Below are positions 1-64,000 of a stretch of 64,000 bases of DNA, one piece after another. The position numbers were made by a program, and so were the translations under genes. The DNA is from Pseudoflavitalea sp. G-6-1-2. Its GTDB lineage: Bacteria > Bacteroidota > Bacteroidia > Chitinophagales > Chitinophagaceae. The stretch is from positions 1,116,001 through 1,180,000 of the forward strand of contig NZ_JABBGB010000003.1 in the NCBI RefSeq assembly GCF_012927185.1. Reading direction: 5' to 3'. Below the pieces are notes generated by a model. It was not told the origin of the DNA. It searched no databases and was given only the letters and a program-made list of their open reading frames with translations. Position 1 is the stretch's first letter. Every line of letters begins with the position of its first letter.

Positions 1-878
1 TCACCACACGCAAAACCGGTTGGGAAGTTTCTCTCACCGGAACTCCGTTGAAAAGTGCCAAGGGACTCAACTGGGATGTAATGGTGAACTGGTCTACTTT
101 CAAAGAAGTATATACGAAGTTCTATGATGATGTAAAACAACTGGATCTCTACACCAAAATCGGCAGCCGCGTAGATCAGTTCGTTGGTTCTGCATTCGTA
201 AAAACGCCTGAAGGAAAAATCATTTACGATGGTGGTGGATTGCCTATCCGCAACCCCATCAATCAGATTCAGGGATATACCAATCCCGACTGGGTTTGGA
301 GTGTGATTAACAATTTCAGCTATAAGAATTTTCGTCTCGGTTTCCAGTTCGATGGACGAGTAGGTGGAAAGATGATCAACTATATTCAACAGCAAACATA
401 CCGTGGCGGCCGTCACATAAACACTGTTGAAGGTGCTATGGGCGCAGCACGCTATCAGGATTACAAAGGGGTAAAATCATGGGTTGGTGAAGGCGTAACT
501 GTGAACAATGGTGTAGGTATCAACTACGACAATCTCGGTAATGTAACCAACTACAAAGACCTCGCTTACGCACCAAACACCAAAGCCACTTACCTGCAGG
601 ATTATATCAGCTTCTACTACAGCACCAACGAAGCGAACCTGATCAGTAAAACATTTGCGAAGCTGCGTGAAGTAACACTCACTTACAGCCTTCCTCAGAC
701 TTTGCTGAAGCGTTCATTCTTCAGACAGGCGAGCATTTCACTGGTAGGCCGTAACCTGTTCTACTTCTCCAAATACAAAGACGTAGATATCGATCAGTAT
801 GCTGGTCCGCAAGGTTCTTCCAACCTGCAGACACCTACTACAAGAAGATATGGTGTAAACCTCAACCTGGTGTTCTAA
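1..878 (+). CDS. SusC/RagA-type TonB-dependent receptor, C-terminal part (5' truncated by window)
   Basis: The frame is open from base 3 and ends at the TAA at 876-878, so this is the last ~290 residues of a receptor that starts outside the window. The text is typical of the C-terminal beta-barrel of SusC proteins: alternating aromatic and polar strands, a strand reading VGRNLFYFSKYKDVD just before the end, and a final strand ending in LNLVF. SusC barrels form the TonB-driven outer membrane channel for which SusD is the lid. The SusD gene follows after 20 bp, and phosphonate-type catabolic genes follow on the same strand, so the substrate may be a phosphonate-bearing molecule (inference). A TTG near base 48 is not the true start. 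Confidence 0.9.
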   Translation, partial: TTRKTGWEVSLTGTPLKSAKGLNWDVMVNWSTFKEVYTKFYDDVKQLDLYTKIGSRVDQFVGSAFVKTPEGKIIYDGGGLPIRNPINQIQGYTNPDWVWSVINNFSYKNFRLGFQFDGRVGGKMINYIQQQTYRGGRHINTVEGAMGAARYQDYKGVKSWVGEGVTVNNGVGINYDNLGNVTNYKDLAYAPNTKATYLQDYISFYYSTNEANLISKTFAKLREVTLTYSLPQTLLKRSFFRQASISLVGRNLFYFSKYKDVDIDQYAGPQGSSNLQTPTTRRYGVNLNLVF

Positions 879-898
879 TCACTTCAAAAAAGAGAAAC

Positions 899-2476
899 AT
901 GAAATCAACCAAAATACTCCTGACACTGATCACTGCCGGAGCCCTGGCAGCAGGTTGTCAGAAAAAGTTCAACGATTACGAAGCAAATCCTAATCGCCCG
1001 TTAACTGTACCTCCGAATCTGCTGCTGACCGGTGTATTGTCAGACATGAACGGAGATAAGCCATGGAGCAATGTCAGCCGCTGGAATCAGTTCGATAACT
1101 GCAATTACAATTATTACGGCGATCAGCGTTATGACTGGACGGGTGCTTCCCTCAACTACCTCACACTGAAAAATGTAGTGAAGATGGAAGAAGAAGCGCA
1201 GAAGATCGGCGAAGAAGAGAAGAAAGCGTACCTGGCCATCGGCAAATTCATCCGCGCCTGGTATTTCTACCGCATGACCAATCTGGTTGGAGACCTTCCG
1301 ATGACCGAAGCATTGAAAGGTATGGATAATACCAGACCTAAATATGATTCGCAGAAAGAGATTTTTGTGCAGATACTGAAATGGCTCGATGAAGCAAACA
1401 ATGAACTGGCGGCACTTACAGCCGGTTTCAACGGAAATGCAAAGATCGACGGTGATATTTATTTCAACGATAAAACCTCCTGGCGCCGTGCTATCAATAC
1501 GTTCCGTTTGCGTGTGTTGATTTTGCTGAGCAACAAAACAGCCGATGCCGATCTGAAAGTAAAGCAGGATTTTGCTGCAGTAATGGCGGATGCTGTCAAA
1601 TATCCGTTGATGCGCAGCAATGCTGAAAACCTTCAGTACATCTACAACAATTTCAACAAGTATCCCAGCAATCCTGATAACCTTGGTAACGATGCTACGA
1701 GATACAACATGTCTTCGAGCTACCTCAATACACTGGTTGATCTGAAAGATGCCCGCGCATTTGTAACGGCAGAGCCTGCAACACAGCAGTTGAATGAATT
1801 CCATAAAACACCGGCTGACATCACTGCATATGTAGGTGCAGAATCAGGTGAAGAGCTGGCTGTGATGTCTTCAAAAATGTCGAACGTAGATACGGCAGCG
1901 TATTCAGTTCGGAGCAGAAGCCGTTACTATTCAAGTTATACAGCTGAACCCGGAACATTGATCGGTTATGCAGAATTGTGTTTCAATATCGCTGAAGCCA
2001 TTAACCGCGGCTGGATAACAGGCAATGCTGAAACATGGTATAAGAATGGGATCAAAGCTTCTATGACACTCTATGGAATTCCTGTAGATGCAGCTGGCAA
2101 TATCTCCAAGATATACCCATACGGCTCGCCTAAAGCTGTTACCTATACTATCCCTTTCGATTTTGAAGCTGTTTATTATGTACAGGGAAAAGTGAAATAT
2201 GCCGGCGACAATGCGGATGGCCTCAAACAAATTCTTACACAGAAATACCTTGCATTCTTCCAGAACTCAGGCTGGGAAGCGTATTTCAACTGGAGACGTA
2301 CTGGAGTACCAACCTTCAGTACCGGCGTAGGTACAGGAAACAGCGGCCGTATCCCCAAAAGATTCCGCTATCCCAACTCTGAATCAACTACCAATACCGA
2401 CAATCTCAAAGAAGCACTGAAGAATCAGTTTTCCGGAGCGGACGATATCAATGCAGATATGTGGTTGCTGAAGTAA
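899..2476 (+). CDS. SusD/RagB-like nutrient-binding outer membrane lipoprotein (SusD-like_2 type)
   Basis: The 525-residue protein has a lipoprotein signal peptide with the lipobox ending at Cys20 (LAAGCQKK), then an NPNRP...VPPNLLL stretch near residues 30-42. That stretch is characteristic of the SusD-like_2 group. The rest is helical, with TPR-like segments such as the FIRAWYFYRMTNLVGDLP region. SusD proteins sit on the cell surface and deliver ligand to the partner SusC barrel. The gene lies 20 bp after the SusC gene and 28 bp before a secreted phosphatase-family gene, so it is clearly co-transcribed. The substrate cannot be read from the sequence; the downstream P-C bond cleavage genes suggest a phosphorus compound. 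A long open frame on the opposite strand inside it is a shadow. Confidence 0.93.
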   Translation: MKSTKILLTLITAGALAAGCQKKFNDYEANPNRPLTVPPNLLLTGVLSDMNGDKPWSNVSRWNQFDNCNYNYYGDQRYDWTGASLNYLTLKNVVKMEEEAQKIGEEEKKAYLAIGKFIRAWYFYRMTNLVGDLPMTEALKGMDNTRPKYDSQKEIFVQILKWLDEANNELAALTAGFNGNAKIDGDIYFNDKTSWRRAINTFRLRVLILLSNKTADADLKVKQDFAAVMADAVKYPLMRSNAENLQYIYNNFNKYPSNPDNLGNDATRYNMSSSYLNTLVDLKDARAFVTAEPATQQLNEFHKTPADITAYVGAESGEELAVMSSKMSNVDTAAYSVRSRSRYYSSYTAEPGTLIGYAELCFNIAEAINRGWITGNAETWYKNGIKASMTLYGIPVDAAGNISKIYPYGSPKAVTYTIPFDFEAVYYVQGKVKYAGDNADGLKQILTQKYLAFFQNSGWEAYFNWRRTGVPTFSTGVGTGNSGRIPKRFRYPNSESTTNTDNLKEALKNQFSGADDINADMWLLK

Positions 2477-2504
2477 AATAATTGTTACCAATCAAACAGA
2501 ACTG

Positions 2505-3587
2505 ATGAAAAGAATATTCGTGGCCTGCTGTATGCTCATGGGAATGAGCAGCAGCATGGCACAGACAAAAAAAGCAGCAAACGTAGTAGTGGTTACGCTC
2601 GATGGATTCCGCTGGCAGGAAATGTTTGGCGGAGCCGATGAACAACTGATCAATGATCCGTCGTATTCATTCGACACTGCTGCGCTGAAGAAAAAATACT
2701 GGGCGGCAACTCCGCAGGAGCGCAGAGCAAAACTGCTTCCTTTTGTGTGGAATACCATTGCGAAGCAAGGACAGCTGCATGGCAACCGCACACTCGGCAG
2801 CAACGTGAATGTGAAGAACAGGTATTGGTTCTCTTATCCCGGTTACAATGAGATCTTCAGCGGATACCCCGATACACTGGTCAATTCAAATGATCCCACG
2901 CCGAACGCAAATGTTACAGTGCTGGAGTTTCTGAATAACCAGCCTGCGTTTAAAGGCAAAGTAGCTGCATTCACTTCATGGGATTGCTTCGATGGCATCT
3001 TCAACGAAAAGCGTGCAGGGTTTCCGGTGAGTGCAGGATTTGATTCACTAAAAATGAAACAGCCCGCATTCAGATTGCTCAATGAAATGCAGTTTCTTTC
3101 TCCGCAGCCCTTGGGTGAAGGAGTACGTCCTGATCATCTCACCTATACAATCGGCAAAGAATATCTGCGCCAATATGCGCCCCGCGTGCTTTACATCGGA
3201 TTCGATGAAACAGACGACTATGCACATGGCGGCCGATACGATTTCTATCTCAATACTGCACATGCAACCGACAAATGGCTAGCCGATCTCTGGAACACGC
3301 TTCAGTCGATTCCGCAATATCGCAATAACACAACCTTGCTGGTCACCACAGATCATGGTCGTGGTGATATTGTGAAGAAAGATTGGAGAAGTCATGGCAG
3401 TGAGATCGAAGGTTCTGATCAGATATGGTTTGCTGCAATCGGTGTTGGCATCAAAGCCGAAGGCGAGAGCAATAAATCGGAGCAATTGTATCAGGCGCAG
3501 ATCGCATCCACCATTGCAGCGCTGCTGGGACTGCGGTTTACACCGCCACAACCTGTGGCAGCTCACCTGCCGGTGATCATGAAATAA
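2505..3587 (+). CDS. Secreted alkaline phosphatase / nucleotide pyrophosphatase (NPP) superfamily hydrolase
   Basis: A 360-residue protein with a cleavable signal peptide (cleavage likely after SSSMAQ). Metal-site motifs of the alkaline phosphatase superfamily are visible in order: DGFRWQEMF near residue 33, YWFSYPGYNEIFSGYPD near 110-126 (the Ser before Tyr-Pro is the probable nucleophile), FDETDDYAHGG near 235, and TTDHGRG near 283 followed by a His in WRSHG. Such enzymes hydrolyse phosphate mono- or diesters in the periplasm or at the surface. Lying between SusD and a PhnZ-like gene, it could release small phosphonates or phosphate from an imported or surface-bound ester (inference). Phosphonoacetate hydrolase PhnA belongs to the same superfamily but is not obviously closer. 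Confidence 0.85.
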   Translation: MKRIFVACCMLMGMSSSMAQTKKAANVVVVTLDGFRWQEMFGGADEQLINDPSYSFDTAALKKKYWAATPQERRAKLLPFVWNTIAKQGQLHGNRTLGSNVNVKNRYWFSYPGYNEIFSGYPDTLVNSNDPTPNANVTVLEFLNNQPAFKGKVAAFTSWDCFDGIFNEKRAGFPVSAGFDSLKMKQPAFRLLNEMQFLSPQPLGEGVRPDHLTYTIGKEYLRQYAPRVLYIGFDETDDYAHGGRYDFYLNTAHATDKWLADLWNTLQSIPQYRNNTTLLVTTDHGRGDIVKKDWRSHGSEIEGSDQIWFAAIGVGIKAEGESNKSEQLYQAQIASTIAALLGLRFTPPQPVAAHLPVIMK

Positions 3588-3598
3588 TCAAACAATAC

Positions 3599-4201
3599 AT
3601 GACGCAACAACAAGCTATAGAAACGGTCGCTGATATATTCTCACTCTACGAGTTATTCGGTAGTGCGGATTATATCGGCGAACCGGTTTCGCAAATCGAA
3701 CATATGTGCCAGGCAGCAGAACTGGCCGAAGCCGAAGGTTATGATGAAGAAGTGATACTCGCAGCATTCTTTCATGATATCGGCCATCTCTGCGAATACA
3801 TCATGCCGGCAGAGCAGATGAACGGATACGGCGTAGTGGATCACGAAGTACTTGCCGGCACTTATCTGCGTGAAAAAGGATTTTCTGAAAGAGTGGCAAA
3901 GCTTGCCGAAAGCCATGTGCTGGCAAAGCGTTACCTCACTTTCAAATATCCTGCATACTTCGAACGACTATCGGTTGCCAGCAGGGAAACATTGCAGCAA
4001 CAAGGTGGTGTGATGAATGCAGCCGAAGCCGCCGCATTCGAATCAGATCCATTGCATACACTGTTCATCAAACTGCGCGAGTGGGATGATCTTGCCAAGC
4101 AGGAACATAAACCACTTCCATCATTACAGAAATACAAAGACATGGCCATTCGCCATCTCTCCAATAACCTCGATCACAAAACAGCAAGAAACGATGATTA
4201 A
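3599..4201 (+). CDS. phnZ: PhnZ-type HD-domain phosphonate (C-P bond) oxygenase
   Basis: A 200-residue HD-domain protein matching the phosphonate-degradation HD oxygenase family (TIGR03276). The N-terminal motif DYIGEPVSQIEH (residues 24-35) carries the Tyr and Glu that in characterised PhnZ sense substrate and cap the di-iron site. The six expected iron ligands are present: His35, His59, Asp60, His82, His106 and Asp163 (or Asp164). PhnZ oxidatively cleaves (R)-2-amino-1-hydroxyethylphosphonate to glycine and phosphate. Its usual partner, the Fe(II)/2-oxoglutarate dioxygenase PhnY, is not in the window. The gene starts 11 bp after the phosphatase-family gene, and its last 8 bp overlap the next gene, indicating translational coupling. 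Family assignment is strong; exact substrate is inferred. Confidence 0.9.
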   Translation: MTQQQAIETVADIFSLYELFGSADYIGEPVSQIEHMCQAAELAEAEGYDEEVILAAFFHDIGHLCEYIMPAEQMNGYGVVDHEVLAGTYLREKGFSERVAKLAESHVLAKRYLTFKYPAYFERLSVASRETLQQQGGVMNAAEAAAFESDPLHTLFIKLREWDDLAKQEHKPLPSLQKYKDMAIRHLSNNLDHKTARNDD

Positions 4202-4871
4202 ACTAGCGGTATTCGACATGGCGGGCACCACCGTGGTGGACAATAATTTTGTAGGCAAAGCCTTTCAGCAGGCCTTCAGCAAAAATGGATATGAAATTGC
4301 ATTGGCAGACTTCAATCACCTCATGGGCTATCACAAGCCCACTGCCATTCGCATGGTGCTCGATAAAATAGGCGTTGATGCAAACGATCAACTGATCGAA
4401 ACCATACACGATGCATTCCAAACCGAAATGCTCGATTTCTACAAACACGATCCTGCAGTAAGCGCTATTCCCGAAGCAGAAAATATCTTCCTCTACCTGA
4501 AAGAAAAGGGCATCCGCATTGCGCTGAACACGGGCTTCTCGCGCGAGATCGCAGACAGCATCATTACGCGCCTGAAATGGAAAGAGCGTGGACTGATCGA
4601 CGATTACATTGCCAGTGACGAAGTAGAGCAGGGGCGTCCGCAGGTGTTTATGATGCAGCAGCTGATGCAACGCGCCGGCATTACCGATACAACACTGGTG
4701 GCCAAGATCGGCGATACCGAAGTGGATATCAATGAAGGCCGTAATGCAGGCTGCGGGCTGGTTGTAGCGGTAACAACAGGTGCTTACACCCGCGAAGAAC
4801 TGGCAGCTTTTAACCCGGATCATATTCTCGACAGTCTCGATGAACTGCCGCAGCTTATCGGCATTGCATAA
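4194..4871 (+). CDS. PhnX-like HAD hydrolase (phosphonatase-like, TIGR03351 type)
   Basis: The ATG at 4194 overlaps the end of the phnZ gene by 8 bp and gives a 225-residue protein starting MIKLAVFDMAGTT. A frame running further upstream only reads through phnZ. The HAD nucleophile motif FDMAGTT carries Asp8. A cap segment with MGYHK puts Lys48 where phosphonoacetaldehyde hydrolase PhnX has its Schiff-base lysine (MG-x-x-K). HAD motifs LNTGFS near 120 and KIGDTEVDINEGRNAGC near 178-194 complete the site. The expected reaction is hydrolysis of phosphonoacetaldehyde to acetaldehyde and phosphate. The conserved lysine favours true phosphonatase-type chemistry over a generic phosphatase. No PhnW transaminase is present; the FAD enzyme downstream could supply the aldehyde (inference). 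Confidence 0.87.
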   Translation: MIKLAVFDMAGTTVVDNNFVGKAFQQAFSKNGYEIALADFNHLMGYHKPTAIRMVLDKIGVDANDQLIETIHDAFQTEMLDFYKHDPAVSAIPEAENIFLYLKEKGIRIALNTGFSREIADSIITRLKWKERGLIDDYIASDEVEQGRPQVFMMQQLMQRAGITDTTLVAKIGDTEVDINEGRNAGCGLVVAVTTGAYTREELAAFNPDHILDSLDELPQLIGIA

Positions 4872-4874
4872 TCA

Positions 4875-6179
4875 TTGCTCACATTAAACAGCAAAAGCTT
4901 GTCTGAACAATTAGCAATATCAGCAAGGCCTGCAGGCCGGCAAACAGGCACCGCACTGTACGTTGCCGTAGTGGCGTTTCTTACTTACGCATCGGTGTAT
5001 GCATTTCGGAAACCCTTTACTGTAGCTACTTTTGAAGGCATCAGTTTTTTGGGGATACCGTATCAGACCCTGCTGATCATCAGTCAGGTGATCGGATATA
5101 TGGGCAGCAAGTTTGCCGGCATTAAACTGATCGCAGAGCTGAAACAAAGCGGTCGCTGGAAAACAGCCATGATACTGATCGGTGCTGCATGGATCTCGCT
5201 GCTCTTCTTCGCACTTGTACCCGCACCTTTCGGAATGATCTTTTTACTGATCAATGGCTTCTCACTGGGGTTCATGTGGGGCATAGTGTTCAGTTATGTG
5301 GAAGGAAGAAGAACCACTGACTTTATCGGCTCCACCATGGCGGTGAGCTTTATTTTCGCAGGAGGATTCACACGCTCCGTGGCTAAATGGCTGATGCTTG
5401 AATGGAGCGTTTCTGAAAAGTGGATGCCTTTCATGACGGGGCTCGTTTTCATTGTTCCGATTATGCTGTTATTCCTGATGCTCGAAAAAATTCCGGCGCC
5501 CACATCGGAAGACGTCCGGGAAAGAACAGCAAGAGTGCCACTCGATAAATCAGGAAGAAAACAACTGCTGCGCAGGTTCGGTGGCGGATTGATAGTGATC
5601 ACCATCACTTATTCTTTTCTTACAGTGATGCGCGATGTGCGCGACAACTATATGGCCAATATGTGGAATGAGATCGGTTATGGCAACGATGCAGGCATTT
5701 TTGCCCGTTCTGAATCTTCTATCTCAATTTCTGTACTGGCGCTGATGGCGCTGCTGGTGCTGGTTCGCAGAAATCTTACCGCATTCAGATTGATTCATGT
5801 GGTGATAGCTGCAGGTTTTCTGCTGGCAGGTGTCAGCTCATGTCTGTTTGTGAATGGTCGCCTGAACGGCGCACTGTGGATGCAGCTTACAGGCCTTGGC
5901 CTCTACATGGCATACATCCCTTTCAATTGCATTTTCTTCGAGCGACTGATCGCAACTTTCAAAATAGCCGGCAATGTGGGCTTTCTCATTTACCTCGCAG
6001 ATGCCTATGGCTATCTGGGAAGTGTATCGGTGATGCTGGGAAAATCTTTCCTGGATCTGAAACTGAACTGGAGTGGATTTTTTTCGCATGGCGTAATTTT
6101 GCTTTCTGTAATCGGCATCGCCGGTACCGTAGCTTCCCTGTATTATTTCAACAATAAATTCAAACAACAAAATTTATAA
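4875..6179 (+). CDS. DUF5690 / MFS-like 12-TM membrane protein, candidate phosphonate transporter
   Basis: About 434 residues with roughly twelve hydrophobic segments, an MFS-like arrangement and a central cytoplasmic loop (residues ~205-230, charged). It resembles the DUF5690 family of Bacteroidota. No ATG is available near the start. TTG at 4875 (3 bp after the PhnX-like stop) or TTG at 4899 are the plausible starts, the latter giving LSEQLAIS as N-terminus. It is embedded between the PhnX-like hydrolase and the FAD enzyme with 3-bp and 1-bp gaps, so it must be co-expressed with them. The natural job would be inner membrane import of the phosphonate or export of a product. Function is inferred from context only. 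Confidence 0.8.
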   Translation: MLTLNSKSLSEQLAISARPAGRQTGTALYVAVVAFLTYASVYAFRKPFTVATFEGISFLGIPYQTLLIISQVIGYMGSKFAGIKLIAELKQSGRWKTAMILIGAAWISLLFFALVPAPFGMIFLLINGFSLGFMWGIVFSYVEGRRTTDFIGSTMAVSFIFAGGFTRSVAKWLMLEWSVSEKWMPFMTGLVFIVPIMLLFLMLEKIPAPTSEDVRERTARVPLDKSGRKQLLRRFGGGLIVITITYSFLTVMRDVRDNYMANMWNEIGYGNDAGIFARSESSISISVLALMALLVLVRRNLTAFRLIHVVIAAGFLLAGVSSCLFVNGRLNGALWMQLTGLGLYMAYIPFNCIFFERLIATFKIAGNVGFLIYLADAYGYLGSVSVMLGKSFLDLKLNWSGFFSHGVILLSVIGIAGTVASLYYFNNKFKQQNL

Positions 6180-6180
6180 A

Positions 6181-7296
6181 ATGGCGCAAAGAAGTGCGAT
6201 AGTGATCGGTGCAGGCATAGCCGGACTGGCAACCGCCAGAGCCCTTGCAGTTCGTGGATACAAGGTTACTGTAATTGAAAGATCAGGAAGGGCAGTAGGT
6301 GCTTCCATCCGCAATTTCGGAATGATATGGCCGATTGGTCAACCCGATGGCGGCATGTACGAAACTGCCATGCTGAGCAGAAAGATCTGGAAAACGGTTT
6401 GCACAGAAGCAGGGATCTGGCATGATGAAGTGGGCTCACTTCATCTGGCATACAGCGCCGACGAATTTGCTGTGTTGCAGGAACTGTCGAAGGTCTATCA
6501 GCATAGAAACTATCAATTGCTTACGCCCGAAGAGATTAAGGCATCCTCTCCGAATGTTGTTACGGAGTCTTTGATAGGCGGGCTTTTCAGCAGCGACGAA
6601 CTGATTGTTGATCCACGCGAAGCGATTGCAAAAATACCGGACTACCTCAGTGATAAATTCGGTGTTGAATTCAAATGGGGAGTTGCAGCAACTGATATTG
6701 CCTATCCTTCGGTATTCAGTGCCGGAGAAACATTTGAGGCCGATGATATCTATGTGTGCAGTGGCGCAGACTTTGAAACACTCTATCCGAAAGTATTTGC
6801 AGCATTGCCGATTACCAAATGCAAATTGCAGATGATGCGCATGGCGGCCCAGCCCGAAGCGCAGCGTATCGGACCTGCCATCTGCGGGGCCTTATCTCTT
6901 GCGCATTACAGCAGCTTTAAGCAGGCGACCTCTCTCGATGCACTGCGTAAGCGCTTCGAAGCGGAATATCCTGAATATCTGCGCTGGGGCATTCACGTTA
7001 TGGTGTCGCAGAACCAGTCGGGTGAACTGACTGTCGGAGATTCACATGAGTATGGCCATACGCATGATCCTTTCGATAAAAGATTCATCAATCAACTGAT
7101 ACTCGATTACCTGAAAACATTCGCCCGGTTTGCCGATGAAACAGTGATCGAAACATGGAATGGCATCTATCCCAAACTCACCAACGGCGAAACCAATCTG
7201 GTGCTGGAACCAGAGCCGGGAGTAACTATCATCAATGGATTTGGTGGTGTAGGAATGACCCTGGCATTTGGAGTCTGCGAACAGTTGATGAAGTAA
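6181..7296 (+). CDS. FAD-dependent oxidoreductase of the phosphonate-associated TIGR03364 type
   Basis: A 371-residue DAO-fold flavoprotein. The FAD dinucleotide-binding motif VIGAGIAGLATARAL is at residues 8-22, followed by a Glu at the end of beta-2 (VIER), a GASIRNFGMIWPIG segment near 41-54, and a C-terminal FAD-contacting stretch INGFGGVGMTLAFG near 350-363. The family is recurrent in phosphonate catabolic clusters. Related FAD enzymes from such clusters (as I recall, PbfC and PbfD) oxidise 2-aminoethylphosphonate or its N-alkyl forms to phosphonoacetaldehyde, which would feed the PhnX-like hydrolase two genes upstream and bypass a PhnW transaminase. It begins one base after the DUF5690 stop and is the last gene before a strong terminator. 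Exact substrate is inference. Confidence 0.86.
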   Translation: MAQRSAIVIGAGIAGLATARALAVRGYKVTVIERSGRAVGASIRNFGMIWPIGQPDGGMYETAMLSRKIWKTVCTEAGIWHDEVGSLHLAYSADEFAVLQELSKVYQHRNYQLLTPEEIKASSPNVVTESLIGGLFSSDELIVDPREAIAKIPDYLSDKFGVEFKWGVAATDIAYPSVFSAGETFEADDIYVCSGADFETLYPKVFAALPITKCKLQMMRMAAQPEAQRIGPAICGALSLAHYSSFKQATSLDALRKRFEAEYPEYLRWGIHVMVSQNQSGELTVGDSHEYGHTHDPFDKRFINQLILDYLKTFARFADETVIETWNGIYPKLTNGETNLVLEPEPGVTIINGFGGVGMTLAFGVCEQLMK

Positions 7297-7310
7297 AAAG
7301 AAATAGAAAA

Positions 7311-7342
7311 GCCCGGAAGTACAGCTTCCGGGCTTTTTTTTA
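7311..7342 (+). terminator. Rho-independent terminator of the phosphonate locus, probably bidirectional
   Basis: A perfect 9-bp stem GCCCGGAAG (7311-7319) / CTTCCGGGC (7325-7333) with a 5-base loop is followed by nine T. An A-rich run at 7296-7310 would serve as the T tract on the other strand, where the convergent PKD-like gene ends at 7352. Confidence 0.92.
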
Positions 7343-7351
7343 TGCAATAGT

Positions 7352-8830
7352 TTAGAATCCCATTTGTATCGCTACCGGCTTCTGAATCACATTCAGATGC
7401 GTTTCTGTAAATGAATTAGAAACGGTGTTGAACAAATAAAATGATCCCTTCATGGCTTTGGATGAATTCGGATCATACGTGCATACGCCGATATTTTCCA
7501 TCGAAACTGTTCCACCTTCGTTGAAAGCAAACGCTGCAATATCGCCAGATTGATCTTCGGGCAATGTGAATACCTTCTGCAATTCCATGCCCATCACAGT
7601 AGTGCGGTAAACGCTGCGCCCGATTGCGAAATACCAGAAGTTGTTGCTGAAGTTGAAATAAGGCATTATCATTTTATCCAGATCGGGGACTGTGGCTTCT
7701 GCAATCTTGGTAAGACTGTTCACCGATTGATATCCATTCAGTGTGATGAGGAAGGAGGCAAGCTTATCGCCTTTCTTCATCAGAAATACGTAGCAGAATC
7801 CACCGTTTATGGATGTTTCAAATCCTTTGATGAAAGTGTATCCGGCGAGTATCGACTGATCGAGTGGTCCTTCTGCACTGGTGATATAACTGTCGCTGGC
7901 TGCCTGATTGGCTGTCATCAGAATGCGCACTTTGTTGTTTCTGTAATCCCATCCTGCCAGGAGTCGTGAGTAGAGTGATCTGCTGGTGAATAATCCCTGT
8001 GCACCAAAATCATAGTTCTGAGGATCACCGGGGTAGAGCACACTTCCTATCGCACCCTTATTCATCAAATGCGCTTTCCCATCTACCAGAATATAATTGT
8101 GGGTGGCGGATACCAACCGCACATATTGGGTGATGTTGAAAGAAGCGGAAGGTTCGATGAAGCTGGATTTGTTGTAGAACAGTATCGGCTTCATTTCGTT
8201 CACAAATACCTCCATCACATTGGCGTCGGATTCTCTGGCCGCCGTCATAACTGTGTAGGTGTAGTTGGTAGATGAGTTGCCATAATTGATTTTGAGTCCA
8301 AGATCAACAGGGTATTTGCCAATTGCTTTATCATTGAATGCACTGTAAGGCCTGAACAGGTTGTTTACACTGAGCGCTGAATGCATGTACAGTATTGCAT
8401 TGTGGTCGGCATCTTCAGCGAGAATGTAAGTGCCTCTGCTTGCGGCGTTGCTGATTTCGAGCGTGAAGTTGTAAGTGTAAACAGTGTTGGTGGTGAGGTC
8501 TTTAACGAAGTAATATCCCACCAGTTTACCAAAGCCCATATTGGCAATGGTATGCAGCTCTTTGGTTCTTGCGATGGTATCTTTTTCAATCACCCATGCG
8601 AACCTGAGATTGGTAGTGTCTGATCCGGATACGGTACCTGTAATAACCGGTGTGAAATTAAGAGGATCGCCATTCACCACACGATAGATGCGCTGTGAGT
8701 TGTGATCTCCCAGCAGCATGTTGTCGATACTGATCTTGTTGATCTTTGTATAATCATAGTTTCCCTTATCTTTTGAGCAGGCGCCCGCGAGAACGGAAAC
8801 AACCATCATGAAATATATAAGAATTCTCAT
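7352..8830 (-). CDS. PKD-like family lipoprotein of a Sus-type operon
   Basis: A 492-residue lipoprotein with lipobox Cys18 (LAGACSKDKGNYDY). The N-terminal ~130 residues form a PKD/Ig-like segment with VNGDPLNFTPVITG and RFAWVIEKD strands. The rest is beta-rich and looks like a propeller or repeated sheet region without catalytic motifs I recognise. Proteins of this type ('PKD-like family') are typically the last genes of SusC/SusD operons in Bacteroidota and are thought to be surface binding proteins. It follows the DUF4843 gene by 10 bp and is the distal gene of the 14569-to-7352 operon. Ligand unknown. Confidence 0.85.
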   Translation of the reverse strand: MRILIYFMMVVSVLAGACSKDKGNYDYTKINKISIDNMLLGDHNSQRIYRVVNGDPLNFTPVITGTVSGSDTTNLRFAWVIEKDTIARTKELHTIANMGFGKLVGYYFVKDLTTNTVYTYNFTLEISNAASRGTYILAEDADHNAILYMHSALSVNNLFRPYSAFNDKAIGKYPVDLGLKINYGNSSTNYTYTVMTAARESDANVMEVFVNEMKPILFYNKSSFIEPSASFNITQYVRLVSATHNYILVDGKAHLMNKGAIGSVLYPGDPQNYDFGAQGLFTSRSLYSRLLAGWDYRNNKVRILMTANQAASDSYITSAEGPLDQSILAGYTFIKGFETSINGGFCYVFLMKKGDKLASFLITLNGYQSVNSLTKIAEATVPDLDKMIMPYFNFSNNFWYFAIGRSVYRTTVMGMELQKVFTLPEDQSGDIAAFAFNEGGTVSMENIGVCTYDPNSSKAMKGSFYLFNTVSNSFTETHLNVIQKPVAIQMGF

Positions 8831-8840
8831 TGCAGTTGAT

Positions 8841-9632
8841 TTATGGTAAAAGAATGCGGGGCTGGGTATTATCTCCGTTGGGATACACCGGATGCTCGAT
8901 GAAGTATTGCTTCAGGTAGTTCACGTACATGAATGTTACCGGATACCAGCTCGAAATGGCAGAAGTGGGCATGTTGTTCCAGTAGTAAATGGGGCCCGGA
9001 GCTGCTGTGATGAGATCGGGTGAAGGGTCTGCACCAAGGTAGTAAATCTGAATCCATCTTTCGTAGATCTCAGGATAGAATGTGCCGAACTGATTGCGCC
9101 AGGTGAACCACCACTTGGGTTCAAGCAGCTGATTGGTGAAGATGATCCGCAGTTTTTCGTTGTATTTGTTGCCTATCGCAAAATCATTGTTCTCTTTCAG
9201 TTGCAGGGTGAACCACATGATATTGTTGCGCAGTGCTGTTCCTTTTTTGATCCTGATGTAGAGGGTATCCGTATATTTTCCTGATCCGATTACGGGTTCG
9301 GAAAAAGATACCAGCGAAGCATCGAAATTACTGCTCTGTGCAGCAATGCTGTAAGTATAACTGCGGCTTTGCTGGCTTGCTCCCCCTGCAATTTTTACAG
9401 GTATGGCAAATGTTTTCTCGTCGAGGTTGGGATTGTCCATCGCAAAGGAATAGTTCAGACTGTCGATATACAACTCTACCGCTCTGTTGTCTGTATTCCG
9501 CTGTGCGAAATAGATGTAAGACTTGTTTGTATTGAATGTCTCAACCACTTTGTTTTTGGAGCAGCCGGTGAACATTGAGCCGGTGAGCAGTATTATCAGG
9601 CTGCTGCCTATATGTTGGATGATTCGTTTCAT
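8841..9632 (-). CDS. DUF4843 domain lipoprotein
   Basis: A 263-residue lipoprotein (lipobox Cys24 in MFTGCSKNK). Just after the signal come a SYIYFAQRNTDN strand and a VELYIDSLNYSFAMDNPN segment. A middle part with FAIPVKIAGG and FTLQLKENNDFAIG strands is the pattern of DUF4843 (a Calx-beta/BT_3044-like Ig fold). These proteins accompany SusC/SusD pairs and are assumed to be surface-exposed glycan binding or structural lipoproteins. The gene is 15 bp downstream of SusD and 10 bp upstream of the PKD-like gene. Nothing in the sequence identifies a ligand. Confidence 0.85.
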   Translation of the reverse strand: MKRIIQHIGSSLIILLTGSMFTGCSKNKVVETFNTNKSYIYFAQRNTDNRAVELYIDSLNYSFAMDNPNLDEKTFAIPVKIAGGASQQSRSYTYSIAAQSSNFDASLVSFSEPVIGSGKYTDTLYIRIKKGTALRNNIMWFTLQLKENNDFAIGNKYNEKLRIIFTNQLLEPKWWFTWRNQFGTFYPEIYERWIQIYYLGADPSPDLITAAPGPIYYWNNMPTSAISSWYPVTFMYVNYLKQYFIEHPVYPNGDNTQPRILLP

Positions 9633-9647
9633 GATAAATGTTTTAAC

Positions 9648-11117
9648 CTACTTGGTGTTGTTGTAAATGGATTCATCAACAGGCAATGGCAGATGATAGA
9701 TGGTGAGATCGGCCGGAATGGTTCCGGTGGGCCTCACCAATGGCCTGAACATCCTCTTGTACATCAGGTACACGTATCCTTCGCCGGGATATTCTTTTCT
9801 GCTTTCGTCGATGATGAAGTTCATCACCACCTCCGGAGTGGTAGTTGCCGGATCGTATGGAATTCCGGTTGTGAGGTTTCTGCTGAAGCGAAGCTTGTTG
9901 AGCAATTGCATGGCCAGTGCCGGATCGGTGGCTGCTTTTGCTTCGGCCATGATGAAATACATTTCGGGCAGTGCCAGCAACGATACTTCATACTGATCTT
10001 GTGATGAAGAGGGCAACGTGTCTATCTCGAATTTGGTGAACCTGTACTGGCTGGTGCCGATCACTCCGAACCAGTTGATCCATCTGTAATCGTTCACACT
10101 TCCGTGAACGCTGTTCTTGTACAGATTGTTCATGAGATAAGTGTACTGCGGAACAAGTGTAGGTGTTGCTGTAGCTGAAAAATCGGGCAGATAACCGGCC
10201 AGCATATCACGGTGATTGTAAATGTAGAGCCCGAAAAGATTCTCCACTGAAAATCGTTTGTTTCTTGCACTAACATCGGAGCTGCCTACGAGGCGGATAG
10301 CTGCGTCTCTGTTGGTTTCGAGTTGTGTTATCACTGCATTGGCGCGGGTGTATGCTTCGTCAGTTTTGCCTGCCCACATGGAAAGCCGGGCCTTCAATCC
10401 CAGCACTGCATAGTAATTCATACGGATGCCTCTGCGGTCGATGAGCGAATTGTATCGGATGGTACCGAATCCATTACCGTTGGTGCTTCTGCCGATTGTT
10501 TTGATGGTGTCGTTCTTCAGCAGCAGCTCTGCATCGGCAAGATCTTTATCGATGCGGCTGATCACTTCTCCTGCGGAAATCAGCGGCTGGGGCAGGTTTC
10601 CGGCTGCGGCATAGTAGGGGATGGCTTTTGCTCCCGCACCTTCCTGGCTGATAACAGGACCAAATAGCCGAAGCAGCTCGAGATGTGCAAATGCCCGCAT
10701 GCCTGTTGCTTCTCCTTTGATGAGATCGTAATACTGATCTCCTTTGATGTTCTCGATATTCTTGAGTATCGTATTGGTTTTGTTGATGGCAGTGTAGAGG
10801 CCGCTCCAGATATTGCTCAGCATCGTCTGATACACGGGCAGCTGGTAATTGAGGCCAATCACATTGGAGTATGGGTTCTGCTGTGCAGGGATATTCCAGT
10901 AACCGGCCATTGCATCCAGCATGCCGTATTTCAGCTGACGCCCATAGAGATTGGGATTGGTGATGCCGTAATAAACATCGGCGAGCGCACTCTCGAATCC
11001 GTCCCGGCTATTGAAGAGCTCATTTTCGAATACCTTATCGTTCGGGGTAACATCGAGGAACTTCCTGCATCCTGTGAAGGTCACCAGCGCGAAAAGGGCT
11101 ATATGAATATATTTCAT
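9648..11117 (-). CDS. RagB/SusD family nutrient uptake lipoprotein
   Basis: 489 residues with lipobox Cys17 (FTGCRKFLDVTPNDKV). The motif CRKFLDVTP after the cysteine is a hallmark of RagB/SusD proteins. It continues with the SusD N-terminal helical domain and the C-terminal RagB/SusD domain, with LLALPEMYFIMAEAKAATDPALAMQLLNKLR near 385-420 (the usual 'EmyLirAEAyar' helix). It partners with the SusC gene 20 bp upstream. DUF4843 and PKD-like lipoproteins follow, an arrangement common in polysaccharide or peptide utilisation loci. No degradative enzyme is encoded beside it, so the substrate stays unknown. Confidence 0.93.
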   Translation of the reverse strand: MKYIHIALFALVTFTGCRKFLDVTPNDKVFENELFNSRDGFESALADVYYGITNPNLYGRQLKYGMLDAMAGYWNIPAQQNPYSNVIGLNYQLPVYQTMLSNIWSGLYTAINKTNTILKNIENIKGDQYYDLIKGEATGMRAFAHLELLRLFGPVISQEGAGAKAIPYYAAAGNLPQPLISAGEVISRIDKDLADAELLLKNDTIKTIGRSTNGNGFGTIRYNSLIDRRGIRMNYYAVLGLKARLSMWAGKTDEAYTRANAVITQLETNRDAAIRLVGSSDVSARNKRFSVENLFGLYIYNHRDMLAGYLPDFSATATPTLVPQYTYLMNNLYKNSVHGSVNDYRWINWFGVIGTSQYRFTKFEIDTLPSSSQDQYEVSLLALPEMYFIMAEAKAATDPALAMQLLNKLRFSRNLTTGIPYDPATTTPEVVMNFIIDESRKEYPGEGYVYLMYKRMFRPLVRPTGTIPADLTIYHLPLPVDESIYNNTK

Positions 11118-11137
11118 TGTGATCTGTTGTGTGGTGA

Positions 11138-14100
11138 TTAATATTCAACGGTCAATCCGAGGTTGTAAGTTCTGGCAAACGGATAATCGATGCCACGCTC
11201 CATTCTGATGGTGCTCAATCTGAATACATCGTTGGTGGAGAAGTTAAGCCTCAGTCGCTGAATGCGGTATTTGGCCAGCTTCACTTTCATGAAATCGTAA
11301 TTGACATTGAGGCTGGCGAGACGCAGCGTGTTTTCTTTCTGAACAAACCTTGTGGTAAGCTGAGTGGCTGTCTGATCGGAAATGCCTTTGTACATCGCCA
11401 CATCACCGGGCGTTTTCCAGCGCTGTTCAAGGATGCGCAGATCTGCATTCATATATGGGCTTGCATTTTCTACTTTATCAACCAGAGTGGTATTGTAGAT
11501 GTCTGCTCCGAGCGTATAGTAGAAGAACAATCTTACTGACAGGCCTTTCCATGACAGATCGGTGCCGAAAGTTCCGCTGAGCCTGGGTTCTTTGTCACCA
11601 GCCACTATCTGATTCTGGGCGTTCCAGGTGTAGGTTCTGTTGCCGTTGAGATCGAGGTACAATTCACGTCCGGTGGCTGGATCGATGCCGAGTGAGCGCA
11701 CTGCACGGAAAACGCTGAGCGACTGATTTTCTTCATAGTAAGCAGAGATCCTTTTGATGTCTCCGTTGCTTTCTTTGGCAACCAGTGATTCGTTCAGCTT
11801 CTTCAGCTCATCGGAGATCTTCACCAGCTTGCTTTGATTTTTCACAGCAGCGAAGTTGAGGCTCCAGTAAAGTTGTTTTTGCGGATTGGAGTACACCATT
11901 ACTGTACTGCTGAGTTCAAAGCCGCGGTTTCTTACTTCGCCCAGATTCTCATAAAATCTGTTGTCTGCAAATCCCAGACTCGGTGCAACAGTGATGGCCG
12001 AGATCATTCTGTTGGTGGTTCTTTCGTATACGTTCAATCTTACGTTGATGCGCTGGTTCCAGAAGGCGGCATCGATACCGGCGCTTTTCTGGAAGATCTT
12101 GGGCCATGTGAGTGAGGGGTTGCCCTGGCTCACATACATGGTCGTATTTTTTTTATAGTACCGCGCATCAGGAGAGAAGAGATAGGCAGTGGTGGTCATG
12201 TCTGCAGTGAAATTCTCGTTGCCTGTTTCGCCGAGGTTGGCGAATACGCGGAACATATCTACTCCGTTCACGTGAAAGAATTTCTCTTTGTGCAGGTTGT
12301 ATCCGAGACCCACACTCCAGAACGAACCGAAGCGGTTGTCTTCTCCGAATTTGGATGATCCGTCTACGCGATAGGAGAAGTCTGCCAGGTATTTCTGATC
12401 ATAGTCGTAATGCAGGTTGGAAGCAAGTCCCAGCAATCTTTCCGGAACACTGGTGTAAGTTGGTCTCATGCTGGAATAACCAAGGGCGAGGCTGGGGCTT
12501 ACGAAACGATCGTCTACAAATCCACGGAGCGTATCCGATCGTCCATCGATCTTGCTCGATCTGGCTTCTCCGATCACAGCTGCATTGAGTGAATGCAATC
12601 CTAATGTTTTGCCGTATTGCAAGGTGAGGTTGGCCTGATACTGTGTGGCTCCTCCATTGTTCACTGCATACAATCCTTTTCTGGTGTCGGATGATTCGGA
12701 GATGAAACGGGTATTGTATGGCGAGATGTAGAGTTCTCCATCATTGAATGTTTTTGAGAGCACACCAACGGCATTCAGTTTGAAGCCGCTGCCGATGAAC
12801 CATTCGATGCTCAGATTATTGGTAAGGATGGAACTGTTGTTGAAGTTTTTATAAGGAAGACTGGCATTGTAAAGCGGGTTATACGAAACGCCGCCGGCGA
12901 ATGAAGTGAAATACTGGCCGAGATCATTGTAACGCGGAATCAGCTTTCCGTTATCGTCATAGATGCGCTCGTAAGGATTCATTTTTGTGTAGAGCGAGAA
13001 AGAGCCATACGGAGAATTGTATTCTTTCGTGCCCTGAAAACTGGCATTGTTTCTGAAAGTGACCTTATTGGGAATACGGTAGATGAGGTTGAAAGCCGCG
13101 CCGTATCTGGTTCTTCCCGATCCTTTCATAGCTCCTTTGAAATCGGCGTAGTTGCCGTCGATGCTGTAACGAACTTCCTGATTGCCTCCTTCGGCGCGGA
13201 TACTGTGACCGGTTGAGAAGGTCGATTGCACAGGTTGTTTCAGCCAGTAGGTGTTTACGCCGCTCTGCACTGCGAGTTGTCTGTCGCGGTACAGGTTGTT
13301 CAGCTTCATGGTGTAGTCGGCCGTCCATTGCGGATCTGCTGGGTCTTTGTACTGATAGATGCCTGCGAGTTTTTCATACTCGAGTTTCTGTGAAGCATTC
13401 ATCAGGTTGTAATCGGAGAGATCAACCAGCGTGGCTGATCCTTTGAAATCATAGCTGACAGTGAATTTGCCCGATTTCGGCAATCTCGTTTCAATTACCA
13501 GCACCCCATTGCCTGCGCGGCTTCCGTAGAGAATGGTAGCACTGGCATCTTTGAGAATGGAAATGGATTCGATGCGGTTCACATCCATGTCGTAGAGTTG
13601 CTGCAGCGTGCCCTGAAATCCATCGATGATGATGAGCGGCAGGTTCACATTGCTTCCTACGCTGCTGATGCCACGGATATTGATATCGGGCAACCGGTTG
13701 GGGTCGGAACCTGCAATATTGTTTTCCTGTACCCTGAATGCAGGATCGAGGGTTTGGATAATGGAGAAGATATTGTTGTTGTTGAATTTCTGTAACTCCT
13801 TTCTGGTAATGGTAGTGGATGCTCCGGTGAAGGTTTCTTTCTTTCTGGTGAAATAACCCGTTACCACTACATCTTTACCTGCGAGTGATTCTTTGAGGTT
13901 TACTTCAGCTTTAACACTGGTTTGATTGTCTGAAAGCCTTACTGCATACGGTTCTATGCTTACGTGTGTAATGATGAGTGTTGCTCCTGTACGCACTTTG
14001 ATGCGGAACTCGCCACGCTCGTTGGTGGCAGTTGCATTGCCGTTTACACCTTTCTCGCTGACAGTAGCGCCGGCAAGGGGAGTGGGGGCGCCCAGACCAT

Positions 14101-14569
14101 CTTTGAGTTGCACCACACCTGTTATCACCTGGGCCGGAATGGTATCCGGTGCTATGAGAAGGGAGAGTGGTGAAGGCGCTGTTTTTTGTTGAGACAGCAC
14201 GATGGTTCCTTCTTCAATTCTGGCTTTGATGCGGGTACCTTTCAAAGCCAGCGTGAGAAACTGCTCCAGCGGCATATTCTCTGCATGCACATTGAGGCAG
14301 CAGGCACTCTGAAGCAATTCTTTATTGGCCCAATAGGTATAACCCGTTTGCTTCTGAACGGCCAGCAGCACGGTTTTCAGCGATACGTTCTTCGCAGAGA
14401 GCGTAACGGTTTGGGAAGATGCCATTACTGATGCACTCAGCATGGCAATGAGCAGAACAGCAGTCGACAATTTCATAATGAACTTGATGGGGAGGCGTAT
14501 CCAGTCATGCATGAAAACAGACCTGTACGTAGGGGCATGACGTTTTCTCCAATTAACAGTTAATTGCAT
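11138..14569 (-). CDS. SusC/RagA TonB-linked outer membrane receptor with N-terminal STN signalling domain
   Basis: 1143 residues. A signal/anchor segment around residues 32-52 is followed by a secretin/TonB short N-terminal (STN) domain at ~52-126 (SLKTVLLAVQKQTGY, LEQFLTLALKGT). Next come a carboxypeptidase-regulatory-like domain at ~148-232, the plug (KDVVVTGYFTRKKETFTGA onward), a SusC-type SILKDASATILYGSRAGNGVLVIETR region (shown here only as a guide, ~340-362), and a long barrel. The STN domain is what talks to a periplasmic FecR, and the FecR and sigma genes lie directly upstream on the same strand, so this receptor should induce its own operon when it binds ligand. Possible starts are 14569, 14512 (MHDW) or 14476 (MKLS). 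I kept the longest because similar leaders are common in the family. Confidence 0.93.
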   Translation of the reverse strand: MQLTVNWRKRHAPTYRSVFMHDWIRLPIKFIMKLSTAVLLIAMLSASVMASSQTVTLSAKNVSLKTVLLAVQKQTGYTYWANKELLQSACCLNVHAENMPLEQFLTLALKGTRIKARIEEGTIVLSQQKTAPSPLSLLIAPDTIPAQVITGVVQLKDGLGAPTPLAGATVSEKGVNGNATATNERGEFRIKVRTGATLIITHVSIEPYAVRLSDNQTSVKAEVNLKESLAGKDVVVTGYFTRKKETFTGASTTITRKELQKFNNNNIFSIIQTLDPAFRVQENNIAGSDPNRLPDINIRGISSVGSNVNLPLIIIDGFQGTLQQLYDMDVNRIESISILKDASATILYGSRAGNGVLVIETRLPKSGKFTVSYDFKGSATLVDLSDYNLMNASQKLEYEKLAGIYQYKDPADPQWTADYTMKLNNLYRDRQLAVQSGVNTYWLKQPVQSTFSTGHSIRAEGGNQEVRYSIDGNYADFKGAMKGSGRTRYGAAFNLIYRIPNKVTFRNNASFQGTKEYNSPYGSFSLYTKMNPYERIYDDNGKLIPRYNDLGQYFTSFAGGVSYNPLYNASLPYKNFNNSSILTNNLSIEWFIGSGFKLNAVGVLSKTFNDGELYISPYNTRFISESSDTRKGLYAVNNGGATQYQANLTLQYGKTLGLHSLNAAVIGEARSSKIDGRSDTLRGFVDDRFVSPSLALGYSSMRPTYTSVPERLLGLASNLHYDYDQKYLADFSYRVDGSSKFGEDNRFGSFWSVGLGYNLHKEKFFHVNGVDMFRVFANLGETGNENFTADMTTTAYLFSPDARYYKKNTTMYVSQGNPSLTWPKIFQKSAGIDAAFWNQRINVRLNVYERTTNRMISAITVAPSLGFADNRFYENLGEVRNRGFELSSTVMVYSNPQKQLYWSLNFAAVKNQSKLVKISDELKKLNESLVAKESNGDIKRISAYYEENQSLSVFRAVRSLGIDPATGRELYLDLNGNRTYTWNAQNQIVAGDKEPRLSGTFGTDLSWKGLSVRLFFYYTLGADIYNTTLVDKVENASPYMNADLRILEQRWKTPGDVAMYKGISDQTATQLTTRFVQKENTLRLASLNVNYDFMKVKLAKYRIQRLRLNFSTNDVFRLSTIRMERGIDYPFARTYNLGLTVEY

Positions 14570-14669
14570 ACATTCGCATTGTTTGGTTTTTTAAAAGGTG
14601 CCTAGCCTTGTATAGAAATCAACATCGCCGGGAATGCGTCAACATTTCCGGTTTTTGTTTGATAACAGC

Positions 14670-15863
14670 CTATTGTTTCTTATTGCTGATGATCAGCATT
14701 CTGCCTTCCTGCCTTGCATCCACATCCATGTCTTTGAGCGATTTGATGATGCCTGAGAGTTTCATGCTTCTCGGTACCATGCCTGCATATGTTTCTGTGG
14801 GAATGGCGCCTTCGTATTTTACATCTACATCGTACCATCTTTCTATCAGTTTCATGATCTGCTGAAGGGTGAGATCATCAAAACTGAAATAGCCATTCTT
14901 CCACGCGAGTATTTTATCGAGATCCACAGATGGTATTGTCTTAATGGGTGCAGAGGGCCGGAAACGCGCCTGCTGACCGGGTTTCAGCGTTGCAGGTAAT
15001 ATGCCTTCAGCCGAAACTTTTACCGAACCGGATACCAGTGTTGTATTGATGGTGGTTTCATCGTCATAGGCATTCACATTGAAAGATGTGCCGAGTACCT
15101 GCACTTCCATATTCTTAGTCTGCACTTTGAAAGGAGCCTCCGGTTGAGCCGCAATTTCGAAATACACTTCTCCTGTAATTTTCACGGCTCTTTCATTGCC
15201 GGTGAAAACTACAGGATATTCCAGTGAGCTGCCTGCATTCAACCATGCTTTGGACCCGTCGGAGAGTACCATCATGTATTGCCTGCCTTTGGGTGTGCTT
15301 ACTGTGTTTCGGGTAATTTCTGTGGATGAACTCCAGTTGTGACCGGCTACCAGATGTCCGTCTTTGATGTTGATATTTATTCCACCGGAAGTATTGGTGG
15401 TGCCGTCTTTCAGTGTATCGAGCAGAACGGTAGTTCCATCGGCAAGTGTAAGTACAGCGCCGTTCGATGCTGGATTTCTGTCTGCGATCACCGGAGCATC
15501 GGGTGTTGTTGTTGTAGTTGCAGGAGCCATGATGCGCCAGATGCTGAATGCCCCGATGATGATGGCCGATGCAGCCACCCACCACCAGCGATAATTTGTT
15601 TTGCGGGATGGTATGATGCGGATAACTGCTTGCTGCTCCTGCGTTTCAGGCGCAAGTATCGCTGCTATGATCTCATCCGAACTCTGTTGCGGCAGTAAAT
15701 GCGGGCCAGCTTTCTTCGCCGCCATAATGTGCGAGATCGCCTCCTGTACAGCGGATTTATTGGCCGGGTCTGCCAGGTATTCCATCAGTGTCTTCCGGTC
15801 CGGTTCAGAAAGCTCAGTTCCGGAAAGCTTACTCAAAAGCTCTTCGAGTTGGTTTTGGTGCAT
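14670..15863 (-). CDS. FecR family anti-sigma factor (DUF4974 C-terminus)
   Basis: 397 residues. The N-terminal ~90 residues are a helical sigma-binding region (LTELSEPDRKTL-type helices). A single transmembrane helix lies near 93-113 (WWWVAASAIIIGAFSIW). The periplasmic FecR domain contains STPKGRQYMMVLSDGSKAWL and TGEVYFEI, and the C-terminal DUF4974 domain includes GYFSFDDLTLQQIMKLIERWYDV. The protein holds the ECF sigma factor inactive until the STN domain of the receptor engages its periplasmic part. It lies 80 bp after the sigma gene and 100 bp before the SusC gene on the same strand. Confidence 0.93.
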   Translation of the reverse strand: MHQNQLEELLSKLSGTELSEPDRKTLMEYLADPANKSAVQEAISHIMAAKKAGPHLLPQQSSDEIIAAILAPETQEQQAVIRIIPSRKTNYRWWWVAASAIIIGAFSIWRIMAPATTTTTPDAPVIADRNPASNGAVLTLADGTTVLLDTLKDGTTNTSGGININIKDGHLVAGHNWSSSTEITRNTVSTPKGRQYMMVLSDGSKAWLNAGSSLEYPVVFTGNERAVKITGEVYFEIAAQPEAPFKVQTKNMEVQVLGTSFNVNAYDDETTINTTLVSGSVKVSAEGILPATLKPGQQARFRPSAPIKTIPSVDLDKILAWKNGYFSFDDLTLQQIMKLIERWYDVDVKYEGAIPTETYAGMVPRSMKLSGIIKSLKDMDVDARQEGRMLIISNKKQ

Positions 15864-15943
15864 CGCAGTCGATTAATAATGTTGCTGTGAGTAAAGAGTA
15901 GGGCAATAGTTGCCCCGGGTCAATAGGTTGAAAAAATATTTTT

Positions 15944-16609
15944 TTATCGCACCTGCATGCAGATCAGCAGGGCAATGGCCGGTGTGAGATCGAGGTGCAG
16001 CAGGCAATAAGAACGGATGGTTCTGGTAGCCAGACTCAGATGCCGTTTCACCGTCTCGGGTTGTAATCCAAGCCTGTCGGCCGCTTCGGCGCGTGAAAGC
16101 CCCTGCTGCCTTATCAGCACATACACCTGCAGTTGCTGCGGTGGCAGTTGCTGTATAGCCCGCTGCAATAATCTGTTGTAGTCTTTTTCGAGAATGGTGG
16201 ACAGCAGATTGTCTTCGTGCTCTGTGTCTGCAGTCTGCTCCTGCCAGGCTTTGTGTTTCTTCGATTGCTGCGCCTGCGCATGAAGACTTCTGTACACGGC
16301 ATTTCTGGTGATGATGAAAAGGTATGCATCCCAGTCCGTTACTGCAGCAACTTTTTCTCTGCTCTTCCAGATCTGAAGAAAAACATCCTGCACAATCTCT
16401 TCGGCAATATTGGTGGAAGTGGTGAACAGCAGGGCATTCGAGTAGACCCTGTGTTTGTATCGGTTGAACAGCAGACTGAAAGCACTATGGCTTCCAGATC
16501 CCAATTGTTCAAGCAGTTCGGGGGTATCCTGATGATCTTTTTTATTCTCCAATTCTACAGCAGTTTGGTTCAGATGATTACAGGATAAGTATCCGGGGCA
16601 TGGAACCAA
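15944..16609 (-). CDS. ECF RNA polymerase sigma-70 factor controlling the SusCD/DUF4843/PKD operon
   Basis: Region 2 is visible as FSLLFNRYKHRVYSNALLF...IAEEIVQDVFLQIW. Region 4 is visible as LPPQQLQVYVLIRQQGLSRAEAADRLG with an HTH (LQPETVKRHLSLATRTI). The longest frame starts with TTG at 16609 (221 aa). TTG at 16552 would give a 202-aa protein starting LENKKDHQDTPELL, closer to family length, and the promoter-like CATCTTTG at 16607-16614 overlaps the upstream TTG. I therefore consider 16552 the more likely start. There is no in-frame ATG in the N-terminal part. FecR follows 80 bp downstream, so the pair should act as a surface-signalling switch. Confidence 0.9.
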   Translation of the reverse strand: MVPCPGYLSCNHLNQTAVELENKKDHQDTPELLEQLGSGSHSAFSLLFNRYKHRVYSNALLFTTSTNIAEEIVQDVFLQIWKSREKVAAVTDWDAYLFIITRNAVYRSLHAQAQQSKKHKAWQEQTADTEHEDNLLSTILEKDYNRLLQRAIQQLPPQQLQVYVLIRQQGLSRAEAADRLGLQPETVKRHLSLATRTIRSYCLLHLDLTPAIALLICMQVR

Positions 16610-16614
16610 AGATG
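16607..16614 (-). promoter_or_regulatory. Possible -7 element (CATCTTTG) of the ECF sigma gene
   Basis: On the minus strand the sequence reads CATCTTTG, one base from the Bacteroidota TAnnTTTG consensus. No clear -33 TTTG was seen. If real, the message starts near 16600 and translation must begin downstream of it. Confidence 0.25.
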
Positions 16615-16640
16615 GCTAATTTATTGGAATAATCAGGATG

Positions 16641-16673
16641 AAAAAATGAACGCTCTGGTATTCAGAGCGTTCA
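16641..16673 (-). terminator. Rho-independent terminator after the SDR gene
   Basis: An 11-bp perfect stem TGAACGCTCTG (16647-16657) / CAGAGCGTTCA (16663-16673) has a 5-base loop. On the minus strand it is followed by six T (A run at 16641-16646). It lies 7 bases past the SDR stop codon. Confidence 0.9.
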
Positions 16674-16680
16674 TCGGTAT

Positions 16681-17283
16681 TCAGCAATACACTTTCAATA
16701 TCCTGCCATTTACAGCGCCCTCCACACTGAGAACGTAGGCATTCACCACTTTTTTCATAGGAGCAAGGTTGTAGCCGGGAAATAACTCCCCATATCTTTC
16801 AAAGCTGTCTTCCACCAGACCGGGACTTACTGCATTGATACGCATGTCCTGTTTCAGCTCCTGTGCGGAAGCCAGCACAAAGCTGTTGACAGCACCGTTG
16901 ATCATGGCCACTGCGGTTCCATTTTTTGCAGGATGTTCTGCTGCAATGCCGGATGTTAACGTAAAACTTCCTTCTCTGGAGAGATAATCTTTTCCGATGA
17001 GCACCAGGTTCATCTGCCCGATGAGTTTGCCTTTGATGCCCGGCATCATATCGGCTTCCGTCATACCATAATAGTTGCCATAGAAACCAGTACCAGCTGT
17101 GCAGATGAGGGCGTCTACAGTTTTGAGTTGTTCAAACATCTGCAGAATGCTCTGCCTGTCTGCAATATCCACCTGAACATCTCCACTGTTCCTGCCTGCA
17201 ATGATGATCTCGTGTTTTGGCTGTAGTGCTTCTTTTACTTTCTTTCCGATTGTGCCATTGCCTCCGATAATTAATACGCGCAT
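16681..17283 (-). CDS. Short-chain dehydrogenase/reductase-like protein lacking the YxxxK catalytic pair
   Basis: A 200-residue Rossmann protein. The glycine motif GGNGTIG (residues 7-13), the NAG-like CTAGTG (61-66), a catalytic-position serine (LTSGIA, Ser111) and an INAVSPGLVEDS segment (149-160) are clear SDR landmarks. Where the active-site Tyr-x-x-x-Lys should be, aligned through AVNSFVLASAQEL, the sequence has Val125 and Asn129, so the classical proton relay is missing. The family exists in many bacteria as 'short chain dehydrogenase' of ~200 aa. It may be a reductase with altered chemistry or a nucleotide sensor. It is preceded by its own TAGCTTTG element and, upstream, an AraC-type regulator gene that is a natural candidate to control it. 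Confidence 0.85.
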   Translation of the reverse strand: MRVLIIGGNGTIGKKVKEALQPKHEIIIAGRNSGDVQVDIADRQSILQMFEQLKTVDALICTAGTGFYGNYYGMTEADMMPGIKGKLIGQMNLVLIGKDYLSREGSFTLTSGIAAEHPAKNGTAVAMINGAVNSFVLASAQELKQDMRINAVSPGLVEDSFERYGELFPGYNLAPMKKVVNAYVLSVEGAVNGRILKVYC

Positions 17284-17294
17284 AGTTTTTTATG

Positions 17295-17302
17295 CAAAGC
17301 TA
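17295..17302 (-). promoter_or_regulatory. Bacteroidota -7 promoter element TAGCTTTG for the SDR gene
   Basis: A perfect TAnnTTTG match on the minus strand, 12 bases before the SDR ATG, in the 54-bp gap after the AraC gene. A TTTTTG lies about 27 bases further upstream, longer than the usual spacing, so the -33 element is uncertain. Confidence 0.45.
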
Positions 17303-17337
17303 TCGGTAAGCATAGGCTGGCTGTTAGTACAAAAAGT

Positions 17338-18207
17338 TCATTCAGTATAACGATTAGCCCGGAACTCGGTTGGAGTGATGTTGTATGCCCGTTTGAACAG
17401 TTTGGTGAAATAGGAGGTAGCTTCAAACCCACACTGATCGGAGATCTCCGAAATTCTGGTGTCGGTATTGTTCAATAATAAGCGGGCATGTTCGAGCCGC
17501 TTCTGAGTGATCCATTTTTTGGGAGAAGATTGATAGAGGGAAGTAAAATCTCTTTTGAATGAACTCAGACTTCTGTTGCAGAGTTTGGCATATTGCTCTA
17601 CCGATAATTTCTGGAACAAAAACTTTTCTACGATACGCGAAATATCAGCTGATTCTGCCGATGTGAGGCTGGCCCAGAAAGGGGCTGTCTTTGCAAAGGG
17701 AATTGTTTTGAGGATATAGAGCAGTATCTCTTTCTGCTTCAGCAGCAGTATGCCCTTGTCTTTTAGAGTATTGTTGGTGAAATATTGAAGCAGTTGTTTT
17801 TTGAAACCATCGATGGTTTCATTGGATGGAAGTTTCAGGTAATGGGAGTCTGAAACTGTAGAGGGAAGTGTTATTTTGTATTCAGCGATCACTTCCTGCA
17901 CAATGGAGGGAGTGAGAAAAAGGAGGATGGCTTCGAAGTTCAGTCCTTCTTCAAAATATTCAGCCATTGCGTAGATCCCTTTCTTCAGGAAAATGATTTC
18001 CTGTGAACTCACTTCCACTTTTTCATTATCTATATGCAGGTGTTTTTCTCCTTTCAGAATAAATACCAGTGTATCTCTGGTAAGGAAAACCGTTTTGGTG
18101 TTCTTCTTGTTTTCTGTTTTGTGTTTGGCGAAAATAGAACCATCTGCGGTGAGAAAGGTTCTGTCGTCAGTTGCTGCCTGTACTGGTGGAAATTCTGTGA
18201 TAGACAA
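17338..18207 (-). CDS. AraC family transcriptional regulator
   Basis: 289 residues. The N-terminal cupin-like ligand/dimerisation half includes TLVFILKGEKHLHIDNEKVEV. The C-terminal double HTH spans ~190-286 (LSVEQYAKLCNRSLSSFKRDF, and RISEISDQCGFEATSYFTKLF with the terminal PTEFRANR). The N-terminal half resembles the ExsA-like group common in Bacteroidota. It lies between a thioesterase gene (18 bp upstream) and the SDR gene (54 bp downstream), all on the minus strand. It probably regulates the SDR gene; the inducer is unknown. Confidence 0.9.
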   Translation of the reverse strand: MSITEFPPVQAATDDRTFLTADGSIFAKHKTENKKNTKTVFLTRDTLVFILKGEKHLHIDNEKVEVSSQEIIFLKKGIYAMAEYFEEGLNFEAILLFLTPSIVQEVIAEYKITLPSTVSDSHYLKLPSNETIDGFKKQLLQYFTNNTLKDKGILLLKQKEILLYILKTIPFAKTAPFWASLTSAESADISRIVEKFLFQKLSVEQYAKLCNRSLSSFKRDFTSLYQSSPKKWITQKRLEHARLLLNNTDTRISEISDQCGFEATSYFTKLFKRAYNITPTEFRANRYTE

Positions 18208-18225
18208 CGTAAAGAGATTTTATGA

Positions 18226-18612
18226 TTATCCTTCAACGGGTGTGGGCTTACCGTTATCATCCAGTGCCACAAAGGTGAATACGCCGTTGGCTACTTTTTC
18301 TCTTCCTTCCACATGCAGGTGTTCGAGAAATACTTCTACCTGAATTTTGATGCTGGTATTGCCAACGGTGTGTACGTTGCCAACAAGTTCAACCATAGTG
18401 GCAGCGGGGATGGGCTTTTTGAAATCAACTTGTCCGCTGCTGACCATCACGAAGGTTTTTCTGGAGTATCTGGTAGCTGTCATGAAAGCCGTTTCAGACA
18501 TCATCATTATCACCCTGCCACCAAACATGGTGTTGTGGTGATTGGTGGTATCCGGGAATACGGTTTTGAATACATGCGTTTCTGCGTTGGCTATTCTTTC
18601 TGCGGATGTCAT
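18226..18612 (-). CDS. Hotdog-fold acyl-CoA thioesterase (YciA/BFIT type)
   Basis: 128 residues forming a single hotdog domain. The PDTTNHHNTMFGGRV motif (residues 20-34) places the Asn/His-x-x-GG loop and active-site helix typical of YciA-type acyl-CoA thioesterases. The central strand VDFKKPIPAATMVELVG and C-terminal VANGVFTFVALDDNGKP also fit. It should hydrolyse acyl-CoA to free acid and CoA in the cytoplasm; chain-length preference cannot be read. The protein is at the short end for the family but appears complete. It precedes the AraC gene by 18 bp. Confidence 0.85.
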   Translation of the reverse strand: MTSAERIANAETHVFKTVFPDTTNHHNTMFGGRVIMMMSETAFMTATRYSRKTFVMVSSGQVDFKKPIPAATMVELVGNVHTVGNTSIKIQVEVFLEHLHVEGREKVANGVFTFVALDDNGKPTPVEG

Positions 18613-18766
18613 CTGGTAATTTGTTGATCAGGTTATTGGCTTTGCGGCAATGGAGCCGGAGGTGAAATTAAGAAAACCTCGCCTCAAAGGAAATAATTTC
18701 CGGTGAAGCAAGGCTTTAAACTATGGCAGAGGGATAAAAAATGATACGGGTGGTTGCAGAGGCAGA

Positions 18767-19267
18767 CTAGCTGGTTCTTTGGGGTTCGGGCCTCACTGCT
18801 TCTTCTTCTACTGAAAAGATCACGCTTACGATCTTCCATTCGCCGTTTGTTTTGATCATTCCCCAGCTTTCGGCTCCCCAGTTAAGTTTTTTGCCACTAA
18901 GCCAGAAACTGTAATCGAAAAACACAGTAGCTGCATACCCGTCGTGGTTGATGCGGATATTGTAGAATTTCTCTTCACAGTTTGCTTCGTATATGCTGCG
19001 GATAAAACTCTTGTAATCGCTGGCGAAATAATCGCGGGCTTTTTCATTTCTCTTCAGATCGTTCTGATGGGTGGCCGGCATGATCGATCCTGCCCACGAT
19101 ACAGGATCTTTGTGAAAGAGTGGATAGAAACGGGTACTGTCTCTTTTGATGATGCAATCCATGAATGTATCCAGCACTTTCCGGATGGCTTCTTCATCGT
19201 TGGATCCTTGTGCAAAAGAAAACTGCAGACAGAACAGCAGCGAAAGCAGAACGGAGATCTTCTTCAT
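18767..19267 (-). CDS. Secreted NTF2-like (SnoaL/DUF4440-type) protein
   Basis: 166 residues with a clear signal peptide (LLFCLQFSFAQ), then an NTF2-like cone fold: NDEEAIRKVLDTFMDCIIKRD helix, FYPLFHKDPVSWAGS, and C-terminal strands WGMIKTNGEWKIVSVIFSVE. Such domains bind small ligands or act as isomerase-like enzymes; no catalytic dyad can be assigned with confidence. It is transcribed away from topB, whose start is 130 bp off. A 154-bp gap to the thioesterase gene downstream (18613-18766) shows nothing I can support. Confidence 0.75.
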   Translation of the reverse strand: MKKISVLLSLLFCLQFSFAQGSNDEEAIRKVLDTFMDCIIKRDSTRFYPLFHKDPVSWAGSIMPATHQNDLKRNEKARDYFASDYKSFIRSIYEANCEEKFYNIRINHDGYAATVFFDYSFWLSGKKLNWGAESWGMIKTNGEWKIVSVIFSVEEEAVRPEPQRTS

Positions 19268-19397
19268 GTAAGGGGTGTGTTTTATAGGTATCTAAGTTAC
19301 ACTCACCGTGAATGCAGAACTATACCTGCTTCCCGTGAATTATCCATTCGTCCTCCCGAAAAATTTAGGATATTTGACGCCTTTTATTGACGGAATC

Positions 19398-21530
19398 ATG
19401 AAGGTTTGCATTGCAGAAAAGCCCAGTGTGGCACGCGATATTGCTGACGTAATCGGCGCCAAACAGCGCAGGGACGGCTATTACGAAGGCAATGGGTACC
19501 AGGTTACCTGGACCTTCGGGCATTTCTGTACCCTCAAAGAACCGCACGATTATACCGATCAGTGGAAGTACTGGCGCCTCGAAGACCTGCCCATGATCCC
19601 ACCAAGCTTCGGCATCAAACTCATCGAGAACGATGGTGTGAAGAAGCAGTTCAAAGTGATTGAGAATCTCGTGAAGGCCTGCGACGAAGTGATCAACTGT
19701 GGTGATGCCGGACAAGAAGGAGAGCTCATTCAGCGATGGGTATTGCAGAAAGCGCAATGCACGGTTCCCGTGAAGCGGCTTTGGATATCATCCCTCACAG
19801 AAGATGCCATCCGCGAAGGTTTCCAGAAACTGAAAGAAGCCGAACAGTACAATAATCTCTATGCTGCAGGCAGCGCCCGTGCCATCGGCGACTGGCTGCT
19901 GGGCATGAATGCTACCAGACTCTTCACCAAAAAATTTGCATCGGGCAAAACCGTACTCTCCATTGGACGTGTGCAAACGCCCACGCTGGCCATGATTGTG
20001 GCGCGACAAAAAGAGATCAATGCTTTTGTGTCCGAAGAATATTACGAACTGAAGACCATCTACCGCGAAACCGAGTTCACTGCTACCATCGATCGCATCA
20101 AGGTGCTCGACAGAGCACAGAAAGGATTGGCTTATCTCAAAGAACATCCTTTCGAGATCACATCAGCGGAAAAGAAAGAAGGGAAAGAAGGAAACCCGCG
20201 TCTCTTCGACCTTACAGCCCTGCAGGTAGAAGCCAATAAGAAATATGCCTATTCGGCAGATGATACACTGAAGTACATTCAGAATCTCTATGAGAAAAAG
20301 ATGGTGACCTATCCCAGAGTAGATACCACGTATCTTTCTGAAGATCTCCATCCTAAGATCGAAGGCATCATGCGCGATATGACGCCCTATGCTGCACTCA
20401 CTGCGCCGGTGCTCGCTCAGCCGATCCCCAAACTCAAAACGGTGTTCGACGATAAGAAAGTAACGGATCACCATGCGATCATTCCTACGGGCGTATTTCC
20501 ATCAAACCTCAATCCGGAGGAGAAACGGATCTACGATCTCGTGGCTCGCAGATTTATCGCTGCATTCTATCCTGAATGTAAAATATCCAACTCCACTGTG
20601 ATGGGCAAAGTGGGACAGGTGGAATTCAAAGCCACCGGAAAGCAGATACTCGAACCGGGATGGAGAGAAGTGTACGCACATGAAAAGTCCGAGAAAAAAG
20701 AAGGGGAGGAAGAAGAAAAAGTACTGCCTGAATTCGTAGCCGGCGAAACTGGTCCGCATACACCGCGCGTACATCAGGGAAAGACCACCGCGCCGAAAGC
20801 CTTTACTGAAGCGAGTTTGCTGCGTGCCATGGAAACAGCAGGCAAGCAGGTGGATGATGAAGAAGTACGCGAATTGCTGAAAGACAACGGTATTGGCCGC
20901 CCGTCTACACGCGCGAATATCATCGAAACATTGTTCCGCCGAAAATACATCGAGAAGAAGAAAAAGAATATCTACGCTACGCAAACAGGCATCGATCTTA
21001 TCGATACCATTCGTACCGAACTGCTCAAGAGTCCTGAGTTGACGGGTATCTGGGAGCGTAAACTTCGGCAGATTGAGAAGGGAGAATATGCCATCGAAAC
21101 ATTCAAGCAGGAGTTAATTCAGATGGTGATCGATCTCACGATAGAAGTAAAAACTGCTACTTACAAAGCCATTACTATTGCTCCCGATAAAGCGCCTGAG
21201 CCCGAAGAGAAGCCAAAGAAAGAGGCAAAACCAAAAGAGCCGAAAGAACCTAAGAAGGCAATGGTAGTGGAAGAGCAGCACTGCCCGAAATGTAAGGAGC
21301 ACCTGCTGTTGAAAGGGAACTCGGCTTATGGTTGCGCTAATTTCAAGGTTTGCGGATTCAAAATCCCATTTGAAATATTCGGAAAGAAATTAACAGACAA
21401 ACAAATTGCTGATCTCATTGCAAAAGGCAAAACCACCAAAGTGAAAGGATGGAAGCTGCCGGGTAAGGAAGAAGAGATGGAAGGCAAGCTGGTGCTGAAT
21501 GCTGCGTTTGGTTTTGAGATCGGAAACTGA
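19398..21530 (+). CDS. topB: DNA topoisomerase III
   Basis: The ATG at 19398 gives a 710-residue protein beginning MKVCIAEKPSVARDIA, the standard Toprim start of type IA enzymes; an upstream in-frame extension is not needed. The Toprim acidic cluster appears as CGDAGQEGELI. The catalytic tyrosine is Tyr305 in TYPRVDTTYLS, with the supporting GIGRPSTRANIIETL segment near 520. A Lys/Glu-rich linker and a C-terminal zinc-finger-like module follow (CPKCKEH...CANFKVCGFK), then the topoisomerase C-terminal repeat KLTDKQIADLIAKGKT. It relaxes and decatenates DNA, usually with a RecQ helicase. The gene ends at a bidirectional terminator shared with the UvrA-like gene. Confidence 0.96.
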   Translation: MKVCIAEKPSVARDIADVIGAKQRRDGYYEGNGYQVTWTFGHFCTLKEPHDYTDQWKYWRLEDLPMIPPSFGIKLIENDGVKKQFKVIENLVKACDEVINCGDAGQEGELIQRWVLQKAQCTVPVKRLWISSLTEDAIREGFQKLKEAEQYNNLYAAGSARAIGDWLLGMNATRLFTKKFASGKTVLSIGRVQTPTLAMIVARQKEINAFVSEEYYELKTIYRETEFTATIDRIKVLDRAQKGLAYLKEHPFEITSAEKKEGKEGNPRLFDLTALQVEANKKYAYSADDTLKYIQNLYEKKMVTYPRVDTTYLSEDLHPKIEGIMRDMTPYAALTAPVLAQPIPKLKTVFDDKKVTDHHAIIPTGVFPSNLNPEEKRIYDLVARRFIAAFYPECKISNSTVMGKVGQVEFKATGKQILEPGWREVYAHEKSEKKEGEEEEKVLPEFVAGETGPHTPRVHQGKTTAPKAFTEASLLRAMETAGKQVDDEEVRELLKDNGIGRPSTRANIIETLFRRKYIEKKKKNIYATQTGIDLIDTIRTELLKSPELTGIWERKLRQIEKGEYAIETFKQELIQMVIDLTIEVKTATYKAITIAPDKAPEPEEKPKKEAKPKEPKEPKKAMVVEEQHCPKCKEHLLLKGNSAYGCANFKVCGFKIPFEIFGKKLTDKQIADLIAKGKTTKVKGWKLPGKEEEMEGKLVLNAAFGFEIGN

Positions 21531-21549
21531 TTACTGCAAACGATAAAAG

Positions 21550-21580
21550 AAAGGCTTCCCTCAGTAGAGCGGAAGCCTTT
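21550..21580. terminator. Bidirectional terminator between topB and the UvrA-like gene
   Basis: Stem AAAGGCTTCC (21550-21559) / GGAAGCCTTT (21571-21580) with an 11-base loop. Short T runs close the hairpin on both strands. It lies between convergent stop codons at 21530 and 21620. Confidence 0.7.
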
Positions 21581-21619
21581 GCATTTCTGCCTGCATTACA
21601 GATGCAGGAATTCAGTGTT

Positions 21620-23854
21620 CTACTGAACCGGGTGCTGCTGGTTCTGAGCTGCCGCCCGCAGGTAGGCGCCGGTAAGTGATGCTGATGCTTCGAATATTTC
21701 ATTCGGTCTTCCTTCGAATACAACCTGTCCTCCTTTACTTCCTCCTTCCGGCCCCATATCGATTATCCAGTCCGCATTGCGGATCACATCTGTATTGTGT
21801 TCTATCACCAGTACGGTATTGCCTCTGTCTACCAGGTGATCGAGTATCGTCAGCAGATGCCCTACATCAGACATATGCAGCCCTGTAGTTGGTTCATCGA
21901 GCACATAGATGCTGCCTTGCTTATGCAGTTCTCCGGCGAGTTTTATGCGCTGGCATTCGCCTCCGCTCAATGTGCTGAGTGGCTGACCGAGTGTGAGATA
22001 ATCCAGCCCGACATCATAAATGGATTGCAGTTTCTTCTTCACTTCTTTCTTGTCGAAAAATTGAAGCGCCTGCGCAACGGTCATTTCCAGCACTTCCGCA
22101 ATGGATTTTCCTTTCAGTTTGTATTCCAGCACTTCTTTGCTGAAACGCTTGCCACCACAGGTTTCGCAGGTAGACCGGATAGCTTCCATGAAGGCGAGAT
22201 CGGTATAGATAAATCCCAGCCCTTCGCAATCCGGACATGCTCCTTTGGAATTGAAACTGAACAGCGAAACATGCACATCGTTTGCTTTGGCAAATTGCCT
22301 GCGGATATCATCCATGATGCCTGTGTAAGTAACAGGGTTGGAGCGGATATTGGTACTCACTGCCGACTGATCGATGTTGATTGCTTCAGGAAATCGCTTC
22401 AGAAATTCTCCGTTGATGAGCGAACTCTTGCCGGATCCTGCAACGCCTGTAACAACAGTGAACATGCCCGAAGGAATATTCACCGTTACATTCTTCAGAT
22501 TATTCAATGTTGCATTCCTGATAGTGATATATCCATTGGGTAACCTGTATTGCTGCTTGAGCGGAAGCGACCGGTTCATGAAGCGGCCGGTGAGTGTGGG
22601 TGCATCGAACAATCCTTCCACAGAACCTTCGTATACTATTTCGCCGCCGCGTGCACCTGCATGCGGACCAACATCCACAATATGATCAGCGATGCGGATC
22701 ACTTCGGGATCGTGCTCCACCACAATCAGTGTATTGCCTTTGTTGCAGAGTTTGCGAAGCATATCATTCAGGCGGTGCACATCTCTGGGATGCAGGCCGA
22801 TACTGGGCTCGTCGAAGATATAGATGGTTTCAACAAGACTGCTGCCGAGATGCCTCACCATTTTGATGCGCTGCGATTCGCCACCGGAGAGTGAGGAAGT
22901 TTCTCTGTTCAGGCTCAGGTAATCGAGACCGATATCGATCATATGCTGCAACCGCTCTGCGATGGCGGGCACCATGGTTGCCGCCAACGGATCATCGATG
23001 GCATTGATATGCCCGATCAGCTCGCTGACTTCCATGGCAGTGAAATCTGCGATGTTGAATCCATCGATGCGGCAATTGAGCGTTACCTTGTTCAGCCTTG
23101 CTCCGTTGCATGTTTCGCAGGTGGCAGATTTGAGATACCGTTCCAGGTTGCTGATGGTAGACTCAGCCAGGGCGCTGGTATCGCGCTTGATGAAAAGCCG
23201 GTTGAATTTTTCAATCACTCCTTCGGGTTCTGTTCCATGCAGCAGCTCCTGCCATTCCGTGTCGGAATAATCTTCGAGCTTAAGGTCGACATCGAACTTG
23301 CCGCTTCCGGCGTAGGCTTTCCAATAATATGATCCTACCGAGAAGGCAGGAAAAATAATGCCCCCCTGATTGAGCGATAAAGATCTGTTGAATAATTTCT
23401 CCTGATCGGCTTCCACTGTTCGTCCCAGTCCATTGCATGCAGGGCACATGCCCGCAGGATCATTGAATGAGAACGCATTGCTGTAACCCGCATGGGGCTT
23501 GCCTATGCGCGAGAACAGCAATCTGATCAACGAATAAATATCTGTGATGGTCCCAACAGTGGATCTCGAATTGCCGCCGATCTTTTTCTGATCGATGATG
23601 ATGGCTGTGGAGAGATTTTCTATCGCATCGGCATCGGGCTTCTTTGCCGATGGCATAAAATTCTGAACAAAAGCGGTGAAGGTTTCGTTCAGCTGGCGCC
23701 TTGCTTCTGCGCCGATGGTTTCGAAAGCAATACTCGATTTGCCTGATCCTGAAACGCCGGTGAAAACAGTGATGGCATTGCGCGGTATGCGCAGCGATAC
23801 GTTCTTCAGATTGTTTTGCCGTGCTCCTCTGATCTCTATGAAGGTTTGTTGCAT
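21620..23854 (-). CDS. Short UvrA-like ABC ATPase (UvrA2/drug-resistance type)
   Basis: 744 residues with two ABC ATPase halves: Walker A GVSGSGKSS (~residue 34) and GVAGSGKSS (~470), and signatures SSLSGGESQRIK and STLSGGECQRIK. Zinc-knuckle CxxC pairs are kept (CPACNGLG, CETCNGAR, CPDCEGLG, CETCGGKRF). The canonical UvrA of nucleotide excision repair is about 940 residues; the ~200 missing residues correspond to the UvrB-binding and insertion regions of the first half. The protein is therefore a UvrA paralogue of the UvrA2/DrrC-like group, associated with DNA damage or intercalator tolerance, rather than the housekeeping repair subunit. It stands alone, convergent with topB. Confidence 0.9.
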   Translation of the reverse strand: MQQTFIEIRGARQNNLKNVSLRIPRNAITVFTGVSGSGKSSIAFETIGAEARRQLNETFTAFVQNFMPSAKKPDADAIENLSTAIIIDQKKIGGNSRSTVGTITDIYSLIRLLFSRIGKPHAGYSNAFSFNDPAGMCPACNGLGRTVEADQEKLFNRSLSLNQGGIIFPAFSVGSYYWKAYAGSGKFDVDLKLEDYSDTEWQELLHGTEPEGVIEKFNRLFIKRDTSALAESTISNLERYLKSATCETCNGARLNKVTLNCRIDGFNIADFTAMEVSELIGHINAIDDPLAATMVPAIAERLQHMIDIGLDYLSLNRETSSLSGGESQRIKMVRHLGSSLVETIYIFDEPSIGLHPRDVHRLNDMLRKLCNKGNTLIVVEHDPEVIRIADHIVDVGPHAGARGGEIVYEGSVEGLFDAPTLTGRFMNRSLPLKQQYRLPNGYITIRNATLNNLKNVTVNIPSGMFTVVTGVAGSGKSSLINGEFLKRFPEAINIDQSAVSTNIRSNPVTYTGIMDDIRRQFAKANDVHVSLFSFNSKGACPDCEGLGFIYTDLAFMEAIRSTCETCGGKRFSKEVLEYKLKGKSIAEVLEMTVAQALQFFDKKEVKKKLQSIYDVGLDYLTLGQPLSTLSGGECQRIKLAGELHKQGSIYVLDEPTTGLHMSDVGHLLTILDHLVDRGNTVLVIEHNTDVIRNADWIIDMGPEGGSKGGQVVFEGRPNEIFEASASLTGAYLRAAAQNQQHPVQ

Positions 23855-24041
23855 ATAGATGGTTTTAGGCTGATGTGTGAATGGTGTTGCTGTAATCGGG
23901 AGTGTGCAAAATTGAAAACACCTGAATAATCAGCGCCTTCCACCACGGATTTTGAACCCGCCAAAAAGGATTTTTAACATCGGCAGTTTATGTAAACAAA
24001 CAATTAGTCTTAACTTGTGTACCCATTTTTCCCCATTCATT

Positions 24042-24977
24042 ATGCGCAAAAAAGGTATGACCGGTTGGTTGTTTCCTCCGGGAGCACAACAGTGTTGTTT
24101 CGTGGATGCACGTGGAGTTTCTGCTCAGATCTTACTGAGTGAAGAACATCTCCCCACATCCACTATTTTCTTTGGATGTACACAGCAACAGGAAAAAATT
24201 ACGTTGCGTGAGCAATATGATACACCCATGCTGTCCCTTTATTTTTCGCTGGAAGGGGATACTTCTTCACTCTCCAATGGCGAGGTGTTGAGTGTATTGG
24301 GACAACAGCATATTGTGAGTTACAAACCATCTTTCGATGGGTATTATGTTTTCGATAGTCCGTCTGTAAAGAACTTCGGCGTATTGATCAATGAATCGTT
24401 CTTCGACAGACTGCATATGGATGATCTTGATTGCCTCAAACGTTTCTGGGATAAAGTGCATGCAAATCAGGTGGCCGATATTTCTCCGGCACCCATGAAC
24501 ATCACAGCACGCCAGCTTTCGCTGATTCATGATATTGCCTATTGCCCCTTCAATGGCAAAATGAGGATCAATTACCTCGAATCGAAGATCGTAGAGTTGT
24601 TTATTCTTCAGGCGGCGCAGGCAGAGAGTTTGCGCGGAATGAATGCCGGATCGATATCAAAAGCCGATGCCGACAAATTGCAGGCAGCCCGTGTTTATAT
24701 TCGCGAGCATATGTTCGAGCCGATGAGTTTGCACGAAATTTCAAGAGCATCCGGACTGAATGAGTTCAAACTGAAGAAAGGGTTCCGCGAATTATTCGGA
24801 ACTACCGCATTTGGCTATCTCAATGAACTGAGGATGGCTTATGCACGACAGCTGATACTGAACAGCGACTGCAGTATTCTGGAAGCCGCGTACAGCGTGG
24901 GTTATGCTGAACCATACAGTTTCACCAGAGCATTCAGAAAGCATTTCGGTTATCTGCCGAGTGAATTGAAAGGGTAG
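24042..24977 (+). CDS. AraC family transcriptional regulator
   Basis: The ATG at 24042 gives a 311-residue protein starting MRKKGMTGWLF; the frame also runs upstream but through non-coding-looking sequence. The N-terminal ~200 residues are an unclassified ligand domain. The C-terminal AraC HTH spans residues ~212-310 (PMSLHEISRASGLNEFKLKKGFRELF, and CSILEAAYSVGYAEPYSFTRAFRKHFG). It stands alone between the UvrA-like gene (divergent, 187-bp gap) and the beta-helix gene. Its stop codon (24975-24977) directly abuts the stop codon of the convergent beta-helix gene with no spacer and no terminator. Confidence 0.9.
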   Translation: MRKKGMTGWLFPPGAQQCCFVDARGVSAQILLSEEHLPTSTIFFGCTQQQEKITLREQYDTPMLSLYFSLEGDTSSLSNGEVLSVLGQQHIVSYKPSFDGYYVFDSPSVKNFGVLINESFFDRLHMDDLDCLKRFWDKVHANQVADISPAPMNITARQLSLIHDIAYCPFNGKMRINYLESKIVELFILQAAQAESLRGMNAGSISKADADKLQAARVYIREHMFEPMSLHEISRASGLNEFKLKKGFRELFGTTAFGYLNELRMAYARQLILNSDCSILEAAYSVGYAEPYSFTRAFRKHFGYLPSELKG

Positions 24978-27740
24978 TTATCTTTTGATCAGTGTCAGTT
25001 TTGAACCATTCATTATTGCAAAGTATGTACCGCCAGGCAGGTCTTTGATGTTTATTGCATTAATGCCTGTTTGCAGCAGAATATTTTTAACGTTCTTTCC
25101 ATCGGCTGAATAAAGATGAACCGTGCCTGGTTCATTGGTTTCAAAATAGATCATTCCGTTTGAAGGATTGGGATAGGCGAGTAATCCCTCATTTATTTTT
25201 TGTGCAAGCCTTATGATCTGACTGTTTTTGCTGCGTGTATCGATATCCACCATTTTCAACCGGTAGAAAGCCACGGCTTCTTTCTGTGGCAGTTGAAGCG
25301 TGTACTTTCCGGATCCTTTTGCGGGCACTTTTGAAACGGCCTGAAATGCAGCACTGCCGGTACTTTTCTCAATCTCAAAATAATTGAAATTGATTTCCGC
25401 AGCAGTGGACCATTGCAAACTGGCAATGCCATTGTTCAATACACCGGTAAAACTGATCAGCGTTACAGGTAATGCACTGCTGTTCCGTTCATATGCTCCT
25501 ATGTCTATTGCAGTGCCCAGAATGCGCGGATTTCCTGCAATGTCTGTATCTCCCAGAAAAAGGCCGGTAGTATCGGGTGTTCCTGCATTGATGCAGGGAC
25601 TGGTTGCATTGGGATAAATGCCATCGTCGGCTGTTTTCCAGATGCCATCGGCTCCGGCGGGTAATGAAACATCCACAAACGGACTGCTGGCTCCGGTAAT
25701 ATTTCCGGTGCCTGCACGGCTGGTTTGTGTGAAGCTGTTATTGACATTCATCGTACCGGTTTCGTGCCAGATATCGGGATTGGAGGCTGCAGTATTTCCC
25801 CAGAAAACAACATTGGTTGCATTCACATTGTTGTTGTAGTGATCGATTGCTCCGCCTCCGTTATTAGCATGGTTGTTGACGAAGGTTACATTTTTCAGAT
25901 CGAGATTGCTGTTCATGTTGGCAATGGCTCCTCCATCTCCTGTACAGATGTTTCCATCAAAAACACTGTTTTTGATGGAATAGGAAGTAGAACCTGAATT
26001 ATACAATGCACCGCCGTAAGCCGAACGATTATTGGTAAAAATGCAATCACTGATAATTGCATTAGCCGTCCAGCTTGAAATAGCACCGCCACCGCCTAAA
26101 GGTGTAGTAGAGGCAGTGTTATTGGAAAAGATGCAGTTGCTGATACGGGGTAACGAGAGACTTCTGTTGTAGATCGCGCCACCTGATCCATCTTTTGGAG
26201 TTGCTGTATTGTTGATGAACCGGCAATTGCTGATAACAGGAGATGAATATATATTGTACATGCCTGCACCATGAAGTGCGGTTCCGTTGCTGATGGTAAA
26301 TCCATCTAATAAAGCAGTTGCATCGATGCTTTCATTGAAGATGATGCTTTTGCCATTCCCGTTCAATATAGTTTCGTTGGTGTTGGTATTGCGTTGAGCC
26401 ATACTGCCGCCGCCGGTGGGAAAGCCACCGTAAAGATTTAGATTGTTCATTAAGCCGAATGACGTGCGTAGCGTTGGTTTGTAAGTGCCTTTGGCTACAT
26501 GGATGCTGCTGACAAGGGGTTGCTGGCCGGCAGCCAGCATGGCTTCATCGAGTGTTTTGAAAGCGTTGGTCCAGTTACCTCCATCTCCTGATGCTGCTAC
26601 TGATCCGTCAACAAACAATGTATTGTAGGCATTGGGAGTGAACGACGTTTCGTAAGCTCCCATATCGATCTTATTCCCCTGTACTCTCACCGCTCCTGTA
26701 ACATCAGTGGCTGGCAAAACAATGCCCGGAATAGTATTGGTGCCGCTATTGGCTGCAGGACTGTTGTTCGGTATTTTCAAACCATCGTCTGCAGTGCCCC
26801 AGATATTATCAGGGCCTATCGGATTGGCAATATTTACAAAAAGCGGGTTGGTATTCCAGTTGGCGTTATAGCCATCCTGAATAATGGATTGCGTAACTAC
26901 AGTTGGAATTAATGTATTCTGAATTACCATGGCAACGTGGTTTCCAGAGATGATGCAGTTCTGAATCACCGGGGATGAACGCGCCCCGCAATAGATTGCT
27001 CCGGCACCTCCGTTGTTCACAAAATCATTTCCCCAGAATGTGCAGTTGATGATCCTGATAGATATAGGAGCTACGTCATCTATGTAAATTGCTCCTCCCC
27101 AGTACCCTAAATTCTGAGAAAACACGCAATTGATCACTGTTACGTTCGGAGATCTTGCATTGGTGATGCCACCTCCGTATGTAGTGAGGGTGTTGGGCTG
27201 ATTACCTGCAAAAACGCAGTTGATAATACTTGCGGATGAGGAAGCATTGTACATTCCACCTCCATGATTATCTGAAAAGACACAATTGCTGATAGTAGGG
27301 GAGGCCTGGTTATTGAACATTCCTGCTCCATAGCTGGCAGCTCCGCCGTTAATGGTGAAACCATCCAGTAAGGCCGCTGTTGTGATGCCTGCACCATTCA
27401 CAATCGTGCGACCATTATTTCCCCGCAGTATTGATTTGAATCCCAGTTGCAGGTTTCTTTCCATCAGGTAAAGCTCTGTGCCTGCAAAGCCACCGTAGAT
27501 CTTTACGCCTTCTTTCATCGAAAACGATTGTCCACTTACAGCTTGATAGGTGCCCTGCATCACAAAAATACTGTCACCAGCCTGTGCAGTGCCGAGGGCA
27601 TTCGGAAAGGTGATCGGATCTGCCCATGACAGCCCTCCGCCTGTTACTGATGCTGTGGATGTGACGAACCATTTGGTTTGCGCATGTACTGAAAAAGATA
27701 TGCAAAATGTAAGCAGTAGGGAGGTAGAGAGCCTCTTCAT
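24978..27740 (-). CDS. Secreted beta-helix (choice-of-anchor Q) protein with T9SS sorting domain
   Basis: 920 residues with a signal peptide (LLTFCISFSVHAQ) and two successive right-handed beta-helix units of ~350 residues. Each opens with a KTLDEA- or WADPITFPNAL-type strand, then GTY, then NLYGGF or KIYGGF, a TALLDGFTI strand, and many SPTISNC/NCVFSNN coils. Each closes with a GADGIW- or DNIWGTADDG-type block and an IDMGAYE or IDIGAYE motif (choice-of-anchor Q). A C-terminal ~75-residue domain beginning YPNPSNGMIYFET is the type A T9SS sorting signal, so the protein should be exported and attached at the surface. The duplication is clear from repeated anchor motifs. Function could be adhesion or polysaccharide binding; no lyase residues can be assigned. 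Confidence 0.9.
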   Translation of the reverse strand: MKRLSTSLLLTFCISFSVHAQTKWFVTSTASVTGGGLSWADPITFPNALGTAQAGDSIFVMQGTYQAVSGQSFSMKEGVKIYGGFAGTELYLMERNLQLGFKSILRGNNGRTIVNGAGITTAALLDGFTINGGAASYGAGMFNNQASPTISNCVFSDNHGGGMYNASSSASIINCVFAGNQPNTLTTYGGGITNARSPNVTVINCVFSQNLGYWGGAIYIDDVAPISIRIINCTFWGNDFVNNGGAGAIYCGARSSPVIQNCIISGNHVAMVIQNTLIPTVVTQSIIQDGYNANWNTNPLFVNIANPIGPDNIWGTADDGLKIPNNSPAANSGTNTIPGIVLPATDVTGAVRVQGNKIDMGAYETSFTPNAYNTLFVDGSVAASGDGGNWTNAFKTLDEAMLAAGQQPLVSSIHVAKGTYKPTLRTSFGLMNNLNLYGGFPTGGGSMAQRNTNTNETILNGNGKSIIFNESIDATALLDGFTISNGTALHGAGMYNIYSSPVISNCRFINNTATPKDGSGGAIYNRSLSLPRISNCIFSNNTASTTPLGGGGAISSWTANAIISDCIFTNNRSAYGGALYNSGSTSYSIKNSVFDGNICTGDGGAIANMNSNLDLKNVTFVNNHANNGGGAIDHYNNNVNATNVVFWGNTAASNPDIWHETGTMNVNNSFTQTSRAGTGNITGASSPFVDVSLPAGADGIWKTADDGIYPNATSPCINAGTPDTTGLFLGDTDIAGNPRILGTAIDIGAYERNSSALPVTLISFTGVLNNGIASLQWSTAAEINFNYFEIEKSTGSAAFQAVSKVPAKGSGKYTLQLPQKEAVAFYRLKMVDIDTRSKNSQIIRLAQKINEGLLAYPNPSNGMIYFETNEPGTVHLYSADGKNVKNILLQTGINAINIKDLPGGTYFAIMNGSKLTLIKR

Positions 27741-27785
27741 AAGGATAGAAGTTTGATTGCTTTATGGAACTATGAAATGAATCCG

Positions 27786-27793
27786 TAAAGCTA
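27786..27793 (-). promoter_or_regulatory. Possible -7 element TAGCTTTA of the beta-helix gene
   Basis: One mismatch to TAnnTTTG on the minus strand, 45 bases before the ATG. No -33 element was recognised. The rest of the 128-bp gap to the next gene shows nothing else. Confidence 0.3.
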
Positions 27794-27868
27794 ATCACAG
27801 TGTAACGATGCCGGAGGATGAACCTTGTCCTGACTTATAAAGCAGGACAAACTTCAGACCGTGCAGCA

Positions 27869-28843
27869 TCACTTATTCAACTGCTGAAGGTATTCTTTGG
27901 GACTGATGCCCGTTTCTTTCTTAAATGCATTGTAGAATGCGCTGCGCGAGCTGAAACCTGCATCGTGAGCCAGCATTTCGATGGTGTATTTGCGCAATGT
28001 ATCTGCATTGGACAGCTGTTCTTTGATGCAGTTGATCCGGCATACATTTATATAATCTGAAAAACTCTGATGGTAGTGATTGTTGATCAATGAAGAGAGC
28101 CTGTGTTTGCTGATACCCAGTTCTGCCGACAATACGGTGAGACTGATCTTTTTGTTTCTGAACAGTTGTTTGGAGCGGATATGATGATCAATTTGTTCGC
28201 ACTCTTCTTCTGAACGCATCCTGCCCGGAATCTGACTGGTATACTGTTTCTTCAGCCTTGCCAGTGTCAGCGGTTTGATGTTGAGCAGTGAGGCTACATT
28301 CTCCTCCGGCAATCGTTCAATATGTCCGGGTTTGGTTTGAACGAAATACATATATCGTTCCAATGCATTACCTATACGGATGATGTAAGAACGCTCTTGT
28401 GCATCCCGGTAATAATGCTCTACCATTACCCGGAAAATGAAATTGAAATCGAAATAAGTATTGAAGAGTCTTTGCATCACATCGTTGTGCATGGCCAGCA
28501 GTACCGAAGATTCGATGGCCATCACGGTTTCTTTGGATGGCGTTACGCCGTGCAATCCGGTGATGGAACTGACGAACTCGTTCTCGATGGAAATATAAGT
28601 GGTTATCTTTTTCTGGTGGTGTACCGAATAACCCATCATGGCACCTGTTTTGATGAAATACATATGCTGACAGGTTTGTCCCTGCGAGAGCAGTACCTCA
28701 TCTTTCTGCAGCCTGATGGTTCGAACATTGTCGTAAAATTCCTGCTGGAGACTTTCGCTTAACGGGTAGATGGAAGTCAGCATCTGCAGCAGCTGCGCTA
28801 CATCATTTCTGGCAGCTTTCCGGTACTGATGGCCATTTGTCAT
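27869..28843 (-). CDS. Fused cyclic-nucleotide-binding (Crp/Fnr-type) and AraC-HTH transcriptional regulator
   Basis: The ATG at 28843 gives 324 residues starting MTNGHQYRK; the frame upstream of it overlaps the divergent promoter and is unlikely to be translated. Residues ~35-150 form a cNMP-binding beta-roll: LQKDEVLLSQGQTCQHMYFIKTGAMMGYS, then TTYISIENEFVSSITG, then AIESSVLLAMHNDVMQRLF. A Crp-like HTH remnant (LPEENVASLLNIKPLTLARLKKQ) follows at ~195-218. The C-terminus is a full AraC HTH_18 (ISLTVLSAELGISKHRLSSLI, and YTIEMLAHDAGFSSRSAFYNAFKKETGISPKEYL). One polypeptide thus combines a Crp-type sensor with AraC DNA binding. It is transcribed divergently from the Fpg/Nei gene 73 bp away. 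The signal and targets are unknown. Confidence 0.88.
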   Translation of the reverse strand: MTNGHQYRKAARNDVAQLLQMLTSIYPLSESLQQEFYDNVRTIRLQKDEVLLSQGQTCQHMYFIKTGAMMGYSVHHQKKITTYISIENEFVSSITGLHGVTPSKETVMAIESSVLLAMHNDVMQRLFNTYFDFNFIFRVMVEHYYRDAQERSYIIRIGNALERYMYFVQTKPGHIERLPEENVASLLNIKPLTLARLKKQYTSQIPGRMRSEEECEQIDHHIRSKQLFRNKKISLTVLSAELGISKHRLSSLINNHYHQSFSDYINVCRINCIKEQLSNADTLRKYTIEMLAHDAGFSSRSAFYNAFKKETGISPKEYLQQLNK

Positions 28844-28867
28844 TTCTTCAGGATAATCGGTGAAAAG

Positions 28868-28875
28868 TAAAGATA
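28868..28875 (-). promoter_or_regulatory. -7-like element TATCTTTA for the cNMP/AraC fusion gene
   Basis: TAnnTTTA on the minus strand, 24 bases before the ATG at 28843, in the 73-bp divergent region. The -33 element is unclear. Confidence 0.35.
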
Positions 28876-28888
28876 GCAGCTGAATTTG

Positions 28889-28896
28889 TAACTTTA
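28889..28896 (+). promoter_or_regulatory. -7-like element TAACTTTA for the Fpg/Nei gene
   Basis: TAnnTTTA on the plus strand, 20 bases before the ATG at 28917. It sits back to back with the minus-strand element at 28868-28875, so the two genes may share control. Confidence 0.35.
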
Positions 28897-28916
28897 ATAA
28901 CAATAAAATCCATCCA

Positions 28917-29693
28917 ATGCCTGAAATACCTGATCTGGAAGTTTTCAGCAGGCATCTCGGTAAGATGCTTGCAGGCAAAAAGCTTCAGCATGTAAAAGTG
29001 TCGGCTGCTGCGAAACTGAATGTATCCCGCACAAAACTGGCAGGCGCCATCACGGGGCATACGCTCCAAAAAATATATCGCACAGGAAAAGAGCTCCGGT
29101 TTATTTTTTCCAACAAAGAAGTACTTGGTTTTCACCTGATGTTACATGGGAGGTTTGATTGGGAAGAAGAACTGACGGGTAAGCTGAAGCCATTGCTGGT
29201 GCTTGATTTTGGTAAAGACCGGAAACTGGCGCTGTCGGATTTTCATAAACAGGCAAGAGTGATGCTGAATCCAGAGGAAAGTGATGTGCCCGATGTGCTT
29301 TCTCCAAAAGTGAATGTGGCTTTCTGGAAGAAACAGCTCAACTCTCATACGGCGGTGAAAAAAATCATTACTGATCAGTCTGTAGCAAGAGGGCTGGGCA
29401 ATGCATACTCAGACGAAATTCTCTGGCACGCAAAGATCTCTCCTTTTTCTTTCGGAGACAAAATTCCGGCTGCAGCAGCAGGCAAGCTGTCAAGGGCCAT
29501 CAAAAGCACTTTGAAAAAAGCAACCAGTCATATCCTCAAAAATGATCCGAATCCGATAGGAGTTGTACTGCGTGATTTTCTCCTGATCCATAATTCGAGG
29601 AAGAAACTATCGCCGGGTGGTGCTCCGATTTTGTCGAAATCTTCTGGTGGCAGTAAAACTTACTACACAGATGAGCAGGTTCTTTATACATGA
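28917..29693 (+). CDS. Fpg/Nei family DNA glycosylase with a cysteine-free (zincless) finger
   Basis: 258 residues. The N-terminus MPEIPDLE gives the nucleophile Pro2 and catalytic Glu3 of the Fpg/Nei superfamily. Lys58 (TGKELRF) matches the beta-hairpin lysine of Fpg. HLMLHGRF matches the HLGMSG loop. ARGLGNAYSDEILWHAKISP matches the conserved H2TH segment (GxGNxYxxE). The C-terminal finger region (residues ~235-258, GGAPILSKSSGGSKTYYTDEQ) follows the hairpin layout of the family, but all four zinc cysteines are absent, and the usual Arg is replaced by Lys in GSKTYY. The enzyme should remove oxidised bases, starting base excision repair. It ends 11 bp from the convergent arginase-like gene. 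Confidence 0.9.
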   Translation: MPEIPDLEVFSRHLGKMLAGKKLQHVKVSAAAKLNVSRTKLAGAITGHTLQKIYRTGKELRFIFSNKEVLGFHLMLHGRFDWEEELTGKLKPLLVLDFGKDRKLALSDFHKQARVMLNPEESDVPDVLSPKVNVAFWKKQLNSHTAVKKIITDQSVARGLGNAYSDEILWHAKISPFSFGDKIPAAAAGKLSRAIKSTLKKATSHILKNDPNPIGVVLRDFLLIHNSRKKLSPGGAPILSKSSGGSKTYYTDEQVLYT

Positions 29694-29704
29694 AATTTAA
29701 CAGG

Positions 29705-30628
29705 TTATCCATCTGCATGCTGCACCTGAAAATTGAAAGCATTTTCCAGGCATCGAACAATTCCTTTTGCGATTATTTCCTGAGGGTCTTTAGTGGGGTT
29801 GTAGCCTGTGATGCTCATCCCTGCTACTTTTCCTGTTTGCAGCATGCTGTTGATGATAGCGCTGGCTTCTTCAAAACGGAGGCCTCCCGGAAGTCTGTAA
29901 TCCACAGCCGGATTGATATCATCTGCCAGCACATCGGTGTCGAAATGTATCCAGTAGCCTGCCACTGTCATATTATTCAGCAGGGTATGGATGTATTCGA
30001 CAGTAGCAGCTATCCCTTCAGTCTGAACTTTGTTGATCCCAATGCAATGAATTTCTGTTTCGCGGATCTCCTGTGAGCGGTATTTGATGGTTTCTTCCTG
30101 ATCCCGCTGCCCGATATGAATTACATTTTCATCTTTCACGTAGGGTTTCAGTTCATGGATATTGGTGAGCACATCGGGGCCTCTGCCTGTGGCTATTGCA
30201 AGCACCATGTCAGCCACTTCGCCGGTGGTTGATCTTTCGGGCTGATAAAAATCTGCATGCGAATCGATGTAGATCAGTGCATAGTCGGAGATCTTTTTCA
30301 GTTCGGGCAGAATGCCCAGCAGAATGCTGCAATCACCTCCGGCTACCATCGCAAAATGATCCTGGCTGAGCGTGTCAGCTACCGGTTGCATGAGTGTTTC
30401 TGAAAAATCTCTCAGGAGCACAGGGTTGAGACAATTGGTTACCGGATCTCTGTTGGCGCTGTAAAAAGTATTGAAGGTCGGAACCTCTGTCACGGGAGGA
30501 TGAGCTCCGGTTCTTTCAAGCAGACCATTGTTCAGCAATGCCGTTGCCTGCATTTCGGCTGTGTTGGGTCTCAGTCCGAGTATGGATGGCGCTGATATTA
30601 TCCTTATTTTGTAGGGAAGGTTTTTCAT
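29705..30628 (-). CDS. Arginase/agmatinase/formiminoglutamase family ureohydrolase-like protein
   Basis: 307 residues with the ureohydrolase metal motifs in order: GGDCS (~96-100, normally GGDHS), DSHADFY (~122-128, DxHxD type) and HFDTDVLADD (~222-231, DxDxxD type). The first motif has Cys in place of a manganese-binding His. This variant occurs in a subgroup annotated only as 'arginase family', so substrate should not be assumed to be arginine. The enzyme would hydrolyse a guanidino or formimino group in the cytoplasm. It lies 48 bp downstream of the quinone-reductase-like gene on the same strand. Confidence 0.85.
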   Translation of the reverse strand: MKNLPYKIRIISAPSILGLRPNTAEMQATALLNNGLLERTGAHPPVTEVPTFNTFYSANRDPVTNCLNPVLLRDFSETLMQPVADTLSQDHFAMVAGGDCSILLGILPELKKISDYALIYIDSHADFYQPERSTTGEVADMVLAIATGRGPDVLTNIHELKPYVKDENVIHIGQRDQEETIKYRSQEIRETEIHCIGINKVQTEGIAATVEYIHTLLNNMTVAGYWIHFDTDVLADDINPAVDYRLPGGLRFEEASAIINSMLQTGKVAGMSITGYNPTKDPQEIIAKGIVRCLENAFNFQVQHADG

Positions 30629-30649
30629 GATGCAAGGTTTTGTTGCATC
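30629..30649 (-). other. Small inverted repeat directly before the arginase-like start codon
   Basis: GATGCAA (30629-30635) and TTGCATC (30643-30649) can pair around a 7-base loop. On the message this hairpin would sit immediately 5' of the ATG and could affect initiation. It may be chance. Confidence 0.3.
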
Positions 30650-30676
30650 GACCTTCCAAAATAATGCCCACCCTCT

Positions 30677-31255
30677 TTATTGAACGCTTTCTCCCGATAA
30701 TCGTATGCGCTGCAGCCATTTTTTTCTGAATGAATCGGTTGAATTTTTCATTACGGCGATATAAGTCACCTTTACAGGTGATATTCCGCAGAATTGGAGT
30801 GTCCCTTTTTTGAACTGATTGATGGCGGGGCGTTTCATAACCAGCCAATGGTACCATCCCGGAGTGTCTGCTGTTACAATTATGTGGCCTGTTTTCCCTT
30901 TCAGCAGTTTATTGGGTAAGGGCTTACCCGGTATGTTTTCGTAGGTAATGCCGGGAAGGAATACCCGGTCTATGAATCCTTTCATGATGGCAGGATAACC
31001 ATACCACCATACCGGGAAAAACCATACAAGATGATCGGCTTTTTGGATCAGTTCTACTGACGCTTTGAGATCGGGTTCCAGCTCCATTCTTTTTCTGTAG
31101 CCAAACTGCAGGCTGGGATTGAATTGCAGACTGCCGATATCGATACGGGATATTTTTACGTCTGTTTTGCTTAATCCCTGAAAGTAGGCATTTGCCAGTG
31201 CGTGATTGAAACTTTCTCTATCAGGATGTCCGTTGATGATGAGTACATTTTTCAT
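30677..31255 (-). CDS. NAD(P)H-dependent flavodoxin-fold quinone reductase (NQO/MdaB type)
   Basis: The ATG at 31255 gives 192 residues starting MKNVLIINGHPDRESFNHALA, the classic FMN/FAD loop of the NAD(P)H dehydrogenase (quinone) family. A longer TTG start exists but has no support. Other landmarks are VWFFPVWWYGYPAIMKGFIDRVFLPG (~75-100, quoted here as positions of the W-x-P-x-W-W-x-x-P motif) and HIIVTADTPGWYHW (~120-134). It reduces quinones or nitro compounds by two electrons in the cytoplasm. A Crp/Fnr-type regulator gene lies 56 bp upstream in the same direction and is the likely regulator. Confidence 0.88.
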   Translation of the reverse strand: MKNVLIINGHPDRESFNHALANAYFQGLSKTDVKISRIDIGSLQFNPSLQFGYRKRMELEPDLKASVELIQKADHLVWFFPVWWYGYPAIMKGFIDRVFLPGITYENIPGKPLPNKLLKGKTGHIIVTADTPGWYHWLVMKRPAINQFKKGTLQFCGISPVKVTYIAVMKNSTDSFRKKWLQRIRLSGESVQ

Positions 31256-31311
31256 TTTGCCTGTTTGCAGCAAAATAACAGGGTAGATTCATGGGTAAAA
31301 AGGACAAATGT

Positions 31312-31869
31312 CTAAATCGATTTGCGTAGTCTGCTCAGGTGCCGTTGTGTAATGCCCAGATATGAAGCCAGATGATTCAGCGGAATTTGCTGAACATACT
31401 CAGGGTGGTTTTCCAGTAATCGTTTATAACGTTTCTCTGCAGGCTCTTTCAACAAAGAGATCACGCGTTTTTCCATGGTGATGAACTCTGCTTCTGCTAT
31501 CGCTTTGCCGAAACGAAGCCAGTTGACGTGTTGTTTTTCCAGTTGAATCAGGGCCTGATGCGGGATTACAAATATCTCCGTGTCGGCCGCTGCAACAATG
31601 TTTTCTTCGGTTGGAGTTTGGGTGATGAATGATGCATACGCTGTAATAAACGATCCCGGAAAGAAAAAGCAATAGGTGATCTCTTCTCCTTCGCTATTGA
31701 TATAATAAGACCTGAATAATCCTGATTTTACAAATGCCACTGACTTGCAGGTATGGCCCTCAGTAATAAAGAGTTCGCTCTTCTTTAAGGATTTTTCATG
31801 TCCTGCCTGAACGGCAAGTCCGATCTCTTCATTGGTGAGAATGTTGAATGATTGCAGGTATTCTTTCAT
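31312..31869 (-). CDS. Short Crp/Fnr-type transcriptional regulator
   Basis: 185 residues. The cNMP-binding beta-roll spans ~25-120 (ELFITEGHTCKSVAFVKSGLFRSYYI, then EITYCFFFPGSFITAY, then AAADTEIFVIPHQALIQLEKQ). A compact C-terminal HTH follows (IPLNHLASYLGITQRHLSRLRK, ~160-185). This short form is frequent in Bacteroidota and lacks obvious cAMP or Fe-S residues. It lies 56 bp before the quinone-reductase-like gene, which it probably controls. A TATATTGC sequence sits before the start but is a weak promoter match. Confidence 0.88.
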   Translation of the reverse strand: MKEYLQSFNILTNEEIGLAVQAGHEKSLKKSELFITEGHTCKSVAFVKSGLFRSYYINSEGEEITYCFFFPGSFITAYASFITQTPTEENIVAAADTEIFVIPHQALIQLEKQHVNWLRFGKAIAEAEFITMEKRVISLLKEPAEKRYKRLLENHPEYVQQIPLNHLASYLGITQRHLSRLRKSI

Positions 31870-31896
31870 AGATGAATAGGTGCAATATACTTCAGT

Positions 31897-32796
31897 TTAT
31901 TTCTTCACCTCGGTAACCTTTAGGTTTGTGCCGTCCCAGGTGTAGGCTCTGCTTTTCTTCTCTGTTACTTCAAGAATGGGTTCTCCGTTCTTGTCTAATT
32001 TCTTTTCGTTGCTTTCTTCTGTTTTGCTGTTCCAGAAGATCATATCAGGCTTGCCATTCTTCTCGTTGGGGAAAGTGAAATTTTCATCGTGATAATACAC
32101 GCCGGCATCTCCAACAGTCATTTTACCGGGGAGTTGCACCAGCTGATTGTTTTTGGTGAATGCGAGGTAATGATACATGGTTGGGATGCCGCAGGCTTCT
32201 CCGCTGAAAGTGAACACGAGGATCTGCTGAACATTGGTGAGCCCCATGCCGCTCATGATCTTGGCTTCGCTCCAGTTGGCGCTTTCATCATCGGGAGTGG
32301 CGAAGGAAGCTTTCGCAATGATCTGGCCATTCTGCACCACTTTCAGTTTCATCAGAAAGTAAGATAATTTATGTTTTCTTCCATCTGCCACTATGGTGCT
32401 GTCGAATTTGCGTTCGGGTGCATACACGTATTTGATATCTCCTCTGCGCAAAGGCATGCAGCTGACTAGTCCCTGCCAGATATAACCGGTTTTCTGTGAG
32501 CCGTTCTTGGTGTAGTAGACAGCCAGCCAGGGACCTTGCATGCCACGGATGGTAAGGGCCTGTTTTTCAACTTTGGCTACCTGAATATTGTCTCCGGCAA
32601 ATAATGTATCCAGTGGCGGTTGTTTTGTATCGGGTGAAATGCGCACGTAGGCTGTATCGGCGAAAATATATCTTTCGATGGGAGTGTCGCCGGGATAGAG
32701 GCCCCAGCTGCGGAAATCGGAATAACGGGTATCATCGTCCTGTGCATGTGCAGCAACAGTAAATGCGAGGCAAAGAATAGCAAATAGTGTTCTCAT
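31897..32796 (-). CDS. Secreted SH3-like domain protein of unknown function
   Basis: 299 residues with a signal peptide (LCLAFTVAAHAQ). Residues ~45-115 read as a bacterial SH3-like fold (TAYVRISPDTKQPPLDTLFAGDNIQV, then WLAVYYT...KTGYIWQGLV). The remainder is beta-rich and ends in a highly charged DKNGEPILEVTEKK tail without a sorting domain. I do not recognise a family-specific function; a periplasmic binding or sensor role is possible. It has its own promoter-like TAGTTTTG upstream and is followed by the Crp/Fnr gene after 27 bp. Confidence 0.7.
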   Translation of the reverse strand: MRTLFAILCLAFTVAAHAQDDDTRYSDFRSWGLYPGDTPIERYIFADTAYVRISPDTKQPPLDTLFAGDNIQVAKVEKQALTIRGMQGPWLAVYYTKNGSQKTGYIWQGLVSCMPLRRGDIKYVYAPERKFDSTIVADGRKHKLSYFLMKLKVVQNGQIIAKASFATPDDESANWSEAKIMSGMGLTNVQQILVFTFSGEACGIPTMYHYLAFTKNNQLVQLPGKMTVGDAGVYYHDENFTFPNEKNGKPDMIFWNSKTEESNEKKLDKNGEPILEVTEKKSRAYTWDGTNLKVTEVKK

Positions 32797-32814
32797 GAAT
32801 TAATATTCTGGCCT

Positions 32815-32822
32815 CAAAACTA
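32815..32822 (-). promoter_or_regulatory. Bacteroidota -7 promoter element TAGTTTTG
   Basis: A perfect TAnnTTTG match on the minus strand, 18 bases before the ATG of the SH3-like protein gene. A -33 TTTG is not evident. Confidence 0.45.
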
Positions 32823-32876
32823 TTACATTTTTCCGGGCTGTGCTATCCCGGAAAACAGGTAGAATCGATGTTGGCA

Positions 32877-34085
32877 TCAGTTCCCCGATGCAGTGCTTTT
32901 TGCGAGTTTGTTATGATAGAGCAGGTGTGCAATGAGTGTAAGCAGCGTAAAGCTCATGCCAACGAATACCACGCCATTCCACTGATAATGATTCCACGCT
33001 TTTGCTGCGAGCCATGTACCGGTAGATCCTCCGATAAAATAGCTGAACATATACACGGTGTTGAGACGGTTCTTGGCGCCCACATTCAATGCAAAGAAAG
33101 TTGATTGATTCATGATATGCATCGACTGCAATCCGAGATCGATGAGTATGATGCCGATGATCAGTCCGATATACGTAAAACCTCCGAACCAGAAGATCAC
33201 CCAGCTGAGCACCATCATGAGTATGGAATACAGAATAATATGGAACGATGAGAATTTGTTGGAAATGCGGCCCACCACTGCAGCTGCTAGTGCGCCAACT
33301 GCTCCGATGATGCCGAAAGATCCTGCTACTGCCGCACCTGCATGGAAGGGCGCTTCTTCGAGATGAAAAACCAGCGTGGTCCAGAATGCGCTGAAGGCTG
33401 CGAAACCCATTGCTCCGCGGAATGATGCGAGCCGCAGCACGGGCTGCGTGCGCGTGAGCTGCACCAGCGAACGCATCAGTGCTCCGTAATTGCCTGCAAA
33501 GTTCGGATGCACTTCCGGTAGTTTGGCTGCAATGAGTATAGCCAATATCGCCATGCAGACAGCTGCTACGTAGTACATGGCTCTCCATCCCCAGATATCA
33601 CCGATAAATCCGCTGATAACGCGGGAAAGGAGAATGCCGATCAGCAATCCGCTCATCACCATTCCGATGCTGGCACTTTGTTTTTCGGGAACGGCCAACT
33701 CGGCAGCCATCGGTACGAAGATCTGTGGCACCACCGATGTAAATCCTACCATGAAACTCAATGGCAGCAGCCATTTCACGGAGGGCGCCATGGCCATGCC
33801 GGTGAGCGATAATATGATGAAGATAAAATCGAAGAGAATAAGCCGCTTGCGCATGAACATATCACCCAGCGGAACTATCAGCAATAACCCCATGGCGTAA
33901 CCGATCTGTGTTAACATGGCGATGCTGCTGATGGTGTTTTCCGACACGTTGAGATCGCGTGCCATCAATCCCAGCAAGGGCTGGTTGTAGTAGTTGTTGG
34001 CAACTACCAGGCCCGCGGCGATGGTCATCAGCCAGAGTGTGGAGCGGGTGAGTACGGGTTTCCCTGAATACTGGTTCATGCGCAA
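32877..34085 (-). CDS. MFS transporter (sugar/drug efflux type)
   Basis: 402 residues, twelve predicted membrane segments. TM1 contains the VVANNYYNQPLLGLMARDLNV signature (~residues 26-45) typical of a bacterial MFS efflux branch, followed by the loop 2-3 motif PLGDMFMRKRLI. The protein should be a proton-driven exporter in the inner membrane; substrate unknown. It stands 80 bp after the SH3-like gene's upstream side and 34 bp before the ankyrin gene's 3' end, all on the minus strand, and no local gene clearly shares its function. Confidence 0.9.
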   Translation of the reverse strand: MRMNQYSGKPVLTRSTLWLMTIAAGLVVANNYYNQPLLGLMARDLNVSENTISSIAMLTQIGYAMGLLLIVPLGDMFMRKRLILFDFIFIILSLTGMAMAPSVKWLLPLSFMVGFTSVVPQIFVPMAAELAVPEKQSASIGMVMSGLLIGILLSRVISGFIGDIWGWRAMYYVAAVCMAILAILIAAKLPEVHPNFAGNYGALMRSLVQLTRTQPVLRLASFRGAMGFAAFSAFWTTLVFHLEEAPFHAGAAVAGSFGIIGAVGALAAAVVGRISNKFSSFHIILYSILMMVLSWVIFWFGGFTYIGLIIGIILIDLGLQSMHIMNQSTFFALNVGAKNRLNTVYMFSYFIGGSTGTWLAAKAWNHYQWNGVVFVGMSFTLLTLIAHLLYHNKLAKSTASGN

Positions 34086-34119
34086 AATTGAGAAATTTAT
34101 CCGAAGACGCCGCTACAAA

Positions 34120-34794
34120 TCATTTACCGCCTGCTTTTTCAAGCACGGATACTATCCCTGAAAAACCGCGTGATCTGGCATGCTGCAGTGGAGTGATACC
34201 GTCGTGGTCGGGTATGTTCACATTGCAGCCTGCGTCTATGAGTGTTTGAATGATGTTGATATACGTCTGGCTTCCGTTGCCGAGTACGATGGCTTCCATG
34301 AGGCCCGTCCAGCCAAGCCGGTTCACATGATCGATGGGAAAGCCTTTGGTGCTGGCCAGCAGCTTTACCACATCGAGATGCCCTCTTTCGCAGGCGGGTA
34401 TCAATGCAGTTCCATTGTACCGGTTGAATACATCGAAACGTGCGCCATTGCTGAGGTATAGCTTCACCAGGTCTGTATAGCCCGATGCGCCGGCAAAGAG
34501 AAAGGGGCTGTCCTGAATATTGTCCTGCATGTTTACATCTGCCCCGTGAGCAACCAGTATCTGTGCCATTACCAAATTGTTTGCATGTGTGGCAATGAGC
34601 AGCAGATTCCGGTTGTTTTTGTCACGGGTGTTCACGTCTGTTCCGCGCTTCAATTCAGCTTCAACCGCCGCCGTCTGATTATTCATCACGGATTCGATGA
34701 TGGAAATCTGAGCGGCATCTGGTTGATGAACGTGGTTCTTCATAGTACAGGAATTGAGCAGGTACACCGAGAGGATTATAAAAATGTTATTCAT
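34120..34794 (-). CDS. Ankyrin repeat protein, periplasmic or lipid-anchored
   Basis: 224 residues with a hydrophobic N-terminus ending in a possible lipobox (VYLLNSCTMK, Cys16). About five ankyrin repeats cover residues ~33-220, for example RDKNNRNLLLIATHANNLVMAQILVAHGADVN and DHDGITPLQHARSRGFSGIVSVL. Ankyrin repeats mediate protein-protein contacts. The gene starts 11 bp after the stop of a Tat-exported amidohydrolase, so the two are probably co-transcribed and the ankyrin protein may protect or inhibit the exported enzyme (inference). Confidence 0.85.
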   Translation of the reverse strand: MNNIFIILSVYLLNSCTMKNHVHQPDAAQISIIESVMNNQTAAVEAELKRGTDVNTRDKNNRNLLLIATHANNLVMAQILVAHGADVNMQDNIQDSPFLFAGASGYTDLVKLYLSNGARFDVFNRYNGTALIPACERGHLDVVKLLASTKGFPIDHVNRLGWTGLMEAIVLGNGSQTYINIIQTLIDAGCNVNIPDHDGITPLQHARSRGFSGIVSVLEKAGGK

Positions 34795-34805
34795 AGGGAT
34801 GGATT

Positions 34806-36134
34806 TTAGTACACCACATTTCCGCTATGGACCAGCGACCGGACCGGCGAAATTCTCGAAACTGCTTCCGCAGAGCAGCTGGCATCCACCAGCACAAAGC
34901 TGGCTGTGTCTCCGGCTTTGGGCCATTGACGGTTGCCTTTTTCATCCAGCGGAAGGAGATTGCAGGTAGCTAACCTGAGACTTCTGTTGAGCTCGAATTC
35001 TGTAGAGTATCCATATAGTTGCGCCATCAGGTTGGCTTTTTGCAGCACACTGCCTGATCCGAAAGTATTCCAGTGATCGATGATGCTGTCGTTGCCCGTC
35101 ATCACTTCTACTCCGTATTTGTAGAGAGTTGGGATGGGCATGGTGATGCCTCCGAATGGGATGGTGCTCACTACGCCGATCTTTGCATTGGCCATTTTCT
35201 CTACTGTTTCCTGCAGTTTGGCAGGTTCCAGTTTTGCCAGCACAAAGCAGTGGCTGAGCCATGTTTTACCTTTCAGCACAGGGTTTTCATTCACTTTACT
35301 GATGAGATATTCCACGGTCTTCAGTCCGGGTTCGCCTCCTTCGTGCAGGTGAATGTCGATGCCTTTGTTGTGATCGAGTGCAAGCTGAACAACTATGTCC
35401 ATGCTCTTTTCGATATTGCCATCCACTGAATTGGGATCGAGGCCTCCGATGAAATCGATATCCATCTGCGCTGCTTCCTTCATCAGTTGTTCGGAATGCG
35501 AATAGAGAATGCCATGTTGCGGAAATGCCACCAGCTCTGCACCGAATGAGTTCTTCTTATTCTCCAGCGCCTTCTGGAGGTTCTTCAGCGAATCGAGTTT
35601 CGAAGTAGGATCGATGTTCACATGGCTGCGTGCGAAATTGCTTCCTTTCGATTGCAGCAACTCTATCAGCTTCTCCGCGCGGTAGGTAGATGTCTTCAGC
35701 ATCTCCGGCAGTATTTGCTGTTCGAGTGCAATCATGTCTTTTACGGAACGCTGCTTTTTGGAGCGCGCTTTCCATGGACCACCGTAAAAAGTTTTGTCGA
35801 GGTGAATATGCATGTCCCTGAATGCAGGCAGCATCAGCAGTCCTTTGGCATCGATGCCTTTTGCATTGGGTTCGTTGGGCTTTACGGATCTTATTTTCCC
35901 GTCGCTGATTTCGATGGTGAAGAGTTCTGTGCGTGTTGCAACGATCTCTCCGTCTTCCGTTTCAAATCCGGTTTCGAGTCTCACATTTTTTATTAGAGAG
36001 ACTTTGCCCGGAGCGATGGTTTCGGGTGTAGGGGCTGTATGTGCACTGGCAACGTTACCGGCCAGTATGCCGCCGCCTGCCAGAAGAATAGAGGAGTTTC
36101 TGATAAAATCTTTGCGTGAGAGGGGTGAGGTCAT
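34806..36134 (-). CDS. Tat-exported amidohydrolase related to cytosine deaminase
   Basis: 442 residues. The N-terminus SRKDFIRNSSILLAGGGILAG is a Tat-like or atypical signal of the 'SRKDF' type seen in Bacteroidota. Amidohydrolase metal motifs are FRDMHIHLDKTF (~107-118, the HxH), DIHLHEGGEPG (~258-268, His then catalytic Glu), WLSHCFVL (~295) and MTGNDSIIDHW (~352-362, the metal Asp). The closest well-known family is cytosine deaminase/CodA-like, which hydrolyses an amino or amide group on a ring. Export of such an enzyme is unusual and suggests an extracytoplasmic substrate. It has its own TAACTTTG promoter element and is followed by the ankyrin gene. Confidence 0.86.
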   Translation of the reverse strand: MTSPLSRKDFIRNSSILLAGGGILAGNVASAHTAPTPETIAPGKVSLIKNVRLETGFETEDGEIVATRTELFTIEISDGKIRSVKPNEPNAKGIDAKGLLMLPAFRDMHIHLDKTFYGGPWKARSKKQRSVKDMIALEQQILPEMLKTSTYRAEKLIELLQSKGSNFARSHVNIDPTSKLDSLKNLQKALENKKNSFGAELVAFPQHGILYSHSEQLMKEAAQMDIDFIGGLDPNSVDGNIEKSMDIVVQLALDHNKGIDIHLHEGGEPGLKTVEYLISKVNENPVLKGKTWLSHCFVLAKLEPAKLQETVEKMANAKIGVVSTIPFGGITMPIPTLYKYGVEVMTGNDSIIDHWNTFGSGSVLQKANLMAQLYGYSTEFELNRSLRLATCNLLPLDEKGNRQWPKAGDTASFVLVDASCSAEAVSRISPVRSLVHSGNVVY

Positions 36135-36156
36135 TTACTCAGATTTTTTAGATAAT

Positions 36157-36164
36157 CAAAGTTA
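36157..36164 (-). promoter_or_regulatory. Bacteroidota -7 promoter element TAACTTTG of the amidohydrolase gene
   Basis: A perfect TAnnTTTG match on the minus strand, 22 bases before the ATG at 36134. No convincing -33 element. Confidence 0.45.
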
Positions 36165-36215
36165 CCCACACCCTGCGCGGATTTGATGTGATGATTATGC
36201 CATAACTTGTAAATT

Positions 36216-37085
36216 TTATAACTGTTCCCTGAATTCGCGGGGCGAAACGTTGGTTTGTCCTTTGAAGAAATTGGAGAAATAAGCGGGATCATTGAAGCCA
36301 AGCCCGAAAGAGATCTCCTTGATCGATTTATCTGAAGCCTGCAGTAAACGCTTGGCTTCGAGTGTAATGCGGTTCTGTATCAGGAACATCGCAGGCACAT
36401 TGAAATGCCGCTGGCTCAGTATATTGAGGTAATTGGGTGTGATGTTGAGCTGTGATGCGTAGAAACTTACAGATTTCTGTTCTCTGAAATGTGCATCCAC
36501 CAACGTGTAGTATTGGTGCAATATCGGTTTGGTGCGATAAATGCTCATGTCTTTGAATTTCTTCTCTGCTTCGCGGCTTACCATTTCTGCAATCAGCCTG
36601 CTGCGCAGATTAACGATGCTCCATTGCACAGGTTTCTTCTGCAATTCTTTTTTGATAGCGAAGATCTCATAATGCAGCTTGCTGTACATCTCTGCAGAAA
36701 GATTCACTACCGGGTGCTTCTGATAAAGTATATAGGAGAGATCTAGAGAAGAAGAGAAGGACTCATAGATGCGCCTGCTGATCATGAGCTGAAAAGCCCT
36801 GGTGCTCTTGCCTAATTTCCAGGTGTGCACCTGATCAGGAAATAGCAGATGGATCTGCGAGTCCTTCACTTTATAATCAACGAAATCGATGGTGTGTATG
36901 CCGCTTCCTTTTTCGAATAGCTGGAAAATGAAGAAATCGTGTTTGTGCGGTTTCTCTATCAGTCTTTCTCCGATAATATCGTGGTACTGCAAACTGTCGT
37001 CTGCTTCCAGTTCTATCTGAAATTCCCTGATACCGAATGTGGGATACTGTTCCTTCTTTTTTTGCTGTCTGCTGCTTTTAGTCAT
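36216..37085 (-). CDS. AraC family transcriptional regulator with cupin sensor
   Basis: 289 residues. The N-terminal cupin contains KPHKHDFFIFQLFEKGSGIHTIDF (~45-68), a HxH-bearing AraC_binding fold. The C-terminal HTH spans ~185-288 (VSFYASQLNITPNYLNILSQ, and SIKEISFGLGFNDPAYFSNFF, ending VSPREFREQL). It sits just upstream of the amidohydrolase-ankyrin pair in the same direction, with a separate promoter element between them, so it may regulate that pair. Inducer unknown. Confidence 0.9.
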   Translation of the reverse strand: MTKSSRQQKKKEQYPTFGIREFQIELEADDSLQYHDIIGERLIEKPHKHDFFIFQLFEKGSGIHTIDFVDYKVKDSQIHLLFPDQVHTWKLGKSTRAFQLMISRRIYESFSSSLDLSYILYQKHPVVNLSAEMYSKLHYEIFAIKKELQKKPVQWSIVNLRSRLIAEMVSREAEKKFKDMSIYRTKPILHQYYTLVDAHFREQKSVSFYASQLNITPNYLNILSQRHFNVPAMFLIQNRITLEAKRLLQASDKSIKEISFGLGFNDPAYFSNFFKGQTNVSPREFREQL

Positions 37086-37119
37086 TGGCTGATTTTATGA
37101 CCGGATATGCATCATGCTG

Positions 37120-37127
37120 CAAAAATA
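37120..37127 (-). promoter_or_regulatory. Bacteroidota -7 promoter element TATTTTTG of the AraC gene
   Basis: A perfect TAnnTTTG match on the minus strand, 34 bases before the ATG at 37085. A TTG lies 23 bases upstream of it, slightly further than usual. Confidence 0.45.
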
Positions 37128-37183
37128 GTCAGTGGAACTGATATGTGCTACAACGATTATTTCAGGGTAATGGTAGTGTTTTA

Positions 37184-37618
37184 TCAGGCATTCCCGTTCA
37201 GGATACTTTTGTAATGCGGATTGTACATGATGCCGAGTACATTACCGAACGGATCGATCACTGAAGCGGTAATGAAATCGCCGTTTTCTCCTCTTGGTGT
37301 AACAGGCTCCAGTTCTTTTGCGCCCATGCCGATCAGCTGCGCGAACGTTGCCTGTACATCTTCCACATGCCAGTAAGCCACACCACCGCCACCAATGCCT
37401 TGTGCAAGGCTTTGAGGTGCATATTTGCGATCGATAAATCCGAGTTCATGTTCATAATCGCCGATGCGGAATTCAATGTATGCAGGTGCTTCGGCATTCG
37501 GAAATGCGTAGTATGCCTCAATCCCCAGCAGTTGGCTGTACCATTTTTTTGCTGCTGCGATATCATCTGCGAAGAATGTTACTGTTGCCAGTCCTTTCAG
37601 GTTTTTTGAAGTTGCCAT
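37184..37618 (-). CDS. VOC family (glyoxalase/bleomycin-resistance-like) protein
   Basis: 144 residues forming two beta-alpha-beta-beta-beta modules: VTFFADDIAAAKKWYSQLLGI at the N-terminus and VAYWHVEDVQATFAQLIGMGAKELEPVT in the second half, ending SVIDPFGNVLGIMYNPHY. Metal-ligand positions are partly kept (His in YWHVED, Glu-like residues in EYRIGDYEHELGF). Members are glyoxalases, extradiol dioxygenases or antibiotic-binding proteins; the sequence does not discriminate. The gene stands alone with a perfect -7 element upstream. Confidence 0.87.
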   Translation of the reverse strand: MATSKNLKGLATVTFFADDIAAAKKWYSQLLGIEAYYAFPNAEAPAYIEFRIGDYEHELGFIDRKYAPQSLAQGIGGGGVAYWHVEDVQATFAQLIGMGAKELEPVTPRGENGDFITASVIDPFGNVLGIMYNPHYKSILNGNA

Positions 37619-37643
37619 ATGTATTGTTTTTTGTTTGACAGAT

Positions 37644-37651
37644 CAAAACTA
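37644..37651 (-). promoter_or_regulatory. Bacteroidota -7 promoter element TAGTTTTG of the VOC gene
   Basis: A perfect TAnnTTTG match on the minus strand, 25 bases before the ATG at 37618. The -33 element was not identified. Confidence 0.45.
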
Positions 37652-37774
37652 TCATGGCGGAGTGACAGCAGTATGTCAGCAGGATTTTCTAAAACTGATT
37701 TTTTTTGAAAGGTATTGCTCCGGAAATACGAATGCTTTTTGCGTATATTGCTTTGCTTATCTTAAAATAGTCAC

Positions 37775-38293
37775 ATGCAGATTACAGTAACACCAAGGCT
37801 CGTGATCAGAGAACTGGTTCTTGAGGACGCACCATTCGTTCTCAGCATTCTCAATACTCCCGGATGGATCCGCTTTATTGGCGACAGAAAAGTACACGAT
37901 CTCGCTGCTGCGGAACAATACATCGATACAAGATTCATCTACAGCTACAACACTTACGGATACGGCATTTACGCCATCGAATCTTCCGAAGGAAAATTAC
38001 TGGGCCTCTGTGGACTGGTGAAAAGAGACTACCTGCCGCATCCTGACCTCGGTTATGCCCTGATGCCGGAGAACGAAGGACAGGGGTATGCGCGTGAAGC
38101 TGCAGCGGCAGTGTTGCGTTATGCCGTTGAAACCCTGGGGCAGAAAGTGATTCACGCGATTGTTACACCCACCAATTCACGATCTGTACACCTGCTCGAA
38201 CAACTGGGTTTCAGTTTTGAAAAAGATATTATGGATACAGGAGAGCGGTTGCTGCTATTCAGCTATCATGCGAATGGATCAGCAGAGCAATAG
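37775..38293 (+). CDS. GNAT family N-acetyltransferase (RimJ/RimL-like)
   Basis: 172 residues: TPRLVIRELVLEDAPFVLSIL at the N-terminus, the acetyl-CoA-binding motif ENEGQGYAREAAAAVLRYA (~95-113) and TPTNSRSVHLLEQLGFSFEKD near 130-150. This is the RimJ/RimL-type GNAT layout, so it should acetylate an amino group on a protein N-terminus or small molecule using acetyl-CoA. The substrate cannot be inferred. It is convergent with the AraC gene at 38304 with 10 bp between the stop codons. Confidence 0.9.
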   Translation: MQITVTPRLVIRELVLEDAPFVLSILNTPGWIRFIGDRKVHDLAAAEQYIDTRFIYSYNTYGYGIYAIESSEGKLLGLCGLVKRDYLPHPDLGYALMPENEGQGYAREAAAAVLRYAVETLGQKVIHAIVTPTNSRSVHLLEQLGFSFEKDIMDTGERLLLFSYHANGSAEQ

Positions 38294-38303
38294 GGAAAGA
38301 TAA

Positions 38304-39251
38304 TTACGAGTTGTGCATATGCTTCCGCCTGAATTCCTGCGGACTCTTACCGGTTTGTTTTTTGAAGAAGCGGCAGAAATAACTCTGATCTGCATAGTTC
38401 AGTTCACCTGCGATCTGTGTAACTGTGTGCTGCGTTTGTATCAGCAGGCTCTTGGCTTCGGTGATCAATACCTCGTAAATGAATTCACTGGCAGGTTTGC
38501 CGGTAACGGCTTTCACCGTATCGTTTAGGTAATGCGGCGTAACATACAGCAGCGCTGCATAATCCGATACCTGCCTTTTGCTAAGGTAGTGTTCCGCCAC
38601 CATTTTTCTGTACTGCGTTACCAGCTGCTGGCTTTTGGGAATGCCGGACTGTTCTGTTTGTTTTTTGTGGCGATAGATGCGTTCAATTTCTATCAGCAAA
38701 ATGTTGAGGTATAATCTTACCAGCAGATCGTCGTTGATGCTTTTGCGTTGGCTGTATTCGAAACTCATTTTCTCAAACAGCTCAATGATAGCGTCCGCCT
38801 CGGTTTCGGATACTTTCATGAACAGATCGTTGTCTGGCTGAAAGAAAGGGTAGTGGTTTAGCTTCACCTGATGGCGGAGGCAGAGCAGAAAGTAATCGGC
38901 GTCGAAGATTACATGATATCCTTTTACATCATTGCTCCAGTGTTCAATAGTGTGGAGTTGATTTTCGGGAACGAAGTATAAAGTGTTCGCACCAAACTCA
39001 TAGCTTTTGAATCCGATGGTCTCCTTTACTTTTCCGCGAGTGACCAATACTAGTGTATAGAAACTTCTGCGTGTTGCAGAGAACGGATGCTCCTTGTGAA
39101 AGGTTTTGAGTTTCTCCAGCGGCATCACTTCAAAGAAGTTCTGCGTACGCGCCTGCCCAAAATCGCAGCTGATCTGTCCGGTTTCAGACAGGTACTGCTT
39201 TTTGAAATCCTGTGGATTCTTTATCAGCTTAGGCTTTCTGGTACTGCTCAT
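38304..39251 (-). CDS. AraC family transcriptional regulator, overlapping the upstream flavoprotein gene
   Basis: 315 residues. The N-terminal cupin half contains LVLVTRGKVKETIGFKSYEFGANTLYFVPENQ. The C-terminal HTH spans ~215-312 (RQVSDYAALLYVTPHYLNDTVK, and TVTQIAGELNYADQSYFCRFF, ending KSPQEFRRKHM). Its first 23 bp overlap the end of the dithiol-flavoprotein gene, so both are on one message and translationally coupled. This suggests an enzyme-regulator pair responding to a thiol-active or redox-active compound (inference). Confidence 0.9.
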   Translation of the reverse strand: MSSTRKPKLIKNPQDFKKQYLSETGQISCDFGQARTQNFFEVMPLEKLKTFHKEHPFSATRRSFYTLVLVTRGKVKETIGFKSYEFGANTLYFVPENQLHTIEHWSNDVKGYHVIFDADYFLLCLRHQVKLNHYPFFQPDNDLFMKVSETEADAIIELFEKMSFEYSQRKSINDDLLVRLYLNILLIEIERIYRHKKQTEQSGIPKSQQLVTQYRKMVAEHYLSKRQVSDYAALLYVTPHYLNDTVKAVTGKPASEFIYEVLITEAKSLLIQTQHTVTQIAGELNYADQSYFCRFFKKQTGKSPQEFRRKHMHNS

Positions 39252-40146
39252 AATCCTGCATAATTAATCCGCCGTTGCAGGCGATGCCTGCCTTGGTTCC
39301 TGAAGATGCTGCAAATATCACCTGATGTGCCATTGGGTGCGACAGATCTCCAACTGCAAAAACGCCGGGTACGGTTGTCTGAAAATGTTCATCCACCACC
39401 ACTGCGCCTTCTTCTGTGAGACTGCATCCCAGCTGCACTGCAAGTTCGTTGTGGAACTTATATCCGGTGGCTCTTACATAAACAGCCGTAACCTGTGATT
39501 GTTTGCCATCTGCTGTTTTCACAACCACACCTGCCGGATAATCGATCAGTTCGGTAACAGTAGATTCAATCACAGGAATATTATTGCCTGCAAGCCATTC
39601 TTTGAATTTGGGCGATAATTCTGCTGTTCCGTTGGTGAACAACTGCACTTGTTTATTGAGATTATAAACAAGTGGCACCACATGCTCAGCAGCTTTACCA
39701 TTATTGATCAGTGCAACGGGTTCGTCGCGCACTTCCCATCCATGGCAGTAAGGGCAATGGATCACTTTGCCACCCCATAGTGCTTTAAGGCCTTTGATTT
39801 CGGGAAGCAGATCGGTGAGGCCGGTAGCGAGTATCACTCTTCTTGCTGAAAAAGTTTCTCCTTTGTTATTGGTGATTATGAACCGGTTGCTCTGTTGTGT
39901 TATGCCTGTTACGCGCGATTGGCTGAATTGCACACTGGTATAAGGTTTCAGTTGTTCTCTTGCAATGCGCAGCAATTCTAGCGGCGGTGTTCCATCGCGC
40001 GTAAAAATATTTTGTGCATGCGCTGCAGGTTTGTTGCGTGGTTCACCTGCGTCGAAAACAATGGTTCTTCTGCGTGCACGGCCTAGTGTGAGTGCCGCTG
40101 ATAATCCTGCTGATGCGCCACCGATGATGGCTACTTCCTGTTCCAT
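39229..40146 (-). CDS. Thioredoxin-reductase-like flavoprotein with CPYC motif (GliT-like dithiol oxidase group?)
   Basis: 305 residues. The FAD motif IIGGASAGLSAALTLGRARR is at 7-26, the redox-active CPYCHGWE at ~134-141, and the C-terminal FAD motif FAVGDLSHPMAHQVIFAASSG near 262-282. The NADPH-binding part of true thioredoxin reductases (GGGxSA and HRRxxxRA) is replaced by ALINNGKAAEH and LFTNGTAEL, so NADPH reduction is doubtful. CPYCHG flavoproteins without NADPH motifs include the GliT/HlmI dithiol oxidases that form disulfides in natural products. Ordinary annotation would be 'NAD(P)/FAD-dependent oxidoreductase'. The message has a structured ~100-base leader. Confidence 0.87.
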   Translation of the reverse strand: MEQEVAIIGGASAGLSAALTLGRARRRTIVFDAGEPRNKPAAHAQNIFTRDGTPPLELLRIAREQLKPYTSVQFSQSRVTGITQQSNRFIITNNKGETFSARRVILATGLTDLLPEIKGLKALWGGKVIHCPYCHGWEVRDEPVALINNGKAAEHVVPLVYNLNKQVQLFTNGTAELSPKFKEWLAGNNIPVIESTVTELIDYPAGVVVKTADGKQSQVTAVYVRATGYKFHNELAVQLGCSLTEEGAVVVDEHFQTTVPGVFAVGDLSHPMAHQVIFAASSGTKAGIACNGGLIMQDYEQYQKA

Positions 40147-40183
40147 ATGCCGATGTTTTTTGAGGTAATCCTGCCGAATTGAT

Positions 40184-40234
40184 CAGGTACAAACCGTCTG
40201 GTAGCTTTTGGCTCTCTGGATGAGTTTGCACCTG
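40184..40234 (-). promoter_or_regulatory. Structured 5' leader of the CPYC flavoprotein gene: 11-bp stem with 29-base loop
   Basis: On the minus strand CAGGTGCAAAC (40234-40224) pairs with GTTTGTACCTG (40194-40184): ten Watson-Crick pairs and one G-U. The loop contains a small AGC/GCT hairpin and the string CTCATCCAGAGAG. It lies between the promoter-like TAATTTTG and the ATG at 40146. The leader after the stem reads ACCTGATC, then GGATTACC. It resembles no riboswitch class completely. Confidence 0.5.
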
Positions 40235-40251
40235 GGTTCCTTATCTGAAGG

Positions 40252-40259
40252 CAAAATTA
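40252..40259 (-). promoter_or_regulatory. Bacteroidota -7 promoter element TAATTTTG of the flavoprotein-AraC operon
   Basis: A perfect TAnnTTTG match on the minus strand, 105 bases before the ATG at 40146. It predicts an unusually long leader containing the hairpin at 40184-40234. Confidence 0.45.
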
Positions 40260-40341
40260 GGCAGTATTTCTGTGCTGGAGTTGGATTATTCGTGTGAGTT
40301 TAGGTACAAATCGCCGGTAGTGCAGTGCAGCCCTGAAATAC

Positions 40342-40370
40342 AAAAGCCCCCGGAACTGCCGGAGGCTTTT
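40342..40370 (-). terminator. Terminator hairpin downstream of the LRR gene (minus strand)
   Basis: AAAAGCC-C-CCGG (40342-40353) pairs with CCGG-A-GGCTTTT (40359-40370), with one internal mismatch and a 5-base loop. It lies 28 bases past the LRR stop codon at 40399. The closing A/T runs make it usable on either strand. Confidence 0.75.
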
Positions 40371-40398
40371 GCTGCACTTGATTCTTGTATGAGAATGT

Positions 40399-41154
40399 TT
40401 ACCAGTTGAATTTTTTGAGGTTCACCAGTCCGCTCATGTTGAGGTTGGTGAGTGCGCAATCATCTGCATTCAGATCTACCAGTTTTCTCAGCTGCGTTAC
40501 CTTCAATGTTCCGAGTTCTTTATTGTCCCAGATCCAGAGCATCTCAAGGTCTTTGAGTGATCTTGCATCCAGAGATTTCAGGTTGTTGCGTTGCAATTGC
40601 AATTCCTTGATCTTGGTAACTCCTTTGAAAGTAAAAGTGCGGATCTCGTTATCGTTCAGCTGGCATTTTTCGAGGCTGGTGCATCCGCTTACATCCACAT
40701 CGAACAGCATATTGTTGTTCAGTTCCAGCTCTTTCAGTTTAGGCAGATCTGTAAGATCGATTTTGATGATGCCATTATAATTGATGTAAAGGCCTTCCAG
40801 ATTGGAGCATCCTTTTACATTGATGCTTTCCATTTTGGTGGAGAAGCCATATACTGCTCTCAGTTTTTTCATGCCTGAGAGGTCCACATTGCGGATATCA
40901 TTGTAATAGAATCCAAACTCTTCGAGATTGGTAAAACTCTTGATGCCGGTGAGGTTGTCGATGCCGCGTTTATCTACATACAGCACTTTTACTTTCTGTG
41001 CTTCCGCTACAGAGATTTCACCATCGCCATTCAGGTCTACATTGGCGTACACGCAGGCTTTCTTGAAATTGGGATCGAGGAACTTCACGTTCTGTGCCAT
41101 GGCGGTTCCGCTAAAGATCAATCCCAGACTGATTTGTATGATTAATTTCTTCAT
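40399..41154 (-). CDS. Secreted leucine-rich-repeat protein with an EF-hand-like calcium loop
   Basis: 251 residues with a signal peptide (LGLIFSGTAMAQ). A calcium-loop-like DLNGDGEISVAEA is at ~40-52. Then nine or so short LRRs of ~21 residues follow the pattern L-x-x-L-x-x-x-x-N-x-I/L-x-x-V/I-D-L/V-S-G-x (for example LKELELNNNMLFDVDVSGC). This is the LRR type found in many secreted Bacteroidota proteins, used for binding. There is no C-terminal T9SS domain; the last residues (LKKFNW) close the final repeat. It follows the 41165-41767 gene by 10 bp and forms a two-gene operon with it. Confidence 0.88.
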   Translation of the reverse strand: MKKLIIQISLGLIFSGTAMAQNVKFLDPNFKKACVYANVDLNGDGEISVAEAQKVKVLYVDKRGIDNLTGIKSFTNLEEFGFYYNDIRNVDLSGMKKLRAVYGFSTKMESINVKGCSNLEGLYINYNGIIKIDLTDLPKLKELELNNNMLFDVDVSGCTSLEKCQLNDNEIRTFTFKGVTKIKELQLQRNNLKSLDARSLKDLEMLWIWDNKELGTLKVTQLRKLVDLNADDCALTNLNMSGLVNLKKFNW

Positions 41155-41164
41155 TGTTCCTGAT

Positions 41165-41767
41165 TTAGTTGGTTACTACTACTGTTACACGTTCGCCATC
41201 GGCTTTTACTTCCACAACGGCAGAAACTTCCATCTCTACATCGTATTTGTAGGTATAGGAAGTATAAATAGGCCAGGAAGAAACTGCCTGTCCGTAATAG
41301 TTATAGCCTACCGATGTTCCGGTCTGCACTGAGTAACTGGCTGATTTCTGATAGTCGATCCAGGTAACGAGATAATATTTGCCCGGCTTCAGTCCTCTGA
41401 ATTCAAAAGTGCCTCTGTCGTCCATCGTTCTGCCTTCGATGCGATAACTGAAGGCATCATTGGTCATGGTAGCAACCTTCTTTCCTTTTCTGTATTTCTT
41501 GTTCAGTTCCGCAAACTCCATAATGTAGGGAGTAGCAGGGAAGAGGTTGATAGGGTCTTTCCGACCGGGGTAGTAAGTTGTTCCTCTCTTTTTTATTTTG
41601 GCTGTTCCTGAAATAATGGCTGTTCCTTCTTCCATTTGTTTGGCAGTGGTTGCTTCATCGAATGGCGTTTCGGGATACACATAGGTGGGTGCCTTCTGAG
41701 CCATGGCTCCCAGGCCGGTCAAAAGCAGGCCTGCTATGATGAAAGCCTGTCTGGTACTACGTTTCAT
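41165..41767 (-). CDS. Secreted beta-sandwich (carboxypeptidase-regulatory-like) protein of unknown function
   Basis: 200 residues with a signal peptide (AGLLLTGLGAMAQ). The core ISGTAKIKKRGTTYYPGRKDPINLFPATPY...GTFEFRGLKPGKYYLVTWID (residues ~50-150) has the layout of a Cna-B/carboxypeptidase-regulatory Ig fold, in particular the FRGLKPGKYYL strand. A Tyr/Ser-rich segment (YSVQTGTSVGYNYYG) follows. No enzyme motif is seen. It is the first gene of an operon with the LRR protein. A CTGCGG/CCGCAG hairpin at 41806-41822 in its leader, followed on the minus strand by CTCCTTTTCTTTT, might be a weak attenuator. Confidence 0.7.
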   Translation of the reverse strand: MKRSTRQAFIIAGLLLTGLGAMAQKAPTYVYPETPFDEATTAKQMEEGTAIISGTAKIKKRGTTYYPGRKDPINLFPATPYIMEFAELNKKYRKGKKVATMTNDAFSYRIEGRTMDDRGTFEFRGLKPGKYYLVTWIDYQKSASYSVQTGTSVGYNYYGQAVSSWPIYTSYTYKYDVEMEVSAVVEVKADGERVTVVVTN

Positions 41768-41988
41768 ATCTCTTCTTTTGAGGTTTTTTTAAAAGAAAAG
41801 GAGGCTGCGGAAGGGCCGCAGACACCTGGATACTTTGATTACAAAGCAAAATACTGTAAGCAACTGTACCAATACCACGAAAACAGGTATTTTTTGTACT
41901 GGTTTACCGGTAGTTCGTAGACTGATTTCCGGCAATATATTAATAATAAGATAAAACAGACAGAGGGTGGTTTCATTTTCAGTGCCTC

Positions 41989-41996
41989 TACCTTTG
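41989..41996 (+). promoter_or_regulatory. Bacteroidota -7 promoter element TACCTTTG of the ECF sigma gene
   Basis: A perfect TAnnTTTG match on the plus strand, 39 bases before the ATG at 42036, within the 268-bp divergent gap 41768-42035. A TTTC 14 bases upstream is a poor -33. The gap otherwise holds only the leader hairpin of the divergent gene. Confidence 0.45.
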
Positions 41997-42035
41997 CCCG
42001 CGATCCTGAAAATTATTTGTGATTAAGCGGACCCC

Positions 42036-42620
42036 ATGCGAAACGCCGGACTTTCAGATATTGAGCTGTTGGATCTGATCAAGCAACACGATGCATCGGC
42101 ATTTCGTGTATTGTTTGAAAGGTATTGGGAACAACTGTATCTCTTCGCCTTAAAAAGACTGAAGAGCAAACAGGATGCTGAAGACGCCGTTCAGCACGTG
42201 TTCATGAGTATCTGGGACAAACGATCTGTCCGAAACATCCACTTCTCCCTTCAGCATTATCTCTACAAATCGGTTTCTTACGAATGTATTGCAGCGCTCA
42301 AAAGAATGCTCGATCGTCCTTCGGACATTGAAGCGGTCGACGAAAATATTCTTCCTCTCTTCAGTGATGTGCTCGAAAATATGAGCCTGCAGGAACTCAA
42401 TCAGCTCATCGAAACCGAGATCAGTCGACTGCCGCACCGCATGCAGCAGATCTATCGCCTCAGCAGGGAGCAGGATCTCAGCGTGCGCGAGATCGCCGTA
42501 TCACTGAATGTATCTGAACAAACAGTAAAGAATCAACTCACCACTGCCTTGCATCGTTTGCGCAAACCTGTTACGGATGCCATGCTGTTGCTGCTCGCCA
42601 ATGAGTTAATGATTCGGTAA
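42036..42620 (+). CDS. ECF RNA polymerase sigma-70 factor heading the fasciclin locus
   Basis: 194 residues of normal ECF length. Region 2 is FRVLFERYWEQLYLFALKRL...AEDAVQHVFMSIWDKR; region 4 is LPHRMQQIYRLSREQDLSVREIAVSLNVSEQTVKNQLTTAL. The ATG at 42036 fits family length. It is followed by a terminator-like hairpin and then by the cognate FecR gene at 42705. With FecR and the STN domain of the TonB receptor at 43787 it makes a complete surface-signalling chain controlling this locus. Confidence 0.93.
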   Translation: MRNAGLSDIELLDLIKQHDASAFRVLFERYWEQLYLFALKRLKSKQDAEDAVQHVFMSIWDKRSVRNIHFSLQHYLYKSVSYECIAALKRMLDRPSDIEAVDENILPLFSDVLENMSLQELNQLIETEISRLPHRMQQIYRLSREQDLSVREIAVSLNVSEQTVKNQLTTALHRLRKPVTDAMLLLLANELMIR

Positions 42621-42651
42621 CATAGACCACTAGTACCAAACTTCTTTTTAG

Positions 42652-42680
42652 GGCGCTTATAATAAAGCGCCTTTCTTTTT
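42652..42680 (+). terminator. Terminator/attenuator hairpin between sigma and anti-sigma genes
   Basis: GGCGCTT (42652-42658) and AAGCGCC (42665-42671) form a 7-bp stem with a 6-base loop, followed by TTTCTTTTTT. It lies in the 84-bp gap between the sigma stop (42620) and FecR ATG (42705). It would lower read-through into FecR and downstream genes unless relieved. Confidence 0.75.
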
Positions 42681-42704
42681 TACAGAAACAGACATTACGC
42701 AACA

Positions 42705-43685
42705 ATGAATAAGGAAGCACTGAAAAGCATTGCCGAAAAATACCTGAACGGCACTGCTTCAGAAAAAGAAATAAAAATGATGCAGGCATGGATGCTGCTT
42801 ACAGAACAGGAGGATGCTTCCCTCACTGATCAGGAACGCCTGTCTGCCAAAGAAAGGATCTGGTTGATGATCGATCCCGATGCGCAGGATTCTGCGGAAA
42901 CCACTGCCAAACCTATGTTCCGGAGGATCAGTAAAAGAATGATGCGCTATGCAGCTGCCGTATTGCTGCTCACAGGTCTCGGTTCTGTTGCCTGGATCTA
43001 TCGCTTTCCCATACTCGATATGGTAGACCCTATTGCACTGAAGAGTATGCAAAGTGGTCCGTATGAAATAAAAGAATGTTGGTTGCCGGATAGTACGCAT
43101 GTAACATTGGCGGCAGGCAGCAGCATCAGTTATCCCGAAAAATACCGCGGAGCCAGAAGATTTGCCACACTGCGTGGTAAAGCATTCTTCAATGTAGCGC
43201 GCGATGTTGCACATCCTTTTGAAGTGGAAAGCCATCACATGAAAATAAAAGTGCTGGGAACATCCTTCGAAGTAGATGATGCCGATGGCCGGGAACATGC
43301 ACTGGTAACCGTTGTAACCGGTAAAGTGCAGGTGAATGCAACCAGGCAGCAGCCTGCATTGCTCGGTCGTAATCAGCAATTGAAATTCAACAAAAAATCA
43401 GGCAGCATTGCCATCGATGATACAATCGACGCCGGTTCGGTAACCGGATGGACAACCAAATCTTTATCCTTCAATGAAACACCGCTTGCAGAAGTGCTGA
43501 AAGCCGTTGCAGTTGCTTATCAGCTGGATATTCAGCCTGGCCAGCAGGTGGTGAAATCATCAGCCACATTCAGTGGAAATTTTTCCAGATCGGAGTATTG
43601 GAAAGATGTGCTCGATATCATCTGCATGTCGTCGGATCTCTCCTGGTCTGTGAACAGATCAAACACAATTGTGATCAAAAAATAA
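42705..43685 (+). CDS. FecR family anti-sigma factor (DUF4974 C-terminus)
   Basis: 326 residues. The helical cytoplasmic part (KYLNGTASEKEIKMMQAWM) interacts with sigma, a TM helix lies at ~85-105 (RYAAAVLLLTGLGSVAWIY), and the periplasmic FecR domain contains WLPDSTHVTLAAGSSISYPEKY and LRGKAFFNVARD. The C-terminal DUF4974 region is SLSFNETPLAEVLKAVAVAYQLD. It pairs with the sigma gene upstream and with the STN domain of the receptor that starts 101 bp downstream. Confidence 0.93.
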   Translation: MNKEALKSIAEKYLNGTASEKEIKMMQAWMLLTEQEDASLTDQERLSAKERIWLMIDPDAQDSAETTAKPMFRRISKRMMRYAAAVLLLTGLGSVAWIYRFPILDMVDPIALKSMQSGPYEIKECWLPDSTHVTLAAGSSISYPEKYRGARRFATLRGKAFFNVARDVAHPFEVESHHMKIKVLGTSFEVDDADGREHALVTVVTGKVQVNATRQQPALLGRNQQLKFNKKSGSIAIDDTIDAGSVTGWTTKSLSFNETPLAEVLKAVAVAYQLDIQPGQQVVKSSATFSGNFSRSEYWKDVLDIICMSSDLSWSVNRSNTIVIKK

Positions 43686-43786
43686 CGCCGGCAAACTTAG
43701 TGTAGTCGCCAGGTTGCAGCAGCAGCCCGGCAGGCGGTCTCATTCTGCTAAAACAGGATACGGGATTGTTTTATCCAAAAAAGTAA

Positions 43787-46700
43787 ATGCAAATGCACAA
43801 AATTCTACCGTTCTGTTTCAGACGGGAACCAACCAGAACCCGGAACCTTCCCGGAAGATTATGGCTCAGTCTGGTGCTGGTATTGTTCAGCACTATCATG
43901 CAGGCACAACAACCTGCAAAAAAGATCAGCCTGGAGTTCAGCAATGAAGATGTTATCAGTTGCCTGAAGAAGATCGAATCTGCGTCAGGCATCAATATCT
44001 ACTATCAGCCCAGTGAACTGAAAACCGTTTCTAAAAAGTTCACCATCAGTTTCACCAACCAATCCGTTACTTCTGTACTGAATACTTTGTTCAGCAATAC
44101 CGGCTTCACCTGGCAGGAGCTGAATGGAAAGATCGTCATAAAAAAAAAGGCAGCAGAACCAGCCCCCGCGAAGGAGCCTGAAACTGTAAAGCCTGTAAAC
44201 CAGCAACCATTCAGGGTTTCGGGCCGTGTGAAAGATGAAAAGAATAAACCGATGTCTGGTGTTTCTGTAAATATCAAAGGAACGAAGTCTGGTACATTGA
44301 CCAATGCCGAAGGACAGTTCGATATCAGGGTTCCCGGTAAGAATCCCGTGCTGGTGTTCAGCTATACCGGATACGAAAAAACAGAAACAGTAGTGGAAGA
44401 CAGTGCTGCTATTACTGTTTCGCTTCTTCCCGGTAATGCAACACTCGGATCTGTGACCGTTTCTGCCAGAAGAAAACTGAACACAGAAGCATCACTGCTC
44501 ACAGAAAGAAAGAACGCGAGCATCATCTCCGATGGTATCTCTGCACAACAGATAGAGAAAACAGCGAGCATCACCACTACGCAGGCTTTGCAACGTGTGT
44601 CTGGTGTAACTGTAACGGATGATAAGTATGTGGCCATCCGTGGACTTGGCGACAGAAGTGTAATCGGACAGCTCAACGGTATTCGTCTTGCTTCCTCCGA
44701 TCCCGACAGAAGCGCTATTCCATTGGATCTGGTACCTGCATCGTTGCTGGATAATATCACCATTTACAAAAGCATCACGCCAGATAAACCTGCGGATGCA
44801 GCAGCGGGTATCGTGGATCTGAAAACAAAATCAATCCCTGATAAAGAAACATTCACCATCTCCGCGCAAACCGGAATGAACACACAGACCGGCAGCAAGG
44901 TGAACAGTTTTTACAATAGCGAAATGGGTTTCCTCGGAGGAAAAGTAAAAGATAAATCGCTGAGCAACGAGTTTCAGCAGCTCTCCAAACAGTATCCCGG
45001 AGGCCTGCGCGACATACAGCGAATGATTGCCGACAGCCGTAATGATCCATCATTGCTTGCAGAAGCCAATCGCATCAACCGCATCATGCATCAGTTCGAT
45101 CCTGTACTGACTACCCGATACAAAAATGCACCGGTGAATCAGAATTATTCCATCACGTATGGCAACAATTATTCTGTGTTCAAAAATCATCAGGTGGGAT
45201 TGATAGTAGGCGCAAACTATTACAACCGTACCAGTGATATACACGAGGGAACCCTTACCCAGTACAGTGTTTATCAGGGTGTGCTTACGGGGAACAATCA
45301 TGTGTTCAGCCCGCGCATCATCCCCAACTATATCACGCCGAATAATATCAACCTTGGAAAATACCTGAACTACAAAGAGAATACAGGAACACAAACCATC
45401 AACTATGGTTTCCTTGGTGGACTTACGTATCGCTTCTCGCCGCAGCATGAGATCAGTATGCAGTATCTCGGAAGCCGTGGCGCAGAATCGAGAGCTTCCA
45501 ATTTGTACGGAGCATACGAGTACACGGGTATTCCGGGTAAAATATCCAACACCATTTACTCGCTGAGGCAGGTGTACCGCACGCTGAATACTTTCAACCT
45601 GCAGGGCGAACATAAATTCCTGCAAAATGAATATTCTCCGAGACTCAGCTACAACCTCGCGAGTTCGGGCAGCAGTCAGGATGATCCTGATTATCGTTTC
45701 GTGAACCTCGCAGACTATACGCCCAATAATGGCGCAGCCATTCAGATGCCTTCCGATATTCCGAACTCAGTAGGTGGCATACAATACACGCGCAACTTGT
45801 ATTCGCTGGTATCTGGTTATGTGAATGGATATGGTCCGTACGGAATCATTCAGGCAGATCCTAACGGCCGGAGGTTCAGAAAACTGAAAGAAGAGAATTA
45901 CAACTACAAAGCTGATGTATCGCTTCCTTTCAAATTCCTTGGCAACAAACAGGAATTCAAAACAGGGGTGAACTACCTGCATCGCAAGAGAAATTTCACC
46001 GAGAACGTGTTGTACCTGCCGGGTTCAAATTACTCATCTGAAAAGAGTATGCCGTTGTACGAAGTAACCGGCAATCTCGATAAACTGATTGGATACGATC
46101 GTATCGGTATCCGTTCGCAATCGAGTTTCAACGGAGAAGGTGCTCCGAGAATGGGCGGCTTCCTCTACAATATTCAGAAATCACCGAACAACTACAAAGG
46201 ATATTATGAAACGCGCGCCTTCTACGGCATGCTCGATCTGAGATTGACGGAGAGCCTGCGACTCACTGGTGGTGCACGTTTTGAGATGACGGATATTCAG
46301 GCAGCAGTAGATACATCGAATGTATTTCTCGATGCCAGCATCACTACCATTGACGGTGGTGGCAACAAAGTGAACCTGGTGTATACCGAACCGAACTCCG
46401 TATACAAAACCAATTACGAACCTTACTATTCGGCTAACCTCACCTACACATTCAATAAGAACATGAACTTCAGGCTGGGCTACAACAATTCGCTGAGCCG
46501 CCCTGAACTGCGTGAACTTACAAACGTATTCGACTTCGATCCTTTCCAGTTTGCACTGGTAGTAGGAAATCCGAAGCTGAAAAACCAGCAAACAACCAGT
46601 TATGATTTCCGTTGGGAGTGGTTCCCACGTTCCGGTGAAGTGCTGTCTGCATCTGTGTTCTACAAGGAGATCGACAATCAGCTGACGAAGGTTTTCAAAA

Positions 46701-47302
46701 TTAATTCAACCGGCCTGGATGCAAAATTCCCTGAGTTTCCTGCCATCGAGTTTCAGAACGATCCCAACAAAGGACGTGTTTATGGTATCGAACTGGAAGC
46801 AGTGAAGAACCTGGGGACTTTGCTTCCTGCGCTGAAGTACTTCTCACTCGGCACCAATCTGTTGCTGGCACAGAGCGATATCAAAAAATCTCCTGAGCGA
46901 CTGGAATCATCGCGCGCTATCGACAGAAAAGCTCCATCGAACAGTCCATTGTTCGAGCAGGCGCCTTACAGCATCAATATCTTCCTCAACTATAACAACA
47001 AGAAACGCGGAACGGATCTCACTGCCACATTCAATATGGTAGGAGAGCGACTGATACAGGTTAATCTGGATGGTACGCCGGATCTGTATTCCAGACCAAA
47101 CCCCGTGCTCGACATCGTATTTACGCAGCAACTGCTGAAACGCTGGCAGCTGAAAGGCTACGCGAAAAATATTCTCGACAAGCCGGTTGAAGAAGTATAT
47201 GCCAACCCCGGAACAGGAGGCAAATTCTATGGTAAGAAATATGTGCGCCGCAGTTTCTATCGCGGTACAGAATTGATGATCGGACTTACCTACACGCTCT
47301 AA
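43787..47302 (+). CDS. TonB-dependent outer membrane receptor with STN domain (fasciclin locus)
   Basis: 1171 residues. The N-terminal signal/anchor is ~20-42 (LWLSLVLVLFSTIMQAQ). The STN domain is ~46-118 (VISCLKKIESASGINIYY, VTSVLNTLFSNTGFTW). A carboxypeptidase-regulatory-like domain follows at ~143-225 (FRVSGRVKDEKNKPMSGVSV), then the plug at ~235-350 with RGLGDRSVIGQLNGIRL and SITPDKPADAAAGIVDLKTK, and a barrel ending GTELMIGLTYTL. The 'RGLGDR...TPDKP...GIVDLKTK' plug marks a group distinct from SusC, and no SusD gene follows. The ligand is unknown. Its STN domain ties it to the sigma/FecR pair just upstream; the next gene starts 12 bp after it. Confidence 0.92.
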   Translation: MQMHKILPFCFRREPTRTRNLPGRLWLSLVLVLFSTIMQAQQPAKKISLEFSNEDVISCLKKIESASGINIYYQPSELKTVSKKFTISFTNQSVTSVLNTLFSNTGFTWQELNGKIVIKKKAAEPAPAKEPETVKPVNQQPFRVSGRVKDEKNKPMSGVSVNIKGTKSGTLTNAEGQFDIRVPGKNPVLVFSYTGYEKTETVVEDSAAITVSLLPGNATLGSVTVSARRKLNTEASLLTERKNASIISDGISAQQIEKTASITTTQALQRVSGVTVTDDKYVAIRGLGDRSVIGQLNGIRLASSDPDRSAIPLDLVPASLLDNITIYKSITPDKPADAAAGIVDLKTKSIPDKETFTISAQTGMNTQTGSKVNSFYNSEMGFLGGKVKDKSLSNEFQQLSKQYPGGLRDIQRMIADSRNDPSLLAEANRINRIMHQFDPVLTTRYKNAPVNQNYSITYGNNYSVFKNHQVGLIVGANYYNRTSDIHEGTLTQYSVYQGVLTGNNHVFSPRIIPNYITPNNINLGKYLNYKENTGTQTINYGFLGGLTYRFSPQHEISMQYLGSRGAESRASNLYGAYEYTGIPGKISNTIYSLRQVYRTLNTFNLQGEHKFLQNEYSPRLSYNLASSGSSQDDPDYRFVNLADYTPNNGAAIQMPSDIPNSVGGIQYTRNLYSLVSGYVNGYGPYGIIQADPNGRRFRKLKEENYNYKADVSLPFKFLGNKQEFKTGVNYLHRKRNFTENVLYLPGSNYSSEKSMPLYEVTGNLDKLIGYDRIGIRSQSSFNGEGAPRMGGFLYNIQKSPNNYKGYYETRAFYGMLDLRLTESLRLTGGARFEMTDIQAAVDTSNVFLDASITTIDGGGNKVNLVYTEPNSVYKTNYEPYYSANLTYTFNKNMNFRLGYNNSLSRPELRELTNVFDFDPFQFALVVGNPKLKNQQTTSYDFRWEWFPRSGEVLSASVFYKEIDNQLTKVFKINSTGLDAKFPEFPAIEFQNDPNKGRVYGIELEAVKNLGTLLPALKYFSLGTNLLLAQSDIKKSPERLESSRAIDRKAPSNSPLFEQAPYSINIFLNYNNKKRGTDLTATFNMVGERLIQVNLDGTPDLYSRPNPVLDIVFTQQLLKRWQLKGYAKNILDKPVEEVYANPGTGGKFYGKKYVRRSFYRGTELMIGLTYTL

Positions 47303-47314
47303 AAAGAAACACTG

Positions 47315-49033
47315 ATGAAAAAATCACTCATATATTTTTGCAGACTTGGGTTGGCAGTGATACTGCTGACCGGTTGCAAAAAGAAACTGGATTTTGAATA
47401 CGATAACCGTCTCAGCAAAGAACCTATCGCAGGTTCCATCACGCGGATAGTGAACATCACCGGTTCAGATCAGCTGAGGATCAACAATACAAAGCTTACG
47501 GCTTTTATTGCACCTGCTATCGACGGAAGTTACGGTGAGAAGGAAACCCGCGGCACCATTTACTTTCCGGAGAACGGAAGAATTGGAGTTGGCACTGCCT
47601 TTACTGTTCCGCAAATGTTTGTAGGAGCTGATGGACAGATAAATAACATTCAGTTCAGCTCATTGGGCAACAGGCAGGCGCTGCCACCATCGAGATCATT
47701 CGTTGCGAAGAACGATCCCAATAACGCTACAGATTATTACTACGTAAGATATCGTCCGAACAGAGAGAGCTATCTCGATTCACTTATTGCTGTGCCGAGA
47801 TCAATTTCTCCCTCTTCCAATCCGGCCAGTTTCAGAATCAGGCTGGTGAACCTCTCTTCAGATGCTGACCGGAATTCACTTCCGGGTATGTTCCGAAAAG
47901 GAGCGATGACACTGGCTTTCGCTGATGGAACACCGCTCGCCGGAATGGCAGCAGTAGAGCCCGGAAAATATTCTGAGTACATCGATGTGCCTTATGGTAC
48001 TTATCAGTTTAAAGTATTAGACAGTGATGGAAAAGAAGTGCCCTCAAGCAGTTCTTATGTGATGAATCCGCAGACAGGTACACTGATGGACCTGTACGGA
48101 GAACCCGGTATCGGTGGTAAAATGGATACCTGGCTCACTTACGCACCCATCAGATCTTACCAACCTGGAGGTGTGTACACTATCGTAGTGAGCATGAATA
48201 CCGATTGCTCGATCCCCACCGGAAACCCCAACGGTGAAACGTACAACGCCGAAGGAAATACATTCCGCATTATTGCTGATATAGCTGATCCTGTGAATAT
48301 GACATATGCCAGAATGCAGGCTGTTGCTGCAATACCGGGCACTACGGTGCAATGGAAAACAGGTAATGGCAATCTTGGTAAGCCTATCGGTTTTGCTGAG
48401 GCAACTGCTTATCAATCTTTCATCACCGGAGTACAGTCGGTGAAAGCATACGACAACAATGGAAAGTTGCTGGCAGAAAAAGAATTGAAACTGGAACCCG
48501 GCGACAATATCACTGCCTGGCTGTTTACAGCTGCCGACGGCAAACCTGCTATCAGTTTTGTTGCCAATAACCTCAGCGGAAAATTCTTCAATGGTAAAGC
48601 AGGAGAGGACGGAAGCTACAGCATGTACAAAGATGGATTCCCTACCTGGATGAGGTTGATGAATTTCTGCCCTCAGTTGAACGAAGTGAGTTTCAGAGCA
48701 GACAATGGTCAGCAATTTATTGTTGGTGCGGGTTCGAAAGCCGCTTCTGCCACGGATCATATTCTGCTGGGAAAACCAGTGGTGTCCGATGCTTACGTGC
48801 AGTTTATGCTGAATCATCCGGCAAGGGTACTGGCCTACGCTTCTGCTCCGGGCATCCTTCCCGGAAACTTTATGACGCATGTGGCACCACTCGAAAACCG
48901 CCGTTTTATCGCAAGACCTGATCTGTACAAAACAGCCAGCCTCCCTAATAAAGAGCCGGGCGTTTATACGGTAGCGATAGTAGGGGAGACAGTGGCAGCA
49001 GCCCGCATGATCATTGTTAAACACAATCAATAA
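47315..49033 (+). CDS. Large surface lipoprotein with DUF4397-like repeats
   Basis: 572 residues with lipobox Cys21 (LLTGCKKKLDFEYD). A DUF4397-like segment is recognisable at ~175-255 (FRIRLVNLSSDADRNSLPG, then PGKYSEYIDVPYGTYQFKVLDSDG). A second, weaker copy lies at ~445-540 (WMRLMNFCPQLNEVSFRADNG, then ARVLAYASAP). DUF4397 is an extracellular beta-sandwich domain of unknown ligand. The Lys-rich residues after Cys resemble the surface export signal of Bacteroidota lipoproteins. It sits directly after the TonB receptor, in the place SusD occupies in a Sus operon, so it may be the receptor's surface partner (inference). A 407-residue frame on the opposite strand is a shadow. Confidence 0.8.
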   Translation: MKKSLIYFCRLGLAVILLTGCKKKLDFEYDNRLSKEPIAGSITRIVNITGSDQLRINNTKLTAFIAPAIDGSYGEKETRGTIYFPENGRIGVGTAFTVPQMFVGADGQINNIQFSSLGNRQALPPSRSFVAKNDPNNATDYYYVRYRPNRESYLDSLIAVPRSISPSSNPASFRIRLVNLSSDADRNSLPGMFRKGAMTLAFADGTPLAGMAAVEPGKYSEYIDVPYGTYQFKVLDSDGKEVPSSSSYVMNPQTGTLMDLYGEPGIGGKMDTWLTYAPIRSYQPGGVYTIVVSMNTDCSIPTGNPNGETYNAEGNTFRIIADIADPVNMTYARMQAVAAIPGTTVQWKTGNGNLGKPIGFAEATAYQSFITGVQSVKAYDNNGKLLAEKELKLEPGDNITAWLFTAADGKPAISFVANNLSGKFFNGKAGEDGSYSMYKDGFPTWMRLMNFCPQLNEVSFRADNGQQFIVGAGSKAASATDHILLGKPVVSDAYVQFMLNHPARVLAYASAPGILPGNFMTHVAPLENRRFIARPDLYKTASLPNKEPGVYTVAIVGETVAAARMIIVKHNQ

Positions 49034-49043
49034 ACAGTCAGCA

Positions 49044-50219
49044 ATGAAATATAAACTTAGTTTCTGTACCGCCTTCCTGATGCTGCTGCTGTTGGCAGGA
49101 TGCCGCAAAACAGATTTCGCAGCAGTGGAAAGTCCCGCATATATCCGGGTGTTCAACAGCCTTGATTTCAACACCACTGTAGATAATAAAGACGCACCCC
49201 AGCCATTTCTGGTGATGCTGATAGACCCCGTGCTCGATAAAGACGGTATTCCTGAAAGCGCCGCCATTACCGGCGACTTCCTCGATAAACGCGATGCCTG
49301 GGCCAGACCTTACCCCGATGCAGTGAACACTACACTGTGGCAGAAAGAATATCCCGGCACACTCAAAGTGCTGGCTGCTCCCATCCTCAACGGATACGAT
49401 CTCAGCAGCTGGGCGCAGGTTCCATCGGGAAAACACCGCATCATATTTCAGACAAGACCTTACAACCAAACACCGTTTTTCAGTCTGGAGAAAAAACTCC
49501 GCGGCGTATCCATCATCGATACCACTATCGAAATGGGCGTAAGAGAAGTATATACCATGCAGGTGTTGCAGAAAAATTATCAGTCGCCCAAAACCATCCT
49601 GTATGTGCGCAACGAAAATTTTGTAAAGCAGCCGCTCAGCGATTCGATGGTGTATGTTAATTTCTATAACCTCAGCTCCGAAGGATTTTTTGATGTGGCA
49701 AAAACAGAGAAAGATCCGAACGATGTTCCCAATAAACTGATGGGAGACAGAATGGGCGTGTATTTCAGCCTTACCAGCAGTAAGAGCAACAGCCCTAAAC
49801 CTGTAGCCGGTTTCACCAATGTACCGATGGGAGCCATTATCAGATCGCATAAACCGGAGGCGGCGCCTTATTACAGTTTTCCATTATTTGCCGATACCAG
49901 CGCTTCAAAAATATTCACCGGCAATATGGGACAATATTTCGCATTCTGTGCGCCGGGTTATACACCAGATATCATTCCTCCCTTCGAAACACCGGTAGGC
50001 GTATTTACAGGAGTGGCATTGGGCGATTATGGAGATGATGCCGGAAGCCAGTTCTGGCCTTACAAGATCAAAGGAGATCTGCGTACCGGCATGGTGGTGA
50101 GCATCCATTCCGGAAAGGACAATCCTAAATCTTTCTCAACCATCAATACAGTTGAATACATCAACAAGAAATTCTATCTCACTACCATTCAGCGCAAATT
50201 TGAACCGCCTACCTACTAA
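49044..50219 (+). CDS. Surface lipoprotein of unknown family (fasciclin locus)
   Basis: The ATG at 49044, ten bases after the previous stop, gives 391 residues with lipobox Cys20 (LLLLAGCRKTDFAAVE). Early IRVFNSLDFNTTVDNKD and later YVNFYNLSSEGFFDVAKTEKD segments recall the RVFNxS strands of DUF4397-type proteins, so it may be a divergent relative of its upstream neighbour, but I cannot assign a family. A YTMQVLQKNYQSPKTILYVRNENF stretch and a long C-terminal part without repeats follow. It is fixed in the operon between the DUF4397-like and first FAS1 genes. Confidence 0.75.
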   Translation: MKYKLSFCTAFLMLLLLAGCRKTDFAAVESPAYIRVFNSLDFNTTVDNKDAPQPFLVMLIDPVLDKDGIPESAAITGDFLDKRDAWARPYPDAVNTTLWQKEYPGTLKVLAAPILNGYDLSSWAQVPSGKHRIIFQTRPYNQTPFFSLEKKLRGVSIIDTTIEMGVREVYTMQVLQKNYQSPKTILYVRNENFVKQPLSDSMVYVNFYNLSSEGFFDVAKTEKDPNDVPNKLMGDRMGVYFSLTSSKSNSPKPVAGFTNVPMGAIIRSHKPEAAPYYSFPLFADTSASKIFTGNMGQYFAFCAPGYTPDIIPPFETPVGVFTGVALGDYGDDAGSQFWPYKIKGDLRTGMVVSIHSGKDNPKSFSTINTVEYINKKFYLTTIQRKFEPPTY

Positions 50220-50229
50220 CAAATCAATC

Positions 50230-51318
50230 ATGAAAAAAATATCCAGCATATCAATTTGCGCACTGCTGATGCTGATGATGGCAGCAGGTTGCAAAAAAGA
50301 AGATCTCACTGCGCCGGCAGACAGAACAACGCTGCCGCGGAATATGGGAGAGTTTATCGAAAACAATTATGACCTGAGCATTCTGAAAGCTGCCCTGATT
50401 AAAACCGGAATGATGAACGACCTGAAACAGCCGGGCGCTTTCACCATGTTTGCTCCGGATAACAAAGCTTTCAATCAGATCGGTATCACGGAAGAATCAA
50501 TCGCTGCAATGAATACCGATAGTCTGAAGTTCATACTCCAGTATCACCTGATTGCAGACAGGTATTATGTTTCAAACTTTCCGGTGCAGTTGGACAATGT
50601 GTATAAAACGCAGAACGGAAAAGAGCTGTATGTAAGCATTTCAAAGCAACAATCGCAGGGAGCCAACAATAAAGATACCTATGTGAACGGAGTACCTGTA
50701 ATGCCCGAAGCCAAAAGAAATATCCCTTTATCGAATGGCGTGCTGCATATACTTTTTCGTCCATTGAATATTTCAACCGGAACGGTGCAGGATTACATCG
50801 CATCCAGATCGGAGCTGTCGCTTTTTGCAGCCATCATGAAAAAATTCAATCATTGGGATGATCTGAAAAGCAAACCGCTGCTGACCGTGTACGCTCCGGT
50901 GAATGATGCATTCTTAGCTTATGGATTAACAGCCGACAGCATTGCGAAGATCAATCCTGCTACATTCAATCCGCTGGTGTTCGATGTATATCTGCTGCAA
51001 ATGAAGTCTGCCAGAGTGTTTGCCAGTGATGCCGCTACGCTTACGGAGAACGGCACTCAGCCTATCAGCAATGGCATTATGATACAGCCAGATTATGCAA
51101 TGAATCCGGGCTATACGTTTTCTACCTACAATTTCACGGAAATCGCCACACTCTGGATCTACAAAAAGGCCATAAACGGAATCTGGGACGTAAACCCCCA
51201 CGGCAACGCTACTGTGTATTACGCAGGAGGATTGAACTACTCCAATAAACTCAACAGCAATGGCGTGGTGCATACGATCGATCAACTGATTTTCGATCCA
51301 GCCAGGTTCCGCAAATAA
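50230..51318 (+). CDS. Fasciclin (FAS1) domain lipoprotein 1
   Basis: The ATG at 50230 gives 362 residues with lipobox Cys21 (MAAGCKKEDLTAP). Two FAS1 domains are visible. The first is ~40-182, with FTMFAPDNKAFNQIGI and the closing NGVLHILFRPL. The second is ~188-358, with LTVYAPVNDAFLAYGL and NGVVHTIDQLIF. FAS1 domains are ancient cell-adhesion modules; in bacteria some bind glycans or take part in surface attachment. The CKKED start fits export to the outer surface. It is the first of three consecutive FAS1 lipoproteins, 10 bp after the previous gene. Confidence 0.92.
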   Translation: MKKISSISICALLMLMMAAGCKKEDLTAPADRTTLPRNMGEFIENNYDLSILKAALIKTGMMNDLKQPGAFTMFAPDNKAFNQIGITEESIAAMNTDSLKFILQYHLIADRYYVSNFPVQLDNVYKTQNGKELYVSISKQQSQGANNKDTYVNGVPVMPEAKRNIPLSNGVLHILFRPLNISTGTVQDYIASRSELSLFAAIMKKFNHWDDLKSKPLLTVYAPVNDAFLAYGLTADSIAKINPATFNPLVFDVYLLQMKSARVFASDAATLTENGTQPISNGIMIQPDYAMNPGYTFSTYNFTEIATLWIYKKAINGIWDVNPHGNATVYYAGGLNYSNKLNSNGVVHTIDQLIFDPARFRK

Positions 51319-51330
51319 AAAAACTTACAC

Positions 51331-52524
51331 ATGATCTATACAATACCACATAACAAATTCTTTACAGCGCTGCTGGTGCTGGCGGTGGCCTTCGTTGGTT
51401 GCCGTAAAAAAGATGTAATGCCTGAGCCGGTAGGAGAGCCGGTGCCATTTACCGGCGCCACCAAAAAATGGCAGCAACTGATTGAGGAAGGCAACAACTT
51501 TTCGCTCTTTCAGGCAGCCCTCAAAAGGTCGTCGCTGAACACCATTATCGAAAAGAGCGGCTCGGCATTTTTAACCTTCTTTCTTCCGGTGAACAAAGCC
51601 ATGGAAGAAGCCGGCTGGACTTTAGACAAGATCAATGCTGCAGATCCGAAGCATCTGGACAGCATGCTTACCTATTGCATCGTTGCCGGACAAACACTTC
51701 CCGGCGCATTCACAAGCCCCGGAAGTAAAACACTGGCCACGCTTTCGAAACGCGATGATGTGCCCAATTTCTCTTCTTCACAGTTGTATACCGATTTTCT
51801 TTTTGTGGGTTCGCACAATGACAGTGTTTGTGTAAACGGACAAACACAATCCAAATGGAGCGAAGCTCAGCTGGCCACCAACGGCGCGATATATCCGGTT
51901 AGCAGAATGGTGCCGCGTCCCACAAAGACACTTATTCAATATATCGCTGAAGATCCCAGACTGGAATTTTACAGTGAAGCAATCCGCATCAACGATAGTT
52001 TGTATACATCCGAATGGCGCGATATTCAGGTAGTGATGGCGCTCACCGGTGGCCCTTCGGTAGCACAGCATACACTTTTTGCGCCTTCAAACGAAGCATT
52101 CAAAAAAGCAGGCTTTCAGTCTGTAGACGATATCAGAAATTATTCTCTGGCCACATGGCCGATCCCCTGGCCTGAAACTGGGGAAGATGGATACTTTCAT
52201 GTCCCTGTTACTTCCATGGATACATTGTTGTTCCCTCATGGTACTGGTCTGTATCAGATATTGGGAGGAAAAGACCTTTCTGGTCCGGTTTTCTTCACCA
52301 ACGATCTCATCGATAACGGAGCTTCATTAACGGGTATGCCACTCACTACTTCCAGTCCGGGTTATCTGCCTCCTTTATTTATTCCGCTTGCATTCAGTAG
52401 TCCGGATAAAGAGCCGCTGATAAAACTGCTGAAATCGAACAGGCAACCGGTGCCGATCGCAGATAAGAATATCCGAACGCTGAATGGCGTGATCCACGTG
52501 GTAGACAACCTCTTTATGCCTTAG
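51331..52524 (+). CDS. Fasciclin (FAS1) domain lipoprotein 2
   Basis: 397 residues, lipobox Cys24 (AFVGCRKKDVMPE). The first FAS1 domain is ~45-195 (FSLFQAALKRSSLNTII, then FLTFFLPVNKAMEEAGW). The second is ~200-395 (HTLFAPSNEAFKKAGF, then LNGVIHVVDNLFMP at the very C-terminus). The domain pair is more divergent than in its neighbours: the first copy ends in NGAIYPVSRMVP instead of the usual NGxxHxID. It lies 12 bp after FAS1 gene 1. A role as one surface component of a three-part FAS1 set is likely. Confidence 0.9.
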   Translation: MIYTIPHNKFFTALLVLAVAFVGCRKKDVMPEPVGEPVPFTGATKKWQQLIEEGNNFSLFQAALKRSSLNTIIEKSGSAFLTFFLPVNKAMEEAGWTLDKINAADPKHLDSMLTYCIVAGQTLPGAFTSPGSKTLATLSKRDDVPNFSSSQLYTDFLFVGSHNDSVCVNGQTQSKWSEAQLATNGAIYPVSRMVPRPTKTLIQYIAEDPRLEFYSEAIRINDSLYTSEWRDIQVVMALTGGPSVAQHTLFAPSNEAFKKAGFQSVDDIRNYSLATWPIPWPETGEDGYFHVPVTSMDTLLFPHGTGLYQILGGKDLSGPVFFTNDLIDNGASLTGMPLTTSSPGYLPPLFIPLAFSSPDKEPLIKLLKSNRQPVPIADKNIRTLNGVIHVVDNLFMP

Positions 52525-52541
52525 GCTAAAAACACTGAACA

Positions 52542-53525
52542 ATGAAACAATTGCTATACACCTGCATGGCGGCGCTTGCACTCGCAGCCTGCAGCAAGAA
52601 CGATAAAACATTGCCGGAGAAGGAGAGTGATCTCTCCAACCGTCTCACTTTTATCATCGACGACAATAAATTCAATTTCTCTTACTTCAACACGGCGCTT
52701 GGCCGTACAGCTTACAAAAAGAAGCTGGGAGAGGAAGGGCCTTTCACTGTGCTGGTCCCCGATAACAACGCTTTCATCCGAAATGGATATAGTACTGAGA
52801 ATTCAGTGCTCACCGAAGATGCAGCCATACTCAACAACATCGTTCCTTATCATATTATCGATGGTATCTGGGACTTTACTAAACTGCCTTTTGCATTCAA
52901 TCAGGAGATCAGCTCCATCACAGGTGCAAGCATGTACATAACGCGATGGGTAAAGAATCAGGATACTGTTCTTACCATCAACGGATCGCGCGTGATCAGC
53001 AGAAACCTGAAAGCCAGCAATGGCACCATACAGGCCATCGACCAGCTGCTGCAGCCGATGGTGCACAAGCGTCTCTCAGATCTGGCAGCAGCTGATACTA
53101 CACTCACCTGGTTTAATGTGGCGTTGCAACATGCCGATATGAAATCGTTGCTGGAGACCAACAAAGCTTACACTGTATTCGCACCATCGAACAAGGCTTT
53201 CCGCGAAGCGGGATATCCCACTATCGAATCTGTATTGAATGCAGATGCAACGGTGATAAAGAATCTCCTTCGCTACCAGCTATTCGAAGGCCGCCGATTC
53301 GTTTACGATTACATACTCACTACCGGCGCTGCTGAAGTGTCTGATCAGGCGATGCTCAATGGCAATCCCATTCAGGTATCGCTGACCAAAACAGGCATCA
53401 ACTATACAGGCATTAAAGTAAAAGGACTGAGCAATGCCACATACTCAAACATTCTAAAAGGCAATCTGCTGGCAGGCAATGGCGTGATGCATATCATCGA
53501 CCAGGTGCTGAAAGAAAACCAGTAA
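52542..53525 (+). CDS. Fasciclin (FAS1) domain lipoprotein 3
   Basis: 327 residues, lipobox Cys17 (LALAACSKNDKTLPE). The first FAS1 domain is ~33-170 (FTVLVPDNNAFIRNGY, NGTIQAIDQLLQP). The second is ~175-326 (YTVFAPSNKAFREAGYPT, GNGVMHIIDQVLKENQ). Each keeps the FAS1 box 1 (T-V-x-x-P-x-N-x-A-F) and box 2 (NG-x-x-H/Q-x-I-D). It is 17 bp after FAS1 gene 2 and 11 bp before the Oar-like receptor. Confidence 0.92.
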   Translation: MKQLLYTCMAALALAACSKNDKTLPEKESDLSNRLTFIIDDNKFNFSYFNTALGRTAYKKKLGEEGPFTVLVPDNNAFIRNGYSTENSVLTEDAAILNNIVPYHIIDGIWDFTKLPFAFNQEISSITGASMYITRWVKNQDTVLTINGSRVISRNLKASNGTIQAIDQLLQPMVHKRLSDLAAADTTLTWFNVALQHADMKSLLETNKAYTVFAPSNKAFREAGYPTIESVLNADATVIKNLLRYQLFEGRRFVYDYILTTGAAEVSDQAMLNGNPIQVSLTKTGINYTGIKVKGLSNATYSNILKGNLLAGNGVMHIIDQVLKENQ

Positions 53526-53536
53526 AAATATTCCCC

Positions 53537-56500
53537 ATGAAACAGATCCTGCGTATTTGCTTTCTGCTTTGTATGGTACTGATTGGCACACATGGCTGGA
53601 GCCAGGAAACCAACGGCGCTATCACCGGAAAGATAACAGACGATAAAAAAGAACCATTGGCTGGTGCATCTGTCACTGCCATTCACGAACCATCCGGAAC
53701 CAGCTATGGCATTGCCACAGGCGCCGATGGAAGATATTATCTCCCCGGTCTCCGTATCGGTGGACCTTACACCCTGAAAATTACAATGGCTGGAAGAGCA
53801 CCGCAGGCGATCAGTTCCATAACCGTTCGTCTCGGTGAGCCATTGCAATTGAATGTAACAATCACTGCTTCGGAAAAAGAACTGGCTTCTGTTGAAGTGA
53901 AAGCCCGCAAAGGAGCTGCCAGAGCCAATTCTACAGGTGCAGGACTCAATATCGGAAGAACGCAGCTGAATTCGATGCCCACCATCAGCCGCAGCATTCA
54001 GGACATCACCAAACTTGTTCCGCAAGGCTCTAAGGACAATTCATTTGCAGGAACCAATTTCCGTTACAACAATATTACCATCGACGGAGCTATCAATAAC
54101 GATGCGATCGGGTTCAGTCCTTCGAGCGGAGGCATCACCGGCAGCTCAGGCATGCCCGGATCGAGCACGCGCTCCAATGCCATTTCGCTCGATGCCATCG
54201 AAGACATGCAGGTATATCTTGCACCCTACGATGTTAAGATCGGCAACTTCACCGGAGGCAGCATCAACGCTGTAACACGCAGCGGTACCAACAAAGTAAC
54301 CGGCTCCGTGTATGGATTTGGCAGAAATGCCACCATCACCGGAAAAGATAAAACCGGATCAACCGGTAAAATGAAATCCGACTTCCACGATTATCAGGCA
54401 GGTTTCAGAGTAGGTTTCCCCATCATCAAAAACAAACTCTTTTTCTTCACCAACGAAGAGATCACCAGTCGCCGCGATCCGGTGCAACTGCTGGCCGGAA
54501 GCCCTGAAACTGCGGGTATTCTCAGTGCCGAAGATGCAGACAAGATCCGAACGGAAACCGTGAAGCGTTATGGCAATCGTTTCGATCCCGGTACTGCAGG
54601 TGATTACAATGCCTGGTCGCGTTCACAGAAATTCTTCAACCGCATCGACTGGAATATCAATGCCAGACATCAGCTGAGTCTTCGCAACAACACCATTTTC
54701 TCCAAAGCGATGAACATGGATCGTGATCAGCAGGATTTCCGGTTCAGCAGCATGGCTTACGAACAAAGCAATAACCAGCATTCAACTGTGCTCGAACTGA
54801 AGAGCCGTTTCAATGGAGGATGGAGCAACAGCTTCATCGCAGGATACAGCGCCGTGCATGATAAACGCTCACCCACCGCAGACCCTGCATTGCCGCAGGT
54901 GCAGGTGGCAGGCCGCACTCCGGGCACTACCATTTATTTTGGTACCGACCGCGAAGCGAGCATCTTCAATATGAAACAACGCACTATCGAGATCACCGAT
55001 AACGTAACGCTGAGAAAAGGAAAACATACTATCCTCATCGGAACGCACAACGAGTTGTATCGCATCAACTACGGATTTGTAAACAGCTGGAATGGCCGTG
55101 TAGACTATCTCAGCGTGGAAGACTATCTCGCCAACAAACCATACCGCGTTCGCGGCAGCTACAATTTCAACAACAATAACCGCGATTATATTCTTGCCAA
55201 TCCCGAAGCGGTGTTCAATGTGAACATGCATAGCCTGTATGCGCAGGACGAAATTCAGGTGACAGACAAACTGAAGCTGATCCCCGGTCTTCGTGCAGAC
55301 TACACCTGGCTTCCTCAAAAGCCAGCCATGAGCGAGCAGGTGCAGAACGCCATTACCGATAACGCATTCGGAACAACCTACACGTACACACCGCTCAACA
55401 GAATCAACAACAACTACCTCAACAAAGTGCAGTTGTCGCCACGACTTGGATTCAGGTATGATGTGAAAGGAGATCAGAGCATCATCATCCGCGGTGGAAC
55501 AGGATTGTTCACCGGCCGCATTCCATTCGCATGGCTGGCATATGCTTACTACAACAACGGCATCAACTACGGATCATTCGATCAGAAAGCAGACACGAAA
55601 GTATTTGTTCCCGGTTCTGATCCATTACTCGCTGGGCCCAACGGCATAGCGGGATTCATTGAACAGAACGGTGCTGTGATCAACAACAGAAATTCAGGAA
55701 AAACACAGGTGGATGTAATCGATAACGGATTTGTAATGCCGCAGGTTTGGCGCAGCAGCGTAGCGCTCGATTACAGTACTGAAAGCGGATACAAATTCGG
55801 ATTCGAAGCCCTCTTTACCAAAACGCTGAAGGATGTGATGTTTCAACAGATCAATATCAAAGACGATCCAAAATATTATCCTTACGATAAAAACAAAGAG
55901 CAACCCATCTACAGTGGAACAGTTGATCCCCGTTTCTCCAACGCTTATCTGCTGAGCAATACAAAGCAGGGTTATCGTTACAGTCTCACTGCAACTGTGA
56001 GCCGCACATATGCGTTTGGATTGAATGCCTCGCTGGCCTACACCTATGGTGGATCGAAAGATATCTCCAATGGTATCCGCAACTCAATGGAAAGCAACTG
56101 GCAGCTGAATCAGGCGCTGAGCCCCAACAATCCCGGACTGGCATGGTCTAACTTCGATCTTCGCCATCGTATTGTTGCCAATGCCACTTACAGAAAAGCC
56201 TGGAACGATCATTGGACAAGCTCCCTCACTGTATTCGCTACGGCTCAGTCCGGAAGTCCGTTTACCTATGGTGTTGTCAACAACAGCGTACAGGGATTGC
56301 CACAGCAAACAAGTTTGCTTTTTATTCCGCAACGTGAAGAAGCAGTGAAATTCTTTCAGGATTATACTGGTCAGAATGGGCATTCAATCACAGCAGCCGC
56401 GCAGGCTGCAGCATTCAATGCCTATATCGATGGCGACAAATACCTGCGCACACGCAGAGGGCAATTCACAGAACGCAATGCAGGCCGTACACCATGGAAT

Positions 56501-56797
56501 GTGCAGGCAGACCTTCACTTTGTACAGGAGTACAAACTCACAAACGGACATGCCATCAGTTTCACCATCGACATCATCAACTTCACCAACCTCATCAACA
56601 GCAGCTGGGGAAGGATCTATTTTTCACCGAATACATTCAACTCAACAGCGAGTGTAGGCTTAACACCTGCATTCCCTGCGAAGCAGAATCCTGAAGGTTA
56701 TCCGGTGTACACATTCGATAATCCGGGCAAACCATATTCTGTGGATTTCTTCAATTCGAGAGCACAGATGCAGATGGGCATCAGGTATTCATTCTAG
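53537..56797 (+). CDS. Oar-like TonB-dependent outer membrane receptor
   Basis: 1086 residues with a signal peptide (MVLIGTHGWSQ). A carboxypeptidase-regulatory-like domain spans ~24-110 (GAITGKITDDKKEPLAGASV, then GLRIGGPYTLKITMAG). The plug has ISRSIQDITKLVPQGSKD and RYNNITIDGAINNDAIG, then YDVKIGNFTGGSINAVTRSGTNK. The barrel is long and ends MQMGIRYSF. The Oar group (named after the Myxococcus protein) includes receptors linked to protein export and surface changes as well as import. This one has no STN domain and no SusD. It is the second TonB receptor of the same operon and follows three FAS1 lipoproteins. Confidence 0.92.
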   Translation: MKQILRICFLLCMVLIGTHGWSQETNGAITGKITDDKKEPLAGASVTAIHEPSGTSYGIATGADGRYYLPGLRIGGPYTLKITMAGRAPQAISSITVRLGEPLQLNVTITASEKELASVEVKARKGAARANSTGAGLNIGRTQLNSMPTISRSIQDITKLVPQGSKDNSFAGTNFRYNNITIDGAINNDAIGFSPSSGGITGSSGMPGSSTRSNAISLDAIEDMQVYLAPYDVKIGNFTGGSINAVTRSGTNKVTGSVYGFGRNATITGKDKTGSTGKMKSDFHDYQAGFRVGFPIIKNKLFFFTNEEITSRRDPVQLLAGSPETAGILSAEDADKIRTETVKRYGNRFDPGTAGDYNAWSRSQKFFNRIDWNINARHQLSLRNNTIFSKAMNMDRDQQDFRFSSMAYEQSNNQHSTVLELKSRFNGGWSNSFIAGYSAVHDKRSPTADPALPQVQVAGRTPGTTIYFGTDREASIFNMKQRTIEITDNVTLRKGKHTILIGTHNELYRINYGFVNSWNGRVDYLSVEDYLANKPYRVRGSYNFNNNNRDYILANPEAVFNVNMHSLYAQDEIQVTDKLKLIPGLRADYTWLPQKPAMSEQVQNAITDNAFGTTYTYTPLNRINNNYLNKVQLSPRLGFRYDVKGDQSIIIRGGTGLFTGRIPFAWLAYAYYNNGINYGSFDQKADTKVFVPGSDPLLAGPNGIAGFIEQNGAVINNRNSGKTQVDVIDNGFVMPQVWRSSVALDYSTESGYKFGFEALFTKTLKDVMFQQINIKDDPKYYPYDKNKEQPIYSGTVDPRFSNAYLLSNTKQGYRYSLTATVSRTYAFGLNASLAYTYGGSKDISNGIRNSMESNWQLNQALSPNNPGLAWSNFDLRHRIVANATYRKAWNDHWTSSLTVFATAQSGSPFTYGVVNNSVQGLPQQTSLLFIPQREEAVKFFQDYTGQNGHSITAAAQAAAFNAYIDGDKYLRTRRGQFTERNAGRTPWNVQADLHFVQEYKLTNGHAISFTIDIINFTNLINSSWGRIYFSPNTFNSTASVGLTPAFPAKQNPEGYPVYTFDNPGKPYSVDFFNSRAQMQMGIRYSF

Positions 56798-56815
56798 TAC
56801 AATCAATACAAGACA

Positions 56816-58978
56816 ATGAAAAGATATTTTGGACTGCTGGCGTTGATGCTGATACTGGCCTTCGCCTGTAAAAAAGACAATCACGAAAATGCAAAACCTG
56901 CATTTGCGGTGAAAGCATTCTGGCCTAACGGCGGAAATGCGGGAACCATTGTAACCATCCGTGGGCAAGGGTTTGGTGCCAAAGCATCCGATAACGAAGT
57001 AAGCTTCAACGGAACAATTGCCACGGTAGTGAGCAGAAACGATTCTACGCTGATGGTGCAGGCTCCTGCAAACGGAAGCACCGGAACACTCTCCGTAAAA
57101 GTAGCCGATAAGAAAATCGATGCAGGTACCTACACGTATCAGCAGTTGACCGTAAAAAATGTATATCCGCTCAACGGACCTGCAGGAACCAATATCCGCA
57201 TCAGCGGAGAAGGTTTCGGCAATACAGGAGCACCTGCAAAAGTGATGGTGAATGGCAAAGAAGCCATCATTACCGATCTCTCAGATACCTTGCTGATTGC
57301 AGCAGTACCTGAGGCTGCTGGCAGCGGAAGCATCAAAGTATTTGTGAATGGCAAAGAAGTGACCGGCCCCGGATTCAGCTTCCAGCATATCTCCGGCATC
57401 AAACCATTGAAAGGTGGTGCAGGAACTGAAGTAACCATTCTCGGTGAAGGGTTCAGCACAGATGCTGCAAACAACCTGATAGCCTTCAACGGCAAACCCG
57501 CGGAAGTGCTGAGCGCCAGCAATGGTAAGCTGGTTGTGAAAGCGCCTGCGGAAGTAGCCACAGGTTCAATCTCGGTGACCATCAACGGACAAAAAACATC
57601 CGGCAATGTATTCACCGTTGTTCCTAAACCAGTGCTGAAAACAGTCACTCCACTGAGCGCTCCTGCAGGAAGAGATATAGAATTTACCGGTGAATATTTC
57701 AGTGAATTTGCCGATGAGATCAATATCACATTCAATGGCAAACCCGCTACCATCGTTGTTTCAGCAGAAAAGAAAATGACGGTGAAAGTACCAGCGGGTG
57801 CAGGTGCAGGCAATATACTCGTAACGGTGAACGGACAACAAACCGGCGGCCCGCTTTTCAAAGAACAATCTCTCGGCGTTGTGAAACTCACGCCCGACAA
57901 TGGATTGACAGGAACCGACGTAACTATCGCTGGCATGGGATTTGGCTCGCTGACTGCGGATAATCAGGTATTCTTCAATGGCGTTGCTGCAACTGTAGTG
58001 AGCGCCACTGAATCTGAACTGAAAGTAAAAGCACCTGCTGCATTCACTACTGGCGCCATCACTGTGAAAGCCGGTGGGCTCGATGCAACTGGTCCGGTTT
58101 TCAGAAGGGCAGGTGTGATCACCATCGCGGGTAATCCATCTGCGAATGAATTCAGCTACCCTGAAGGAATTGCAGTGGATGCTTCAGGCAATGTGTTCGT
58201 ATCCGATGGTAACCTCATCAAAAAAGTAACACCAAACGGAACCGTTTCTGTATTCGCAGGAAGCACTACCTCCGGTTTTGCAGATGATATGGGGCCCAAT
58301 GCCCGCTTCAATTTTATTACTACGCTCGCAATGGGTGAAAACGGCATACTGTATGCGCTGGATGTTTTAAACAGGAGAGTAAGACAGATCACTTCAGACG
58401 GAAATGTTAAAACATTCGCAATACTCGGCTTTACTCCGACAGGCATGGGGGTAGACAAGAACAACGTTGTCTATGTAGGATCGCAGTACAGTTCGATCTA
58501 CAGATTGGATGCATTGGGAAATGCCACCAAAGTAAGCAACACCTATGAATCCGCTACCGGATTGATTGCGATTGATAATGCAGGACAGATCTTTTACAAT
58601 GGCGATTACAGCTACAATGATGTGTTCCATATATTGCCTGATGGCCGCAAAGAAGTATTTGCAGGAAGTACCAGTTACGGATCTGTAAACGGACCATACA
58701 GATCGGCCATGTTCGGCACATTGAACGGAACCGTTATCGACAGAAACAGCGGCATCATGCATGTTGTTGACGGCAATGGAATAAGAGTGCTGGCAGACGG
58801 AATGGTGTCCACACTCACCGGCTGGAGCGGCGGCTTATCACCAGTATCCGGATACAAAGATGGTACGCTGAACGAAGCGAAATTTTGGGATATCAAATCG
58901 CTTTGTATAGACAAGGAAGGAAATATCTATGTGATCGAAAGGAACAATAAGGCTGTTCGTAAGATCATAATGAAATAA
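56816..58978 (+). CDS. Surface lipoprotein with five tandem IPT/TIG domains and an NHL propeller
   Basis: 720 residues, lipobox Cys18 (LAFACKKDNHEN). Five IPT/TIG Ig-like domains of ~80 residues each cover ~32-430. All carry a G-x-x-G-T-x-V/I-x-I-x-G-x-G/F-F opening (GGNAGTIVTIRGQGFG, GPAGTNIRISGEGFG and so on) and an x-V-x-A-P-A middle. The fourth is degenerate (APAGRDIEFTGEYFS). From ~432 to the end NHL repeats form a propeller (SYPEGIAVDASGNVFVSDGN, LCIDKEGNIYVIERNNKAVRKI). This architecture is typical of extended binding proteins at the cell surface. It is the last gene before a strong terminator. Confidence 0.92.
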   Translation: MKRYFGLLALMLILAFACKKDNHENAKPAFAVKAFWPNGGNAGTIVTIRGQGFGAKASDNEVSFNGTIATVVSRNDSTLMVQAPANGSTGTLSVKVADKKIDAGTYTYQQLTVKNVYPLNGPAGTNIRISGEGFGNTGAPAKVMVNGKEAIITDLSDTLLIAAVPEAAGSGSIKVFVNGKEVTGPGFSFQHISGIKPLKGGAGTEVTILGEGFSTDAANNLIAFNGKPAEVLSASNGKLVVKAPAEVATGSISVTINGQKTSGNVFTVVPKPVLKTVTPLSAPAGRDIEFTGEYFSEFADEINITFNGKPATIVVSAEKKMTVKVPAGAGAGNILVTVNGQQTGGPLFKEQSLGVVKLTPDNGLTGTDVTIAGMGFGSLTADNQVFFNGVAATVVSATESELKVKAPAAFTTGAITVKAGGLDATGPVFRRAGVITIAGNPSANEFSYPEGIAVDASGNVFVSDGNLIKKVTPNGTVSVFAGSTTSGFADDMGPNARFNFITTLAMGENGILYALDVLNRRVRQITSDGNVKTFAILGFTPTGMGVDKNNVVYVGSQYSSIYRLDALGNATKVSNTYESATGLIAIDNAGQIFYNGDYSYNDVFHILPDGRKEVFAGSTSYGSVNGPYRSAMFGTLNGTVIDRNSGIMHVVDGNGIRVLADGMVSTLTGWSGGLSPVSGYKDGTLNEAKFWDIKSLCIDKEGNIYVIERNNKAVRKIIMK

Positions 58979-59003
58979 ACGATGTAGTTATATTCGGACT
59001 GGC

Positions 59004-59065
59004 AACATGGCAAGATCAGCAAATCACAACAGTCAAACCCGCTGATCTTCCATGTTTGCTTTTTT
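59004..59065. terminator. Long bidirectional terminator between the fasciclin locus and the YeeE genes
   Basis: AACATGG-c-AAGATCAGC (59004-59020) pairs with GCTGATCTT-CCATGTT (59041-59056): 16 bp with one bulged C and a 20-base loop. Six T follow on the plus strand, A residues and a T-poor tail on the other. It lies between convergent stop codons at 58978 and 59071. Confidence 0.85.
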
Positions 59066-59070
59066 ATGTA

Positions 59071-59574
59071 TTAGTGCGGAAGTTTTTCTCTGAAATATCC
59101 ATACACCCAGGTGCCCGCAATTGCAGACAACACCACTACAATCACCACATACACACCTGTTCCGATCTGCGCGAACAATGGGCCCGGACAAGCGCCTGTG
59201 AGCGTCCATCCCAAACCGAACAGCAGTCCGCCATAGATCTGTCCCTTGCTGAATTTCTTTTTCTGAAAACTGATCTCCTCTCCATGAATGGTTTTCACTT
59301 TGAACTTTTTGATCAGCCATACGGAGATCATGCCCACCACTACTGCGGTACCTATCACGCCATACATATGAAAACTTTGCAGGCGGAACATCTCCTGAAT
59401 TCTGAACCAGCTGATGATCTCTGCTTTTACGAATACGATTCCGAATACTACTCCAACCGCCAGGTATTTCAGGTTGTACCAACCGGGATGCTGTTGCTGC
59501 GATTCATTCACGCAGATGGTATCCGTTGATCTTACTTCAAAATCTGTATCGGGTGTTGCTTGTTGTGTTTGCAT
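59071..59574 (-). CDS. YeeE/YedE-type membrane protein, C-terminal half-transporter (DUF6691 type)
   Basis: 167 residues with about four membrane segments. The N-terminal ~30 residues are hydrophilic. The signature LTGACPGPLFAQIGTG (~115-130) is the second cysteine motif of YeeE/YedE proteins. The full-length thiosulfate transporter TsuA carries two such motifs in one chain; here each half is a separate gene, and the other lies 11 bp upstream. The pair should form one thiosulfate or related sulfur-compound channel in the inner membrane. Confidence 0.88.
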   Translation of the reverse strand: MQTQQATPDTDFEVRSTDTICVNESQQQHPGWYNLKYLAVGVVFGIVFVKAEIISWFRIQEMFRLQSFHMYGVIGTAVVVGMISVWLIKKFKVKTIHGEEISFQKKKFSKGQIYGGLLFGLGWTLTGACPGPLFAQIGTGVYVVIVVVLSAIAGTWVYGYFREKLPH

Positions 59575-59585
59575 TACTCAGGAGT

Positions 59586-60149
59586 TTAGAGACGAAGAAT
59601 GAAGGGGAGGATGAGATTGGCCATAATGAAACCTCCCACCATGAACATGATAGTGGCTATCAATGAGGGCAATTGCAGGTTGCTCAGTCCCATGATGGAA
59701 TGGCCGGATGTACAACCTCCAGCCCATCTTGTTCCGAAGCCTACGAGAAAGCCACCGCCGATGAGCATGATCAGTCCACGCAACGTAAACAGACTTTCAA
59801 ACGAGAACAACTCTTTCGGAAGCATGCCACTGTGATCGTTGATATTGTAAGTGGCCAGTTCTTTTGCAAGATCGGGATGGATCGCTACAGGATCAGGATT
59901 GCTCATCAACTGCGTGGCAATGATGGCGCCGATTATGATGCCACCGACGAACACAAAATTCCAGATCTCCTTTTTCCAGTTGTATTGAAAAAATTTTATG
60001 CCTGCAGGAAAGCAGGCTGCGCATACATGCCGCAGATTGGCGGATATGCCGAAATGTTTATTGCCCAGCAACAGCAGTGCCGGTACTATCAGTCCGATTA
60101 GAGCGCCGGCTACATACCAGGGCCATGGGGCTTGGATCGCTTGCAACAT
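59586..60149 (-). CDS. YeeE/YedE-type membrane protein, N-terminal half-transporter
   Basis: 187 residues with about five membrane segments. The hallmark [16 protein letters not shown] motif (~140-155) has the cysteine that in TsuA contacts thiosulfate. An extra [10 protein letters not shown] stretch (~42-51) holds two cysteines and could be an additional relay or metal site. It is the first gene of the pair and its promoter region carries two palindromes, so expression is probably controlled by a regulator encoded elsewhere. No rhodanese or sulfur oxidase gene is in the window. Confidence 0.9.
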
Positions 60150-60159
60150 CAGGGTGTAT

Positions 60160-60186
60160 TTATTTTGTAAAACTCTTACAAAATAA
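60160..60186. promoter_or_regulatory. Perfect palindrome TTATTTTGTAA-N5-TTACAAAATAA, likely operator of the YeeE pair
   Basis: Arms of 11 bp at 60160-60170 and 60176-60186 are exactly complementary. The site lies 11 bp upstream of the YeeE ATG (60149) and covers a TATTTTG that may be the -7 element, so a bound protein would repress. An RNA hairpin or terminator is less likely because the arms are AT-rich. Confidence 0.6.
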
Positions 60187-60197
60187 TACTTGTTTTG

Positions 60198-60211
60198 GTG
60201 ACATTGGTCAC
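60198..60211. promoter_or_regulatory. Second palindrome GTGAC-N4-GTCAC upstream of the YeeE pair
   Basis: A 5-bp inverted repeat at 60198-60202 and 60207-60211, with a Crp/Fnr-like half-site spacing. It is 1 bp from the stop codon of the methyltransferase gene and ~50 bp before the YeeE start, a suitable place for an activator. Confidence 0.45.
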
Positions 60212-60212
60212 A

Positions 60213-61034
60213 CTATGCTTCTTCGGGATGTTTTCTGGCAGTGACGAAATAGTCGAGGCAGCCGGAGTCGAGCGGTTTCAGCTGAAAATCAGTGTGCAGA
60301 ATACCCGCAGTGATATCGGGCGATTTGCGGGCGAGTTGAAGCCTGTTGTAGTTATTCATCAGGCTGTAAACGCCTCTGAGCAATGCGGCTGGCAGATTGT
60401 GCTGAAGATCGAGTACATCGAATTTCAGTATTCGCTGTACATTCTTCTTATTGGCTTCGTAATAATCCATCACAATATCATTGCCATAGATTCCTTCGAC
60501 ACTTGCACGGTGGAAATGTTTCGCAATCAGTACCTGCATGGAAACGGGTGCGTATTCGCGTACGTGAAAAGGATTTCTTGTTAAAGACATCATTTTGTTG
60601 GGCGTGGTGAGATACAATGTACCACCCGGTTTCAGCACGCGTTTCATTTCGCGCAACAGCGCATGATCATCTTCGATATGTTCTATCACCTGAAAACAAA
60701 TAACGGTATCGAAATTATTGGAGGGAATGCCGGTGAGATGGGGGAGAAGACAATATTGAAACTGTTTGTGATCGTTGAACTCTACACGTGCAGGTTTTTT
60801 CTTGTCGATTGCCAGCCATTGCGCTGCCTGATGATGCAGCATCTCCATTCCGTACCCTTCGCCACAGCCCACTTCCAGTACGGTTTTCCCGTGAAGGCTG
60901 GAAGACGGTATGGCCTTGTAGGCAAACACGTGGCGTTGATAGATATAATTGTTGGCATAGGTATGGCTGTCCGCTCTTTCGGCGGTTTTCAGTATTGCGA
61001 TCATGGATGTATCAGTGGTTTCAATATGATACAC
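60213..61034 (-). CDS. Class I SAM-dependent methyltransferase
   Basis: 273 residues (ATG at 61034; ATG at 61004 is an alternative start). The SAM motif VLEVGCGEGYGMEML is at ~51-65, followed by acidic AIDKKK and the motif IV region FDTVICFQVIEHIED (~108-122), then LLREMKRVLKPGGTLYLTTPN (~127-147). This is the UbiE/Methyltransf_11 layout. A C-terminal ~110 residues are specific to the protein and give no hint of substrate. It starts 18 bp after the STN/barrel gene and may be the last gene of that operon. Confidence 0.88.
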   Translation of the reverse strand: MYHIETTDTSMIAILKTAERADSHTYANNYIYQRHVFAYKAIPSSSLHGKTVLEVGCGEGYGMEMLHHQAAQWLAIDKKKPARVEFNDHKQFQYCLLPHLTGIPSNNFDTVICFQVIEHIEDDHALLREMKRVLKPGGTLYLTTPNKMMSLTRNPFHVREYAPVSMQVLIAKHFHRASVEGIYGNDIVMDYYEANKKNVQRILKFDVLDLQHNLPAALLRGVYSLMNNYNRLQLARKSPDITAGILHTDFQLKPLDSGCLDYFVTARKHPEEA

Positions 61035-61052
61035 GCATCAAAAGGAAAACCC

Positions 61053-62321
61053 TTACCGTTGTTCGAAGAAATTCAGGTTAAAAAATAAACCTGCCTGAAC
61101 GCCTATCCAGCTCATGCGGAAACTGCTGGCATTCTCATCGTAATTATTGGTGAGATTGTAAAGTGGAGGTGCGATGCCGAATTTATCGTACATCTCCGAT
61201 TCTGTCATATTGAATGGTACGAGACTACCGCTTTTATCGTGCTTCAGGTGCTGCATATGTAAAACCGGACCGAACTGCAACTGCAGGTTACCACTGATCT
61301 TCCACGATGCCAGCAGACGAACTGTATTTAAACGTTGTGTAACGGTTTTCGGAGCAGAAGGCAACGAGTCTTTTTTGTAATCGAGACCACCCGTGAGAAA
61401 CTGTGCATGGATGCTCCAGCGGTGATTTACAGGCACTGAACTTCCAAGCCCATACCGTGGTCCACCATTTCTGAAATTGCTGGCCACACTGCCGATAGCG
61501 TACAGCCATGTATGTCCGGCCAGTATGGTTGTTTGTGCATAGAGCGCATCATCGATTGTTAAGCCGGCAGCGGCAAAGAGGCCGGTGTAGCCGCTTCCGG
61601 ATTCCGCACGGCGTTCGGCCCGGAACGCACTTCTGGCAAGCCTTCGGGAAGCCCGGTCCGGCCTTGAATTTATCTTTTCTTCCTCATCTCTTTTTGATGA
61701 AAGATCTTTGAGAATCGCAGGCGCCGGTTTATCGGGAGTAAGTAATTTGTTGTTGACGGAACTGATGGAAACAATGCTGTCTGTTATGGTGCTCTTTTCT
61801 TCAAATGATGAGGTGATAGCCGGTAATGATGCCGCCATTTCTTTCTCCCTTATTCCGTTTTCCGCGAAACGATTTGCAGCTGCATTCTTCTTTGCATCGG
61901 TTGCGCTTTTAGGAGTACGATGACTGTATGGCCCCCGTGTTAGGCCAGCGATGGAAGGCCTTACAGAAGTGGGTACCATAGTTCCGACTTTGTCGGCAAA
62001 GATAATATGCGATCCAAACTCCGCATAGTTAACACCGGTAGTTTGTCTGGTCTCTTCGAGCAACGTGTAAACAGTGTATTTGCGCTTGCTTAATTTCAGT
62101 ATTTTTTCCGGAGGGAATTTCTTTGTATTCACGGAGAACTTTACTGCTGTCTGCTGTGTGATCTGTGTGAGCAGTTCCTGCAGTGTCCATTGGGTTTTGG
62201 ACAATTGCACAGGTTTCTTCAAAGCCGGATTCGTATGCTGCGAATGGGTTGGTGCAGCAACCAACAGAAGGTAAACGATCAATGATGCACAGTATAGAAA
62301 TCTACTCGCAACTCTTTCCAC
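61053..62321 (-). CDS. Outer-membrane sensor: STN domain plus small C-terminal barrel, no TonB plug
   Basis: 422 residues with a signal peptide (LIVYLLLVAAPTHSQ). The STN domain is at ~40-112 (WTLQELLTQITQQTAVKFSVNTKKFPPEKI, then YTVYTLLEETRQTTGVNY). The linker (~115-235) is low-complexity, Lys/Arg/Ser-rich, with RASRRLARSAFRAERRAE. The C-terminal ~190 residues are amphipathic strands with turns (GPRYGLGSSVPVNHRWSIHAQFL, then LQLQFGPVLHMQHLKHD, ending GLFFNLNFF), as in an 8-stranded outer membrane beta-barrel. No plug or TonB box is present. It overlaps the FecR gene by 20 bp, so it should be the surface arm of that sigma/FecR pair. Confidence 0.75.
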   Translation of the reverse strand: MERVASRFLYCASLIVYLLLVAAPTHSQHTNPALKKPVQLSKTQWTLQELLTQITQQTAVKFSVNTKKFPPEKILKLSKRKYTVYTLLEETRQTTGVNYAEFGSHIIFADKVGTMVPTSVRPSIAGLTRGPYSHRTPKSATDAKKNAAANRFAENGIREKEMAASLPAITSSFEEKSTITDSIVSISSVNNKLLTPDKPAPAILKDLSSKRDEEEKINSRPDRASRRLARSAFRAERRAESGSGYTGLFAAAGLTIDDALYAQTTILAGHTWLYAIGSVASNFRNGGPRYGLGSSVPVNHRWSIHAQFLTGGLDYKKDSLPSAPKTVTQRLNTVRLLASWKISGNLQLQFGPVLHMQHLKHDKSGSLVPFNMTESEMYDKFGIAPPLYNLTNNYDENASSFRMSWIGVQAGLFFNLNFFEQR

Positions 62322-63297
62322 TTAGATACACGGTTTTATGGTCTTTTCTAAATTGAATATTGAGTGTAGCAGCAATCACTTCGAGAATATAATCGAGTGA
62401 CTGTTTGTCGAAACTGGCGCTGATAGTGCAGTGTGCCAGTTCTCTGTTCTCATATACAAATTCTACACCGAAGTGCGCTTCGAGCGACCTCGTTACTTCT
62501 ATCAGCGAAGTGTTCTGAAAGTTCATCTCCTTCACGGCTTTGCTCAGTGGCTTCACGTATGGCTCAACAAGATCTATCTTTTTCTTTGCGATATCATAGA
62601 TGCCTTGTTGGTTTGGCAGTAAGGTAAGACTGTCGCCGCCTCCATACATGCGCACTTTACCTGTGTGCACATTTACTTTTATTTCCAATGAATCCTGATA
62701 CACAAAGAAGTTGGTGCCCAGTACTTTGATGGTTACCGGTCCGGCTATCACTGTAAACGGATCAGCAGCAATGTGCCGAACATCAAAAGAAGCCATACCG
62801 GTAAGGGTAATTGTTCTGTTACCTTTAAACTGAGCAGGGTAGCTGATGCCGGATTGGGTGGCCAATGTAACCACGCTGCCGTCTGAAAGTGTGTCGTTGA
62901 TAATATTATCTGAAGTTTTTCTCTGCACCAGTTCTGCTGTTACAGAAGACGGATTGTTTTGAGCCGTATTGAAATATCGGATGAGCAGGGAGATGATCAG
63001 CAGAAAACCTGCAGCAATGCCAATACGAACGAGCCATATTTTTTCGGAAGCAGATTGTGTTCTTTGTGGATGCAGCTGCTGCTTTACCGAGTTCCAGAAT
63101 AATTTTTTATCGGGAAGCTGATGTGGCTCGCCCGCACTGAATTGATTCCACGCAGCACTGATCTGATCGAATATCGCTTTGTTGTTGGGGTCTGCTTCCA
63201 GCCAATGCTCCACCTGAATGGCCTCTTCGGGCAAAGCTTCGCCCGACAGGTATTTAGCCAGCAGCTGATCATCGATGATATATGGTTGTTGGCTCAT
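62302..63297 (-). CDS. FecR family anti-sigma factor
   Basis: 331 residues. The cytoplasmic helical part contains YLSGEALPEEAIQVEHWLEADP, a TM helix lies at ~85-106 (WLVRIGIAAGFLLIISLLIRYF), and the FecR domain has ...NDTLSDGSVVTLATQSGISYPAQF and TLTGMASFDVRHIAADPFTVIAG. The C-terminal DUF4974 part is EMNFQNTSLIEVTRSLEAHFGVEFVYENR. It lies 1 bp after the sigma gene and overlaps the sensor gene by 20 bp, a tight three-gene signalling module. Confidence 0.92.
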   Translation of the reverse strand: MSQQPYIIDDQLLAKYLSGEALPEEAIQVEHWLEADPNNKAIFDQISAAWNQFSAGEPHQLPDKKLFWNSVKQQLHPQRTQSASEKIWLVRIGIAAGFLLIISLLIRYFNTAQNNPSSVTAELVQRKTSDNIINDTLSDGSVVTLATQSGISYPAQFKGNRTITLTGMASFDVRHIAADPFTVIAGPVTIKVLGTNFFVYQDSLEIKVNVHTGKVRMYGGGDSLTLLPNQQGIYDIAKKKIDLVEPYVKPLSKAVKEMNFQNTSLIEVTRSLEAHFGVEFVYENRELAHCTISASFDKQSLDYILEVIAATLNIQFRKDHKTVYLSGKSCE

Positions 63298-63298
63298 T

Positions 63299-63781
63299 TT
63301 ATAGGGTTGCGTAAAGGATGATCATTACCAATACCTGCGATAATTTTTCGCGCAATATCTTCAATGCTTTTCCAATCTGTGCTTCCACTGTTTTGATGGA
63401 AATGTCCAGCTCTGCTGCAATAGCCGCATACTTCATGTTCTCGAAACGGCTTTTGTGGAAGATCAGTTTACATTGAGGCGGCAGGCTTTCGAGCGCATCC
63501 CTGATCTGTTGCTGCTGTTCTTTGCTCAGTAAAGGATCGGTGTAAACTAAAGTGGTCGACTGAAACTGCTGATCAGCTGTGTATTTGATTCTTACAGCTT
63601 CATTGCGCTTCACATTCAGGCAGTAATTGTACACGGAGGTATAGAGCCAGCTCTGCACGGATTGCTGTTCATCGATAGTGGAGCGTTTTTCCCAGAGCTT
63701 CAGAAATACTGTCTGCACGGCATCGCGGGCGGCTTCGTTGTTGCGCAGTATGGTCCATGCGTAACGGTGCAATCCTTCCAT
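63299..63781 (-). CDS. ECF RNA polymerase sigma factor with unclear start
   Basis: From the ATG at 63781 the protein is 160 residues: region 2 (MEGLHRYAWTILRNN, AVQTVFLKLWEKRS), region 4 (LPPQCKLIFHKSRFENMKYAAIAAELDISIKTVEAQIGKAL). The first residues start inside the helix of region 2.1. The same frame stays open upstream to the stop at 63878-63880, adding ADDKLAKAVEQYFHKH, which matches the region that should be there. No ATG, GTG or TTG occurs in that 33-codon extension; a CTG at 63856 is the only near-canonical start. The gene may use an unusual start. FecR follows 1 bp downstream. Confidence 0.85.
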   Translation of the reverse strand: MEGLHRYAWTILRNNEAARDAVQTVFLKLWEKRSTIDEQQSVQSWLYTSVYNYCLNVKRNEAVRIKYTADQQFQSTTLVYTDPLLSKEQQQQIRDALESLPPQCKLIFHKSRFENMKYAAIAAELDISIKTVEAQIGKALKILREKLSQVLVMIILYATL

Positions 63782-63877
63782 ATGTTTATGGAAATACTGC
63801 TCTACAGCCTTTGCGAGTTTGTCGTCCGCGTTAGGTATGCCTTCAACTTGTTTCAGGGCAGGCGATTGAAATGGTAT

Positions 63878-64000
63878 TTAGATATGATACACTCCAGGTG
63901 GAATATACCCTTACTCTGTTTCAAAAAAAATCCGGAGCTGGTTATCCCGGCTTTGATATGTCTGTGCAGTAAATCGCTGCACGATGTACAAACAATAGCG
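63878..64000. other. Right-edge intergenic stretch
   Basis: No gene, terminator or TAnnTTTG element that I can support. It should contain the promoter of the sigma-FecR-STN unit; TATCTAAA and TATCATAT on the minus strand are weak candidates only. Confidence 0.3.

Follow-up and report, generated by a model that had tools for sequence, protein, structure and literature searches.

A sigma/FecR-linked TonB receptor operon with DUF4397, fasciclin and TIG/NHL lipoproteins recurs in Bacteroidota and probably encodes a capture-and-import machine

The ten genes described here, all on the plus strand at 42036-58978 of the window (the whole 64-kb stretch of DNA, analysed by ORF calling and Pfam), form an operon whose recurrence is beyond chance. 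The home genome contains two more copies that keep this gene order, both accompanied by a sigma and a FecR gene, and gene order is conserved in the 77 distinct modules tallied from Chitinophagaceae, Sphingobacteriaceae and close kin. The operon probably encodes a ligand-inducible, TonB-dependent outer-membrane machine for capture and import, equipped with a multi-lipoprotein surface layer. A literature search of open-licence PMC papers found no prior description of it, in agreement with the original prediction that no described system has this composition.

From the receptor onward, the intergenic gaps measure 12, 10, 10, 12, 17, 11 and 18 bp, as expected from the predicted spacing of 10-18 bp. 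These gaps were counted with the ATG starts of P5 and FAS1a taken from the translations. The last gene is followed by a hairpin (at about 59001-59060) and six T; given its folding energy, the claim of a strong terminator holds. This terminator was missed by a simple scan, which accepts loops of up to 8 bases and returned 19 terminator-like sites against 17.6 expected. One of these 19 sites lies between the sigma and FecR genes, so that sigma may be expressed in part independently of the rest of the operon. No promoter motif shared across modules was found; the commonest dyad corresponded to the start-codon region and was rejected as a candidate. Pfam matched neither a SusD family nor an enzyme among the ten operon proteins, which bears out the predicted absence of SusD and degradative enzymes.

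Table 1. Features of the operon in the window, with the matches or signals that identify them.
Feature	Position	Strand	Evidence
ECF sigma factor	42036..42620	+	PF08281, PF04545, PF04542 above cut-off
Terminator-like hairpin, sigma-FecR gap	42650..42673	+	9 pairs, T-rich tail; pattern match alone
FecR anti-sigma regulator	42705..43685	+	PF04773 and PF16344 above cut-off
TonB-dependent receptor: N-terminal STN, CarboxypepD_reg-like, plug, barrel	43787..47302	+	Pfam
DUF4397 lipoprotein	47315..49033	+	PF14344 39.5 bits, cut-off 30.6; lipobox
Orphan lipoprotein P5	49044..50219	+	ATG 49044; mechanical ORF from TTG 49014
FAS1a lipoprotein	50230..51318	+	PF02469 85.8 bits; ATG 50230, mechanical ORF from TTG 50152
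FAS1b lipoprotein	51331..52524	+	PF02469 63.0 bits
FAS1c lipoprotein, two fasciclin domains	52542..53525	+	PF02469 130.4 bits, 2 stretches
Oar-like outer-membrane barrel with CarboxypepD_reg domain	53537..56797	+	PF25183 159.9 bits
Lipoprotein with five IPT/TIG domains and NHL repeats	56816..58978	+	PF01833 (5 stretches), PF25021, PF01436
Terminator: long stem, 20-base loop, six T	59001..59065	+	-26.4 kcal/mol, z -3.28

Modules were found through P5, and the set is therefore P5-positive by construction. From the P5 matches, 39 regions were taken, and one more from a separate search, half of them chosen for low scores or several copies. A weak false match (L056, in G468) and the duplicates L057, L058, L059, L078, L128, L133 and L141 were left out. 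The ORF filter conceals genes lying beneath longer antisense ORFs (FAS1a of L139, sigma of L009). Module counts include corrections for L139 and L010. The receptor (TBDT)-DUF4397-P5 order was kept in 75 of the 77 modules and P5-FAS1a-FAS1b-FAS1c in 70, FecR lay upstream in 71, and the Oar-like barrel was present in 62. Among the 15 modules where this barrel was not found, three are cut by ends (L063, L079, L126) and 12 are not; a different large protein occupies its position in L070, L071, L121 and L127, with a TonB plug in L070 and L121. The hosts include Chitinophaga, Sphingobacterium and Pedobacter, and the genomes searched carry up to four P5 genes each. Conservation of gene order in relatives had been chosen beforehand as a test of the original prediction, and its outcome supports the proposed dedicated, sigma/FecR-linked assembly.

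The three home copies belong to different clades of the receptor tree. In 32 modules, median pairwise identity was.58 and.64 for the two barrels and.27-.43 for the lipoproteins. Lipoprotein identities correlated more closely with those of the receptor (r.82-.91) than with those of the Oar-like barrel (.67-.78), and receptor identity was tracked less closely by FecR (.66) and sigma (.56) than by the lipoproteins.

The window receptor has plug and barrel domains above cut-off and an STN just below it (27.3 bits against 28.4); the STN of the copy L009 scores 33.7 bits. The receptor fails the SusC/RagA model TIGR04056 (74.5 bits against 368.25), and its nearest NCBIfam model, TIGR01782, is also below cut-off (239.3 of 310). 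STN was detected by HMM in 68 of the 77 receptor ORFs. The misses were five distinct receptors without an adjacent FecR (one of them listed twice), two split ORFs, and the receptor of L112, in which STN is visible by eye. Receptors with an adjacent FecR carry STN, the two split ORFs not being judged. The five FecR-less receptors form one clade in a fast tree; therefore the loss of FecR and STN is best read as one event, and several separate losses were rejected. In two FecR-less modules, L076 and L123, the operon begins upstream of the module with sigma, FecR, a SusC-type receptor with STN, and SusD; this STN scores 38.0 and 28.4 bits by the analyst's own model and falls below the Pfam cut-off. 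The joint presence of ECF sigma, FecR and receptor STN is that of FecIR-type cell-surface signalling.

All three FAS1 proteins exceed the fasciclin cut-off of 22 bits, and they form three separate, position-specific clades. P5, which the original prediction did not name, had no match in Pfam, NCBIfam or PHROGs (best PDB E 1.1), and the DUF4397 lipoprotein had no PDB match at E<=10 (profile A4). Grouping these two proteins into one fold family was rejected: comparing their profiles yielded a single N-terminal match, of 56 columns, with a probability of 23.5. The operon lipoproteins have lipoboxes and most begin with C-x-K-acidic, like exported surface lipoproteins (no control set was used), which suggests that they are surface-exposed. 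They share no conserved Cys beyond the lipobox, and conserved metal-type ligands are few (no His in P5, one in DUF4397, two in FAS1a and one in FAS1c). The idea that FAS1 proteins replace SusD as a lid lost ground. Indeed, L108, L109 and L120, which diverge most among the modules, retain receptor, DUF4397 and P5 but have no FAS1, and two SusC/SusD loci of the home genome have a FAS1 lipoprotein adjoining SusD rather than replacing it. DUF4397 and P5 are thus better candidates than FAS1 for the receptor's obligate partners. An ancestral status of the FAS1-less modules is not claimed because the tree root on L108 and L109 was the analyst's choice.

In the proposed machine, surface-located DUF4397 and P5 would be obligate partners of the STN-bearing receptor, acting as lid or in delivery, as SusD, XusB and BtuG do elsewhere. 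The three FAS1 lipoproteins and the TIG/propeller lipoprotein would form an outer capture layer, and the Oar-like barrel, usually co-encoded, would provide a second channel of unspecified direction. STN would sense ligand entry and FecR would pass the signal on to the ECF sigma factor, raising expression of the operon. Assembly into a single importing complex, surface exposure of the lipoproteins and autoinduction are inferred.

Several features of this model have counterparts in known systems. SusC/SusD loci likewise combine a TonB barrel bearing a CarboxypepD_reg-like domain with co-encoded lipoproteins and sigma/FecR control through STN; unlike them, the operon has six lipoproteins and a second, Oar-like barrel (the original prediction's name for the PF25183 barrel), with no SusD, no enzyme and a receptor far under the SusC cut-off. 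FecA-FecR-FecI, a known cell-surface signalling system, shares the ECF sigma, FecR with FecR_C and receptor STN, whereas one clade here has lost FecR and STN. The FAS1 domain is shared with TGFBIp, periostin, MPT70 and the astaxanthin-binding AstaP, all PDB matches, but unlike other fasciclin proteins, those described here are encoded together in a TonB operon as three lipoprotein subfamilies, each conserved separately. The co-encoding of a TonB receptor with surface-type lipoproteins also recalls XusAB and BtuBG, described in PMC13142918 as lipoprotein-assisted TonB transport outside the SusCD type. The lid of XusAB is one lipoprotein, the DUF4374 beta-propeller XusB, whereas the present operon encodes DUF4397, P5 and three FAS1 proteins.

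An enzyme-less glycan-uptake locus is a rather unlikely alternative, in which FAS1, TIG/propeller and DUF4397 proteins would bind polysaccharide or glycopeptide and the receptor would import fragments cut by enzymes encoded elsewhere. The three host genera named above are known for glycan use, and L146, from the genus of the window, carries a GH127 gene of the arabinofuranosidase type that shares the strand of sigma and sits 83 bp upstream of it. One of the home SusC/SusD loci with FAS1 lipoproteins stands beside an alpha-L-fucosidase, a DHDPS-family gene lies downstream of L076, and the TIG/Kelch lipoprotein encoded in L120 gives a score with an N-acetylneuraminate epimerase model. The lack of an enzyme in the window operon and the receptor's low SusC score argue against this reading, as does the absence of glycoside hydrolases among the 25 commonest of the 123 families in 129 flanking ORFs (GH127 is among the other families). 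L076 and L123, which follow SusD and a zinc metallopeptidase, bear on glycan uptake and also on peptide or protein handling: the upstream gene product is a lipoprotein of the zinc metallohydrolase type (TIGR04549, 267 bits, in L123; PF15890 in L076). However, metallopeptidase-linked contexts are confined to L076 and the G928 cluster. A related idea is that the Oar-like barrel exports proteins and the FAS1 lipoproteins serve as receptors for the cargo; Oar of Myxococcus has been linked to export of a protease, but the 15 of 77 modules in which the barrel was not found speak against export. Peptide handling or export is very improbable overall.

An adhesion apparatus, one of the options in the original prediction, with FAS1, TIG and NHL attaching cells to surfaces and the barrels anchoring or exporting, appears improbable as well and gained no positive support from the analysis. 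Annotations commonly describe FAS1 and TIG as folds for adhesion or binding, and TGFBIp and periostin are the best PDB matches of FAS1c. On the other hand, STN, FecR, sigma and a TonB receptor with a plug are components for import and sensing, and a FAS1 review describes the adhesion label as dependent on context and potentially misleading where bacteria are concerned (PMC6032426).

Returning to the capture-and-import machine, it would constitute a new multi-lipoprotein TonB family for Chitinophagaceae and Sphingobacteriaceae, and would assign a concrete bacterial role to an orphan lipoprotein family as well as to fasciclin and DUF4397. A bolder, doubtful proposal is a separate class of TonB surface machines with two barrels, an obligate DUF4397-P5 pair and a three-subunit FAS1 crown, whose diverged paralogues in Bacteroidota of soil and plants would differ in the iron chelates or heme that they take as ligands. 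Such paralogues would be a ready test set for how receptor-lipoprotein sets acquire ligand specificity.

As to the ligand of the machine, an iron chelate or heme is our leading, and tentative, guess; the scarcity of conserved metal-type ligands in the lipoproteins counts against it. The flanks, scanned for 129 of 138 ORFs, are mixed, with no family in more than 7 of the 129 (25 of 123 families listed); the link to iron thus comes from a few neighbourhoods. XusA/XusB-like (DUF4374) pairs precede L073 and L077, 6 and 15 bp away, in one lineage, and DUF4374 is absent from the home genome and from G928. We presumed a link between the DUF4302/metallopeptidase operons and the Capnocytophaga transferrin-iron system; this was rejected, as data from B. 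thetaiotaomicron point the opposite way, its DUF4302 locus being given as down in the iron stimulon where xus is up. Two FeoB_N members appeared in the flank scan, one of which was located beside L110, convergent and on the opposite strand; supposed FeoB neighbours of L113 and L046 proved to be MacB-like permeases. PepSY_TM and DUF4198 genes follow the FAS1-less L108, and a decayed copy, L124, is adjoined by heme oxygenase, FecCD, an ABC ATPase, a binding protein and a TBDT.

The gene order of the operon recurs in other genomes. Among the 77 distinct modules found through P5, the orphan lipoprotein encoded by the fifth gene, TonB-dependent receptor-DUF4397-P5 was kept in 75; one exception is decayed (L124) and the other has DUF4397 in two ORFs (L131). 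P5 was followed by FAS1a, FAS1b and FAS1c in 69 modules, or 70 with L139, where an antisense ORF hid FAS1a in the first tally. The FAS1 triplet near a TonB receptor with DUF4397, which the original prediction had singled out for a neighbourhood search, is a recurrent arrangement. The Oar-like barrel was present in 61 modules (62 including L139), the IPT/NHL gene in 41 or 42, a fourth FAS1 in 14, and FecR in 70, or 71 including L010, where the fetched stretch ended. Sigma and FecR were both detected in at least 55; the true figure may be higher, because no more than four genes were walked and some genes are concealed by the ORF filter. Some absences correspond to contig or fetch ends (L063, L079, L126). 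FAS1b is missing from L055 and L115, and the most divergent modules (L108, L109 and L120) contain no FAS1 gene; L120 carries an Oar-like barrel and a TIG/Kelch lipoprotein, a counterpart of the TIG/NHL lipoprotein. Four modules encode, after IPT/NHL, another protein (1118-1123 aa) in the position of the Oar-like barrel (table); the L070 and L121 proteins, which were scanned individually, each contained a TonB plug.

In the window itself, all ten predicted genes were present at the coordinates given in the prediction and with their expected domains, and the tight gene spacing and the terminator were both confirmed, the latter by hairpin folding. P5, unnamed in the prediction, matched no family in Pfam, NCBIfam or PHROGs. 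Its profile found nothing convincing among known structures (best E 1.1), and that of the DUF4397 protein had no match. The claim that no such system has been described agrees with the open-licence literature searched: among the matches listed on fasciclin or FAS1 together with TonB-dependent receptors, SusC/SusD, DUF4397 or Chitinophaga, none described this system.

Features located in the window and in individual fetched loci
Location	Coordinates	Strand	Feature
Window	49044-50219	plus	P5 gene
Window	40399-41767		divergently oriented operon neighbours: leucine-rich-repeat protein; 200-aa secreted-looking protein without assigned family
Window	61053-63781	minus	past the operon: sigma-like and FecR-like genes (judged by eye); 422-aa protein, no Pfam match
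Window	24978-27740	minus	920-aa beta-helix protein with type IX secretion C-terminal sorting domain
L011 (home genome)	9389-10108		single FAS1 lipoprotein adjoining SusD
L012 (home genome)	9617-10348		single FAS1 lipoprotein adjoining SusD
L070	16984-20349		protein replacing Oar-like barrel
L071			protein replacing Oar-like barrel
L121	16198-19566		protein replacing Oar-like barrel
L127	16449-19802		protein replacing Oar-like barrel
L108	11301-11936		carotenoid-biosynthesis-type protein (PF04240), between P5 and PepSY_TM

Of the 17 fasciclin-domain matches in the home genome, 15 were grouped in three clusters: one in the window, the others being two copies on contigs 1 and 2 with the same order (sigma-FecR-receptor-DUF4397-P5-FAS1a-FAS1b-FAS1c-Oar-like barrel). 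The contig 2 copy has a fourth FAS1 between FAS1c and the barrel, and the contig 1 copy also has the IPT/NHL gene. Identities of these two copies to the window copy were 59 and 50% for the receptor, 64 and 55% for the Oar-like barrel and 26-40% for the lipoproteins. The other two fasciclin genes encode single FAS1 lipoproteins adjoining SusD. In a receptor tree (fast method), the three home copies belonged to three different clades, as would be expected for receptors of different ligands.

Matches to the P5 profile occurred in 2 of 395 genomes of the phylum sample, in 14 of 195 of the family (including G468, rejected as false) and in 5 of 6 of the genus. A larger profile matched 3 of 395 class genomes, 25 of 251 in the family of G885 and 40 of 79 in the genus of G558; 24 named loci came from one scan of genome contigs. 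A wider P5 profile added one weak match outside, in a distant small genome (L149, G041 contig 9), spanning 42 residues at E 3.6e-4.

In a quick-method tree, FAS1a formed one clade (39 rows, support 99), and FAS1b and FAS1c each formed a clade except for L055, in which the second FAS1 gene groups with c and the third one joins the fourth type (support 84-91). Because of these position-specific clades, the triplet consists of three distinct subunits held in order, not recent tandem copies. In the 32 modules with a complete set of seven core genes, the median pairwise identities were.58 for the receptor,.64 for the Oar-like barrel,.35 for DUF4397,.43 for P5,.32/.27/.40 for FAS1a/b/c,.24 for FecR and.26 for sigma. 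Raw correlations, inflated by shared history, were.82-.91 between lipoprotein and receptor identities,.67-.78 between lipoproteins and Oar-like barrel,.91 between the two barrels, and.66 (FecR) and.56 (sigma) with the receptor.

A lipobox was recognised in 40/40 DUF4397, 37/40 P5, 37/39, 38/39 and 37/39 FAS1a, b and c, and 30/30 IPT/NHL proteins. Among these, in the same order, lysine occupied +3 in 39, 35, 13, 30, 26 and 25, and an acidic residue occurred at +3 to +6 in 30, 31, 29, 36, 29 and 28, some cysteines being mis-picked. These starts seem to resemble the export signal C-X-K-(D/E)2-X reported for C. canimorsus (PMC5080379).

A model of the N-terminal signalling domain (STN), built leaving out L073, L076 and L077, detected it in 68 of 77 receptor ORFs, a set differing from the 77 modules and counting one receptor twice. 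Six of the nine misses had no adjacent FecR (L073, L076, L077 and three ORFs of two G928 receptors); two were main pieces of split ORFs (L116, L134), and in L112 an STN-like stretch was visible by eye. Since the FecR-less receptors form a single clade in the fast-method tree, STN and FecR were lost together once. In L076, with the upstream part in L169, and in G928 (L124, L173), the module comes after genes for sigma and FecR, a SusC-type receptor whose STN match is weak, SusD, a zinc metallopeptidase and a pair of DUF4302 lipoproteins. These observations fit STN-FecR-sigma signalling being a detachable part of the module. On G928 contig 15 (L122, L123, L124, L173), three FAS1 modules, one decayed, lie close together, with the SusC/SusD/metallopeptidase operon and heme-uptake genes nearby.

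Some neighbourhoods hint at iron as a ligand. A XusA-like receptor and DUF4374 lie immediately upstream in L073 and L077; these DUF4374 proteins are relatives of the XusB of solved structure, described as a lid on XusA (PMC13142918), and in the genomes of these two loci DUF4198-like proteins are likewise encoded after further DUF4374 genes. PepSY_TM and DUF4198 lie downstream of the FAS1-less L108, FeoB is convergent beside L110, and heme oxygenase, FecCD, an ABC ATPase, a binding protein and a receptor are near the decayed L124. Against iron, no single family accounted for more than 7 of the 129 flanking ORFs, DUF4374 is absent from the home genome, and the DUF4302 locus of B. thetaiotaomicron is reported as downregulated in the iron stimulon that has xus upregulated (PMC10434189). 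Glycan-type neighbours also argue against it: in L146 a GH127 gene precedes sigma by 83 bp, and an alpha-L-fucosidase gene adjoins one of the two home SusD/FAS1 loci.
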